NCBI GenBank assembly: GCA_020747065.1
Contig: JAGMVK010000003.1
Coordinates: 3,286,001-3,350,000, forward strand
DNA: 64,000 bases
DNA from: Cadophora sp. MPI-SDFR-AT-0126
Lineage: Eukaryota; Ascomycota; Leotiomycetes; Helotiales; Ploettnerulaceae
Reading direction: 5' to 3'
Part shown: piece by piece, positions 1 to 64,000 of the stretch
How positions within the stretch are numbered: position 1 is the first letter of the stretch
How the letters are laid out: every line of letters starts with the position of its first letter
Program-made: the position numbers and the translations under genes
The notes under the pieces: model-generated
What the model was told of the DNA's origin: nothing
The model's input: only the letters and a program-made list of their open reading frames with translations
The model's database searches: none

Positions 1-1
1 G

Positions 2-223
2 GCGGAGGATGTGAGGATTGATGAGGAGGGGGGTTTGAGGGAGGACAGCTTGATGGAGGGTATTGAGGCAGGAGTGGAGACGGGGGCGACGCCGATGGTG
101 GAGGTTCCGTTGGATTTGTTGGGGGAATGGCCGGAGATTGATGGGGAGGAGTGGTTGGGTGGAGATGGGAATGATGAGGGGTTTACGTTTGATCCTTCTT
201 TGTTCTTTACGGGTGAGATATAA
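2..223 (+). CDS. 3' end of an unidentified protein gene (partial)
   Basis: The frame is open from the window edge to a TAA at 221-223 and gives about 73 residues. The peptide is strongly acidic, with clusters of Glu, Asp and Gly and the ending DPSLFFTGEI. It carries no family signature I recognise. Such acidic tails are common at the C-termini of fungal transcription factors, but that is only a guess. The gene would continue to the left of the window. It converges on the catalase gene, whose stop is 275 bp away. Confidence 0.45.
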   Translation, partial: AEDVRIDEEGGLREDSLMEGIEAGVETGATPMVEVPLDLLGEWPEIDGEEWLGGDGNDEGFTFDPSLFFTGEI

Positions 224-498
224 GGCATTGGAGTTTGGGGATTTGATTGGCTTAGGGGTTGGGTTTGATGCTTTAGACAAAACTGATCCCAAGATCAATG
301 GGTTTCGTATTTCAAGTACGATATCAAGCTAATGTCCAAAAGTTCAAATTTCTGCCCTTGGAAATAGCCACCTTCAAATTTCTCACGCCTTTCCAACCTT
401 CGATTTTCGCTCCTTCACAGCATTTGCAATAGACTCACCAAGTCCCTTATCAACTCTCGAAAACAGCGCTATCACCCAGTCAGTCAATCAATCCATCA

Positions 499-2223
499 TC
501 AACACTTCCCCTCGAGGTCTAACTCACCAACAGCCTTCTCCAACAAATCTGGCACAACATCCACCAGCGTCGGCGCAATATTATCCAAAAACTGTCCCTC
601 CGCGCCCTCCTTCCGAATAATCCCCCACAGCTCCCTCGGCTGCTCGAAGTCCTTCTCCGTCACCCCCGTCGCAAACGACTGCACCTTCCCACTCCACTGC
701 ATATGCACGGGAGGCGCTCCCTCGCGGAACGCCATGGGCACGAACTCGGATTGCACGTAGTCTGGGTCGGAGCCGTAGTTGCCGTTCATGGTGCCGGCTC
801 CGTCGCGCTGGTAGGGTGAGTAGACGGGGTTGAGGGGCCGGTTGGGGGGGAGTTGTTGGTAGTTTGCTCCGACGCGGTAGCGGGCTGCGTCAGGGTAGCT
901 GAACATTCGGGCTTGGAGGACTAGGAGGTGGGAAATGTTTGTCAGCTTGGGCTGGAGTCATGTAGGTTGGAGGGATGGAGGGAGGGAGGGGTAGGCATAC
1001 CCATATCTGCTGATGGCCCGACTCCAGGGACCATTTGTGAGGGGGAGAAAGCAGCTTGTTCGATATCCTGGAAGTAATTATCCGGCTACGATCTATATGT
1101 CAGTATCTGAAGTTAGACATCGCAAGTACTGGAACTCACATTCTTGTTCAACACCAACTTGCCCACTGGTCTGAGGGGATACTTCGCGTGTGGCCAAGTG
1201 AACGTATTGTCAAAGATATCAATCGGTGCCTCAGCCAAGTCTTCTGGCTCAATGACCTGTACATTCAGCGTCCAGGAAGGATAATCTCCTTTTTCGATAG
1301 CGTTGAAGAGGTCTTTGACATGGTAGTCTGGCTCCTCGCCTGCTAAGCGAAGAGCAGTCGCTGCATCGAGAGTTTCGATTCCTGCGTCAGGTTTGAAAAT
1401 GAATTTGACGAAGCGGTAACTGCCATCCTGCTTGACGCATCAGCTCCATATCAAGTCAACCTCGAAATTCGAGCAACAAACCTGCTTGTTCAAGGTATAC
1501 GTATGCACACTAAACGAGTTAATATGTCTCAACGAAGCCGGAATCCCTCTCTGCCCAAAAAGATGCATCAGCGCATGAATCCCCTCCGGATTATTAACAT
1601 GAAAGTCCCAAAACATATTGTTATCCGGTACGTTAGTCCTCGGATGTCTCTTGTGACTTCGATTCATACTCGGGAACTTGATAGGGTCGCGAATGAAGAA
1701 GACGGGCAAGTCATTGAACATGAAATCCTGGTTTCCGTCTTCGGTAAAGAAGCGCATCGCCCATCCGTGGACATCGCGGACTGTATCTGCGGACCCCTTC
1801 TCGCCTGCTACGGTGGAGATTCGCTGGAGGACTTTGGAGCGTGTTCCGATGCCGTTGAGGAATTTCGCGTCGGTTAGGTCGCTGATGTCGTGGGTTACTT
1901 CGAAGTAGCCCCATGCTCCGGCGGCTTTGGCATGGACACTCCTGTGATTGATATATCAGTCTTGATAAGTAATGTGAGGTAAGATAAAAGTAGTTTCTAC
2001 CTCTCTGGAATCCTCTCGCGTGCAAAATGTGCAAGTGTTTCGATCAATTGCGTGTCGCTTAGAACGGAGAGACCGCCAACTCCTTGAGATGCTCGGATTT
2101 GCAATGCAGCTGAGGGATTGGCACTTGGCTGACCTAGAATACAGTCAGAGAGGGGATAAGTTCCGATTTCAATGTTGAGTATTTACCTCCTGCAAGTGTG
2201 TATGTTGGCTCTTTCGCTGCCAT
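499..2223 (-). CDS. Catalase (monofunctional, heme), six exons
   Basis: Breaks hydrogen peroxide into water and oxygen. Exons on the minus strand are 2223-2187, 2133-2001, 1941-1482, 1427-1140, 1085-1001 and 920-499, giving 474 aa with all introns GT...AG. The distal heme His is in the VHAKAAGAWG block (about residue 60), the distal Asn in FMFNDLPVFF (about 133), and the proximal heme Tyr in MFSYPDAARYRVGANY (about 343). The blocks TVAGEKGSADTVRD and DFHVNNPEGIHAL are also classical catalase. The length fits small-subunit catalases. There is no signal peptide, and the C-terminus (DLEGKC) is not a canonical PTS1 such as SKL, so the location (cytosol or peroxisome) is open. The start was chosen because exon 1 supplies the MAAKEPTYTLAGG leader directly before the conserved N-terminal region. 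Confidence 0.95.
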
Positions 2224-5200
2224 TTTTGAGAATTCGTCGTTTGGGTAATCTTGGTGTTTCGAGATCCGTAGCTTTCTGAGCTTAAGCAATGTCACTCATC
2301 CAAAATATATTCAAAGAGATAATTTCGTAAAGTAGTTATATCAAGCATGAGTAAAGTTTCCATCCTACAAATACCGTACAAGTGATTGGTTGTCTTTCGC
2401 TTACGATCGACGGCGGGGTAATCGGATTGCATGTGAAGCAACTCGGGGAAGCAATTCGGGCCCGAAAACTCAAACGACTTGAGAAGTCCGAGCTAATGCA
2501 TACTTTAGCAGCTCCTGCCGCAACGCTGAGTTTTTGTACCAAAATGGGCATAACTCTATTGCCCTTGCGTCCTGAGGCAGGATGAGGTCAATTGGTCGCG
2601 GGGACTGTTCCGGAACTCTTTTCAGGCAGGGCGGAAGCGTCAGGCAAGGGATACCAGATCGTGACAATAAGATTGGGCACCTAAACTCTACGAGACGACG
2701 ACGTCTAGTCAAACTTTACTTCAATAATGCGTTCTTAGCCCATTGTGTTATCCACCATGCATTAAAAAAGTGGTCAATCATTGGTTGTTCTCTTAGTCAG
2801 TCAATGCTTGATAGGTATCCTGGCATGGTATCAGGCATTGAAGATATCACGAGAGCCCATCACCATACCAATACATCACATACTAGATGATTTAGATAAA
2901 ATAATGATTTAGATTATTTCTCGATAACCACATGCCACAAGTCATTCAGGCAGGTTCTAAACTGAGCCGCAAAGAACTTTGACCTTTGGTGTTTGACGAA
3001 GCTCAGTTAGTCACGTGTTAGCGTTCAAATTTTGTAGGCCCTTTCTCTGTGAGCCAGTTTAAGGCAGCAGCTGGAGAGAATGCAGTAGGAGACAGTAGAT
3101 GATTGGGTGAGCGTCTATGCCGAAACTTTCACCGTCGCCCGGACTGTGATTGTGAACTTATTATGAAGTGATGACAGTCACCTCTGTCGCCTACGCTGCT
3201 CCGAAAAGATAAGTTTCGAAGAATTCCTTGTACTGCGCTTTCGTTATACTATAAAAGGCGAAGCTTGTGTTTTTAAAAGAAATTAATTTTAATATCTTTG
3301 TACTAAGCTTGCTTCCATTACAAACTCATCAATCCAGCATGTGGAAATTGAAAGTGTTGCGCAACAAAGGTTTGCGTATCTTCAGGTCAAAATAGCAGAT
3401 GTTCAGTTGGCTCAGACTTTGCCTGACTAAAAATGAGAAAATATCACAAGGACTTTATTGGCATTCAAACATCCTCCGGCATTCTGGGTCTGAATCTGAA
3501 AGCTCGCCACCAGGATGCCGAGACAGGTTCGCTTAATAAGTTAAACATGGAGGAATAAAAACAATTGCTCCTTGGCTTAGTGTTATTTTGATCCTTATGT
3601 GATGAATATTCATTGATACCAACTTAGCAGAAGGTGATATGGAAAAGAATCTATCTTTACTACCTAGATGCAAAGAATCTATTTGTGGCATGAAGTCTCC
3701 TCGTCCTAACTTTAGATCAACATTAATATTCATTCCTAGCTACAAGAAAAGAGAACAGTACTTTGTGGGATCAGAAAAAATATAAATACAGCCCGCGCAA
3801 TGCTCAAAATGGTCCACTTCTCCATCTGAACACCAGCATCAAGGACATTTTACAGGTAAAAGTACAAACCGGAAAAGCAACTTCACCTCAGAACCAAATA
3901 AGAAAGCAGAGACTTAACATGTCAGCAAACACAAGGGGAGCTTCAGGATATAACCCCACGGACGCCCAAAAGAGAAGCCTCAAGTGGGATGACCACGAGC
4001 CCTGGCCCTGTGTAGCTCCCCACGACACCAAGTGCAACAATTTTGTGGGAATACAAGGGGCCGCATGTAAAAGTTGCACGGTATAACCTCCCACATAGTC
4101 TTATTTCTCCTATTGCCTTTCCCTCGCCCTTACGTTCGACATAATCACAAAAGGAAATTTGAAGCATGTTTACTGATATGAGTCTATAGGATAAGGAGCT
4201 AGCCTATAAGGCAAATTATCGAAGAATCTTGCTCGAGGGAATAATCTATAAACCAGGTAGCCCAGCCGGGGATACAAGAACGCTCCCGTTCAATGAGCCA
4301 GAAGGGACGCATCCAGCAGATACTGACTACTGAACTGGTCTGCCGAATTCACGCGGGGAACATCGCTTTGTGGAAGATGTCGAAGATACGTTGGGTTTGG
4401 GCTTGCTCTAGGTTTGGATGGTGGAGGGTTTGAACTTTCATTCCTGTTTTGCTTTTATTTGTTATTAGCTGTTCGGTCATTCGTTGCATCTGAAGTGGCT
4501 ACATTATCTTTAGGATATCTTAGGAGGACGAATTCAACATATCGTTCTTCTTGAAATACATTTTTCTACTTCTGCTTTGATCGTCCAAGTAAGTGAAAAC
4601 GTTACTGCTTGCCAGACATGAAAAGTATCAACCTGCCAAAGAGCAACAAGAGCACAACCAAGTCATTAGTGAACAGTTGACATAAAAACAGCTGATGGTG
4701 AGCTAGCCAGTAAGAAAAATTTCCTGAAGACGTCGACGTACTTGGTGGCTCGAGAGCATGGACAGCACAAGTGGAGAAAGGAAGAGAAGTAGGACCAAAA
4801 AGCAAACGCATTACGCCACCGAGATCCATTCCGTAAGTGGATTGCCACGAGATGCATCTGAGACTACTCCTTTCTTCTCAATCTCACTGCCATATCCATC
4901 ATCTCACCAAAAGCTGACGCCGTCCGGGCGGCCGATATGCCCCCATCCACATAGCTGAATACTTAGCTTCAAAAGAAACAACAAAGCAATCACAAGCATC
5001 ACCATCATCTCCGCGGCGGACGAACTGTTGGCATTTTCTGTTTCTGTCTTATTTCTCTTGCTGATAGGTCAAAAGCTTGGCTACAATTCAGTTCGGCTCC
5101 TCTCGTCACGTTCAAAATTCATGCCTTCGTTGTTGCGGGTGCGGCAGCCGCAGCCGCACCGCACCTGCATTCCTCGCCCCACCATCGACATGAAGTACAC

Positions 5201-5495
5201 TACTACACCTGCGTCGTACATCCGATAGAGTAATGCTGATGTGAGGCTAAGATGCACATGCTCTCTAGTGGATGTTGGACTTTTCTTGGTTCTTACTGTC
5301 ACGAAGATTTGACACACCGTGGGCGGGTTATGATTTCTATAAGGGCGGGGCGGATGCACCTAGCTCTCTGTTGGTAAAAATTTCTCGCTGTCAAGAAAGA
5401 ACGCATGAAAGCTTTGAGAATTTCCTGAATTACACTTTTGGATTTAACATTGAACATTACTTTTCGGTTGATTAGAAAAAGAGACACGTTTCATC
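2224..5495. other. 3.3 kb intergenic region
   Basis: Lies upstream of both the catalase (leftward) and the flavoprotein gene (rightward), so it must hold both promoters. Short open frames here do not overlap convincingly with coding-like sequence, except a possible 55-residue Cys-containing ORF at 3919-4086. A TATAAAA stretch at about 3250 has no clear gene immediately downstream. No transposon ends, tRNA or long repeats were noticed. Confidence 0.5.
3919..4086 (+). CDS. Candidate small Cys-rich ORF (zinc-ribbon-like), doubtful
   Basis: Starting at the ATG at 3919, this frame gives about 55 residues ending in a pattern W-P-C-x7-C-N-N-x9-C-x2-C. The spacing of a Trp-x-Cys followed by Cys pairs resembles small fungal zinc-ribbon proteins, and loosely the Cys-rich gene at 57.2 kb in this window. 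The frame stops at TAA just inside a GTATAA sequence, so a further exon cannot be excluded. There is no other support, and chance is a real alternative. Confidence 0.25.
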   Translation: MSANTRGASGYNPTDAQKRSLKWDDHEPWPCVAPHDTKCNNFVGIQGAACKSCTV

Positions 5496-6889
5496 ATGAT
5501 TGACATCACACTATCCGACCCCCAGAAGGCCATCCGTGACAAAGCCGCTCATTTTGCGTCCGACGTCCTCATCACAGCAGCAGACACCTATGAGAAACAC
5601 CCAACGCAGAAGGATCGTTTCCAAGCTCTTCGACCATTCTACAGCCAAGCCGTGAAAGCAGGCTTGATTAAAGGGCTGATCCCGAAACCTTTCGGAGGTA
5701 CGGCCGGTACGGTGGTCGAAGCGGCGTTGCTTGTTGAGCAATTATGCAAACATGATCGAAGTTTGTCGTTGACAATTTTTAGTACGGGATTAGGATTGAG
5801 TTCGTTGTTGATTGCAGGATCGCCAGAGCAGAAGGAGGAGTATTTGAAGCCATTTTTGAGTGGAGACGGGGAGCCGTTGGCGAGTTTGTTGTATACTGAG
5901 CCGGAAGGGATTGCGAACTGGTTGGAAAAGGGTGGGAGTGGACTGCGGACTTTGGCGAAGAAGGATGGCGATGAGTGGGTGATCAATGGTGACAAGGTGG
6001 CGTCCAGCCTGTTTCGTTGTGTAGACTGATTTATGACATCGAACTGACAAGCATAGATATGGGCGACAAGCAGCTGTGGTTGGGATGACCGTGGACCTGA
6101 TCTCATGTGCGTCGTTTGCCGATACTCTCAGGATGGGCTGTCCCAGGATCCAGATGCAGACCCAGCAGATTCAACCATGATCTTACTCATTCCCCGCGAG
6201 ATCGTCGCAAGTAACAAACTCGAAGCGTATCGAGTGCTCAAGCACATTGAAAGCAGCGGCTTTTCCGCAACTGGCGGGCCCCACATCAGATTTGAAGACT
6301 TTAGAGTACCTGGTAAGAACCTCCTTGCAGCTCCAGGGACAGCTGGGCCTGTCATCACGCGAGCTTTCACCTCATCTGCAGCACTCGTTGGTGCTATGGC
6401 TACAGGGATCATGGCCGCTACATTCGAGGCCGCTCTAGCATTCGCCAAATCCGATTCCAGAGGCGGTGCTCAATCACTCCTAGCTCGACAGAGCGTCTCG
6501 GATCTTTTGATGGATGTGAAGATGCGGACCGACGCAGCAAGAGCAATGACTTGGGTAGCTGCAAGTGCGTTGGACAATGGTAGAGGTGGTGAATTGGCGC
6601 TTGAGACGAAGATCTACTGCTCGGAGCTAGCTGTGAAGGCCGTGACTGATGCGATGTTGGCAGTCGGAGTGTAAGCTCCCTCCGTCAATACTCACAGCTC
6701 ATTATTAACCGTCACAGTACCTCGTACAATAAAGACAGTCCATTTCCGAAGTTGCTGAACGACGCAATGTGTCTCCCATTGACCGGCGGCGGCAATGTGG
6801 GCATCAGAAGACGACAACTGGAGCAAATTTTCATCGCCGATGACTACAAACCATGGGCGGCATCCTTTGGTGAATCTTCGATCGATTAG
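5496..6889 (+). CDS. Nitroalkane oxidase/acyl-CoA dehydrogenase-like flavoprotein, catalytic Asp absent
   Basis: Exons 5496-5996, 6057-6670 and 6718-6889 give 428 aa. It covers the whole acyl-CoA dehydrogenase fold: a helical N-terminal domain (RPFYSQAVKAGLIKGLIPKP), the middle flavin beta domain (EPLASLLYTEPEG, WATSSCGWDDRGPDL), and a C-terminal helical domain (SAALVGAMATG, AKSDSRGG, NVGIRRRQ). As I recall the Fusarium nitroalkane oxidase, these blocks match that subgroup better than mitochondrial acyl-CoA dehydrogenases. In nitroalkane oxidase the base Asp402 lies seven residues before Arg409. Here the Arg is present (about R402) but the matching position is Gly (about G395) in LTGGGNVG. 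The substrate is therefore unknown and classical nitroalkane chemistry is unlikely. No targeting peptide is seen. The stop codon overlaps that of the convergent regulator gene. Confidence 0.88.
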
Positions 6890-8652
6890 TCAGTCTCCAT
6901 TTTCATGATCTGGATGTGGCCATCTGCAACTCGTCCGCCGGATCGGGCTCGCGCGTGAGCTTCATTGGAAATGGCAATATCAATCAAGTCAAGGTAATGT
7001 TCTGCGTTTGTTAGCTGTGCAATGAAGGGCGTCCTGTATACACTTACTGCCAACATTCCACCGTTTACCAAAATGGCCCAGGGTACTCTTGAGACTGTCC
7101 ATATTGGATGACCATTCGGGGCTCTGGAACTCATCGCCCGAGAACTGTATGTACAGCAGTGTTGATCTATACACAGCATATGTTGCTGGCAGAGGGAGAG
7201 CTGGAAGGTCGATGAAAGCTAGATCCATGTGAAATCTGCGAGATATATCGATTGTCATTCTGATTGCTGAATTAAGTGCCATGCCAGCAGCCTCTTTTCG
7301 AGTGCCATAACCAGGTGAGTCGTTAATTAAGTTCCATGTCTTTTCGTGGAGCAATACCATAGCACTGATATGTTAGCTAGATCTCCGTTTACATCAAGAA
7401 GACGCACCTTAGACAAAGCCCAATAGCGGCGCAACATTCCTCCCAGCCATTGATGGCTTGCTGTACAAGCACCATAGCGAACGACTGCATCGCATGATCG
7501 AGGGCTCCAGCTTTTTCGAAGTCCATTTGTCGAGTGTACGCGGACTGCGCAATGATGTCGAGTACTTGCCCGAGGAGATGGCCAGCCTCCGCAGCTCTGC
7601 AGAAAGGACCTAGCCGAGTGGTTGGTTGATGCGATGCTGATATCCCGGATGTTGTTCGCATCGATATCGGAGGTGGGAGTCCAGATTGTGCTTCCTCGTC
7701 CACTGGTAGTTCCATTGCCGGCACACCATCACTCCAGCTTCCAACTAGAAGATGGATTTCATCAGGGGAAAGATCTTGATTCAAATATCTGGCAAGCGTT
7801 AGAGAAGAAAATTCACGATCAGCCATGCTGCATACCTATCCAAGGTGACGATTCCCCACCATAACCTCCCGAATTCCGTATTCTGGATATTTTGAGAAGA
7901 ATTTCGGTATTGCACGGCTTTCATTTTCATTGCCATTCTGGAACAGACGGCGATCGTGACTTGAGCAGCCTCGGTCATGCCATGTCCAACCTCATAGAGA
8001 GAAATGAGAAGTCCTGCTTGGATGACCTCTATAGTCGACCTTCCTGAGGAGACGATGAAAGCGTAGAGCGTCTTGGTCTCAAAGTACAGCGGTGTCTGCA
8101 TTTCTCTCAAACTGCTGTTATTTCCTGGAGGTCGAGTGACCAAGAACATGGCAAGGAGCAGGGAGGATAGTTCCACATTGTTGTCTTGGGTGATTGTCTC
8201 GAGCCGCCTCACACATGGCTCTGCATCAATGACAGGCAACCAGACGTCGATGGTCCGGAAGTAGGTGGACGTCACAGATGGGACACCGTCTCCATTGGAA
8301 ATGATGATATTGAGGACCTGAGTCGGGATTGATGCTTCTACTTTCAAGGATCTTGGACAACCATCCGACAAGGCATACATCAATTTGGCCGTGGGCTGAA
8401 GTTGAGGTAGATTCGAGCCCTCGACGGACGAGGCTGGTGATTGTACTGTTTTTGGAGGATTCAAATCGGAAGCACTGTACTCGTAATCGCACTTCAACAA
8501 TAGTCTGGACTGTGGGTCAGCAGCACGACTCGATCTCAACAGCGTGATACGCACTTTGCACATCTTGCACAAGCAGGCAAGTCTTTGCTACATTTCCTCT
8601 TGCCATTCTTGCAATTCCAGCACACCTGTGCAGCAGTCGCTCCTTCACCCAT
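6886..8652 (-). CDS. Zn(II)2Cys6 transcription factor
   Basis: Minus-strand exons 8652-8555, 8504-7836, 7788-7408, 7364-7048 and 7001-6886 give 526 aa. The N-terminus holds a canonical binuclear zinc cluster with Cys at residues 11, 14, 21, 28, 31 and 38 (C-x2-C-x6-C-x6-C-x2-C-x6-C, including CWNCKNGKRKC). The last Cys comes from exon 2, which fixes the acceptor at TCCAG. The middle region (WWGIVTLDRY, then long helices) fits the fungal-specific transcription factor domain, where GRLWWGIVTLDR is typical. It is a nuclear DNA-binding regulator; targets are unknown. Its stop (TAA, read from 6888 to 6886) overlaps the stop of the flavoprotein gene by three to four bases, so the 3' UTRs must overlap. 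It may control the neighbouring oxidative genes, which is inference from position. Confidence 0.88.
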
Positions 8653-10014
8653 GGTTGATGGCTCTTCTGTTACTCTTTAACCGTTTGATCCGGACAGCAA
8701 GAGGCTCTTCGGGGTGTGGCCCCAAATGAGAACGGTGAAGGATCGGAGACGAGATTTCCCCTCAACACGTGATGCGATTGTGATTTTGAGGTTATTGATC
8801 AACGCACAGACCGCCACTTGCCTTGGAGATTGTGCTGCCGTTGAGATGGACCGAGTAACAAGAACCAAGACACATTAATGTGATTATATGTTGCTGCTGA
8901 TGCCGCTGACCTTACGCCTTCAATATGACCGTTGAGGACTGAGTAGCGCTTATCGTATTGACTTTGCTGCTGACAAGTACAGTGGGGATAGGATAACGAG
9001 TCGGGGTCTGGAGGTGAGGGGGCAAAGCGCTTGGCGACTACGGTAGCCTAGCGGTAAGGGAGACCCGGGCCCGGGAATGTGCCGAGGAAACTCCTGGGAG
9101 GATCCTTTGAACTCACTCTCGACAATCTCTCCCAACTCGATATACTTGGCTTCTTCTTTCTAGACTTCCCATAAACGACAACAGATTCCTGTGGACGGAG
9201 CCACTGCCATCACAATTAGGCGGCGAAGTCGTCTTGAAAATGCCTCTCAATGCCACCTCGATTAGATCCCAATGAAGCTGGAAATAGAATGCTGGATGCT
9301 GGAGAGAGCTTGTTGTAAGGCCGGACGACCGTCTGAACTGCAGAGACCCTCTCATGAGTCCAATACTGGATCTGCGAGCTTCATGGGAAGCTATTGGATC
9401 GCCCTCGCCTTTATTGCCATGTTTTCCGGCCGCCTTCGAGTACCGCCCAGCTTCCAATCCGCATGTTGAAAGGAGATCTCTTCATGGCTCAGCTTAGCCC
9501 TTCTGGCTCCTATTTCGTCATCGACTGGTGGTTGCTGTTGATTTTGGATAATAAAGAATAAAGGAGATGAGATGTTGGGCTCGGAGACAGGGGTCTCTTG
9601 AGAGAGTCCATGGTGGGTCTATTATTTTGTTGGCTTGGGGCATTGGATCCCCGACGGAAGAATGCTGTGAAGCGCGAACACTTCGAAGAGACAGGCTGTC
9701 GTACAAGAGCAAAAGCTGCACGCCTGTTCAACCAATAAATAGCAGCATGGGCGTCACGATAGGCTGTATAACTAAGACGCGCTAGAATTCCTCTTCCACG
9801 ACCTTCGCCGATGCTGTTCACGTCCGTACTTTGCGAATATATTCTTTGCCCGAAACGAGACAAATGAGAAAGCCTAGTCCGACGTGGAAGCATTGGATAA
9901 AGATTGACTGTACGCGCGGGCCTACAAGCATCCAGTTGACAGGAAATTTCTACCAGATTCATACCACAGTGCGGTACTGATCGACTCTTTCATTATTTCA
10001 TTTCCGTTAACGTT
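8653..10014. other. Intergenic region between regulator and P450
   Basis: About 1.4 kb with no convincing gene. It contains the promoter of the C6 regulator and the 3' flank of the P450. Open frames up to 150 codons occur near 9.5-9.96 kb on the minus strand but look like chance. A perfect 12-bp GC palindrome lies at 9064-9075. Confidence 0.5.
9064..9075. repeat. Perfect 12-bp palindrome CCCGGGCCCGGG
   Basis: The twelve bases read identically on both strands. It follows a tRNA box-A-like stretch (TAGCCTAGCGG at about 9047), but no matching box B or cloverleaf follows. It lies about 400 bp upstream of the C6 regulator start. Function unknown. Confidence 0.5.
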
Positions 10015-11894
10015 CTAATCTTTCGCAGAATATGTGCTTATCCTGAATTTCGTCTCTCCGTTATATTCAGACAGATCCTCCAATGCCTGTCGTCCTTCCC
10101 GTTCAATCGTCCGTCTGATTTCTTCGCTCCTGGGCGTGATCCTACACTTGAAGAGATTAGGTCGAATGTTCAGCCCATCCCTATTTCTCGATTAGCATTG
10201 CCAGTTGCAGTAGCTGCATACATACGTGTAATCAAAGATGTCAACTGGTATCTCGTTCCCAGCCTTATCAAGCGCTTTCTGGATGTTGAAAGCCCATAAC
10301 AAGCGTGCAACACTGATGAATGTTCCTTGTTCAGCCAGGGCTTGACCGGCACATACTCTTCTACCCCATCCAAAAGTCATGTAGCCACGCTCGTTTGGAA
10401 ATGGTCGATAATCTGGACTACTCTCCAGATACCTCTCAGGATTGAAGCGGTCTGGGTCTGGAAAGTCTTTTTCATTTCTGTGGATTGCCCATACGTTTCC
10501 TTGAACCCATGTATCCTTCGGTATCAGCCAATCCTACTAATGTTAGTCGACCCGTCGGAGTTCAGAGCAAGAGATCCTACCTTGTAAATCTCATCACGAA
10601 TCGGAGCATGCGGTTGACCACCAAGAATCGCCACCGATCTCCACCGAAGAACCTCCTTTACAAGAGCCTTGACATACACCAAGTCTTTCTCGTCCTCAAA
10701 AGTCGGACTTCTATGCGGTCCAACAACCGTATCCAATTCTTCCCAAGCCTTCGGTAGACTTTCCGGGAACGCACAGCACGCCAGAACAAAAGTGATGAGC
10801 GTCGAGCTCGACGTATCGCTTCCAGCTCCGAACAGCGAGCCAGCAAGTGTTGACAACTCCATGTCCGATAAATTGTATTTGGGACCTTGTTCGAACAGGT
10901 TCTTTGAATAGCTGTCTCGACCTTCCGTGTTGGCTGCTTCTTCCGCTAAGGCGTAGAAGAAGTTCTTGGCTCGAGGCGTGCCGAGACCCTTCTTCCAGGG
11001 GGCGATTCGATTTGGGAATTTGGCAAGCCAGGGGAATGTTTCCATTAGCATGGGAAAGGCCTTTCCGGGGACATTGTGCTCCGCTGCTCGTTGCATGAGC
11101 CCTGGAACAGTCAGCCATTGTCATCGAATCATTGGGATATCTCCAAGAAAGAAGGTGATGTGATCTATCTCCATAATTTTCTGGGTGAGACAGGACTGTC
11201 AGCACGTACATATAACCTCCGTAATTATCGGATCGGTAATCTTGGAGATCCTCCTACCAAACCCGATGATCGACACAACACTCGCAGCATATCTTTCAAA
11301 GTGCGCAACGTAGTTCTCAGAGTCGGTAAGCAAGTCCAACAACACCACTTTGTTCTCATCACTCTGCAACTTCTGATAGTTGCGAACTTGCTGCATTCCC
11401 ACGCCCATATGAGTCAATTTCCTATGCACACGGAACCGATCTCCATATTTCATCGTCACAAGACTCGCTTGATCAAATGCAAGTTCTCCAAAAACTATCA
11501 TGCGAGGTCTGGAGGAGAACGTAGCTGCCCGTTTGTCGAGGAGGTCAGAGGCGCTTTTTGCGTCGTTTAGCCAAACCGTGGGGTTGCGTCCGATCCAGAA
11601 GGTAATTATTCCAGAGTTGTACTGCTTTGAGAGTGTTTCGAAGTATATCCATGGTTTCTTGGAGGGAAGCAGGTGCGTGTTGCCTATTATCGGGAGGGGA
11701 AGGGGTCCTGGGGGCTGAGAAGATCAGTGGTGCACTATATGAGGGGAATGTATGCTTACCATCTTTCTCCGGAGCAGGAGCATGCGTGTGTAATCCACGA
11801 CCAGAAATGCTGCACTTGCAGCTATCAATAATAGAGCTACATCTCCGATTGTGAGGCCACCAGCAAATTGCTGTAAACGTGTCAAAGCTGGCAT
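10015..11894 (-). CDS. Cytochrome P450 monooxygenase
   Basis: Minus-strand exons 11894-11760, 11714-11210, 11101-10581, 10533-10226 and 10180-10015 give 544 aa. An N-terminal membrane anchor (IGDVALLLIAASAAFLVV) is followed by a proline hinge (MPPGPLPLPIIGN), the I-helix oxygen-binding motif AGSDTS, the K-helix KEVLR (ExxR), a PERF-like FNPERY, and the heme loop FGWGRRVCAGQ with ligand Cys at about 448. The ER-bound enzyme hydroxylates or epoxidises an unknown substrate with electrons from cytochrome P450 reductase. I cannot assign the CYP family. The 108-bp intron at 11102-11209 is longer than the rest and its placement (GTACGT...TTCCAG) is the least certain. It shares a 387-bp divergent promoter with the SDR gene, suggesting co-expression. 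Confidence 0.9.
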
Positions 11895-12281
11895 CTTGTC
11901 AAAGGTTTCAACATTCACAGCGGGACTCTGGAAGAAGCAGGATGCTGTTTGGATATGCCTTGGCAACAGTACATAAAAGTGTTGTTCAGATCTCGATGAG
12001 CTTGACGAAGGCTTCGAATTAACATTTTCGGGAAACCTCCCCCGATATGCCTACAAACCATGTCTTCTCATTGGACCTTAATTCCTTGATTTAGTCTTCG
12101 GCAGCATGAAAGCGATGCAATACAATATTCCACCCCACATTCTAGTGCGGGGTACAAGGTAGGGATTCAATGTGGGGCTAAGAACCCCTCCATCCCCTTG
12201 CAGGGTTCGTTCTGAAGCTTCTTAATATGACCGCTGTCCCTGAGACTAGTCTTTGCTAAGTGAGAGTGAGGGTAAACAACA
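11895..12281. promoter_or_regulatory. Bidirectional promoter between P450 and SDR
   Basis: The 387-bp gap separates the starts of two divergent redox genes. It carries a perfect 9-bp inverted repeat, CCCCACATT (12133-12141) and AATGTGGGG (12169-12177), separated by 27 bp. Inside it is a GCGGGG at 12147-12152, so CCCCAC...GCGGGG also forms an imperfect shorter palindrome. G/C-rich inverted half-sites suit C6 zinc-cluster regulators, two of which flank this pair, but binding is inference. Confidence 0.5.
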
Positions 12282-13588
12282 ATGGCTTCTCACTCGGAAT
12301 TTGGCGAGGCCACGACAGCAACTGAAGTCGCCGATACCTTCTCAGAGCAAATCAAGGGCAAAACAAGTAAACAACCCTCCTCGGGTGTCATCACTCTTCT
12401 TCCATATTCTAACAACACCCTAGTTCTGATCGTAGGCGTCTCCCCCAAAAGCCTAGGCGAACACATCGCCGTCTCGATCTCCCGGCACTCACCCTCCTAC
12501 CTCCTCCTCGCCTCCCGCACACCCAGCAAAATCTCAACCATAATCTCACAAATCCACGACATCTCGCCAAGTCTCAAGGTAACGCCTGTAACCATCGATC
12601 TCTCCTCTCAATCATCAATCCGTTCTGCAGCCAAGGAGATTCTCTCCCTCGCTCCCAAGATAGATATCCTGATCAACAATGCAGCTGTCAATGTACAGGC
12701 TTATCAAGAGACAGACGAAGGGATTGAGATGCATTTCGGGACCAACCATATTGGGCTCTTCCTACACACCAACTTACTGTTACCATCTATCATCGCCGCC
12801 GCATCTTCGTCTGAACCGGGAGAAACCCGCATTGTGAATTTGACAAGTGCAGGACATCGACTCAGTCCGATTCGCTTTAGTGATTTCAATTTCAAGAAAG
12901 CGATAGAGGATTTACCGGAGGAAGAGAGGCCGCCTCCCGGCTTGCCGGGGAAGTTGATGCCTGGGGAGGGACAGACGTATAATACGTTTTTGGCGTATGG
13001 GCAGAGTAAGACGGCGAATATCTTGTTTAGTGGGAGTTTGAACGCAGTGTTGGGTGGGAAGGGGGTGAGGAGTTATGCCGTCCATCCGGGGTGTAAGTCG
13101 TGTTCCTTTCATTGACCTCCCAGATTGTTAGGACTTGCCTATGTATTCATCTCACTTTCGCGCGCACCGGCGACTTTGAGTCGTTGGAAGCGAGTAATGG
13201 GTCGCGTTGGCTGACAGAAAACCAGCGATATGGACGGGCTTAGCGAGGAATCTGGACGAAGAAGGTCAAGAGCTCATAAAGAAGACTGGGCAATTCTGGA
13301 AGACTGGCGATCAGGGCGCTGCTGGGACGTTGGTTGCTGCTTTTGATCCAGCTTTAAACAGTGAGATTGTCCTGCTCTTCCCATCATTGATGCTCTTCTC
13401 TTTGAAACGCTTCCAGAAACCTTGGGACAGGACTGACGAAAGCAGATATTCCAGCAGGAGGGTACTATATGGCGGACTGCCAGTCTGCTGAGCCAGCTCC
13501 GAGCGCCATTGATGAGGGCATGGCAAAGAGATTGTGGACTTTGAGTGAAAATTTGGTGAATGAGAAGTTCGACTTGCAGAGTCTATGA
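12282..13588 (+). CDS. Short-chain dehydrogenase/reductase (SDR)
   Basis: Exons 12282-12366, 12424-13092, 13226-13360 and about 13443-13588 (acceptor 13443 or 13446) give about 344 aa. It is an NAD(P)-dependent oxidoreductase with a Rossmann fold: a glycine-rich cofactor loop GVSPKSLGEH (about 33-42, not the classical TGxxxGIG), IDILINNAA, IVNLTSAGH with the catalytic Ser, YGQSK with Tyr about 220 and Lys about 224, and SYAVHPG. The C-terminal PAGGYYMADCQ is typical of the retinol-dehydrogenase-like fungal group. The first intron is 57 bp and in frame, so a retained form would still be open. It is divergent from the P450, which could supply or use its alcohol or ketone substrate (inference). 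Confidence 0.88.
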
Positions 13589-14191
13589 ACAGACCCCATG
13601 CTGGAAAGCATGAAGCTTTCTGGTCAAACCAAACCAAATCATCATCGTTCTCAAACTCCGGAGTTCGGAATATGAATTATGTCCGGTTCCAGGTATTCTT
13701 CCTACTGTGCCAGACGCTTACGTACACTGAACACCGCTGGCACAAAGCAGCACTCACTTCGATCTCATTGGGAAGGCTGCTAAATGTCCTGAAAAGTGTT
13801 CATAACTCACACTTTTTATACTTTTGATCATTGGCTCCCAATTTAAGCATGCTGTTGTTTTCATTATCGTTTTTGATATTGAACAAATTTAGTTGATCAT
13901 CACAGAGCAACTATTCTCCAAGCTGGTTCCAAATGCACATTCCTTGCCGCTTTTACCCCCAGAACGTCGGAAACTTCTATGTTCCGATCTTGCTCTCGCT
14001 ATGTTGAATATTCCGTCCTCACTTTTGGTGCGGACTATGCACATTACTTCCGCCTGAAATTCTTTTATATATGGTCCTAGGTACGAGCTTGTGTTTTTGG
14101 TTCGCTGAATACATTCTTCCATGTGCATCGTGGGCGTTGTTCGGAACCATCAGCCGACCACCCAATTGTTTTTCGCCAAGGACCAGTCGAG
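13589..14191. other. Intergenic region before second regulator
   Basis: About 600 bp holding the SDR 3' flank and the promoter of the next gene. Nothing else recognised. Confidence 0.5.
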
Positions 14192-16778
14192 ATGCCCACC
14201 ATGCCGGCAAAGACTCCATCTCGAGGGGCGTCTGATGCAACAAGGAAACATCCTTGTAAGTATTCTCTCCTTCTGAATGTCTAAAACTCGGTTTGATAAA
14301 TTCAGATTGTTAATTGTACCATTAACTAGGTGTCCTTTGCCAGCAACGGAAGGTGAAGTGTGATAGGAACGAACCATGTGCGAACTGTGTAAAAGCAAGA
14401 ATGGAATGTATTTCACCGACGACACTACCACCAAAGAAAAGGAAAAAGAGGTTTCCCGAAGCGGAGCTACTTGCTCGATTGAGAAGGTATGAAGACCATC
14501 TGCGGGTAAGTCGCTTCTGAGCACTATTTATTTGGTTTGGTGCTTAGCGATCTCGTGGCCCCGCTCTCAGATGTTTGGGAAGAGCGGATGGCTAACCAAC
14601 AACCAACACCCAGGCTTATGGTGCCGATATTGACGCCATAAATGCGGGGGGAATCGTCCCTCTCCCAGTACCTGCTGCTAAGTCACCACACGATGGCGCA
14701 GAGGCGGCCGATCCTACTGCGTCTGTGGATCAGCACATGCGTTCGGTAGCCATCAGACGAGCACTCAAGCATACCACTCAGTAAGTTTAGACAGTTTATT
14801 GGCAAAGCTTGACCGAGCCAGCCACTGATTGGTGCAGTGATCCATGGACTGGTGTGAACGAAGAGGTAAGCCGGAAATTCGAACTCTAGACATGTGCCAT
14901 GCTTTAACCGACCGGGCACAGTTTCGAGATGCTGAAGATATACTACAAGGGTCTTCGGGGGACGAGCTGTATGACAAACCCATCACAAGAACATACGATG
15001 CTATCCACTCGGATGGTGGCGACCTCCTCTTCTCCACTCCCGCCACCGAGAGAATGATCGACCTCCATCCCTCCACCGTCCAAATCTTCCGACTCTGGCA
15101 AAAATTCCTCGACAACGTCAACCCCATCGTCAAGCTTTTCCATGCCCCGACGGTCCAGCTCCAGATTTTAGAAGCCAGTGCTGATCTAGAGAACGTCTCC
15201 AAAGAAATGGAGACGTTGATGTTTGGTATTTATGCTGCGGCAATCTGCTCGCTTAGCGATACGGAATGTACGACTATGTTTGGCGAAGAGAAAGAGGTCT
15301 TGCGGTTGAGGTATTCCGGAGGGGCGAGACAGGCTTTGCATAGAGCTGGATTGCTGAGAACGTCCAATCTTACAATCCTCCAAGGATTCGTGTTGTACCT
15401 GGTTAGTTGCTCCCAATTTTTCTTGAACAAGGTACTAACTTAAGTCTCAAGATTTCTTGTCTCAACTTCCACATCGATCCACGGTCTCTCTTTTGCTTGA
15501 CCGGTATTGCAGTACGTATTGCACAGCGAATGGGTCTCTGCTACGATGGTGCCAGCTACGGTCTTCAACCTTTTGAAATTGAGATGCGCCGACGTCTTTG
15601 GTGGCAAATTATGCTCCTAGACTTCCGCGTTGCAGAATTGTAAGTCATACTTTTCCCGTCAAATGTCTGTAGATTCTCTGGCGACTTCTCTTCACATTAC
15701 CAAATGTGATATGACTAATTCCAATAACAGTTCCGGAGCAGGCTGCTCAATTCTCACCCACGTATGGACGACCAAATTCCCATTGAATGTCAATGATAGC
15801 GACCTATACCCGGATATGCGCGACCCTCCCGCGGAACATAATGGCGTCACGGAAATGGTTTATGTTCTTACGCTCTGCGAAATCACCTCATATTTTAATA
15901 AAATGCGGAGCTCGAACATATCGCTACAGATCAAGGACAAGGAAATCGACGATCTAGCTGCCCACCTCGAGAAGACGTACCTGCAATACTGTGACCCTTC
16001 CATCCCACTTCATATTCTCTCTATGCTAATGGCTCGAACGCGCATCGCAAAACTACATATGGGTCCATATCACCCGTATATCGTTAAATCCAAAACTATG
16101 GGTGTGGCTGAAAAAGAAGCATTGTTCAGCTTGAGCCTACAAATGCTTCAGGATCACAACACGCTGATGGGCTCCAACGCAATGAAGAATTTCTTCTGGC
16201 ATGTCGTCATGAATTTACCGCTCCCGGCTCATGTGTACCTCCTCACCGCGTTGAAGACGAGAGTCCAGGATCAGATGAGCGACAAGGCTTGGGATGCTTT
16301 CGCGGAGTTCTTTCGCTTGAGAATGATGCTTTGGGAGAGAAGCGACACTGTCAGGCAGAAAAAGAGTGCTTTACACGCAGCGTTTGCGAATTTGACGGTC
16401 AAGGCCTGGGATGCTAGGGAGAAAGCCTTGCCAGGGATCGAAGTCCCGCCTATGGTTTCTATGATGAGAGAGGAAGTCAGAGCGAAGAAATCGCCGAAAG
16501 AACCTATGAATAAGACACCTCCTATTGCTGCTAGTAGTGGTAGCAATGGTGATATTTTTACGGACTCGTTCTCATGGATGGATCAGCCGAATGTAGGGTT
16601 GGGACAGGTCACGGATCTGGGCTCGGGTGTGATGCATGGCACTATGATGGGGCAGGATAACTCGTCAGTGGGTATGGGCATGGGATGGGATTTTTGGACT
16701 GATTTCATGCCGGTGTACGGGAGTGAGAATACGAATGGCCATGAATATGGGGGAGGGCAGAATGTGTATAATAGCTGA
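14192..16778 (+). CDS. Zn(II)2Cys6 transcription factor with fungal_trans domain
   Basis: Seven exons: 14192-14255, 14340-14515, 14614-14780, 14838-14865, 14922-15401, 15452-15639 and 15731-16778, giving 716 aa. The zinc cluster spans the first intron: Cys at 22, 25, 32, 38, 41 and 48 (C-x2-C-x6-C-x5-C-x2-C-x6-C), followed by a basic linker PPKKRKKR and a short leucine-containing helix ELLARLRRYEDHL, the usual dimerisation element. The middle homology region includes IAVRIAQRMGLCYDG and MRRRLWWQIMLLD, diagnostic of the fungal-specific transcription factor domain. The C-terminal tail is Gly, Met and Asp rich. One exon is only 28 bp, so models could easily miss it. It is a nuclear regulator and probably a local one for the P450/SDR pair, by position only. 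Confidence 0.88.
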
Positions 16779-18318
16779 GCTGAAGCTTGTGTGATCGAGC
16801 TCTGTATTTGTAGAATGCGGAAATCCCCCTCAATCACAATAAATACCTCTCCTCATAGACCTTCCATAGTATTACGTATGATTACTGCAAAGAGGCTCCA
16901 GATGCAGAGGGTAAGTGAATGCAGTCATGGAAACTCTCTTTTTCAAATTCCGTAAGTCGGGTTCATTGAAGAGCAGGGTTGGGGAAAACCGACCGGGACA
17001 TCAAAAGCTCTGCAGAACACTATTCCATTCATGTCCTACTTTGCCAGAGGATCTTCATTTCTTGGACAACATCCTTCACCCGTTTTCATTTTTTCTGAAG
17101 TTCGCCACCGTCCGGCTCATGAGAATTAATCGCTGTGTTTGGAGCCTCCTATGCTCGAATTCACCGAGTTCCCCTGCACAGCAAACCATGACTAGTTCTG
17201 CCCCCTCCACCAGCAATACACTCACCCGTACAACACCTCAAGTACTATCCCATCCCAATCTAGCCTCACATTCAACCTCTCCTCGACCCAATCATCCGTG
17301 GTGATCGAATCTGGGAAGATGAACCTGGTATGTAAGGGGAAGTCAAACTTTGGCGACTATCGATCTCATCAGCTTTCATATCTCTGGACTAGTCATCGCA
17401 TTCCGTGTTTCAAAACTTGCAAAATTAACTCACCGAAGGATTTGGTACTCGCAGGTGGTATGAGGGGCCAAGGAAGATCTTGTGGCCGCGCAATTTATCC
17501 TCCCATTGATACACGGATGGAGCACCTTTAGGATGGAACCAGCGAAGGCCAGGCTCATGGGCTGGCTCAGGGGGAGTTGTTGCTGAGATGTTCATAGGCA
17601 ATTTCGGGATGAGAAGTGAAGTTATGAGGACATGGATGCTTATTGCTGCGAATTTATAGACGAATTGAGGCATCGGTCAATGAAGGATATTCCTGGTATG
17701 GAACCGAACTTCAGGGATCCCTACGAGAGTATAGTCGATGGAGAGTAATGGATGCTGGAGACTTGTTGCTGAAAATTATCAAGGCGGTTGCCTAAGTCCG
17801 CTCTCGAATGTTGGCGGTGGAGATACAGGGACGAGCGCAGAACGACCTGGCTTTTACATTGGAAGTCAAAGCAGGTAAGTGATTGAGGATCGGTATGATA
17901 CAGTATACAAAAGATATGATATGTTTCTGTCGTAATCGCCATCAGCTTGATCAGCGGAAGAGGTTGGAAGGCATCTGGTGTCATGCCATCCTCGCCCCAA
18001 AATCAAGCGAACCAATCATCAGAATATTGAACTACTAGCAGCCCACCCTCCTCGTGAACAAGTACCATTTATAATGACGTTGTATTTCCATTGATTGCAA
18101 ATTCGATCCTACCCACACCTGCTCAGCTACTCATATGATATTGTTACTTTCAAAGCCGACCTCCTGAACTCTCCAGTGCAAGTAAGAAGAACAGCCACTT
18201 TCCCTCTGCACGCCAGCTCTCATCAAATTCGTTCCTCAAGTGTATGTATCCCACAATAATGTTCCTACAATCAACACACGGACGATACACCGACATCGAC
18301 AGCACTGATACTTAATCT
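16779..18318. other. Intergenic region
   Basis: 1.5 kb between a regulator and the first coiled-coil family gene. Apart from a doubtful small secreted ORF on the minus strand (17425-17673), I see nothing convincing. Confidence 0.4.
17425..17673 (-). CDS. Candidate small secreted protein, doubtful
   Basis: The ATG at 17673 opens a frame of about 82 codons beginning with a hydrophobic stretch (FAAISIHVLITSLLIPKL) that would pass as a signal peptide, then a Pro/Trp-containing region (HEPGLRWFHPKGAPSVYQWE). A strong GTGAGT donor follows PNPS at about 17440. An acceptor near 17324 opens a coding-like stretch (FIFPDSITTDDWVEERLNV), but the phases do not match. The gene is therefore either misread or broken. 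No family recognised. Confidence 0.25.
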   Translation of the reverse strand: MPQFVYKFAAISIHVLITSLLIPKLPMNISATTPPEPAHEPGLRWFHPKGAPSVYQWEDKLRGHKIFLGPSYHLRVPNPSVS

Positions 18319-20625
18319 TCAGGCAAGGCTCCGGAAGTCTTCCATTGCGGTCTCAAATATTTCCTTCATTCTCAAAACATATGTCCGGACGGTAGCATCG
18401 TTATCGAATGCATCTCGAACAACCTTTTTCTCTGCCCGACTCGAATTCTCATCAAGTCCAGCTTCATTCATTCTTCTGTCGAGCTCCTCTTCACACCATT
18501 GCTTCATAGCCTTGAACTGAGCTGAATCAGTATACTCGTTCGGGAAATTTGCTCTGAGACGACAACGATTTCGAAGAGTTGCAGCCATGGTTATAATTGC
18601 AGAAAGCTGTCTAGACAGCGCAATCTTACGAGGGTCTGACTGCACTGGATTGCGATAGATGAGGTTGTATATGGAGCGATCTCTAGGGCTGGTCATGATT
18701 CCGAGAACGAACAGAGCATTATCTGCTGCGGAGTCTGGCTTTGCCTGAGCTGAATTCACAATTTGCCAATTAGGCGGTTCATGAGTGCTGTACCACCGAC
18801 CATATGAGTCCTTGCATTGCTTTGACCGCTCCCACCACAGCTGTCTGGCCCGGATCCCAGCTTGGACTAATGGTTGTTCGATCTCAATTTGGTCCTCTAG
18901 CTCGGAAATCTTTTCAGCATTGGTATCGATCGCTGCTGCTTGAAGTTGCATCTTCATTCTGGCCGAAGCAAGCTCCTGTCTGGTGGAATCATGTGAGAGT
19001 TTCTCCTTCTTTAGGATGTCTTTGAGAGCGCGCAATTTAGACTCAATTTCTGTGAGCTTTGTCTGGCAGCTCTGTTCACCTCCACCTCCCAGCTTCTCTG
19101 ATAAGAAAGTTTTGAGACCAGTCAGCTCCCCCGAAACCAGCTGGGCATTCTCTTCTTGGATGCTATTCAGAACGTCTTGAATGTTCTTCAGGTAGCCCTT
19201 TGTTCCATTCTGCAAGTCCTTGAAAGTTGCAAGGAGCTTGACTATCTCTAGCTTGTCAGACTTGTCTTGTTCCATGCGCAAAACCTGGGTTTGTGCGAAA
19301 TCAGCGAGTTTCTTAATTTCGACCAATTGGGCGGTGAGGATCTCATTGTCTTTCACAACAGCTTCCTTCTCATTTCTGAGCTCCAAGGCTTCTTGTTCAA
19401 ATGAACTGTGAGCCTCGACAGTGACCTGCTGTTCGGACTGAAGCACGGAGACTTGGGCTCTGAGGGAAGTATTTTCCTCAAACAAGTGAGAAATCACTGC
19501 GACTTCGATGACACGAGCCTCCTCCAGTGCTAGAACTCTTGCCTGAAGATATGCTGTTTCTGCGGGATCGGGTTGAAATTGGATTCCGTCTCTGATCATA
19601 TATAATTCGTCCAGCACTTTGTCTGTCTCTGCGGACTCGAGATTTTCCGTGTTGCCTTGCTTCTGCACTACTGCCTCCTGTGTAGTAGATTCAAGCTTTC
19701 TGAGTGCTTCTTCTAGCTGACGATGAGTATTTCCGAACTCTTCGGTCAAGCTTGCATGCTCTTCCTTGACATTAGAAAGCTGGACTGATCTCGATAAGCT
19801 GGCTTCTTCTGCTTCCGTCAACTTCTTTTCAAGATATTTTATACGCTCCAGGTGGTGCTCATTGTTCGTTGCGATATGAAAAGAGCTTTGGAGCAGATAG
19901 CCTTTGAATTCAATGACAGTCTGGAGCTTGGAGGCGGCTGCCGAAAGCTTTTCTGAGTGTTCCTTCCATTCTTTGACTGCTGTGGCATTGGCTGTTTTCA
20001 ACTCGGCTTGGACTCTGTGGATCTCTTGTGCAAGTGCTGCTTTCTCCCTGGTGTAGGTTGCTTCATTCGATTCCAATTGTGCTTGGAGGGCGGCAATCTT
20101 GTCTTCTTGTTTGTGTGCTTCTTGAATATGGGCTGTTGTGTATGCATCGATCTGGCTTTCAAGTGTAGCAACCTCGTCTGAGAGAATTACTTTCTGTTCA
20201 GCAGACTTCTCTGCAGCCTCTTTCATATCTTTCTGAAGCTGGAGAATCGCTTCCTCAAGCTCATCTGTCAGTTTGTCATGGGATGCCTTCGAGTCAATAA
20301 GAGCAGTTCGAAGTTGCTCAATTTCCTCTGACTGGGCCACTTGTTCCTTACTTTTGATTGAATTGAGGTCGTTGAGGTTGCTTTCGAGTCGGACGACGCG
20401 TTCTCGAGAAAGTCGCAAGCTGTATTCGGCATTCCTAAGATCGTTTGCAGCAGTCTTCAGCTTGCCAGCGGTCACCTCTAGGGGCTCGTATGAAGTTATG
20501 AAGCTGTCAACACTCGAGACTGAGCTCGTTCTCTCTCGCGTAGCGCTAGTTCCGTTGTCGAGGATGAACTCAGAGACGCTAGACGTTGTACTCGCATTGA
20601 AAGTTGAAGTGTCAATTCCGGTCAT
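18319..20625 (-). CDS. Coiled-coil family protein E (768 aa), unknown function
   Basis: Single exon, unlike most of its relatives. A Ser/Thr-rich N-terminus (about 50 residues) leads into an almost continuous coiled coil from about 50 to 590, rich in Glu, Lys, Gln and Leu with heptad spacing. The C-terminal about 175 residues are the family module: it opens with EQPLVQAGIRARQLWW, where the h-R-x-R part of the signature is kept but the Gly is shifted. The GN-x-A-A-H core is not recognisable here. An NLIYRNP stretch sits where relatives have YGVSP, and the end is a helix (VRTYVLRMKEIFETAMEDF) similar to the other members. No signal peptide or membrane segment. Probably an elongated oligomeric protein; no role can be assigned. 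Confidence 0.82.
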   Translation of the reverse strand: MTGIDTSTFNASTTSSVSEFILDNGTSATRERTSSVSSVDSFITSYEPLEVTAGKLKTAANDLRNAEYSLRLSRERVVRLESNLNDLNSIKSKEQVAQSEEIEQLRTALIDSKASHDKLTDELEEAILQLQKDMKEAAEKSAEQKVILSDEVATLESQIDAYTTAHIQEAHKQEDKIAALQAQLESNEATYTREKAALAQEIHRVQAELKTANATAVKEWKEHSEKLSAAASKLQTVIEFKGYLLQSSFHIATNNEHHLERIKYLEKKLTEAEEASLSRSVQLSNVKEEHASLTEEFGNTHRQLEEALRKLESTTQEAVVQKQGNTENLESAETDKVLDELYMIRDGIQFQPDPAETAYLQARVLALEEARVIEVAVISHLFEENTSLRAQVSVLQSEQQVTVEAHSSFEQEALELRNEKEAVVKDNEILTAQLVEIKKLADFAQTQVLRMEQDKSDKLEIVKLLATFKDLQNGTKGYLKNIQDVLNSIQEENAQLVSGELTGLKTFLSEKLGGGGEQSCQTKLTEIESKLRALKDILKKEKLSHDSTRQELASARMKMQLQAAAIDTNAEKISELEDQIEIEQPLVQAGIRARQLWWERSKQCKDSYGRWYSTHEPPNWQIVNSAQAKPDSAADNALFVLGIMTSPRDRSIYNLIYRNPVQSDPRKIALSRQLSAIITMAATLRNRCRLRANFPNEYTDSAQFKAMKQWCEEELDRRMNEAGLDENSSRAEKKVVRDAFDNDATVRTYVLRMKEIFETAMEDFRSLA

Positions 20626-22284
20626 GTTGGGCTTAGGTGAAGTGTTCTGATGTTGTTAGACGTCATCGCAACTGAGAGTCTCCGCGTGATCATACCGCGG
20701 TGGACTGCCAAAAGCCTTCCTTGGGTTCTAGTTCAATGTTATGTAGAGTAGACCCGCCTTGGTCGTTGGAAGATGAGGTTACAGAAGGGGATAGAGAAGC
20801 CTTACTTCCGACTCTCGGCGACTTTGACTCGATGTTAGTGTGGATTGAAGAAGGGATCATTGCGACCTTACCATCGAGTTGAAATTCCTGCGGCGGACCG
20901 ATGGCTGTTTCCGAGGCGTCTTGATGCTTTGAGGCTGAATAAAATCACTACCGACTGCTGTTGGAATTGTCGCGTCTTCCATCATCTCCGAGCTGATGGC
21001 TGCTGCGATCGGGTCAGAGGAGGTTAACAATAACCAGCTCAACGACGCTCGCGTTCCAAGGAGATGGCTCTCAAGGTTGTAAAATATCAAAGCCAACCAA
21101 TTGAGAAAGTACTGGAATAGAGCGTAAAAGATCTGAACGCGATTTCGTTTAGGAGCATCAGTGAAGCACTTACCTAGCGCGAGCCTAAGATGACGCTAGC
21201 CCTCGGTTAAGTTGAACATCGATATTGACACTGTTTCTGGGCATTTGGCTGAGTTTATAATGCTTTGAAAACTTGAGCTCATGTCCCCGAAGATACTCAC
21301 TGTACCGTGTTGTCATGCACCATGTTTCAGATCTGCTTAACGAGCGTCTGTGAACTTGAGAAGTGCTGGATATCTGAGTCATCTTCTCGATTCTTGCAAC
21401 TTTACAAACAGCTCAACGTTATGCCATTGAGGCTTCAGGACACTGGTGCAATCCTCCAAGATCCATCTTTTTGATATTACTGCGTTCGAAGTGGAGGTGC
21501 TTTGCGACAATGACGGAGACTGAAATCGCTGTTCAGGACATTCGTTTGTACGATGCATTTTGTCTACTTCGTGTTTTGTATGCAGAAAAATCATCTTTAT
21601 GGAACTCTTACTTTCAAATCTTTGGAGTTAGGAGCTCAATATTTCCTCGAAGATCTTCCAACCAATGTACTGGGAATCCAGCAGGTGGGAGAGGATCGGT
21701 GACTTCTATAGAGTAGTCCGGAAACATCACAAGAAAGGTATGATAAGAGTCTGTCTGAGATATGAGACAAAATGGATCTCTTTTCAACATCACGATCCGC
21801 TGAAATAAATATTTATCACCTAGCTACTGCAATTAATAGTGGAAGATATTTTGGCTTGACTGATTTTGATGACTGAATAGACGGTAAAGGAACATAAGAT
21901 TGATCCAGGAAGTGGAGAAACAGACTCCAATCCAAAGGTATATCAACTCTTTGCCTCCAAAAGACCGTCCTCTATTATTCTGCGAAACATAAAGAAAGTC
22001 CCAAAGCTCAAATGGCCCAATCTCAAGTTCACCTCGCAAATGAACAATGTTCGATAAGTCAGAACGCTGCCCCATGGTTAGCAAAAAGTTTTGGCTTAAG
22101 AAACGATACACATACTGAAATGGGAGACCAATCTAAAGCAGTGATTCAAGATCAGAATCTTCTGTAACTTCTCTCCTCGAGAGGCAACAAGAGTTTCATC
22201 GTCAAGCCCGGCGTATATTAATTCCCTTCATTCCCAGGTTCTCAATCCATCAACGGGACTGTTAACTCTCTTAAGATAAAGATC
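20626..22284. other. Intergenic region
   Basis: 1.66 kb upstream of gene E and downstream of gene H. No open frame has a convincing start, length or composition. Nothing recognised. Confidence 0.45.
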
Positions 22285-23689
22285 TCATGAGCTAGAGCCT
22301 GGCTTGGTTTCAGACTTGAGTTCCGATAGAGCGTTGTTGTAAATTTCCCGCAATGAGATTCGGAATTGCTCAACCTCAGGACTAGCGTCGCAGAGCTTGG
22401 CCAGTGCTGCAACAGAAACCTTGCTGCCATCCGCCTTGAATGAGTTTCTAGACTTCCAGAACTCGAACTTGTTGAGCGTTTCGATCCACTCTCGATTCTT
22501 TGCCTTGTCTTTCAGATAAGAGAGCTCTGTTCCAAGAAAGAGGTTGACGCCGGCTGCTTTCAGGGTTCTGATTTCGATTTCCTTGCGGCTTGTGATTTTG
22601 TCTGTTGGAGAGCATCCAAATCGGAACTGGAACTCGATGTGATCTTTTTCTTCCTTGAAGAACCCGTGATGGAACAAGACCTGGACCAATCTCAAGCCTG
22701 GAGCATGAACTCTATCATTGCGAGGACTTGTAATTTGATGATTCTGACGACCTCTTGGGCCAGGGAGGATCTTCAAACCGCCATCAGAGTATCGCTCTCG
22801 ACCATATTCCGTCCATCCAGCGACAACGTCAGCACAGAACTCAGCGCACTCCTCGAGATCACAGTTGTATATATGAAGACCAGTGTTCTCTTGACGAAGC
22901 TCAGACATCTCCTTACGAAGATCGGAAATCTCCCGACGTAACTTGTTCGACTCCTCTTGACTTGCCTTTAGGTCTTTCACGAGCTGTGCATTTGCCTTCT
23001 CGATTTCTGCATTCTCCTTAATGAGCTTATTGGCAAGGTCGGCAGCGACCAGGGTTGTAGACTGTCGAGGCTCTGCTGCAGTCGTCATGGAGTGCATGGC
23101 ATTAGAGACATCATCATGGTCGTGCTCGAGGTGACTGCCCTTTCGAATGTTAATCAGCTTGCTGGCCTTGGTCTGTGGCAATGTTAGATTCAAGATACCG
23201 AATTCATAACTCGGTCAGATCCCTACCAAGATCGAAGCTAGGAGGTCATTCATCTTCTCAGTGAACTCCAATTTGACTCTTGTAGTTCCTTCGTCCCGGC
23301 GAGATGCTGATCCTACCATGAAAAGATCGACGACATTCTTTTGGGCCTCGTTGATGGTGTTGATTGCAACTCCACGGAGGTTGCCATCATCGTATCCGCA
23401 GATTCCTGATTCGCTCAATGCTTTCAATAAAATCTGGCACAAAACTAAGTTATGGCCTGCTTACAGTATTTGAGTGAGAACTGACCTTGTTCGTTTCCTT
23501 GTAAGTTGCGATGAATTGGGCCGCAGATCTTTCTGATGCGCCGATGACTTCCTTGAGCTCATTTTCCTCGGTGGTTGCTAGCTCCAGCAACTTCTGAACG
23601 TCCTGGTGGAGCTGGATTCCAAGGGCTTGTGTGTCTCTATTGCGAGACTGATGCTCACCAGAAGGAACGATCACAGTGCCAACGGTCAT
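22285..23689 (-). CDS. Coiled-coil family protein H (432 aa), divergent member
   Basis: Exons on the minus strand are 23689-23486, 23433-23227 and 23172-22285, all phase 0. The N-terminal about 140 residues are helical but not a simple coiled coil (GICGYDDGNLRGVAINTINEA). A short coiled coil follows at about 180-235 (NKLRREISDLRKEMSELRQ). The C-terminal module is reduced: RNDRVHAPGLRLVQVLF occupies the GN-x-A-A-H...L-F position with the same H-to-F spacing of 12 as three relatives, and FRFGCSPTDKI matches the YGVSP block. The end, FRISLREIYNNALSEL, parallels the last helix of gene E. The R-x-R signature is not evident. Divergently arranged with gene G across 821 bp. Membership is inference from these weak blocks. 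Confidence 0.72.
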
Positions 23690-24510
23690 GGTGATGTTGT
23701 TGTTGTGTGGCTATCGGTTGAGAGGCAGGGGAATGATTACAAGACGACGAGAAGCGCCTCCGCTTTAAGAACTTTGTGCACCAGCTTATGAATCTAGGAC
23801 TAGCCCATGTAAGACTACTGGGGGTAACTGGGCCCGGTCAAAGCTTACATTCACCACTAGATTCATTTCGACCACAAAGATTGACTTCCAGTCAGTGTTT
23901 TCCCGGAAAACTCACCTTCAACGTCTTCTCCTACTCACTGTTTGAGATCTAAGTTTTATGTGTACTAGTATCGATGTCATCAAATCGGTTGAGTACATCA
24001 ACTACAAGACTCTACAACCGACTTTGAGTTGTAACAGTGACACCCTCGGAATTGGAATGGTGGTCAGGATTGCGAATCGGTGATTTTGGCCTATATTTAG
24101 CACCACAAAGCGGGACTCACATGATGGCTAGAATGACTTAAAATGAAAATGACAAATTGATGAGGTTGTAGAGAAAATTCGCGATGGAAGCTTCGAAATT
24201 TTGCGAGTGATTGAGGACGGTCCTTAAAAGTATGTCCTAAGCGAGGCGCTGGTTCTTTATTTACCAGGACTGCACCGAGTCTCAGACTCTCGTTTATTTC
24301 TTCCCGATCGCAACCTCTCAAGCTAAGCAGTGCTCACACTGTTTCTTTCGCCTTCGTCGCCCCCTTCCCAAGCCTGTATTTAGATTTACTTGCTTACCTG
24401 ATACACTGCTATATCGATCTGCTGTCCTAAAAACTTGGTCAGTATCACTCTCTGCGGTGAATCACGTCTGCTGACCTACTTTGAGAACCGGTCAGTAAGA
24501 TTTGCTCAAA
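23690..24510. promoter_or_regulatory. Divergent promoter region of coiled-coil genes H and G
   Basis: 821 bp between the start codons of two divergent family members. No defined site was recognised. Confidence 0.4.
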
Positions 24511-26038
24511 ATGAACCAGCTGGGAGGATCCAAGATTAAGGTTACTACGTCCGAAAAGAAAGACAATACAGTGGACAATGATCAGCCCGGAACTCCTTCT
24601 TCTACTTACCCGCCATTCGTTCGACCACATCCCATTGCCAAGAAAAGCAAGAAAGACGTCGTAATCGCAACACTCACAAATACAAACGATGCCGACCTCC
24701 CTCCCCCAACTAAGAAGACGAAGGTCGACAAGCCAGAGCTCCAAGCTAGAAACGTTAAGACCGTCAGCCCCTACTTGGTCGAGATCGAAAGATTGAAGGG
24801 ACAACATATTGCCGAGCTTAAAAAGTTGAAGGAAGAGTATAGAGCCGAAGTTGAGAAGCTCAAGGATCGAGACCAAGAACTCAAGTATAGCAAGCAATTT
24901 GGGCAAGTGAACGAGGTATATCAAGCTGAGATCGACAATTTGAAGAAAGAAAATGAAGGGCTGAAGCACACCATCGAAACTCTAAAGTCAGAGATCAGAG
25001 TTCAAGAGCACTTGGTCCAGGTTGGGGCAGCCGTACGGGGTCGTTGGTTCGAGTTTGCAAAGAGCAGTGCCGGGATTGGCCAACCTGTCACAGCAATTGT
25101 TGAGGCAGGAGAAAGAGCAATCATCCGCGCCAACATTCGTGCTGACTTGGCCATGCTGCAACTGGGCTATGCTTCTCTTCCTTCCGGTAAGTTGGCCGCA
25201 TAGAAATAAAGTCGTTCCTCGCCCCAGTCGCTCCGAAGTCTAATATGCTGCGACAAAATGGCTGTTTCAATGGTAAATTGCTAACATCGCTAAAATAGTC
25301 CAAGCTGCGCAAGCCGCCACTGGACACTTCGATGCCGACAACATGTACAAGGATGGCTATTTCAAGGAACTATATACTATGAGCTTCAGTGAATTTGCCG
25401 AGCATCTCAACGAGAACTTCTGCTCCTATCCGCTGAAGAAGCTGGAGATATGCGAGATGTCCGGAACAATGACAAGCCTCGCGGGTTACGCACCTTCTCA
25501 TAAATATGATGACAAGAGTCTCTTGTAAGTTCCAGGATCGAATAATTGCCTTGACTTTAAGCATCTGCAAGTAGATCGTTCTGTTGGGAAATGCATTCTG
25601 TCTTTTTGGGTCTTTGAGTTCAAAGTACTGACATTCTCTTTCTTTTTCAGGAACGAATTTCAGGCCTTGATGATCAGTGCGAACGAGGAGTGGGCTAAGC
25701 ACATCTGCCACCTCTGGCCTGATCACCAACGACGTCTCAATACTGCAAACAACTGGCCACCATTGGAAATGATTGTCCGAGACATGAGAAGCATCGTCGA
25801 AGAGATTGCTGATGGCGTTCATGTCAATACCCCCGCAACTCCCAAGTCATCCGCAGCCAAGAAGAAGAACCCAACAGACTCGCCTTTCTTCGACAGCATG
25901 AGCAGCAGCGTTACGCCCAAGGTCAGTGGCTTGATTTCTACGGGACCAGCTGCGTCGGCTTCAGTTTCTTGGAACTCAGCTGCTTCAAACAAATCCATGT
26001 CAGGCGGAGCTAAAAACGCCGCGCTCAAGTCCACTTGA
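24511..26038 (+). CDS. Coiled-coil family protein G (429 aa)
   Basis: Exons 24511-25186, 25299-25524 and 25651-26038. The start is the ATG of MNQLGGSKIK. The N-terminus is basic, Ser/Thr/Pro rich and probably disordered (to about 80). A coiled coil runs from about 85 to 165. The module then opens with QEHLVQVGAAVRGRWFEFAK, a clear G-x-x-h-R-x-R match. The core reads RANIRADLAMLQLGY, with Ala-Asn in place of Gly-Asn and no His, so a catalytic role for that His cannot be general. KELYTMSFSEF sits at the YGVSP position. The C-terminal about 60 residues are Ser/Ala/Lys rich and low complexity (after VHVNTPATPK). No known function. Confidence 0.8.
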
Positions 26039-26885
26039 AAGTCGGTTATCTATTGGGAGACTGCTAACATGATTTTGCTTGCTGCAGAGTTGATTTGAAT
26101 TGGGTTCGTTCAGAAAGTCCAGGTCCATTATTTGACATTATGACATACGATGGCTATGCAAATACTTGCGATGCCTTGAGTATGGAGGATTGGGTTAAGC
26201 AAGCTGATGGAAGACTTGAAGCCCCCTGCCTGCATTGCTGCTTATTGGCGTTGAGAGAGCCTGAAATCTTAGAATAGTGATGACATCTGATTTCGGGCGC
26301 ATTGCATACATAAGTTGACTTCGATGCTCTCATGATTTCCAAATTTTATGCTAGAATGTGTCGGCCCCGTCAACCAATCACGAAATTTGGCAGTGAATGG
26401 ACATCCCAGCCTCTCACATGCAGAAATTGGGCACAGCATCGGAATGAAAGGTCAGTACAATGTATGTCTAACGAGAGAAACTTCCTCTCCTTTCTAATAC
26501 GCTGTATGACAGGAAAAACTACAACTTTCTATGGCAACCGTCTAGTCCTATGTGCCGCTCAGAAACTACTCCTGAATGCATAGATGGTTTCGTCCTGGAA
26601 AACATAAATCAGGGAGGGGAGGCTGTCGTTCATTATTGACGACATGGCGAGCAGTAAGCCTCGAAGGAACGGGCAGATGTGCTAGATCAAACCACCGAGC
26701 GGCAGGAGGACGTCCCAAGAGCTGGCACCGATAATACACCCGCCCATAGCCCCACCGCTTTGCTTCCCAAAGGATATCTCCATTGGAATGTGATCCCTCA
26801 AGACGTCTGGAACTTCAAGTGAGCCCCACCAACGAAGCAATACGGCGAGTCTCTGAAAGGTAACTCCTCCAGTTTGTTTTCGATT
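26039..26885. other. Intergenic region
   Basis: About 850 bp between the convergent genes G and the Faf1-like factor. Short frames only; nothing recognised. Confidence 0.45.
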
Positions 26886-27799
26886 TCACCCACGCTTTCC
26901 CTTTCCTCGTCCACCACCTCCTCTACCACCTCTGCCTCTCGTACTGGGAGTTCGTTTTGGCCCTTCGATGTCATATATATCCTTCTTGCTCAGTGTTAAA
27001 GTTCCTCCGGAGAACCTTCCCACACCAGGCGCACCAATTCCTCTGTCTCTCTTCCCGGCGCTACTCTTTTTTGCCATTTTGGCTCTCTCCAGTATGATAC
27101 CGTTCTCTCTAGCTTCAGATCTTCTCTTCGTCTCTTTCTCACTTTGCTTGGATATGATACCCTTCCTGTGCGACATTGGCATCTTCTCTTGCCTCAATAT
27201 CGACTCCTTAGATCCTAATGCCTGTAATCGGAGATCATTTGCCTTGTGACGGTTGTTCCCGCTGATTGTTGGATTCTTGGAGGATTCTAAGAGGTGCGAC
27301 TCGGCAAGCAGTCGTTGGAGTGCGAGGTCTTTCTTGAGGTTGGCTGCTTCCGAGGCATCTTCGTCGTCTATCTTGCCCCCAGAGGCGTCTCGAAGTGAAA
27401 TGGTTGGGACATTCCTAGGGATTTTGGAACTCTATGCAAACTGTGAGCACATGTAACAAGATGCGAAATGGGAACAAATACCATAAAGGACTTTAGCTCT
27501 TCCTTCGACATAGCTGCCATTCCGGACAACGCATCTCTGTGCTCCACTACTTGTATGCCATTTTCCTCGCTCTCTGATATACCGTCCCAATCCGAATTCT
27601 CTTCCGATTCTTCCTGGGGTGCCTCTTCCATAACAATGTCCTTCTTCACCACTGGGAGGGGTTTGAACTGCGCCTCGAAATGCCGCCGAAAGATCTCCTG
27701 CGCGTCCAATTGTTCTGGCTCTGCATCCTCACTCTCTGCTCTGTGAGCTGGCTCTTTCCTATATGCCGCCCTCTTGCGTTTCCCCAGCGTCGTAGACAT
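26886..27799 (-). CDS. Faf1/C1orf131-like 40S ribosome biogenesis factor
   Basis: Minus-strand exons 27799-27482 and 27431-26886 give 287 aa. The N-terminus has a basic nuclear-type stretch (GKRKRAAYRK), then an acidic middle (EESEENSDWDGISESEENG). The C-terminal half is Lys/Arg rich and contains GVGRFSGGTLTLSKKDI, which I recognise as the conserved C-terminal element of yeast Faf1 and human C1orf131. It ends in an RGG-type glycine/arginine tail. Family members are nucleolar and needed for 18S rRNA maturation in early 40S assembly. The identity rests mainly on that one block and on overall composition. Divergent from HIS6 with 167 bp between starts. Confidence 0.7.
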
Positions 27800-27966
27800 C
27801 TTGTCCAGCCCTGGTGTTGAAGGTTTTGACTTGCGAATTGTTGCCAGGAAATAGATCCAGGTGTCGCAGAACTAATAATTATTGATCCGATGTTTAACCG
27901 GCTGGACTTTTACCCCTCCACCGCTTTAGGAATTCCGTTTTCGACCCAACATCAACGTCTTCAATC

Positions 27967-28860
27967 ATGACAAAATTTCGACCTTGCATAGACCTGCATT
28001 CAGGACAAGTCAAGCAGATTGTTGGAGGAACACTGACTACGACATCTTCGGATCTCAAGACCAATTATGTTTCGAAGCTTCCTGCGAGGCACTTTGCACA
28101 ACTTTACAAGGACAATGACCTGGAGGGGGCGCATGTTATAATGCTGGGTCCCGGCAATGAGGAAGCTGCCAAAGAAGCTTTGGCGACATGGAAGGGCGGT
28201 CTGCAAGTCGGTGGAGGCATAAATGACAAGAATGCGAAGCAATGGATTGATTGGGGAGCAGACAAGGTCGGTCGACTTCACCATGAGGAAGACGAGGGGT
28301 TGGGATGATTTACTAAGATGCTGGCAGGTCATCATTACATCTTTCCTTTTCCCGTCGGGGAAGTTCTCTCAAGAACATCTCGACCTGGTCCTTGCAGCTC
28401 TTGGAGGCGATAAAGAGAAGTTAGTCATTGACTTGAGCTGCCGACGAAAGGGTGATACTTGGTTCGTTGCTATGAATAAGTGGCAGACCATCACTGATAT
28501 GGAAGTGAATGAAGGTAATATCTCAGCTTCTAATCTATTGATCCTCCCAATTTTTGACACTCTTTAGCATCTATCAAATCACTCGAAGAATACTGCTCCG
28601 AATTCCTCATCCACGCCGCCGACAACGAAGGTCTTCAAAAAGGAGTCGATGAGAAGCTTGTGGGGAAATTGGCAGAGTGGTGCAGCATCCCAGTCACATA
28701 TGCTGGAGGAGGGAGGAATCTTCAAGACCTGGACCATGTCAAAACTCTGAGTGGCACTCGTGTTGACCTCACCATTGGAAGCGCTCTCGATATTTTCGGC
28801 GGATCTGGAGTCACTTTCGAAGAGTGTGTTGCGTGGAATCGGAGCCAACCACGACGGTAA
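27967..28860 (+). CDS. HIS6: Phosphoribosylformimino-AICAR-P isomerase (histidine biosynthesis)
   Basis: Exons 27967-28266, 28328-28514 and 28568-28860 give 259 aa, very close to the usual length of the fungal enzyme. It is a cytosolic (beta/alpha)8 barrel that performs the Amadori isomerisation of ProFAR to PRFAR, the fourth step in histidine synthesis. The first catalytic Asp is in [17 protein letters not shown] (about residue 9), and the second in [12 protein letters not shown] (about 135). Phosphate-binding loops are QVGGGIND and [12 protein letters not shown], with the final [11 protein letters not shown]. Both splice junctions restore these motifs exactly. A housekeeping gene lying inside the run of coiled-coil family genes. 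Confidence 0.96.
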
Positions 28861-28931
28861 AGCTTTGCAATTTACCTATCAATGACAAGATTCGTTCTCC
28901 ATGACTAGTACGACGCGAGGGCAACCATCTA

Positions 28932-30107
28932 GTGGTCATCATGGGCCTTCCAGTCGGCCACCATGTTCGGAGTCAATTGGGACTTTCGTGTTCCTTGCAT
29001 TCTTTAACATCGACGTCAGAAGAAGTCAATTCAACTGCGATATCCAGGAGGCAGAAACCAAATAATTTGACCGTATCCATGTCCATTTACGATATCTCAA
29101 ATCGAAAATGGCTGCGAAATCGTCAAGATTGGAGACAGAAGGTTGCAAGTGGCAGCCCTGAAGTTTGTGAACTGCCAAAGAGTTCCAATACAGATTATGA
29201 CAACAAAGTGCAACATCAAAAGCCGCTGTCATTGAAGCAGTTCACATGCTGGGAGCTGGCCTGGCACCTCGCAATTTCGGAAGCTCGAATGGGCCATATC
29301 GAGGTGCAAGTTCGAAATGCTCGGATGTACATTGGAAAGAAAGATGGACGGATATCTCGCCCAAAGAAGCGTCTCAAGCAAGAGTCGAGCGTTGGGTATG
29401 GGGTCTTTGGCGACAATATCACAAGAGCTAGCGATTCTCTCCAGGAAGAGCTTGAGAAATTGGTCAGACAAATGATGGTTCTCATGAAGTCCAATGCCGA
29501 ACTTACCAAATGCAATGCGGAGCTCACAAAATCGAATGCAGAGCTTAGAGAATGCTTGAAGAGATCTGCGTTGGAGAAGAATGTCGTTGTGCAGCAGATA
29601 GTGAGAGAAAGTCTCTCCAATATGGCAGATCGCACCAATCCACTCTACGTTGTCGGAATTGCGATTAGGAAGCGCTACCTAGAGAACTCCACATCTTTCT
29701 CCAGGAACAAAGAGACGGTGCTTGCAGGCAATGAAGCTGCACACAATGGGGATGCGCTCTCTGATGCAATATTGTACCACCCACATGAAGCCCATCGCCG
29801 AAAAGATGAGATAACTTACTCAAATGTCTATGGAGTCTCTCCTCGTACAATTTGGGTCAATCGTCACTGCAAGCCATTCGTGCAACTGGTTACTTGGTAC
29901 GGAACTGTCAAGCGATGGCACCCCCACAACTTTTCTTGCACACAATTCGCGAGGGCATGGCCTGCGGACTTCTTTGAAAAGTATTTAGAAGCAGTACCTC
30001 AGGTTGTCCAGGCAGACTTTGCGGATGGAAAGAAGGACGATCTCATCAAGATTCTCGAGGCAAAATATTCCATTGAAGTGAAGGAAAATAGAAGCAAATA
30101 CCGTTGA
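28932..30107 (+). CDS. Coiled-coil family protein D (342-391 aa)
   Basis: The frame is open from the ATG at 28932 (391 aa), but the first 49 residues look like untranslated sequence. The ATG at 29079 (MSIYDISNRKW, 342 aa) is a plausible true start. A short coiled coil includes the near-perfect repeats NAELTKCNAELTKSNAELRE. The family module follows: NPLYVVGIAIRKRYLE (full P-hh-x-h-G-x-x-h-R-x-R signature), LAGNEAAHNGDALSDAILY, and SNVYGVSPRTIW. It is one of the four copies with the complete GN-x-A-A-H or A-S-H core. The stop lies after a basic, helical tail. It starts 72 bp (or 218 bp) after HIS6 on the same strand. Function unknown. Confidence 0.8.
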   Translation: MVIMGLPVGHHVRSQLGLSCSLHSLTSTSEEVNSTAISRRQKPNNLTVSMSIYDISNRKWLRNRQDWRQKVASGSPEVCELPKSSNTDYDNKVQHQKPLSLKQFTCWELAWHLAISEARMGHIEVQVRNARMYIGKKDGRISRPKKRLKQESSVGYGVFGDNITRASDSLQEELEKLVRQMMVLMKSNAELTKCNAELTKSNAELRECLKRSALEKNVVVQQIVRESLSNMADRTNPLYVVGIAIRKRYLENSTSFSRNKETVLAGNEAAHNGDALSDAILYHPHEAHRRKDEITYSNVYGVSPRTIWVNRHCKPFVQLVTWYGTVKRWHPHNFSCTQFARAWPADFFEKYLEAVPQVVQADFADGKKDDLIKILEAKYSIEVKENRSKYR

Positions 30108-32847
30108 AACATTTAAATGGGGTCGGGACGTGGAGGAATCCTATTTCTAATGTCTATTCACCAATAGAATCGCTTTGTGGAACGTTGAACGTGCCACTCT
30201 CATGCAATCCCATTCCTCTTTATCTCGAAACGAAAGTGGTCCTTATTTGAATGTGTTCTGGGCCATTTCCCTTCCCTCTTAACAGACACAGATCCTCGAA
30301 TTTGAATGTCCAGCGTGTCTTCAGTACAATGAAGCAGACCTACATGCTAGAAGAAAAATGTGGCTAGTGCCTAGATCGCTCCACTTGCCAGAAACAGCTG
30401 TTTGTCAACAACTCGCACCTTCCCTTCAAACCCTCATCACGCTCAGGACGCAAGCATAACTTTGAGTTGAGTCTCACTACATCACTCGACGATATTGACT
30501 TTAAATATAGGACCTAAGCTTGACGTCTTGATGCTAATTTAATACTTCGATGCCAGGCTTAATTTGAACAGTGCTCTTTCCTTCCCACCGGCAAGGATCA
30601 CCTTCAAAATTTAGCACATCGCAAACGAGACTCAAATCATTCTTTCGATGCGATCTACCAGATTCAAATTTGTGGTCAAGTGAGCGACTATGAAATCCTC
30701 TATACTCTGCTGGAGATCTTCTACTGTACAGTTCATCGAAAAGGTTGATAATCAGCTACTTCGGGTTCTCGTCATCCTACGAGACAATTATGCCAAACCC
30801 CTTCTCCCAGCTTCCGCGACAATGAACCAATTCACGCCTCGAAGAACCTATCGTTCGCTCCAGGACAACTAGAGATCATTGAAGACGAAGTCAAGGCAAT
30901 GGCCAAGTTATTACTCTACCAGAATATTCGCGAGCTAGATATGGAGAACCGCAGAACCTTTCAGATATTCTTGTTAGCATATCATGAAAGCTAGGAAGCT
31001 AGGAGTTGGATAACAACATATGCAGCATTCGAAATAGCCTGAATGGCGATTATGCTACGGCAGGTGACATTCTGAGGATCATGCTCGAGCATCTTGTGCA
31101 GTAAAAGTTGACAGCCACTGACTTGAACGGGGCCGATAAAGAAATACTGAAGACGCCTATGAGATTGAGAGCGGGGCTGGAATTCGTGGGTTCAGGATCC
31201 TCCAGAGTTCTGTGCGAAGACAGACCGTTGAAGCGCGGGGAAGAGGACGCAACAGGAACGGAGGACAGCGAGAACGACCACATGTGATAAAGCTTCTTCC
31301 CCTCCTTCATTCCCAGAAGAACCCGCGATACACGCCTTATTCTTAGGATACGAGAGTGCACAGAGGTAATCACGAGATTATCGAGAGTTTGATGAACCGC
31401 GCAAATGTGACAGCACATAAAGAGATTATTCTGGCGGATGCTTACCAATTGTACATCACTCCGGACACGGCAGATCCCGAGTGTAACCAACATGTCTATG
31501 TGCTAGAAGGCAAATTCGTTAAGGTATAGTGTTGTCATGAAGTGATCCTCGATGCTGCTGATGATCATCTCAACATCCTGGATGATCACGTGCGGAGTGG
31601 GAAGGAGCCTTTAAAGGGCACGATATCTTCCAGTTTCTAGTTCAGTACCGAGAGCTCTTGTAGGAGTGGCACAATTATTGGCCCCATAAGATTTTATCTT
31701 AGTGCTCGCAGGCATGGGGAGTAACGTGACATTCAAGGGTTCTGGCACAGGATTGAAGAGTGTGGGGGAAGTAACATCGAATATTAACCTACCACGACCA
31801 AACGTGCGAGCGTGAGGCATCTGTGAGAGTGGCCAATCTTCAATTCAAAAGGCGATAAATAGAAACATCTTAGGATGATGCCTTGTTCGCACTTGGAGGC
31901 TATGTCGATTGCATATCCTAGAGTATTCAGGTAACCTGCTCGCGGCATTCGTCTGATAGAGCTACTCATGCCTTCAACTTAGAGTTCAATAAGATCAGCT
32001 CTAGGTAAACTTATTGGGTCCTTACTATTCTAAAGAAATGGCCTCTGCTCTGAATGAAAGGCGTCAAATAGGTGGCTTGGAATGTCTTCCATGACACCAA
32101 TGTAAACAAATGATTCAGGGCTGCTCATCCCTTTCTCAAGCAGAATTTTGGGATTGTAATAGTCATAGATATTCCCGTACTATATCATCTAGCCTCCATA
32201 AACCTGTATATTCTGACTGAGTCGTTGCTCGTCCCTATTCCCCTGTCGGTGGTATTGTCCATCGAGTTGCCATTGTCCTTGAAATCTTGTCCTCGCTTAG
32301 AAATATTTAGCGTCACCTACTCCAAGTCCTTCAGCTTCCCCTCGCTTTCTCTCTTTTTCCCTTTGTTTAAGTCTCGTCAACATCACCGAAAGATCCCAGC
32401 ACAATCCAGATCACTTCTATCCTTCATTACCTGACAAGCAATCTCAATTGCAACCTCACTCAACGTCTCCGGTGAGTCCCGTTACCCTCGAACGCAACAC
32501 CGGTCGCACAACGCGTCGCTATCGTTGGAGGCCCTTCCACGCCCGAACCTACAACTCACTAAAGCCTGTCCAGGACCACCGCGCAAGATTTCACTGCTAC
32601 GGCAGCACCATCAATTACAAATCGCAGATATCTGTCTTTGTCTCTGTATGTTCCTTCCCCAAGCTCTTATTCTCGGGACCCACTTCCCCAGTTCCCAGAA
32701 GTTCACTCTCCACTGCCCACCTTCCATTACTGTTCATTATCCACAGCTACCAGATGTCACCTTCTCGGGACTTGTTATCATCCTGTACCTTCTCTCGCAG
32801 ATCATCAACTGACAGTAAACAGGACTTGAGACTTCATCGCACCTGCC
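30108..32847. other. 2.7 kb region containing a decayed gene
   Basis: No intact gene. Broken coding-like stretches on the plus strand between about 30.69 and 31.62 kb look like a decayed member of the coiled-coil family. The rest, including pyrimidine-rich DNA at about 32.3-32.8 kb ahead of gene F, shows nothing I can name. Confidence 0.5.
30690..31620 (+). pseudogene. Decayed coiled-coil family copy
   Basis: Coding-like fragments in changing plus-strand frames are separated by stops. At about 30.87-30.99 kb there is a helical, charged segment (EDEVKAMAKLLLYQNIRELD). At 31.0-31.3 kb another frame reads ELDNNICSIRNSLNGDYA and, after a stop, LKTPMRLRAGLEFVG. At 31391-31456 a frame reads NRANVTAHKEIILADAYQLY, which matches the family core GN-x-A-A-H...D-A-x-L-Y, with Ala-Asn as in gene G. 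The fragments cannot be joined without frame changes and stops, so I call it a relic. An antisense open frame of 147 codons over it is taken to be chance. Confidence 0.5.
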
Positions 32848-35122
32848 ATGTCGTCTTCAACCCACTCCACCGCCAATGGCCATTCAAAACCTGATACCTC
32901 CGTCTCTCGCCCAGTCACACCTACTGAATCAACTTCTATCTCTCCAAAAGTCTATACACCATCAAAAAACCCTCCAATTTCAAAGTCGCCCAAGGAATAC
33001 TTCTGCGAACAGGACATGGTTGAGGGACCATTAAGCAACGTTCTCGTGATTACACGTGGCTTCCGTGAGAACACTTACTATGAAGATCATTGCTCCCAAG
33101 ATCCAGAGAGAGATGAGGAGATGTACACTGAGAAGCTTGAGTAAGTACATTTCTCTGCTGTCCGTCCACAAATTCCAGAAACTGACGGCACCAGGCTCAT
33201 CAAGAAGCAAGTCCAGATCGAGAACATGGCTCGTGAGATTGAGCGCTTGACATTCAAAGAGGCTGAGTTTAAGAGCGTTCTCGATCCCTCCATAGCTAAT
33301 ATTGACATCCTTGAAAGACGATTCAATGAGCTGGCTGCTGCCTACCAGTCCAAGATGGCTGCCATTGGCGAGATCAAAGGTATACCAGATATACTTATCA
33401 TCACAAAGGATGTGTCGGCTGCTGCAATTCTCGAAACTCGTAAGACCCAGGCAAAGCTTACCAAGCTGGAGCTGGAGACAATGGAGAGCGAAATTGAGAT
33501 GCTTGAGGCACAAGTCCTGGTCGAGGCCGAAAAAGAATCCAACCATACCAATGTTTCCGACTTTGAAGCCACCCGGGACGAGCTCGCTGCATTGACTGCT
33601 GATATCGTTGCTCTCAAAACTGGGTACCAGAAGTCTCACCTGGCATGGGTCTCAAGATTCTCAACTGAAGAGAGCAGTCTGCAAACCAAGACCTCCAAGG
33701 ACGGTGGCAATGATACGCATACCAATGATGCCCTCACCAAGTTGGAAGAAGTATCTGCCGAAAACAAACTTTTGAAGGAACAAATCCAGGCCATGCTTGA
33801 CAAGCCAACCGCTCCATCTGACGACATTATTGCAGGCTTGAAACATACCATTGCAGCTGGCACAGCCCAGAACCAGGCCCAGACCTATGAGATCGAGTCT
33901 CTGAAGGCTATCATTTTAGCTGGCCAGGAACAAAACCAAGCCCAGGCTAACGAGCTCCACTCTTTACACTTACGAAACCAGGTACAAGCTAACGAGATCC
34001 AATCTTTCAAGGCTCAGAATGAAATGGACTTGCATATGAGCTTCAAAGTCAAAGACCTTGAAGATAAGGTTATGAGCCTGGAGAGCAAGCTTGAGATCAT
34101 GAAGCCTCTTGTAAGTTCACGCACTTGTTAATTTCCTGGAGACTCGTGTAACACCACTGACCCATTCAAGTACCGTGTTGGTCGTCAGGTCCGTTATCGA
34201 AATAATTATAGCATTCTTCGCAAGAAGCTCGACGGACAGAATGCCGATTGCAACTTGGACATGTATGAAGAAGGCTATCATGCTAGATTTGGCGGTCATG
34301 CTATTGCTGACTCCATGATGTATCATAGCCATGGCGGTGAGAAAACCTTTTTCCTGTTCCAACACATCCTTTGTCTAACGACACTTAGTTTTCGATGAGA
34401 TGGATCCTATGGGACTTTTTGAGAACAACTTTGAGATTCTTCACTACGGCATTACTGCTGAGATGGTTTGGGACCATCGTCATGATTTCACCATGCTCGC
34501 AGAAATCCTCGACATGGCTTCCAACATGAAGGCATACGGACCAAAGAAGAACACCACAATCAAGAGTGTCATTGATGGTGCCATTTATGTTGGTGGCGTT
34601 GATGTTGAGGGTACTAAGTGGGATACTGAGGAGTATGATGCCAATAACAAATTCGCACTGGTAAGTAATAGGCAGCCGATTATTTCCTCCTTTCAAATTA
34701 TAATTGAAGACTCTCCAGAGACATGCCTATCTCTTCCAAGACTTTTCTAGATGTAGAAATTGCTAATTCTCCGTTAACCTTCAGTTTGATTTCGGACATG
34801 CTGAGTTCAAGAAGCTCTTCATTAAGGTCATTTCGCGCGTCTTGCCCTACTATAAGACATTGGCAATCGCATCCGATGAGCAATTCAGACAGCACCAAGA
34901 ACTCGTTGATGCTTTCAATGCGATGTATACCATCTCCTCTGAGGTTGTCAAGAAGAATTACATTGCTCGACGCAAGGGAATTGAGGACACCTGGGGTGAG
35001 TCAAGACTCCACGCTCTATTGGCTTGCGAATACTGCTAATGATTGTAGATCAACCATGGGAGAATGCTTGGGAGGAGTGGGACGATTTGGTCCATGAGGC
35101 CATGATTCGCCAGATGTGCTGA
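32848..35122 (+). CDS. Coiled-coil family protein F (643 aa)
   Basis: Exons 32848-33140, 33195-34110, 34171-34336, 34389-34660, 34785-34995 and 35049-35122. A Ser/Thr/Pro-rich N-terminus (to about 50) precedes a coiled coil at about 95-400, which holds repeated Asn-Gln-x-Gln units (NQAQTYEIES, NQAQANELHS, NQVQANEIQS). The module starts exactly at an exon boundary with YRVGRQVRYRNNY, after MKP in the previous exon, so the P-L-Y-x-x-G-x-x-h-R-x-R signature is rebuilt by splicing. FGGHAIADSMMY is the core, lacking the GN but keeping D-x-x-x-Y, and LHYGITAEMVW is the YGVSP block. The end is acidic and Trp rich (DQPWENAWEEWDDL). The most intron-rich copy. Confidence 0.82.
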
Positions 35123-35929
35123 ATGTTTGATACAGGCCGCGGCTAAGACATAGGTAGATGTGATTGGCGATAGATGGATATTTGTCTGGTGATTTCGATG
35201 ATCGTATGCAAGATTCTGGCAAAAAGCTCCTTAGAAGCAGCTTAACTTTCATTCCTGACCACTTACTGCAAGAGCTGATTGGTGGCTATTATGATTGTAA
35301 TCAGGCATCCAGCGTAAGGACTCCTTCTGAGAATATGTGTACTTGAAACAAAAAAGACCAATTTCTGAATTGCTTGTGTGCCATAGGCACTCCCCAGTGA
35401 TACAACTTCTTTCTATTGCTAATTTACTTCTGTCATCTAATGCTTCAGCTTCAATGGGTTTACTCAGACCTCCTCCGCTACCACAACAGAGAATTCACCC
35501 ACCACTTGGCCCTTTGCTTAGATGCCTGATGAAGACTGTGGAGCCTAATCTTTATCAGCTATTCTGGGGTGAATTACATGGTGTTACGCTAATATTTGAA
35601 ACCTTCTTTCCTCTTTCTCTCCTGTCTCTTAACACAAAACTTACCCATAACAACAACACCACCACACAACAAGGTCGTGAAGTCGTCAGCGAGAAATTCT
35701 ATCCTCAGGGGCAGTCTGAAAGTCCTTGAAGATCGTATCACTAATTGGTGATGCTAAGTGGTCCCTCGTAAGTTTCCTCATCTGAACACCTGGCTCCAAC
35801 ATAGGTTCAACTCAATCGGAGTAGGTCGGATCTTCGCGGTCTACTCCTAAAGTGCCTAACTAACAATTCTACTTCAGCATCAGCCTCCAAAGAACTCTAG
35901 CAAGGTGGAGATACACCAACGTTACGAAC
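35123..35929. other. Intergenic region between coiled-coil genes F and C
   Basis: About 800 bp separating two same-strand family members. No convincing gene; presumably holds the promoter of gene C. Confidence 0.45.
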
Positions 35930-37240
35930 ATGACAAAGATGGATAAGATCGATCTAGACGCTGAGCATGAGAAGTGTACAGCTTTGCTGGCACTGATCAA
36001 TGACGCTCGAGCCAAGGAGAAAGTTCACAAGAATGGAGAGCATTCCCTCTTGACAGCTCGCAATGATCTTTCCGCCCTTAGAATTCAACAAAAGGACTCC
36101 GATATTGAGCTGGCCAAGCTTCGTACGACCCACAACTCCGAGCTGAGCAAGTATGGCACGATGAAGACAGAGTGGCAGAAGAAGAAAGCACAAATGGAAA
36201 GCATTGTTTCGTGGGATCTGGATGACACCGATTCTGATGATGGACAAGAGAATTCATCAGAAGGACGCAGAGAGCTGGTGCAAGAATATCTCAATCTGTT
36301 GCTACAAAAGAACACCAGCAAGAAGCTCGCCAAAAAGATCAAGCAGAAGGAAATCGACATCGACCGCATTTCCCAAGACATCTCTGATAAGGACTCTTTA
36401 ATATCCACCTTAGAGGGAAATACTGGTGCGTTTGCCTCGGCACTTGAGAAGCTAAAGGCCAGTCTTCGAATCGATGAGCTGTCCCTCGCCCAAGAGAATA
36501 TCAAGTCACAAGCCACCGAAATTGCTGCTCTGAAGAAACAGAGCGACCTAAATTTGCATCAGATTCAGCAGCTCAATGAGACGGTAGAAAATCAAAAATC
36601 AGACTACCAGAAACAACGAGAGCTCAACAACACACTCACCAAAGTCCGATCACTTCCAGAATTGGAGGAAGATAAGAGCAAAATTACCTCAGAGAGTTTG
36701 CTGGAAGCTTACAAAGAAGGTCGCATGTCTAGACATCTCGAAATGGCTGGCCCATACGAAGCTGGCTGTGCCATACGAGCACGAAAGCTAGTCTGGTTTG
36801 GTTCGACTACGGACGAACCTATCAAGGTTCTAGGAAACAAGGCTTCTCATTATGGCATGGCTCTTGCAGATGCAACACTGTATCAAAAATGTTGCGAAGC
36901 TCCCTATAGCCGTACCAACACTTCCGACTACATCAAGCTCTATGGAGTGAGCCCTGGCTTTGTCTGGAAGCATCAGTCAATTCTAAAGCTGCTGGAAATC
37001 TTAGACTGGCGCGGGGCCATGAAGGACTTCTGCATGCATTCTTATGGTCGTTACTATGATTCCACACCATTCCACTCACTCTGGTCCAAATTGATTGCGT
37101 CCGTCAAGAAAGACGGCGTCACTACAGAAGAAATTGCAAGTCTCTTCGAAGAACCAAATGCAATCAAGTGGTACAACGAGTTGAAGGTCTTGTTTGAGGA
37201 AGGGCTCAAAAAGCACAATGAATATTTGGAGAGGCGGTAA
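35930..37240 (+). CDS. Coiled-coil family protein C (436 aa)
   Basis: One open exon from MTKMDKIDLD. The coiled coil covers about residues 5-250, broken by an acidic patch (DLDDTDSDDGQENSS, about 100-113). The module follows: AGPYEAGCAIRARKLVWFG (G-x-x-h-R-x-R), VLGNKASHYGMALADATLY (core) and IKLYGVSPGFVWK, then a helical tail (WYNELKVLFEEGLKKH) like that of genes E and H. The TAA lies inside GGTAAGT, and a branch-like TGCTAAC and an AAAAG acceptor follow at about 37.28-37.30 kb, so a last tiny exon ending VAIDC is possible. Function unknown. Confidence 0.8.
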   Translation: MTKMDKIDLDAEHEKCTALLALINDARAKEKVHKNGEHSLLTARNDLSALRIQQKDSDIELAKLRTTHNSELSKYGTMKTEWQKKKAQMESIVSWDLDDTDSDDGQENSSEGRRELVQEYLNLLLQKNTSKKLAKKIKQKEIDIDRISQDISDKDSLISTLEGNTGAFASALEKLKASLRIDELSLAQENIKSQATEIAALKKQSDLNLHQIQQLNETVENQKSDYQKQRELNNTLTKVRSLPELEEDKSKITSESLLEAYKEGRMSRHLEMAGPYEAGCAIRARKLVWFGSTTDEPIKVLGNKASHYGMALADATLYQKCCEAPYSRTNTSDYIKLYGVSPGFVWKHQSILKLLEILDWRGAMKDFCMHSYGRYYDSTPFHSLWSKLIASVKKDGVTTEEIASLFEEPNAIKWYNELKVLFEEGLKKHNEYLERR

Positions 37241-39277
37241 GTCTCAGGAGGATGCGTCCCGTCAAAAATGTCTCTTCAGGTTGCTAACTTGGCAAAAGTC
37301 GCAATTGATTGCTGATCATTCCCCGACATGCCACGATGGGTTGGCTGGAACCTCCGACCTTGTCCGACTGGCATCATCTACTCATTCTCTTTTGCCGGGG
37401 GGGGGGGGGGGGGGGGGGGGACCGCTTATTGTGCAAATTTCAAAGCTGAGGATGGAACAACAGACTGATAACTTGATGGTGGATTTGGAGTCAAGAATCT
37501 CTGCAAGAGTGCGGGCCGCAACCTGTGGTGCTTTTTTTCCCCCCAGCAGGAACTGTTTTTACATGATGAGGTCAGACGTCCGATGTGGCTAAACTGCAGA
37601 TCTCGAATTTTCATGGTGGGATTTCTTGCATCACTGTCTTCTGCGGGCAAATCGCGGATTCGTCGAGATGCTTGGGCTCAATACGTCCTTCAGTTTCTGC
37701 CCATTTTCTCAGTTGGTATGCAAGACACATGCTCGACATGAGGACAATGCAGGAGGACACATTGGTAGCGGTCGACTACTGGGAAGATTAAATGAAACTA
37801 CTTGAGATATTGCCAGGCTCCCCATCATAGAGACTTTCCATATAAATGGTGAACCTCAGAATCTTGTAAATCTTCTGTAGTATTCGCTCCTTGTGTGGAA
37901 GAGCTCTGAGAGTCCGTCATTACGAGGACCCCTCGAGTACCCTACCTCGACCCTTTACTAAAAGCTGTTTCTAGCCCCCTGCCCGCCAAGCTAAATAAAG
38001 CCTCCGAACTTGGCAATATGGTTCAGGACTCCTATATTACGAAGCATTTCTTACTTGTGATCAGCAATATTGTACGCTTATTAGTTTCATGAATGAATTT
38101 GTTGACAGGATTTGGGCCGTCTCGCTAAACCCATGTCAATCCTAATGCAGCATAGTGACTCTTGGCTACCACTGGATAAACTCTTCAACTCCGTCGCACT
38201 CCTCTCAGTCTTCCTTTGATACGTCTTGATGTTCTGTGAACCACAATAACAGGACTTGCCACCAACCTCCTTCGGGAAACTGGCTTCCTCCTGTCTCTCA
38301 CGCAGTATGCTTTTGAATTGATGCGATCATGATCGCACGGCTCGAAGTCAGCCAGGCGTTTATCTTCATCCCAGAAGGGAGAACTATTCCCCATTCTTAC
38401 ATTGTGGACACACACATTCGAGTTTGCGACACACATCGTTTCACTCTTATTCGTTGTTCTGGACCAGACTAGCAAAAGTCCCCCTCGAAGTCATGCCCTG
38501 TGGTGGCATTGAGGAAGGATTGGGGCTGAGCGGGATGCTCCGTTTAATTTTGTGGCTGCAGAAGATGACACTATGTTTAGCGACAAGATATTGGCTGTGG
38601 GGTATCACAGGGCAGAGTCGGGCGCGAGTGGCTTGAAGAACCCTAGGACCCCTTCTTCGTTGATTTCTGGGGTCGTGCATTTTATTCTTCGGTAGTTGGT
38701 AGGTATGTATTTTGTCGTGCGATTGATTTTGGTGTTGTATGTTGTGTATATTTGACTTGACAAAGGAAGAGTCTCATGACAAAGTCAAGCTAGCTGAATC
38801 GCACATGGAGCTTCGTCCAGGTCGACATCGACAACATTTGGTTCCGTCAAACCGCTGGACGAGAAGCTGGAATTTTACCGGGTAGCGGGTGATACCGTCG
38901 CTGGTCCTTGTCCCTCCCGATATGGACACTGAGGCTGAAAATCCTTGAAAGGTGCGGTTACACCAAAGTTTATCCGAGCACACAATTCTTTCAGACAGAC
39001 CGGCCAACCAATCACTTACATTGAGTATGATTGGACTCATGCGCTGAATTCAGCTATCACAATTGGGGGCTGAAATGAGACTTCAATTCTCAAGGGAGTA
39101 ATGTTTTCTTTTGTCGCGAGAACGCCGACAAGGATTCGGTGCGAGTAAGTTGAGGGGTAGCCGTCGCAAGGGGCTCATCATATATCTGCTTCTTCTCCCC
39201 AATCCCACCGGTTCGGTTTCTAACAGGCATTTCATACTCATCACCTTGAGGTATTCGGTAACATTGAAGCTCTCAAT
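37241..39277. other. 2 kb intergenic region with poly-G tract
   Basis: No gene supported. It contains an uninterrupted run of 24 G at 37397-37420. The remainder has only short frames with no recognisable motifs. Confidence 0.45.
37397..37420 (+). repeat. 24-base poly-G homopolymer
   Basis: Twenty-four consecutive G, directly after TTTTGCC and before ACCGC. Such a run can fold as a G-quadruplex on the plus strand and is prone to length slippage. It may equally reflect an assembly or sequencing artefact. It sits about 160 bp downstream of gene C. Confidence 0.9.
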
Positions 39278-41841
39278 ATGGAATACGAAGTAAGTAATGA
39301 TCAGATCTGTCAAGAACTCATGTTGATGATTGGCAGACACGCCCACAAAATCATGGTCCCTCCACTGTGGACATTAGCAAACACTATGATGGTAGTAGAG
39401 GCTGGTTCAAAGGTCGTCGATATCAGAATCCCACATTACGGGACGTTGAGAAAAACGGACCACTGGCTCCAGCACCTCAACACTTTCATCGCGATGTCTT
39501 GAAGCGAGAGACATACCGTCCGCGAGATCTTGCTCGCTACATCAGTCCAACTTTTGGAAAACCATACCATATGCTTGTTCAAGCGGCTCCTGGCTCCAAC
39601 CTTCAGCCACCAGGAGAATGGCGACGCCGCAGAGTTGGTGGCAACGCTCCAACGCTTTTGAGAGTTGCAACCTGGGCGATTAAAATGCATGATGACGAGA
39701 TAGAGAACATCGCTTTGGCAATTGGGAAGTCAATCTTGGTCGTACCTGTTATTCTGTTCCTCGTGTCTTGGCCTATTGGCGGAGGATCAGGGGCAGCCAG
39801 GTGAGTCCCCGGAAATCTATTTCTCTCCTTTCTCGGACAGACTGGTTCCCCTCTCGGAACATCACCGGATCCGAAGCTGATCCATCCTCTGCCTGCCACA
39901 GATCCACGTACTTAAATTTTCCAAATCGGTGTTACGAGTATCCCAAACATGCTCTCAATTCTTTGGACGCTGCACCAAATGCTCCGAAGAAAGTCCTTGG
40001 CCAGCGAGACGACGATGGGGACAAAGAATACATTGTCGAAGGAGAACAAAGTCGCCTAGTCAGACCTCGCGCTCTGGTTGTCTACCGAAACGGCCGATGG
40101 GAAACGGTCACGGACGGTAGCTATACGGGACTTTACATCGTGAGTCCTTCTCCATATCTCCACACGTCCCAATTTGTATCACCTTCAATCTTCGAGACGA
40201 TATTCTTCTTTCTGTGATCGCTCTTTGCTAGTCACAGGCCACCAAAAAAACAATACTGACTCGAAATCCTCCACAGTTCATCAGTTTCGCAGCTGCTGAA
40301 TTCTCAATTCCGGCGCCCACCCCTGAAAATCCCAACCTCAAGACGCTCGACGAGCAGACCCTCGACTTCAGAGCAAGGCGTCTCGCTGAGAAGCACGGAG
40401 TTCAGGCATACTGGTGCGACTACCACTGCCGCGCATTGCAGCAGCCAGAAGCAACAGACGATGTTCATCGCTTCTGCGATGTTGTGAGAGGAGCGCACCA
40501 AATCTGTATTGTCCTCCCAAATCCGTCCGAAGAGTTTCCAGACCCCTTAGTCTTTTTCGGTGAACGACTTTGGTGCCTGCCAGAAGTCTTGTTGTCTCGC
40601 AATCACAAGGTCATGCTCTGCACACCTGGTCCAAAGGGTCTCGAAAACGACGACTCTACCGAGCTGGTTGACATAATGGAGATGGTTCATAGATGTTGGG
40701 CCGTCAAACTGGGTCCCAATGGCCGCCGGGAGCGCGACTTAAAAAACGAAGAGAACTTCCGACTCCTTGCCGAGCACTATACTGGAACCCTGACGCTTTC
40801 ACGCCTCGAGCTTATTCAGGTCGGCCTCTCAGCACTTCGTTCTAGAAAATGGAGAGAATTTCAGGGCGGAGACATGGCTTACGCCCTCATGACTCTCCTC
40901 TCGAAACGACCCCGCATGGATCCCACAGACACGGAATTGCAAGCTCTGGCTCGTCTTTCTCTAGCAAACGACAGCGATCGCATCGTTGAACGTATGCTAT
41001 GTATGGATCAGCCCCGCCTTCCTGGCTCGGCAGCCTGGTTCAATACTACAGACGATCTGGGTGCGAACCTTTGGGACATCGAACCGCTAGCACAGGTCGC
41101 TGGTGTTTGTCACGATGGATCTATTATCATTGATGGCTGTCACGGCATAAGCATCCGATGGAAAGACATTCCGCGTATCCACTTTCTGATTCGCGAAACA
41201 TGGAAGAAAGCTTGGGCAGGGTACGCTCTTCGCAGTGGACCTTTGTGGTTTATTATTGGCGCCGCAATGGCTGCGTTCCCAGCCACTCGCGGAGTAGGTG
41301 CTTTCTTTCTTGTGTTAGGTATCTTGCTCCTTATCTCGGCACCATGGAGTGTCACTGTGCTTTACGGAGGAAAGGTTTGGGGCGCCACACCCTGGCTCAT
41401 CGGCTTCGAAGGGACTCTCCCGCTCGATGAGATCGAGCATATGACCTTCGGAAATTCGATTGGGCGCTTCTCGTACACGCCAAGCAGCGGACCTTACTGC
41501 TCAAAGTTGAACGGCGAGAGAATTGGTGCAGATCCTAGCGTCAATTTCTCGAAGTTACCGAAGGGTCATAGACTCTTCACACTCATCGATACTGTAAGTT
41601 CAAGCCCTTAATCTATAATCGAAAGGTACTGACCGTATAGGGTACAATGACTGTAACGGTCTTCGCCGCTGCCCGGCCACCATCCGTTGCTCTGCTCTGC
41701 GGAAAGGAAGGCGGCATGTTGAGAGCCGTGCTTTGCTCCTATGAACGATCCACGAATTCTCTTGTGAAGGAATGTGTGTTGAGAATGGAGACCCCAATGT
41801 GGGATCAGAGTTCTCTGATGGGATGGACTAAGCTGTCCTAG
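39278..41841 (+). CDS. Large fungal membrane protein, HET/TIR-reminiscent middle region
   Basis: Exons 39278-39289 (only 12 bp, MEYE), 39337-39800, 39902-40139, 40277-41593 and 41641-41841 give 743 aa. All junctions keep frame. One hydrophobic segment lies at about 132-152 (SILVVPVILFLVSWPIGG) and two more at about 560-602 (WFIIGAAMAAFPATRG, FFLVLGILLLISAPW). The cytosolic-looking middle has AYWCDYHCRALQQPE, VVRGAHQICIVLPNPSE and GERLWCLPEVLLS. This order (short Asp/Cys strand, a hydrophobic strand, then R-x-W-x-x-P/Q-E) recalls the fungal HET domain or TIR-like folds, without a firm match. I cannot name the family or a function. The C-terminal exon (GTMTVTVFAAARPPSVALLCG) looks like a beta-rich domain. 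Confidence 0.78.
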
Positions 41842-42212
41842 GGAATTTTCTAGGCTTCTTTGGATTCTCGTTATTTCGCGAATTTCATTTACTTCTGTTT
41901 GATACCTCAGGTGTTCAGGGAGGAGTTAATCTGGGTTTTTCGCTGTAATATTGTTTTTGCAGCAAAGCTGCTCCCTGGAGGGCAATTTGATTCTGCTCAC
42001 GACTGCGGACTCTCTCCTACTAGTCGGACTCGCGATATCGTATTGGATCTTGATGCTAGGTTTTATGATCAAATTTCCAAATTTCCAAATTATAAACATT
42101 ACACATTGTTGCAAGAGACCTCGTCCCAGGTTTGGCCCACAATCTGCCCTTTCCATATCCTTCTACTTATATGCATCGAAATCATTTGTTTCTCTGACAA
42201 ATATTGTGTTGA
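41842..42212. other. Intergenic region between convergent genes
   Basis: 371 bp between the stops of the membrane protein and lipase genes; only 3' flanking sequence expected. Nothing recognised. Confidence 0.5.
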
Positions 42213-43310
42213 TCAACTGCATACACTCACATCCTGAAAGTAGTAGCTGTGGGACGTTAAAACAATGTTAGAAGTGCCGGCATTGCAGTTGCTGTTCGTT
42301 GTACCCGTGCAGACTTTGATATCTGAAAGGGCATAAGAGGTAGTCGTCGCACTTCCAGATGACAACCAGAATTCAGGGCTCGTATGATAGAATCCGAGGA
42401 TCCGCCCGGGATATCGCGGGATGGGGTCATCAGTGTGTGTCACTCTGTAATGAACACCTGCTTGACCATCCACGAAGTTGACGAAAGCTTCGTTGCCAAC
42501 ACGCGGGCTACCGTACGAATATATATCGCAAGCATATCCAGCTTTTCTGAGATAGGCAGCGGCAATTGTTGCTACGGCGCCGCCAAGACTGTGGCCAGTG
42601 AGAATGATGGAGTACGACGGATATGCTGCTTTGGCGCTTTTTACTGCTGCCATTGTGTTGGTTTTTACGTCTCCCCATGCGTAGAGAAAGCCCTGGTGAG
42701 CTTTGCATCCTGAAATGAGATCTGAACATGATCCTTTGGGAACGAGAAGACTGTTTTGAGAAACAATCAGTGAGATATCAGTAGACTTGTTGTGGGAGAG
42801 CTTTCTTACTCGGCAACGAAGTTAGCGAATGTCTTTGACCCTTTGTACGAAATGACGATGGCTTTGTTTGCTGAATCAATGCCTACATATCCCTCAACTT
42901 GGGATTGATCGAATCTTGAAGTCCATCAGCGATCGGGATCTCTTATTTGAGCCTTGCAGGAACTGAGTCAACTGACCCAAGGCATGCGTAATTCTTTACA
43001 GAGTTGGCAGCCACGGCTGGACAAGCGTTATTGCCACAGGTTATTTTGGAGCTAATACTCGAGGCATGAGCATTGCAGTATGCTGCTGCGGCGTGTTGGA
43101 CATAGTATTTCATATTGGTAAGAATGCCTGCAGAAAGTGCAGTGGGCGTCGCTATCTCCCAGTTAGCTACGTAAAAAGTTGCTGGCAAGGATTGTTTCTA
43201 CCTCGATGCTCCAAAAGAAGAGAGCCATTGTTTGGTAAAGTTACGGGGCTTGAGACAGCACCTTCGAGCAAAATGGTAAGTGCCAAAAGAGCAGCAGAAG
43301 GGAAACGCAT
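42213..43310 (-). CDS. Secreted class 3 lipase/esterase
   Basis: Minus-strand exons 43310-43202, 43151-42977, 42914-42810 and 42750-42213 give 308 aa. The start carries a clear signal peptide (MRFPSAALLALTILLEGAVS). The alpha/beta-hydrolase catalytic triad is visible: Ser about 184 in the elbow ILTGHSLGGAVA, Asp about 238 in RVTHTDDPIPR, and His about 297 in LTSHSYYF. IVISYKGSKTFANFV is the conserved strand that carries the oxyanion region. Several Cys suggest disulfides, as expected outside the cell. It would hydrolyse triacylglycerols or related esters such as feruloyl esters; the substrate cannot be told from sequence. The acceptor of exon 2 (GAGATAG) is placed to keep the frame. Confidence 0.93.
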
Positions 43311-45302
43311 GTTGAAGAAGAAACGAATGAACGAGTGACGATTATCAGAAACGAGAGACTGGAGATCCCAGCTGGGCTGCAGATATCACACCATAGAGTT
43401 GGGTCGTATGTTCGAGTTATGTACGGATCAAACGACATTCTTTCAGGTCTAGGGGCGCGAGCAACGCTCAATCGCGGAGCCTATACCACGTCGCACCGGG
43501 CCGGAAACTTTCCCATCCTGGTAACATCGATGTCGTCCGAAGTTTAAGCTTAGTTCAAATCTGTCATTCTTATGGTTGTTTTCTGCGATCAGATCTCTGG
43601 CGGGGTCAAGTACTGTATCCAACGCAGGTGGATCGAGTGGAGTCGAACTTCGCGACCAGGAGTGACGAGATTTGTGGTTCGGCTCCACATCACTCGCCAT
43701 ATCCAGACACCTTGGATGTTCTGTTCCTGCGATAGGAAATTAAAGTGAAACAAAGGCATCGGATTGATCGAATTGAGTAACTCCCAACGGTACCTGCAGG
43801 GAACATTCAAGTTTTATTCTTCGTTGGGTTAGAAGACAATAGTACCCCCACACTTTCAAACTATCAATGTATGCGCTGTCGGTCTTTCGATGTTGATATC
43901 TTGACACTGTAGAATCGTTTGAAACTACTTTATATCGTTACTCTAGGCCCTGAGAGCAACAATACTCCTCAAGTAGAAATGTACCGCAAAACGACAGCAG
44001 CCTCAACGACTGTTTCTACGCCTGAAACTCGCTTATCAGGGCCTCAGGTCTGTCGTGGACGCCATCTGATCAATGCATATCGGTCCCATCGAAAGTTTCT
44101 ACCGATCGCTGGCTGAAAAAACATGTGCTTCGGCTAAGCTCATGATGTTGAAAGATCGATCTATGTAAGCTGTACCAGGAAGTTCGATCGCCGTGATTTC
44201 GGAATTCGGATGAATGACTCGAGATTCTTGTGGACTGAGCTTTCTAGAACCATCATCGACATTTCCCAAGATCTCGAACCATGAAAAGCGCTGCTCAACC
44301 TGCAGCTTGGAGTGGATTCATGGATCTGTGACAGAATATCCCTCGTAACGGTCCGCCAGATCTGTCCCTGCAATCCATCAATGTCTTCAGGGATTATACC
44401 CGTTCAGATTGAGAATCAGATACTGAGGCTTCTAAGTTCCTGCATTTACCGTCTGAGGCGTCGTTGGCGATAGGGCGCGGGAGCTCTTCACAGTCCGCGC
44501 CAGCCAGGGAAGCTTACTTGATGTTTTACAATACAGAAATTAGACAGTGATAAAGCTAAAAATCTTAGGAAAAAATTGATGTGACCATCTAAGTGATCTG
44601 TATAACCTTTGATTCGATGTTGGGTTGACAAGAGATTCCTATTCTCGTTCCCGGGCATACATCGGGCTTGTTTACCTGCTCATTTTGTGGATATCAGGCC
44701 CAAGCTCTCCCCCACGCCTGATAAAAGAGCCCCCTAGATCATAATGCCATTATTGGCGAGGAGTCAAAGCACGGTCCCGGTGGAAAAGGACTGAATGTGG
44801 GAAGGAAGGTCTCGAAAAATATCTCAAGAGACTCCATTTCTGCACACTAGTACCATTTACACCCGAGCTAAGGCTTCTCTATGCTGATTTCCTGCCTTGT
44901 AGATACATATGATTCTCCTTTCCAGGGCCTGCTCCAAAAGTTTTTCAAGCCGTGATTCTTGCGGGTGCAACTTGATGCGGGCAGTAAATAATACTGGGAT
45001 TCTTGGGCCTTTCAATGAACACTTGACCCGCTTTTGTGCATACCAGCCAGGGAAGGCAAAGATCAAACCAGCCCGGAGAAGGTCTTATGCTCAGGAAGTA
45101 GATAAAATGGGCCATGTGGGTCTGCAACTTCTTCATAAGAAGTCGAGTCTGGCTCCATGAGTTATGAAAGTTCGACGCGAACCTCGATGCTTTCGAAACT
45201 CGACATTCACGACTGGTGAGGAGGGTGGTCCAGATATAAGGACTTTGTGGATACCACTTGAAGGACACAAACTGAGGAAGGAAGTCATCGAAGCCAGCAG
45301 CG
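43311..45302. other. 2 kb intergenic region
   Basis: Between the starts of the divergent lipase and rhodopsin-like genes, so both promoters lie here. Only short open frames on either strand, and no recognisable motifs or repeats. Confidence 0.5.
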
Positions 45303-46535
45303 ATGGCAGTTGAGAATCGTGGGCTAGAGTTGGCGGCTGTCATCATATTCCTCATGGTGTTCTCGCTTGTCACTGTCGGCTTGAGGTGTTATACGATGGG
45401 ATTTGTACTCAAAAGATTCTTTGCCGAAGACTGGCTATCTGTCGTCACACTCGTAGGTTCCATTCAGATATCAATCGAAGGAACCCACTGATATTCTGCA
45501 AGGCAGTCTACATGTTCTACTCGATATCCGCGCTTATCTCAATTCGCTGGGGTCTTGGCCAACACGTTGCAGATGTACCGATAGACCAACACCCTTTTGC
45601 ACTATTCTGGAAGTATATTGGTCAATGCATCTACGTACTTATCTCCGTGCTCGTCAAGTATATTGCTGGCCTTCTTCTACTTCGGATTTGTTCGCGCCAA
45701 AAGTGGCAAAGAATCACCATCTGGACACTACTCGGAGTCGTCACCGTCTTCAACATGTTTTACATCTTTATTGTCATCTTTCAGTGTATGCCCGTTCAAT
45801 TCTACTGGTATCGCTACAGTCCAAACCCGCCTATTACTGGGAAATGCAATCACTCGAAGCTCGCCACCATTCCAACTTATGTCAGTCTATTCTTGAATGT
45901 CCTCTCTGACTGGATATTGGCATTATTACCTATCTCAGTCGTTTGGAACTCGAACATGGACAGAAATACAAAGATTTCTGTTGTTGCCGTCTTGGCCATC
46001 GGATCCATGTGAGTATCCCTCACTTTTGATTCCTTTACTCAAGCTAATTTATTGACTTAGAGCATCATTAGCAACAGTTGCCCGTATTCCTTACGCCAAG
46101 CAACTTCTATCGAATCCAGACTATCTATACAACTTTACCGACCTAGCGATCTGGAGCACTGTCGAGATTGGTCTCGCGCTGAGCGCATCATCCCTCGCAA
46201 CACTCAAACCTCTTTTCCGCAAACTCAACATTCTCGTCTCAACACGTAATGGCAGCCGACTGGGAATTGGGACAAGCGGGCTGGGCACAAGTGGTCGAGG
46301 AACAAAGGATGGAGGAGATTCGGCATGGCACTCACGCAAGAGATCGACGCCGTTTACACCTCGAAACTTCACAGAGATCAAAGATGAAGAGAACGAATTG
46401 GGTGTTCTTCAGAGATCAGCGGAGAAGAGCGTTTTGGATGCTTCTGCAGGCGATTCTCTCATTTCTGTTCCTCTCGCTTCACATCCACCCAGTCAACCTC
46501 CAAGGCATGACTTCAACAACTCCACATTTTCATAA
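45303..46535 (+). CDS. Fungal rhodopsin-like integral membrane protein (SAT4-type)
   Basis: Exons 45303-45452, 45503-46008 and 46061-46535 give 376 aa. Seven hydrophobic segments fit the fungal Rhodopsin domain family (also called SAT4-like): VIIFLMVFSLVTVGLRCY, FYSISALIS, YVLISVLVKYIAGLLLL, ITIWTLLGVVTVFNMFYIF, IPTYVSLFLNVLSDWILALLP, ISVVAVLAIGSMASLATV and a last helix around WSTVEIGLALSASS. Typical family marks are LRCYTM...F.EDW at the start, FQCMPV, GKC after the fourth segment, SDWILALLPI and ARIPYAK. The C-terminal about 80 residues are cytosolic and Ser/Arg rich. Despite the name, no retinal Lys is implied. The role of this large family is mostly unknown. Confidence 0.88.
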
Positions 46536-46803
46536 CTTTCATGTAGCTCGACTCGATTTGTTATACCTTCAATTACTTGTTTCATGAGTGCTGAGTGCTT
46601 GCTTTTGACCATCGGCTCATTAATGCGGCATTGTGAAATTAGTAACTGGGGAAGCTGTGGTCCGTTAAACACTAGGGACAATGCTAGACTCCTCGCCTAA
46701 TTTGTAGCGCCATTCATTCTAGCTTCAAGTTCACGACGTGTGACTCCAAACCTCATCTTTCAATCACAACAGTCCCAGCATCCCCGACAAGTCTTCAGGA
46801 AAT

Positions 46804-48884
46804 GTGACTTTGAGACTGAACCATCAACCTACCTCCCTTTGTGTCCAGAATCCTAGGGCCACCGATTCTTTCGATCGACGCAGTATTGCGATCACAACAA
46901 TGCCCAACCAAGAGGGGGAAACAGGCTCGATTGGGCAAAATCTACGTGACCTACACCCGAAGACTGATTCGGAGAAAGGAGCAGACGACGCCTCAGACGG
47001 GGGAAGCTTTCTCGACGACGGTACGGAGGACTTTCTGCCTTCAGAATGGATCGGAGGTGAGAAGAAGTCGAAATTGTCTGATTACAAGCCTCGAAAGCGT
47101 GGAGCTATGAAGGTCAAATCAGAGATGGCCAGCCAATCTGCAAAAATGCCAGCAATCGCAAAGAGACCAACTCCGAAGCAGGAACCCCAGCCGGCAGCAC
47201 CCAAGCTCTGCTCATTGGAAGCCAAAGTCTCCTCGCTCGTCATCACCAGTGACGACTCCTCCCTTGTGGAGTCTCCAGCAGTCAAATCTTCCATCTCATC
47301 TACTACGAGCACAATCGATTCCCTTCGAAGCACGGTCACAATTGGACGACTGCAAGTACCAGCTTCATTGGTTCGCCAACCACGATCAGCCGTCGAGCTC
47401 ATGCAAGAGCAGATCAAAAGCCTAAAGCGCGACGTCGAGAGAAAGGAGAAAGATGTCAAATATGCAAATCAGCAAGTCAAATGTGCAAATCAGCAAGTCA
47501 AAATTAACCAAATGGCAAGGTCCAAGGCTGAAGACCAGGTAAAAGAGATTCGGACACAATTGGAGGCGAAGATCGAGTCCCTCCAGAACGAGCTGGGAGA
47601 AGCAGTATCGATGATTGAGCTGAGAAATGAGCGCAATCATATTCAAGGACAGCTTCAAAAAGCAACGGCAGACCTCATGAAGTTGCGTGAGAAGCATGAT
47701 AAAGTGGTCAAACGATTCTCCGCTGCTGGCAAAAAGCTTATCACAGCAAATGGAGATCTCGCGATGGCAAATGTTGAGATAGAATGGTTGAAGACGAAGA
47801 AGAGTGAGCAACATCATACAATCGAAAATCTCAGTCGAGAGGCCACTAGCGCTCGCATCTCTCATCAACGATTACAAGAGGACCTACTACAAGAGCGGGC
47901 AGATGGGATCATATTGCAAAACAAGAACGATGATTTGAGCGCTCAGTTCTCTACGCTCTCTGAGCGACTGTTGGCGGTTACAGCATCCCCACGGATATCA
48001 ACAGAAACACAAAATGCCATACATAGATACCGCAGCCTCCAGGGAATGTATGATAAGCTCAAGAGAGACTACAACTTGGCTCTGCGGGACAACAAAAACA
48101 TCGAGGAGGATAGAGATTCACATGTGATTGAAAATATCCAGCTGCGAAGAGAAAGAGATAATTCCAAGAGCAAGGTGAAGAGATTGGAGAATGATAAAAA
48201 ACGACTTATATCCACGAATCGGCGATTAGAGGAGGAAAAGGAAGAGCTGGAAGAGGAACGTGAACTCTTGGATCCAATTATTCAAATTGGCGTGGATGTA
48301 CGTCTTCGAAACCTGGAATGGGCAAGAGAAACCGCTTTAGGCGTCCCTACAAGCGACATCGATAGAGCAATTATCCGCAAGGGAAACATTGCGGCGCACA
48401 GGGCCAACGCCACTGTCGATGCTGCCTTATTCGAGGCTGATTTGGTACCCGAAGAGTATGTTGAGGAGGCCAGTCATGTATTCCAGGATATATACGGAGT
48501 AACACCATCCAACATTGGCCATTGGGAACCTCAAGCTCTGAGACTCACCGACTGCCAAGCGACACTGCGAACCCACAAAGCCGTCAGAAAATCAGTCAAT
48601 TCAGCAGCTCTTCGAAAAGAGTATGACAAGCTCGAGGATATACTGATTGACGATTACAATTCTATGCTTGGGTACTTCGAGACTGATCCTAGTGTTGACC
48701 ACAGATTGTTGAGACTAGAAGAGGTTACGGAGGAGATTGTCGACATAGAGAGAGGTAAAGGTGGCCGTCGAAAGACATCACGTTTCATTGTAAGTGTTTC
48801 ATTGCCTGGCATACTTAATCGTTCTGACATACCTGCAAGGGAAATTCTGGTGCTACTTATGACTCCGACGATGATGATGATTGA
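46804..48884 (+). CDS. Coiled-coil family protein A (644-676 aa)
   Basis: Exons 46804 (or 46900)-48789 and 48840-48884. The ATG at 46900 (MPNQEGETGS) looks a better start than the one at 46804. A disordered N-terminus contains a basic stretch (KPRKRGAMKVKSE, possible nuclear signal) and Ser/Thr-rich sequence to about 190. The coiled coil from about 195 to 490 includes the repeat KYANQQVKCANQQVK. The module has the full signature LDPIIQIGVDVRLRNLEWAR, RKGNIAAHRANATVDAALF and DIYGVTPSNI, plus DCQATLRT. The end is a basic RGKGGRRK followed, after the intron, by an Asp-rich tail (TYDSDDDDD). Closest relative is gene B, 465 bp downstream on the same strand. Confidence 0.85.
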
Positions 48885-49349
48885 GGTCCTTATTTCCGAC
48901 GTGTATCAATTTTTTGTGGTAACGTTCGTTAGATGTTCCTTGGCAAATTTGTGAGAGTAGTATGATAAATTGGCGCATTAAAACGATATTTCAGATGGTA
49001 TGGGAATACTCTTCCAGACAATTTCTGCATCCGAGGGGAATGACAAAGTATTTCTCAGATAGCAATGCTTTGTCGGCTCTTTGCATCTCCAACGAGCCCG
49101 TATCAGAAATCCTCCAAGCAACTTAGGGATCGGCATGGAAAGACCAATACGATGCGATGTACAAAATGTTTTCCAACATCGATTTCCCGGGATGATAATC
49201 AAGCGGATAGTCCCAGTGACCGTTATTTCTATAACAGAAGGAAGAGGATTCGCATACACAGCGCGCAGTTTGTTGACAATACATATCCCTTGACAAGCTC
49301 GATGCAACATCAGAAGAGAGAAAATAATTTGATAAACACATTGTAGCTC
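48885..49349. other. Intergenic region between tandem coiled-coil genes A and B
   Basis: 465 bp with no gene. Must contain the terminator of A and promoter of B. Nothing distinctive seen. Confidence 0.45.
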
Positions 49350-51172
49350 GTGGAGTTCAAGCCAGTGACAACTTACCATCCAATCAGAATCAAGCTCGTG
49401 ATGCGGGTTCATTCCGCGATCGAACATGAAGAACCTTCCACCACCACATTACGCAGCGATGCTCGACCAGCTCTTCTGGATATGGCCACTTCGAGCACGA
49501 CCTCATTGCCTTCACTCCTCCGCGAATTTGCCGGTCTATCAATATCGTCCCGTAAGAGCAAAAGTAGGACCGAACCCATCAAAGAACCAGATTTTACTTC
49601 TGGTTTTGGCTCGTGGAAGTCCAGCCTTACCAAGAAACGACCAAAAGAATCTCACAGGCATCGAAGTAAAATCAGGAGTGAAGATGACGATATTCAAACT
49701 GTGAGGGAGCAGCGCGATCATGAGCGCAAGCGTCTCCGTCGGGCGTTGCGGGAGCTGGAAGAGCTACGACGGGACAGGGATGAGCTAGATGGGCAGCGGC
49801 ACAAGGCGACTACGGATTTGAAAAGGCTGAGGAAAGAAGACCAGAAGAAGAAGAAAAAACTTGAGGACTACAAACTAAGGTTTCAAGACCAAGAAAAGGC
49901 CTTGGAGCGTCTTCGCGCGAACATCCAGGCAACACGCAGGGAGGCGGCGGACAAGGATCAGAAAATCGAACAGCTGGGTAGAGACGAGGCCAACTCAAAA
50001 TCCAAAGCTCAGAGACTTCGTGACAAACTCAGACGAGAGCAGGACCAGGTTTCGCAATTACAAGATGCTCTATCTGATCTGAAAATACAACGGAATCCAG
50101 TCACAGAAAATCGCGATGCCGTCACGACCCTCAGAACTTTACGAAAGAGTCACGATGAGCTTGGCAGACAATTTGAAGCTTTCCGAGAAGATTTCGGGTC
50201 TCTCAGAATAGAGAACAACCAGCTCGAGAAAGATTGTACGCGGCTCAGGACAGAAAGAGATGATACAAAGCAGCGAATGATCCGAGTGGAAGCTCATAAT
50301 GCCATTCAGGCACAAGACATCAAAGATCTAACCAAGTCGAAGGTCGATCTTGAAAAGACTCGAGAACTGGTCCAGCCGATTCTGCAAATCGGTGTAGACA
50401 TACGGCTGCGAAATTTGGAGTCTGCAAGGGAGACTCTCCTCAATATTAAGCAAGACCAGAAAGACAGGGCAATCATACTCGCCGGCAATGTCGCTGCGCA
50501 CAGACCTAATGGATTAGTGGATGCAACACTATTCACAGCTGGATTAGTCCCAGAAGATTACCTTCCCGAAGCTACGCGAGCATTTACCAAGATGTATCAG
50601 GTCACTCCGGCGAATTATGGTTGCTGGAGCCCCATGGTACTCCGCATGATCGACTGCCAGGCGACGATAGCTACCGTTCAAATACAGCACCACTTCAAAA
50701 AATTTGATACCTCTGACTTGAGAGCAGAACACAAGCGATTACATAAGTTTCTCGTCTCTCGCCAGAAAAGACTTTCTCCAGACGATTTTGAAGCTGACGA
50801 GAAGGCCAAAAAGTTACTGGCAAAAATAGAGATTATCATGGAGGAGATCGTGGACTTGAGCAGGGGTAAGGGTAAAGGACGGAAGAAATTCCAGGCATTT
50901 GTAGGTATCCCAACGAGCTGTGTCTTGCTAAGGATCTAATGCATGTGCAGGATTACGAAGAGAGTGAAGACGAAAAGATCACATCCGAGCCCGGCGAGCA
51001 GGATATAAAAATTCAAGGGGAGAATGACGAGAATGGCAAAACTCAAGAGAGCTTTGAGACGTTTTCAGATGAAGAAGAAACCACGTCCGAAGAAGATAGT
51101 GATACTTCTGGGGAAAGCGAGTCTTCGGAGGAGGACGAAAGTTCGGAAGACGACTCCGATGAAAGCGGATAA
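49350..51172 (+). CDS. Coiled-coil family protein B (546-590 aa), tandem copy of A
   Basis: Exons 49350 (or 49482, MATSSTTSLPSLL)-50900 and 50951-51172. A Ser-rich start precedes a highly charged coiled coil (about 105-340). The module reads VQPILQIGVDIRLRNLESAR, LAGNVAAHRPNGLVDATLF, KMYQVTPANY and DCQATIAT, then MEEIVDLSRGKGKGRKK. It matches gene A along its full length, and the intron sits at the same place just after the basic RGKG block. Exon 2 is an extended acidic tail of 73 residues, almost all Glu, Asp and Ser (EEETTSEEDSD...), far longer than in A. A basic patch followed by an acidic tail suggests interaction with nucleic acid or histones, but that is only inference. Confidence 0.85.
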
Positions 51173-51816
51173 ATCGGTGTTTACCCAAGAGTGGAACATC
51201 GAGTGATGATTGATGTACGTTATGAAGCTTTGTTGCGATATTCTGAGTCGAAGATACCCCTGCTTTCACGAGAACTCTTTTGTCAAGGACTTTTTGGTAT
51301 AAGAATTGCCAAAATTGCCTTGATTTAAATGGCAGTTACATAGATCTGGGGAACAGAGAGTAGATGATTGAAAAGCCATACATTCCATTGAGGCAGTCTC
51401 TGAAAGGTCAAACTAGCGCTTAGAGAACAGCTGAAAGTGGTTCTGGAACATTTTGACTATAAAATCATTTCATTGTGAAGATTTCTTCGGTATTCTCGCC
51501 GCTGTATGAAGTCTGAGATTCTGCTTATAGGGTGATGTCCTGGCTGGCAGCGCGACTAGCTTCTTCGCTTACTCGGTAAGCTTCTTTCAACGCGGTCAGC
51601 CAATTTTGCGCCTTTCAATACCGCAGCTTTCACATTCAGGGCAGTGACTTCACCCTTCACAACTTGCCCCTTCTCCCCTAATGTGGAGCTAATCAGATCT
51701 GTTAAGGACTTCTTGCAATGTTATATGCCTCTCAATTATGAAAAGTTCTGGTGCTAAACAAACAACGCTCTATTGTATAACTAGTTTTGGTTGTCAAATC
51801 ATACTCAAATTTTCCC
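51173..51816. other. Intergenic region between convergent genes
   Basis: About 640 bp between gene B and the leftward ORF at 52 kb. Nothing recognised. Confidence 0.45.
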
Positions 51817-52032
51817 CTACCCACGAAGCCGAGACCTCAATTCATCCACATAACCATGGGAATTGTAGCCCCAGGTCTTCCTCTCCATTCTAACCGCATC
51901 CTCCCACTTAGGATCATATTTCTCCTCTGAGCTCACTCCAAATGGCTTGATGTGGCCCGCTTCCTTTTCTCCTGGCATCGTTCTCTGTTCCTTGATCTTT
52001 TCGATCATCATTTCCACGATCGGCACCAGGCT
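51817..52032 (-). pseudogene. In-frame continuation of the 52 kb ORF after a TAG stop
   Basis: Directly after the stop of the 203-codon ORF, the same frame stays open for about 70 more codons (SLVPIVEMMIEKIKEQ ... VDELRSRLRG) with protein-like composition. The junction reads GCTGATTAG then AGCC, which resembles a 3' splice site, but the best donor (GTGAGC) would leave an intron of only about 30 bp. So it is either a recent nonsense mutation, a sequencing error or a very small intron. Confidence 0.4.
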
Positions 52033-52644
52033 CTAATCAGCAGCCATCTTCCAGCTCACCATCCTAACACAATAGTCATGCAACGCCTCAGAAATCTCCT
52101 GATGGATCGATGGTGAGTCCACCTTTGTCTCGAAGAGAAACGGACCCACGCCTTTCAATAGCCCAAGAAGCATCTTCATCTTCTCAAAAACAACATCCTC
52201 CGCCTTCTGCTGCATCATTTCCAGGTACCTGATAGATCCCAACAACTGTATCATAATGATTCTTGCCATCAAACCATTCACAAAGCTTCTCTGCACATAT
52301 CTCACTCTCCCCATATCCCCCCGCGATGACCTCTTCGATGTACCATCTTCATTCCTCGGAGGTTTAGCTAATCGGTGCACTTCGTCGGACATGCATGGGA
52401 AATCCAACGTGTCGGACGGTGAGAGATCCCCGTTTCTATCACGCTTTTCACAGTGGTCTATCATCCACATCATGGCCCAGCACTCATAGTCGTCGAGGCC
52501 GAGGAAGCTGGGAATGAAGTCTTTGGTGCCGGCGAGCTGGGAATATTCCTCTTCGAGTTCCGCGTGTATTTCTTTTGTTGCCTTTGCGATGTAGGAATCG
52601 AGACATTGTTTAGTGCTTTCTGGGATGCCTTCGGTGGAGGACAT
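52033..52644 (-). CDS. Hypothetical protein, 203 aa
   Basis: Starts at the ATG of MSSTEGIPESTKQC and ends at a TAG after WKMAAD. The product looks soluble and mainly helical with many Met and Cys (YECWAMMWMIDHCEKRD, LMARIIMIQLLGSIRYLEMM). No family is recognised. The frame stays open past the stop (see the adjoining entry), so the true protein may be about 275 aa. No signal peptide. Same strand as the 53.1 kb ORF. Confidence 0.55.
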   Translation of the reverse strand: MSSTEGIPESTKQCLDSYIAKATKEIHAELEEEYSQLAGTKDFIPSFLGLDDYECWAMMWMIDHCEKRDRNGDLSPSDTLDFPCMSDEVHRLAKPPRNEDGTSKRSSRGDMGRVRYVQRSFVNGLMARIIMIQLLGSIRYLEMMQQKAEDVVFEKMKMLLGLLKGVGPFLFETKVDSPSIHQEISEALHDYCVRMVSWKMAAD

Positions 52645-53088
52645 TTTGCGTTTTGGATTGGAAGATGTAATTATGCGTTGTCCACGCCGAGTATCTGGGG
52701 TGCTCGGTGGTTGAGAATGATGGGCTTTGAGCTGTTCTGTTCGTTAAAATTGAGTCTGTTGTAATTAAACATAGAATGGTAGAGCGACGTACAAGTTTGG
52801 AAACTCGCGAGCCTTTATAGATATCCCAGGCAATGTCGCAGAGTCAAGCAAGAAAACGGAAGTCATATGGGACCAATCACTCCCAAATCGTAGCGCTCAC
52901 TTGATGATTCACGTCAGAGCAACAACTCGCATCTTTGATTGTGCTTTGATAAGGATGTTCGGATCCCACCAAAGCCTGGCTTTTGGATTGGGCTGAATAT
53001 CCTCACGCTCTACAGTAAGACATTCTGATCTAGATCCAGGCAAGCCCAAAAGGTACTCGAGCACAACTCCTCCTTCAGTACATCAAGC
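52645..53088. other. Intergenic region
   Basis: 444 bp between two leftward hypothetical ORFs; nothing recognised. Confidence 0.4.
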
Positions 53089-53526
53089 TTAAGCCTCGCC
53101 GCTCCTCCTCTCCATCTCGTCATTCCGTTTTTCACAATTCCCGATCCTCAAACTAGCCATAAATCCACACAACGGCTCAAAACTCTTGACCTCAACCGGA
53201 AGCAGACAATTCTTCACATCATTGTCCTGCAGCCAGCGAACTGTCCACTTCTCGTAACCTGCTTCGCCGAGCCACCAGGGTGCGGCTTCGTCGGTTGGTG
53301 AAGCGAAGGCTTCGTGTTTTGGGAGTGAAGGCGTGAATGAAGAGGTGGACGCGGCGGAGGAGTGGGAGGTGGTGCGTCTTGGGGTTAAGTTAGCGTGGGT
53401 GCCCATTCTCGAACGTGTAGAGTAGTAAGCGTACGAGTGGGTTCTCGGAGCGATTGGATGGGATGCTTTGGCGTGTACTGTAGTGCTTTTGGGATCTGGC
53501 TGCTTCTCGAGATATTTCTTCTGCAT
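53089..53526 (-). CDS. Hypothetical protein, 145 aa
   Basis: Single-exon frame starting MQKKYLEKQPD. The first about 75 residues are basic, Ser/Thr/Pro rich and probably disordered. The rest is more protein-like, with two Trp-rich segments (EAAPWWLGEAGYEKW, VRWLQDNDVKNCLLPVEV) and a final charged tail. Strong GC-rich third positions in the middle suggest real coding sequence. No family recognised. Confidence 0.45.
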   Translation of the reverse strand: MQKKYLEKQPDPKSTTVHAKASHPIAPRTHSYAYYSTRSRMGTHANLTPRRTTSHSSAASTSSFTPSLPKHEAFASPTDEAAPWWLGEAGYEKWTVRWLQDNDVKNCLLPVEVKSFEPLCGFMASLRIGNCEKRNDEMERRSGEA

Positions 53527-54957
53527 TCGATGTGCAATATGGAAAACTTGGTCCTTTTATACTCGACGAGATGTAGAGTCAGACAGTCCGGTCTGTTCTG
53601 TCTTGGAGTTATGTGGTTGAAAGACCCAAGAGTTAGTCAATCCGATTCCAGTTGGCTGATTAGACCTCACAGACAATAAGACTGCGTGATTGTTGATTTT
53701 ATGTGACTTGGTTGACTAGAAACCTATGATACGATAGGAGCAGTCACTGATGAAAGAAAGCAACGTGTTCACATTCTTTAGAAGTACGAATTCCGTCTCG
53801 TAAGCTCGCCAATAGTGGGACTTCAATCAGCAACATTTCGACCTTCTACTTGGAAAGAGGATATCTTGCATTGCCAGCACGTGCACTTTTCAAGTCTACT
53901 CCCAGAATCTGACTTCAACCGTCACCGCCGATGGTTCTGGTTCTGCTGTAGACTCACATCCCGAACAACATCCTGACTTGCGGACGTCGACAATTATTCG
54001 ATCCGGCGCTACCATTCCCATCCGGTGGTTGTGTTCGCTCGCCGAACTGATACTGGAACCCATCGATCTTGATCCATCACTCCCCCAAGGCTCTTTAACT
54101 TTTCTGGCAGTCACCAAATATCCCTCTCCGTCCAGTACTTCGTCTTTGTTCCTATTTGCCGGATCAGATTCTAACCTCGCGACTATCCCTCACATCACCC
54201 ACGTGATGACTTCGTTCGCTTTCGTCGTATTCCACTCTTTGCATTCACACGTCTGTTCCCCAACGTTCGATTTTTGTTCCTCTTTGTCTCGAAAGCCCGA
54301 GGGCATAACTTTTCACCGCACCCGTAGAGACGAACGATCCAACTCCGCATATCGTCTACGTAGGCTCTGTATTTATGGTCCGTGAGCCACTACGATGTTT
54401 CATACTCGTGTCCCTGGAGTCCGAAAGTAAGTGGGCCGCGGCTCTCGCTTACTCGTTTGGCAAGGAAGGTTTGGAGTTTGGGTGGAAGGTTGTAGAATGG
54501 TAGTTGGCGAGGAGTGATAGCCTGGTGATAGCCTGGCTAGATGAAGTTGAAGAGAATGACATGCTGTCGAAGTTCTGCGTGCGATCTTTGAGTGCGGTTG
54601 TTTCAATGAGGAGCAAACATGTGGGGGTTCAAACTGGCGGCTCAGAAAGGGTCACAATCAGATTCAATGATTCTAGAAGGTGGCTGAGCATTCAATCATG
54701 AATCAACGACTTGAGTGAAGAGCTCGTACTCATCAATCTAAAAGCACTCTCTGTACGTCACCTCTTCCGGGTGTTGAGCGCAATCCTTCATGAGCTAATG
54801 ACGCGGAGCCGAAACATACATTTGGACACGGACGAGATCATAGACGCCTAAATCAGACGTCTCATCATTCCGAAAGCCATGCATTAGTTTCAAACTACAA
54901 GTGATCTAGCTTACTTAGTCATTTTTACAATTTGATTACATTTCCGGCGTCTCGCAG
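53527..54957. other. 1.4 kb region without a supported gene
   Basis: On the minus strand at 53896-54117 a frame without an ATG has coding-like sequence (VLDGEGYLVTARKVKEPW, then KSGCCSGCES). Upstream fragments in another frame start at about 54.3 kb, but I could not connect them with legal splice sites. It may be a small multi-exon or broken gene. Nothing else noticed. Confidence 0.35.
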
Positions 54958-56217
54958 CTACTTTCCCGCCTCACCAGGCCAAGAGAACTTATTGATCTCG
55001 GAAGTAACCCTCAAAGCATCATAGTGTGCTTTATCCATTTTGGCCTGATGATGTTCTGGCTCCCTGCCTTTCTTTCTCTTCGGAGCTTTCTCTTTTGGCA
55101 GGGTTTCCTGAGGTGGATCAATAGACAGGACCTTGATAAATTCGTCCCTCCAGGCGCCTGGAATAGCCGGTCCCATATCCATGCCAGTCATGACAGTATC
55201 CTCGTCCTTTGGACTGTCCAATTCAGTCCCGTCGAAAGAAACCTTCTTCTTTGGTTCATCTTTACTTCGTGTTCGTGTCAGAAGAACCGGGCGAATGGGT
55301 GGGGTTGCAGGCTTGGCGTCATCTCTTGAAGGACTCTCTTTCCGTGGCGGGAGAGGTGGAGGTGGAATGGGTTCTGGTAAGTGAACTGAAGTTTGATGGC
55401 CCTTGAGCTCCTGAACCTCTTCTGGTTTCATTGGACCACAAGCCTCAAGGTCGGTTCTCATCGTGTCCATCATCGGGTGTGGACATCTTGGAGGTAATGG
55501 CGGAGTCGTGCCCACTGGGGCTTCTGGGACGCTCTCTGCGTTCAGTACATTGAGAGCCTTTGGACTGGTAGATGATATTGACATCTTGTCTGGAGTCTCA
55601 ATTTTCTGTTCCTTTGTTCTGTTAGCTTCGGTGGGGTAGATTAGAGGATTTGGCTTCTTCTGTAGCTTGTTCGGTCGATGCTCCTTTGGTGGAGTGTTCG
55701 CTTTAGCTTGCTCGACCGCCGTCTGCTTTGCTTTTTCCGTCGTCTTTTTTTCATCTTTTCTTCTCTCGAACTTACTCTGTTCGTCTTTGGCCCTTCGTAA
55801 CTTTTCGGCGGCATGCTCAGACAGTCTTCTATCCAGGTCCTTCTTCATGAGCTCACTCCTAATTTTGTCGGCTTCTTGCATCTGCGATCTCACCAACTTC
55901 AGCATGTCATTCACTGCAATCAAAAGCTCCATCCAATCCAAATTATTATAGGATTCGAAGTTCGTAAGTCTTGTGACTTTCTCAAGCAGTGGCTGAAGCT
56001 TTAGAGCTTGGCGTTGGAAGCTGTTGTAAGGATACTGAGCTCGATGGGTTGCTTCTTTTGCGATGATCTCGTTCACCATGTTAGATTCACGATCATTGAC
56101 TGTCGCTGTGATTTGAGGTTTGATCTTGTCCGTGGGATATGCAAGGTTGTATTTCGTGATTAAGACAAGGAGCTCGAGCTTGGTGGGGCCTTTGTATGTC
56201 ATTTTGGTTTCAGGCAT
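54958..56217 (-). CDS. Hypothetical charged, proline-rich protein, 419 aa
   Basis: Single exon. The first about 135 residues look folded and helical (KLELLVLITKYNLAYPTDKI, NLDWMELLIAVNDMLKLV). A strongly charged helix or coiled coil follows (about 135-185, LRRAKDEQSKFERRKDEKK), then a long disordered part with proline runs (PPLPPRCPHP, PEPIPPPPLPPRKESP) that could bind SH3 or WW domains, and basic patches (KAPKRKKGRE). No known family; it lacks the R-x-R and GN-x-A-A-H blocks of the coiled-coil family, so I do not include it there. Confidence 0.65.
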   Translation of the reverse strand: MPETKMTYKGPTKLELLVLITKYNLAYPTDKIKPQITATVNDRESNMVNEIIAKEATHRAQYPYNSFQRQALKLQPLLEKVTRLTNFESYNNLDWMELLIAVNDMLKLVRSQMQEADKIRSELMKKDLDRRLSEHAAEKLRRAKDEQSKFERRKDEKKTTEKAKQTAVEQAKANTPPKEHRPNKLQKKPNPLIYPTEANRTKEQKIETPDKMSISSTSPKALNVLNAESVPEAPVGTTPPLPPRCPHPMMDTMRTDLEACGPMKPEEVQELKGHQTSVHLPEPIPPPPLPPRKESPSRDDAKPATPPIRPVLLTRTRSKDEPKKKVSFDGTELDSPKDEDTVMTGMDMGPAIPGAWRDEFIKVLSIDPPQETLPKEKAPKRKKGREPEHHQAKMDKAHYDALRVTSEINKFSWPGEAGK

Positions 56218-57176
56218 GGCTGGTAAACTGGAGAGACCTGGGTGTTGATGTCTTGTTACAAAGTTCGGAAATTTTTAAACGAGATGCGAAAAAGGAAAGG
56301 AAACAAGATGTGTGCGCGGGGAATCTGTGATAGGATTTCAAGACGGGGACCACATGGTAGTGTGAATCAGTAAATTGAAATAGGAAAAAGGGAATGAATG
56401 TACAAAGCATCTACTCTTCAAAAACCCCAAACGAGGTACCCATACAGTAATGTATGCATATGTTCCAGCTCAATTGGCCCCGCCGGGAATTCAAGAAGTA
56501 AGCCAATGAAATGAGATCTGGAAGTGAGAACAGTGACAAAGACTGTTGACTTCCGGCTACCAGCTTATCATCGGCTCCAACACACAAATTGTGATTGGAT
56601 CTGATGTATAGATCCGATGTTTCTCATGGATTTGTTAGTCTCGAGGGGAAGTCAACCATGGATGCATGAAATTGTGCGAAAGATCGCGGCAATCTCTGGA
56701 TTCCATCAGACTTACCCTAATTGACGATCCTTACCATTTGGAAAGTCTTTTCCCTGTGAATTAATAAGATGTCGTATTGTGCCTGTGATTGACTCGCGCT
56801 CACTAGTATTTTGCGAATGCTGAATAATGTGTACCTGTGCCTGTCTGTCTGAACACTCGAAGACACTCGAAGCATAACCGCGTGACGCTCTCTAGTTCTC
56901 TGCAACTGACTGTTCAGTCAAGTCGTCCAAGATTCAGATGGCGCGGTCTTCGCCTGGCGATACGAGAAACGTGACTTTCATCTGATGTCAAGTCTACCGA
57001 GATTATCGGTTCTCATTATAGTAAACAAATGAGCCTTCCAATTTCGGCAGACGTCTTTCGCGCAAGTTTGGCAAGCGCAACTTGACGCAAGGTGAGAGTC
57101 TTTAACTGAAACAAGCAAGATCGGCTCAACGAGTTTGACAGCACAAATATTATCGTTGCATCGATAACACAGCAAT
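56218..57176. other. Divergent intergenic region
   Basis: About 960 bp between two divergent genes. No open frame of interest and no recognised element. Confidence 0.5.
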
Positions 57177-57900
57177 ATGTCCTATGTTAAGCCTCCAGAC
57201 ATTAGTCGGATTGAGGAAATGATTGAAGCACCTGCTCCCAAGCTTCCAAATACCAGCTCGTGGACTTGGTTCTGCTGCAGCGTACGTGCCCTACATTGTA
57301 TTTCTCGTTTGAAGACATTATCCATGGACTATGATTTCAACTGACAGGGAAGACAGTGCTCACGCGCCAACCAGCGTCCCAAGGAATCAGACAAGTATTC
57401 AATCTGTCGATCCTGCCAACACGAGGTGATTCCTGCATCCCCCATGATGGCCAGACAATAAAGATTCAAGATCCAAGCTTGACTGATGTGCTGACCTCTC
57501 TCAGCGTTGCCGATCCTGCAGTATCCGCTGGAACAACCGTACCATTTCACCTGAATACTACAGGCGTGCCTACAACAGCACCATGGTCTTCGTTGACGGC
57601 AGTTATACCTCCGAGACCAGCTACAGACTCAAGCAAGAGGAAGAGGATGGGGCAGCTAAGCACGGATTGGAGACGATGTTGGGGAAGAATGTGAGGCAGA
57701 AGACGGTGGCGGAGAGTCTGGTTGAGAATGCAGAGGTTGAGAAGGCTAGGCTGAGGGGATATTCTGGTACTGGAGGTCTGGAAGGTATTGTGGTTGGTGG
57801 AGGCAGTGGTTTGGAGAGCAGAGACAGCGGAGCTAGCGAGGGGAGTCTGAAGGATGATGTTGGTGATATTGGTAGCGTGGTTGAGAGTTTAGTTATTTGA
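57177..57900 (+). CDS. Small Cys-rich zinc-ribbon-like protein, 192 aa
   Basis: Exons 57177-57281, 57348-57425 and 57505-57900, all in phase 0. The N-terminal third, spread over all three exons, holds a metal-binding pattern: WTWFCCSGRQC, then ICRSCQHE at the end of exon 2 and RCRSC at the start of exon 3 (C-x2-C-x-H-x-R-C-x2-C). Splicing is what brings the two Cys pairs together, which supports the model. Many fungi have small proteins with a similar W-x-C-C...C-x2-C-x-H-x-R-C-x2-C arrangement and no known function. The C-terminal half is Glu/Lys then Gly/Ser rich and probably disordered. A DNA, RNA or protein-binding role is possible but unproven. Confidence 0.72.
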
Positions 57901-58645
57901 GGAGTATGAGAGCCGCAGAGCGAATGAACGATGCTTTAGGAACAAATATTGAGGCGCGCTATGGGTCATTGCAATATCTGCAAGTTTGGCTTAGGCTTAA
58001 ATTGCAAGAGTGCCATGATTCCGCAAAAGGCCGTTCTTCGGCCCTCGCTTTGAACGACGTTCCCGAGCACGAGACCCGAGACCCTAGGCTAGAAGACATG
58101 TCAAGAAGTTGCAGAGCAATGTGCTTTCGTACAGAGCCGACATGTGAATCATTTCCATGATCGATTCCAGGCACTAGATACAAACAACATTGAGTCAACC
58201 CGGGTTTCTTGTAAGTCAAAGTAGGTAATTTTCAAAGCGATGTGATTTGAAATGAAAGAACTTTCAACCGCCCCAAAGCAGAACTTCAAGACTTGTCCCT
58301 TTCCAGCGAGTAATATTCTCATCAAGCTCAAAGATGTCAACAGTCACCCCGCTGTGGCACGTTGAGAAACCTCCAAAGTTCCCAGATTCGACTTACTGGT
58401 ACTGGAAGTGCTACTAGGTAAATGCTGTTTCATCAAATTCCGATACACCGAGCGGCCAAGATACGGTGTTCAGCCACGTAGGCTTTCACTTCAAAGCAAA
58501 CGAGTCCTTCTTGATGTATCGTACGGGTGACTAATGAGCCCAGCGTAGCCAGTGATTCGTACAACCATACTTAGTCTATCTGATGAAACACAGCCCGAAT
58601 CCAACCAGATCCAGTCCGCAAACGCCTGCTAATCCAAACTGTACA
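57901..58645. other. Intergenic region with a possible gene fragment
   Basis: At 58335-58418 an ATG opens a 27-codon frame containing PPKFPDSTYWYWKCY, which resembles the end of exon 1 of the preceding Cys-rich gene (APKLPNTSSWTWFCC). It ends at TAG immediately before GTAAAT. No continuation with further Cys pairs was found. Confidence 0.35.
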
Positions 58646-60781
58646 TCATGAGTCGCTCGGGCCAGCCTCCTCATCGCCTGACGTGCTCGACCTATCCACC
58701 TTTTGTCGTTTCCCTCTGAATAGTTCTCCTAAGGTATTACTCAGACTCCTCGCTCGTGTCATTCGACTTGATCGTCCTGTTTCGGGGGATGCGCCAGCGT
58801 CTTCTTGTTGGTCGCTATACTTGAGGGGCGAGGTACCCAATTGGTCCTCGTCATCGGTAAGGTTCGCATTGCTGAGTCTTTGTGATCCAGACTTGGTCCT
58901 TCTCAACCCTAGCCGTGGCCGCTTGAAGCTTCGGCTTCTTGGATCCATGCCACGCCGGAGCGAATCTGCAACAACCACACTCAGACCACCAGATAGAGGC
59001 GATAATAAAGGCCCTGGTAGTATTCTTGATATTGAATGTCTCGCAGGAGTCATTGGCCTATCTGACTGTGGCGGTGCGGGCGACTGCTGCTCGTTCGGGT
59101 GGGTATGTGGGTTACCTTGGGACGTCGTCCTCGTCAATGTGTTCGCTGGATCTGCAGAGAGTTGTGCTTCTGATGGAAGTACGGGTGAGGAAAGTGTAGC
59201 CTGGAGCCCGGGGTGACTCGAAGGCTGCAGGTGATTTTCGGCTGAAGGCTTCCATGGATTGCTGAGAAGAGGAGTTTCCTCACGCGGAGCGGACGGGGCA
59301 ACCCTGACTGAAGGCTTATATGATGAATTGGAGTACATCCTGGGTGTTCGGGGCCTGCCTGGTGGCTCCGCAAAAGACACATGAGAATCTCGGCGAGATG
59401 AGGATCCTTGATCGTCGCTGGCTCCATCGCCGTTCTGGAATACGGTTGGTTTCCTAATCGAATCCCTTCTTCGAGACTCTTCCTGTGCCATGACATTATC
59501 TTCGTTATATTCCTGATCAGCAAGAACAATTCGTTCTTCCCCTTCTTCTTCCGAATCCTCCTCTTCATCTTCATCATTTCTTGATCTCCCGCTTGTAATA
59601 AGAAAAACACCAAAGAAGGTCAAGAGACATCCACCGATGAACTTCGAAATATTCTCCGCCGTAGCCTTTTCGAAATCTCGGTAAAGAATCGCGCTCCCAA
59701 TAATTACAGACAAAGTAAACATAACGAACTGTACAGGAATGACTTGAGTTGAATCAAACCGTTGAAGCGCCTTGTTGACGTATCTCACTTGCATCACGGC
59801 CGTTGAAATCAGCACCGCCAGGAGAGCATATGTCACAGGGGTGGTCAAGGCTCTCCATAGCGTTGAAGAGAGCATTGAGGCAACACCTTTGGTGGACAGA
59901 GCGGTGTATCCACCTGTTCAAGTCAGAAGCTACAGGGCGAAAGGTGTTGTGCACTTACCAAAAAGACCCACGAGCCCCAAATCAATCAAAATGGTCTTGC
60001 TGCCATATCTTGGACTTGCCCAAACAAGCACTACAATTAGGGCAATCGTCACGCCGAGATATATTTCAAAAGCCGTAGTGGTGATAGCCCCCCATATTTC
60101 GTGTGAGCCGAGTTTCTTCTCCTCTGTCTTCGCACTTAGGACGACTGTGACAGCTCCACCAACAGCGACCACCACGCCCCAAAAATCCCGATAACGGAAA
60201 CGTTCTTTCAGCATGATGGGAGCAATCACGCAGTTTGAAATCAGAGCCACCACGCCCAGTGGAGACACAATGGAGGCCGGCGCAAATCCGTATGCCAGAA
60301 AATTCCCTGCCTCTCCAACTGTCATCAAAAGAATTCCTCCCCACCAGTAAGGCGATTTGAGATAGTTTGAGTGGTTCTCATGCGAACAGTCTGATGAGTC
60401 CGAATTGAAGGAAGACGACAGAAGGTTGTCTTCCTCTCCACTGTTCTCCACATCCACTTCAACAACGTGCCCATTTGTATTTGTCGTTCCATATCCCCCG
60501 CTCGACTTGGCGATTTTCTTCAGTCTCTCTTTCCGGGCCATCCGCTCTTCGTGCAGCCTTATATGCGCATATCGTTGGATGTTTAATGCAAACGATATCA
60601 GGATATTGCCAATGATCGCAGTGATGATTCCAATAAGGGAACTCCATCGTTGTAACTGCGAATCTCCTCCAAGAAGCGATATGGCATCGTAGGGACTCGG
60701 CAGAGATGTGATCTGGGACAGTTTCGTGGCAGGAAATGCTGTCGTGGGTACATAATCGAAGGTTGGCGTGGATAGAAACAT
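58646..60781 (-). CDS. NIPA-type magnesium transporter
   Basis: Minus-strand exons 60781-59959 and 59913-58646 give 696 aa. About nine membrane segments in the DMT-like fold: the first near LIGIITAIIGNILISFALNIQ, then a cytosolic loop with acidic/Ser sequence, GEAGNFLAYGFAPASIVSPLG (the hallmark of the NIPA family), FWGVVVAVGGAVTVVLSA, and after the intron GYTALSTKGVASML, PVTYALLAVLISTAVMQVRYVNKAL, VQFVMFTLSVIIGSAILYRDF and FIGGCLLTFFGVFLI. NIPA proteins move Mg2+ across plasma or endosomal membranes. The C-terminal about 290 residues are a long disordered tail with acidic, Ser/Pro and RS-like stretches, typical of fungal members and likely phosphorylated. Confidence 0.9.
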
Positions 60782-61210
60782 ATCAGCTGGCGGCAGGCAT
60801 GTGGCGTATCATCCCAAATGGTGCCTTCCGGCAGGCCAGCTCTTCACGGAGCTGTTGTTGTTACCAATTGAAATGACATGGGGATTATATTGGGAGAGTT
60901 CGATATCTGGCTGTTGTTGTCGTGGATGGTCGAGAAGGAGCAAGTTCAGCAGCGATGATTTAATTTGGGTAGCAGTCGTCATTCGAGAGTCTTGGATCCC
61001 GCTGCGTTTTACGGTTGCAGGGATTGCGATAACAGTCGGGTGGTAAATGAGTGCGTAAATCAGGGGTCCAGAACATAAAACAGGTCTAAAGTGGCATTTT
61101 TACCGACGTATTTGCGTCTCACCCCACATAAAGTCACCAAGCTTCCAGAAACATACAAAACCCGAGGAAGTCGATCTCGCATCATTGTACTCCATCCAAA
61201 CACCAGTACC
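60782..61210. promoter_or_regulatory. Divergent promoter between NIPA and WDR70 genes
   Basis: About 430 bp between two divergent conserved genes. An in-frame ATG at 61091 exists, but the conserved protein begins at 61211. No specific site was recognised. Confidence 0.45.
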
Positions 61211-63007
61211 ATGAGCGACGATGAAGATTACGAAGTGGAGGGACCTGATTTGGCCGAAGATGACCCCATGAGAGCATTCCTGCCACAGGCTTTTGGGAAG
61301 AAGTCGAAAGAGGCAGATGTTGCAGCGCAAATCGGCAGAACCAAGAGAGCTGTGGATAAGGCGCCAGCTGCAGCAAAGGACTCTGATGGCAATGGAGAAG
61401 GCCAACGGATCGCGCAAGAGCCAGCCTCGAAAGACTATGGATCCGACGACGATGATGACTCGGATGACGATTCAGACCAGTCCGACGATGATGAATACCC
61501 AGTGTCGCATGAGCTGGTACTTAAGACCCACGACCGCGCAGTCACCACCACTGCTGTAGATCCATCTGGAGGAAGGATGGTTACGGGATCTACTGATTGC
61601 ACCCTGAAGCTGCACGACTTTGCATCTATGACACCTACCACTCTTCGGGCGTTCAAGAGCGTGGATCCGAGTGCCTCGAAGACTTCTGCGAATTCCGAAA
61701 CCCACCCTATAAATCATGTGGAATTCAATCCATTATCCGGAGGAACGTTTCTGTGCGTCTCGGCACACCCGCAGGCGAAGATAATGAGTCGAGATGGGGA
61801 GGTTCTGGCGGAATTCCAGAAAGGTGATATGTACTTGAGAGACATGAACAACACGAAAGGACATATATCAGAAGTCACTACCGGTACCTGGAATCCCGTT
61901 GACAAGAACCTATGCGTGACGGCTGGGACGGATAGTACGCTACGGATATGGGACGTCAACCACAGGAGAAGCCAAAAAGAGGTCATTGTACACAAATCAA
62001 GGGCTGCCGGATCTGCTGGGAGGACGCGAATGACCGCAGTTGTGTGGGGAAGCCCAATGCAAGGAGGAAGTAATATTCTGGTCGCTGCGGCCCTAGATGG
62101 GAGCTTAGTGATGTGGAGCGGAGATGGACCATTTTCTCGACCTACAGCAGAAATTCGGGAGGCCCATAAACCAGATATGTGGACTGGAGGTATTGATATC
62201 AGCAACGATGGTCGGATGGTGGTAACAAGAGGTGGTGATGATTTGATCAAGCTTTGGGATCTTCGGAAATTCAAGAGCCCAGTCGTGACAGTCTCACATC
62301 CTTCAACCTCGGACGTGTACGGCGTCACGAATATAAGATATGCGCCGTCGTCTTCATGTATCATCACAGGGTCGGCATCTGGTCATCTTCACATTCTAAA
62401 TCCCGGAAACCTAAAGCCGGAGCTGGTCACACCAGTAACACCTGGATCACCTTTGATTACAGTGGAATGGCACCCCAAGCTTAATCAGATCATTACAGGC
62501 TCGGCCAATTCGGAAGTTCACGTCCTTTATAATCCCAATACCTCCGTTCGCGGCGCCGTCGACGTCATGTCTCGAGCGCCAAAGAAACGCCATGTCGACG
62601 ACGATCCGAACTTCACCACAGATCAGTCAACGGGCCTCTCAGGAGACAGCATCGTCAGTGCTGGAGGAGTTGTTACAAGTGCTGGGGCAACTTCATTCGC
62701 AGCCCGTCATCCGACTGTCGGTCTCACAGCTTCCGGTCGATCAAGAGATCCTCGTAGACCGCAGATACCTCTGGTCACTCCATTCATGAAAAGTCAACCG
62801 GACGAGAAGCATATCAATGAGAGTATTTCTTTGAGCAGCATGAGAGATGAGGATCCTAGAGAAGCTTTGTTGAAGTACGCTGAATTGGCGAAGAAGGATC
62901 CACTGTTTACAAATGCATGGAAAGACACTCAACCGGTGACACAGTATGCTGATCTGAGTGACGAGGAAGAGGAAGAGGGGCCGGACAAGAAAAAAGTAAG
63001 AAGATAA
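61211..63007 (+). CDS. WD40 protein of the WDR70 family
   Basis: Single exon, 598 aa from MSDDEDYEVEG; the frame is also open from an ATG at 61091, but the acidic start is the usual one. The N-terminus (about 1-100) is acidic (DDDDDSDDDSDQSDDDEYPVSHE). WD repeats follow, e.g. VTGSTDCTLKLHDF, VTAGTDSTLRIWDV, VAAALDGSLVMWSG, VTRGGDDLIKLWDL, ITGSASGHLHIL and ITGSANSEVHVLY. The long C-terminal extension with RDPRRPQIPLVTPFMKS and a late acidic patch is characteristic of WDR70 (gastrulation-defective-like). Members are nuclear and, in fission yeast and human cells, act in DNA-damage responses linked to histone H2B ubiquitination with the CUL4-DDB1 complex. A nuclear adaptor role is expected here. 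Confidence 0.92.
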   Translation: MSDDEDYEVEGPDLAEDDPMRAFLPQAFGKKSKEADVAAQIGRTKRAVDKAPAAAKDSDGNGEGQRIAQEPASKDYGSDDDDDSDDDSDQSDDDEYPVSHELVLKTHDRAVTTTAVDPSGGRMVTGSTDCTLKLHDFASMTPTTLRAFKSVDPSASKTSANSETHPINHVEFNPLSGGTFLCVSAHPQAKIMSRDGEVLAEFQKGDMYLRDMNNTKGHISEVTTGTWNPVDKNLCVTAGTDSTLRIWDVNHRRSQKEVIVHKSRAAGSAGRTRMTAVVWGSPMQGGSNILVAAALDGSLVMWSGDGPFSRPTAEIREAHKPDMWTGGIDISNDGRMVVTRGGDDLIKLWDLRKFKSPVVTVSHPSTSDVYGVTNIRYAPSSSCIITGSASGHLHILNPGNLKPELVTPVTPGSPLITVEWHPKLNQIITGSANSEVHVLYNPNTSVRGAVDVMSRAPKKRHVDDDPNFTTDQSTGLSGDSIVSAGGVVTSAGATSFAARHPTVGLTASGRSRDPRRPQIPLVTPFMKSQPDEKHINESISLSSMRDEDPREALLKYAELAKKDPLFTNAWKDTQPVTQYADLSDEEEEEGPDKKKVRR

Positions 63008-64000
63008 TAGAATTTGGCGCTTTTTACTGAGGGCAACCGGGATGTACTGGCGTTCATACGGCGGCAGCAAAATTTTCATCGCCACTGAGCGTAATTGTTT
63101 GTCAGTGATATAACAATAAATACCCCATAATTTTGTAATATCGCAGAATTGGGCTCTTTGGGCTGGATTTGGAGAAATTGTTGATGATCGTAAATTGGGT
63201 TCCTGTGTAATGAGGTACGTAGTTTGGTTCGAATTACTCCCATGATCAATGCAAGTCAAAATCCGAAGTTTCCAGGAAGTCATTGCTCATTGCTTAACTC
63301 TCCCGCCAGATCTCTAACTTCTGATATGTCCATCGACCAGCACTAGTCTAATTGATGCTTCTTGCAAAATAGTGAAGAAAGTCTTTGTAGGACTGCTACC
63401 AGCCTTGGAGTCAGCGACGGATACTCAGGTAATCTAGGTGTTGTCAATGAAGATAATCTGCTGTAGATTTATACTCCTCAGTCCAAGCCAACGGCTTCAA
63501 CCACTCTGTTTGCTATGTATATCCATCGAAAGCCTCCCCAGCAATCTGTCATTTGATGGGTGTGTGAGGGAGTCTCAAACCGCTGCTCAGATAGTCCATT
63601 GGTCTCGTCTGCTTATAGAATTCATCCTGGGAACCTCTATCATAATACACCTTGATAATAATACTCTTGTGTCTCCGAATGCAAGTTTCTGCCCACAAGC
63701 AGTCTATAAAGCCCTGCGGACCATCTGACAGCACCACAAGAGTTCTAATCTTACGTGCGTCACCATAGAGAGGCGGTAGAAGGACGCGACAGAGAGAAGC
63801 CCAGCGCTGATGGAGTGGTACTGAGGCAATCGTGCATTGTCATATCAGAGTCCGTTGGGGCGGTGGAGTTGGAATAGTTGAGCTTTTGATTGTGAGCAGA
63901 AGACTCGCTGGTTTTCATTGAATATTTCGCTGGTCAGATTTGCTGAAGGCACGGCCACTTCCAGGTTATCGAGGTTTATCTTGATAATATGCTTCAAGGC
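63008..64000. other. Intergenic region to window end
   Basis: About 1 kb after the WDR70-like stop. Only short, unconvincing open frames on both strands; nothing recognised. Confidence 0.5.

Follow-up and report, generated by a model that had tools for sequence, protein, structure and literature searches.

The HEPN motif, Rx4-6H, lies where helix 3 ends and has N, D or H as the usual residue after its arginine, and some HEPN families retain the histidine without the arginine (PMC3710099). Two more general kinds of system, coiled-coil scaffold proteins and the lineage-specific orphan multigene families of fungi, are also close to the genes described here. About half of the genes predicted in Rhynchosporium encode proteins of unknown function (PMC5118889). 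The window, the whole stretch of 64,000 nucleotides that was analysed, comes from Cadophora sp. MPI-SDFR-AT-0126 (Helotiales) and contains seven genes, A to G, which resemble the fungal orphan families, as generally understood, in being unnamed, clustered and, in the searches made, found in one order. They differ from such families in sharing a confidently predicted domain with a defined polar motif that only some of the copies have retained. As in coiled-coil scaffolds there is a long helical N-terminal part with heptad periodicity in most members, but A to G also carry a conserved C-terminal head without a Pfam match. Among the open-licence papers listed on HEPN and fungi, on clustered coiled-coil families of Helotiales and on family expansions in Rhynchosporium, Cadophora and Oculimacula there was no description of the A to G family, nor was there one among those listed for strain and locus names.

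The genes and their C-terminal module

A first-pass annotation had proposed eight genes, A to H, each with a mostly coiled-coil N-terminal part and a related C-terminal module. Checking of the open reading frames found all eight where they had been placed, and the signatures quoted for the module were readable in A to G. The features, in window coordinates, are as follows.

18319..20625, minus strand: gene E, open frame, 768 aa
18340..18912, minus strand: C-terminal module of E, Asn48 present and His52 gone (25.8 bits, E held out of the profile)
22285..23193, minus strand: gene H, open frame, membership unsupported in profile and profile-profile tests
24511..26038, plus strand: gene G, predicted splice model, 429 aa, open joined frame
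24511-25186, 25299-25524, 25651-26038, plus strand: predicted exons of G (splice model)
24970..25167, plus strand: first part of the G module as detected, without Asn48 and His52 (17.7 bits, G held out, profile positions 6-67 only)
28905..30107, plus strand: gene D, open frame, provisional as to 5' start and upstream introns
29592..30101, plus strand: C-terminal module of D (89.9 bits, D held out)
29727..29744, plus strand: GNEAAH motif of D (sequence)
33226..35122, plus strand: gene F, predicted splice model, 535 aa, open joined frame
33226-34110, 34171-34336, 34389-34660, 34785-34995, 35049-35122, plus strand: predicted exons of F (splice model)
34075..34549, plus strand: detected part of the F module, spanning two introns, without Asn48 and His52 (28.0 bits, F held out)
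35939..37240, plus strand: gene C, annotated protein P0001, 435 aa
36704..37237, plus strand: C-terminal module of C (profile match; full-length C model)
36833..36850, plus strand: GNKASH motif of C (sequence)
46900..48789, plus strand: gene A, first exon, annotated protein P0019, 644 aa
48235..48771, plus strand: C-terminal module of A, predicted eight-helix head (profile match; the model spans 48244-48777)
48382..48399, plus strand: GNIAAH motif of A (sequence), at the predicted end of helix 2
about 48840-48884, plus strand: gene A, last exon (P0019 annotation)
49407..50939, plus strand: gene B, open frame, the 3' end probably going on past an intron
50340..50876, plus strand: C-terminal module of B (profile match)
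50484..50501, plus strand: GNVAAH motif of B (sequence)

The annotated protein P0019 is identical to the frame of gene A at 630 of 644 residues, and comparison of B with A gave 48% across the module. Introns interrupt F and G, and both were joined computationally before comparison.

The module common to A to G (seven of the eight named genes) is about 170 residues long. The family extends beyond the window, since three further members, C12a, C12b and C12c, are clustered on another contig (C12) of the same genome, giving ten own members in all. A profile was made from 26 A- and C-type modules, with D, E, F, G and the second cluster left out, and 2,211 decoys (2,200 shuffles and 11 reversals) served as the control for the profile searches. 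The held-out genes D, F, E and G scored 89.9, 28.0, 25.8 and 17.7 bits, and the three held-out C12 genes scored within this range, all above the best decoy at 7.8 bits. A C-only profile gave D 81.8, A 35.0, B 28.3 and F 26.3 bits with a best decoy of 8.0, and G and E were not detected; an A-only profile gave D 18.7, G 13.5 and C 9.6 bits with a best decoy of 7.6, while F at 6.3 bits fell below decoys and E was not among the best 40 matches listed. With the A-only profile one further stretch, 17724-18002 on the minus strand, scored 10.6 bits and exceeded the best decoy, but no module was visible in its frame and it was rejected. The expected cross-detection of the modules was observed for D, E, F and G with the combined profile, and the narrower profiles linked members in part only.

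That A to G belong to one family is close to certain. It could be argued that the similarity reflects coiled-coil composition and chance, given that Pfam scans of the whole proteins returned coiled-coil noise only and that H, one of the eight, fails. This is extremely improbable, and for A to G it is refuted by the held-out members, which scored 17.7-89.9 bits where no decoy exceeded 7.8.

The proposed eighth member, H, did not appear among the matches listed for any of the three profiles. Its profile-profile score of 15.8 was inside the range of shuffled H sequences (top score 22.9, with at least 10 of 100 shuffles higher), and in the control with seven unrelated window proteins one reached 16.5. 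The score gives no support for membership, and the multigene family as first described is supported for A to G and not for H. Given that the H alignment, with a score within the shuffles, covers 138 columns in register with the family motifs, membership of H is unproved rather than refuted.

Heptad periodicity over the whole N-terminal part exceeded that of shuffles in six of the nine members tested (A, B, C, E, C12a and C12c), the N-terminal part of C12b being too short for the test, and likewise in H. Of the window genes described as 'mostly coiled coil', D, F and G did not exceed shuffles. When the 63 residues directly before the module were taken, only G and C12a of the ten members passed at the 5% level. 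Simple nuclear-localisation patterns were scattered and were absent from four of 11 proteins.

Range and predicted fold of the module

Searches of protein databases found named relatives in five genera, all Helotiales; counterparts of A, and likewise of C, occur in several genera. The profile search yielded 23 proteins, which on inspection were C-type and added no further subfamily. The database prefilter requires shared five-letter words, and the restriction to Helotiales is therefore a limit of the search. Within the genome, queries with E, C12c and H gave, besides themselves, only matches with expectation values above 1. Query P0028 found known members alone, P0027 found known members and one match at 2.98, and G found A (0.144) and C12b (0.374), with two unrelated matches following at about 2.3.

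No convincing match for the module was found in Pfam, NCBIfam, PADLOC, PDB-sequence or Foldseek searches, in agreement with the earlier statement that no named domain is known to have this combination of features. The model of the A module has eight helices (pLDDT 91.5, pTM 0.81). A full-length model of C, built from C-type rows only, has the same helix order except that one helix of A corresponds to two shorter helices of C. A fold common to all eight genes had been named as support for the family; the models of A and C, the two compared, agree in helix order. With residue numbers following the A module, helix 1 is predicted to bear Gly16 and Arg20, helix 2 (41-52) to follow a hairpin-like turn and to terminate with His52, so that GNxAxH lies at a helix end followed by a short helix, and helix 3 to bear Asp59. 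In the C model the motif stretch has low confidence. The novelty lies in the domain family itself; the mechanism is one that we infer.

The module resembles HEPN domains and the IRE1 KEN domain in being predicted to be all-helical and in placing a polar Asn, with a His four positions later, at a predicted helix end before a loop. It differs from them in that the motif is in helix 2 of eight and is followed by a short helix, and in that no significant profile or fold link was found. If the module were an RNase of HEPN type that has diverged very far, with Asn-x3-His a remnant of Rx4-6H and Arg20 or another basic residue replacing the motif arginine, this would explain the motif letters and their helix-end place, which recall HEPN, and would have precedent in the families with histidine and no arginine (PMC3710099). 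The sequence of C12b at the motif is KRNIAIH, and the KEN domain of the genome's own IRE1 has RNKKNHY, similar to GNKASHY in C. However, the position of the HEPN-motif arginine holds arginine in only one of the ten own members (C12b) and in none of 30 homologues, being Gly or Val in nine of ten own members and Gly in all 30 homologues, and for this reason the family was not filed as HEPN. Comparison of the module with that single KEN domain was not significant (profile-profile E 0.61) with the motifs in register, and no HEPN family appeared in the Pfam (six modules), NCBIfam or PADLOC matches. HEPN structures were not named among the fold-search matches listed, though a missing match weighs little against a HEPN fold. 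That the module is such a divergent HEPN-type RNase is judged improbable. It is unlikely, if slightly less so, that Leotiomycetes have here a new head domain, catalytic or gated by a ligand, which reached a HEPN-like Asn-x3-His independently and whose adjacent genes would supply active and site-less pseudo-enzyme copies to mixed coiled-coil assemblies.

The Asn-His pair and a possible role for the head

The GNxAxH motif had been taken as the common core of the module, but among the window genes it is present in A to D only, and the residues invariant in all ten own members are instead Gly16, Arg20, Asp59 and Tyr84. Asn48 and His52, the Asn-x3-His of the motif, are both present in A, B, C, D and C12b and are broken in the other five, with Asn48 alone in E, neither in F, G, C12a and C12c, and His52 alone in none (Fisher p 0.048 for joint retention, uncorrected for shared descent). 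All 30 homologues that span this position have both, these having been found using motif-bearing queries. Gly47 and Ala50 are highly conserved. The tree of the losses of the pair has weak support and long branches.

Our tentative preference, based on conservation and the models, is that the A to G family, whose named species are so far only Helotiales, has a predicted eight-helix head on what is likely a coiled-coil stalk, that the head likely binds, and less likely cleaves, a partner via a conserved Arg-Asn-His-Asp site, and that the broken copies would be partners. The short link between helices 1 and 2 suggests antiparallel packing, which would bring Arg20, Asn48, His52, Asp59 and Gly16 together in one place. 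The stalk likely self-associates, and if it pairs chains then the heads would act as pairs or as larger assemblies. Members that have both Asn48 and His52 would engage the ligand or partner, and E, F, G, C12a and C12c, which keep the framework residues, would be site-less partners in mixed assemblies. The low confidence of the motif stretch in the C model and the weakly supported tree of losses count against this reading. So does the heptad signal, which is weak in D, F and G and, directly ahead of the module, in eight of the ten members; moreover, Gly47 and Ala50 beside the pair suit a helix-packing motif equally well.

The latter observation belongs to a different reading, quite possible though below an even chance, that the module has a structural role only, as a cap which ends the coiled coil and sets chain pairing, with GNxAxH serving tight packing of Gly47 and Ala50 against helix 1 and no ligand or chemistry involved. 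The conservation of these two residues, the position of the motif in a predicted helix following a hairpin-like turn and the persistence of five members without the pair would all be as expected. However, the pair-less members retain Gly16, Arg20, Asp59 and Tyr84, and so the framework seems not to require the pair; Asn and His occur together in all 30 homologues that reach this position.

The clustering of the copies, their strong divergence and the loss of the site in some could also point to a system of self/non-self recognition or conflict in which the intact copies would be effectors, regulated by the broken ones. This is quite improbable, as no known recognition or defence domain adjoins the genes, and counterparts of A and C in several genera are more like maintained paralogues.

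Adjacent copies with and without the Asn-His pair provide a natural experiment on the shedding of an active or binding site. The genes would add a domain family, its fold confidently predicted and without a convincing match in the libraries searched, to the repertoire of fungi among which some species inhabit roots and others infect grasses.

Membership of the family

The first-pass annotation had proposed that eight genes in the window, A to H, share a C-terminal module; in A to G this is about 170 residues long. Pairwise comparison of the modules used a database of six sequences and hence gives small-scale E-values. A and B were 48% identical over the module and C and D 32%, and matches were also found for A-C, A-D, B-C and B-D. 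The first part of G matched A and E. E itself matched A and B weakly and gave no convincing match to C and D in this six-sequence database.

The modules of A, B, C, D, two genes on contig C12 and 26 homologue rows (two of these being copies of A and C), 32 in all, were made into a profile and run against 3,538 six-frame peptides. The profile detected three genes that it did not contain: E (4.9e-8), G (1.2e-7) and a new gene on C12 (4.8e-9). The exons of unspliced F appeared weakly in the right order (0.031, 0.24, 0.94) and H gave 2.6 bits, within its coil. A combined profile of 26 sequences, from which D, E, F, G and all C12 genes were left out, was run with F and G spliced. The held-out window genes scored 89.9 (D), 28.0 (F), 25.8 (E) and 17.7 bits (G), and the held-out C12 genes 53.4 (C12a), 35.1 (C12b) and 23.5 bits (C12c), against 7.8 bits for the best of 2,211 decoys. 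Narrower profiles linked the members only in part. With the A-only profile (best decoy 7.6 bits) F fell below the decoys at 6.3 bits, and C (9.6) and C12c (8.5) were barely over. With the C-only profile (best decoy 8.0 bits) G (3.4) and C12b (4.6) fell below and C12c (10.6) was barely over. E was among the best 40 matches for the combined profile only. H was absent from the best 40 of all three profiles and was not rescued by profile-profile comparison. On these results seven of the eight named genes, A to G, are members of the family, and H is a possible further one.

Predicted head and likely stalk

The AlphaFold2 model of the A module, built from 27 rows of A-type, C-type and other members, had a pLDDT of 91.5 and a pTM of 0.81, with predicted helices at 2-32, 41-52, 56-64, 70-84, 88-93, 96-112, 118-140 and 149-171. 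A full-length model of C from C-type rows only (pTM 0.39, the motif stretch being of low confidence) predicts long N-terminal helices before those at 253-289, 296-304, 311-318, 332-338, 342-347, 352-370, 380-390, 399-405 and 409-435. By sequence alignment the helix order is the same in both, helix 118-140 of A being two helices in C. The A model had no significant match in the PDB or among viral models, although such absence is no proof of a new fold.

The N-terminal parts had been described as mostly coiled coil. Heptad periodicity over their whole length was found in A, B, C, E, C12a and C12c, and also in H, but not in D, F or G, and over the 63 residues that directly precede the module the signal passed 5% in two of ten members (G and C12a). 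Because the signal is partial, an N-terminal coiled-coil stalk is graded as likely only; such a stalk would likely pair chains. The A-type proteins have in this part a common acidic-aromatic stretch, approximately FLDDDTxDFLP (window 46900-47250), and, in six of ten aligned rows, a basic YKPRKRG stretch which might be a nuclear signal.

The Asn-His pair

Residues were compared, in A-module numbering, across 39 modules, namely ten own members and 29 homologues. Omitted were the copies of C and A (P0001 and P0019), two homologues that start inside the motif region (P0017 and P0033) and P0034, whose motif was read by eye. Gly16, Arg20, Asp59 and Tyr84 are present in all ten own members, with single homologue exceptions for Gly16 (P0026), Arg20 (P0006) and Tyr84 (P0015). 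Five own members, A, B, C, D and C12b, have Asn48 and His52 of the GNxAxH motif together, C12b being the only own member with Arg for Gly (KRNIAIH). E keeps Asn48 and has lost His52, F, G, C12a and C12c have neither, and no own member has His52 without Asn48 (Fisher p 0.048, uncorrected for descent). All 30 homologues covering the motif have both, the queries being motif-bearing and the pieces cut with the motif pattern. On a tree with weak support and long branches, the broken-site members require four changes, no fewer than the shuffled-label mean of 3.6; those branches that are well supported call for two or more.

In the predicted head, helix 2 comes after helix 1 with a short link between and would end in the motif, so that Arg20, Asn48, His52 and Asp59 of helix 3 would come close. 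A serious rival is that the motif serves helix packing and forms no site. The framework residues persist whether or not the polar pair is intact, and this favours a putative binding or active site over packing. The likeness to the HEPN motif is real in letters and position, but that motif's Arg is absent from all own members except C12b and from all 30 homologues, and profile-profile comparison with the genome's own KEN domain gave no support for a relation. This domain, the sole match of the genome to the IRE1/RNase L KEN family (PF06479), is on the contig of the cluster, about 63 kb before the window (C23:3222988-3223371), and has the motif RNKKNHY, similar to GNKASHY of C; this is probably coincidence.

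Clusters, hosts and standing

Along its C-terminal 290 residues, C matches predicted protein P0001 of Cadophora sp. MPI-SDFR-AT-0126 (Helotiales, Ploettnerulaceae) at 100%, and the window frame of A is identical to annotated P0019 at 630 of 644 residues, the remainder lying in a second exon. Ordinary genes are interspersed with the window members or flank them.

Neighbouring genes and the second cluster
27.9 kb (window): histidine-biosynthesis gene
42.2 kb (window): class 3 lipase gene
45.3 kb (window): fungal rhodopsin-domain gene
58.6-60.8 kb (window): NIPA-type transporter pieces
61.1 kb (window): WD40 protein gene
contig C12:2792781-2817771: second cluster, three members (C12a, C12c, C12b)

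Just beyond E, a 93-residue frame (window 17724-18002, minus strand) reached 10.6 bits against the A-only profile (best decoy 7.6); it is possibly a worn remnant and more likely chance.

The genome (54 Mb, 38 contigs, the window being 3,286,001-3,350,000 of C23) was searched with eleven single proteins: C, A, D, E, C12a, C12b, C12c, H, P0027, P0028 and G. These searches found the C23 cluster and the second one, at 2.79-2.82 Mb of C12; other matches were scattered with E > 0.8 and are taken as chance. Ten own members is a lower bound. Nine of the 34 proteins found in the protein-database searches came with an organism name, in five genera, all Helotiales: Cadophora (this strain twice, C. gregata and strain DSE1049), Leptodontidium, Rhexocercosporidium, Rhynchosporium (R. 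agropyri, R. graminicola) and Oculimacula yallundae. P0003 (C type) and P0021 (A type) each come from a single contig, in both cases 36,370 bases long; this suggests, short of proof, that A and C may lie together in another, related genome too and that the cluster exists there.

Literature and domain-family searches found no name for the family, in agreement with the first-pass remark that no named domain is known with this combination of motifs. Orphan families are common in fungi, and this one could be assigned to no known kind. A to G and the three C12 genes are a real domain family that these searches left nameless, with H as a possible further member and with a function that we infer.
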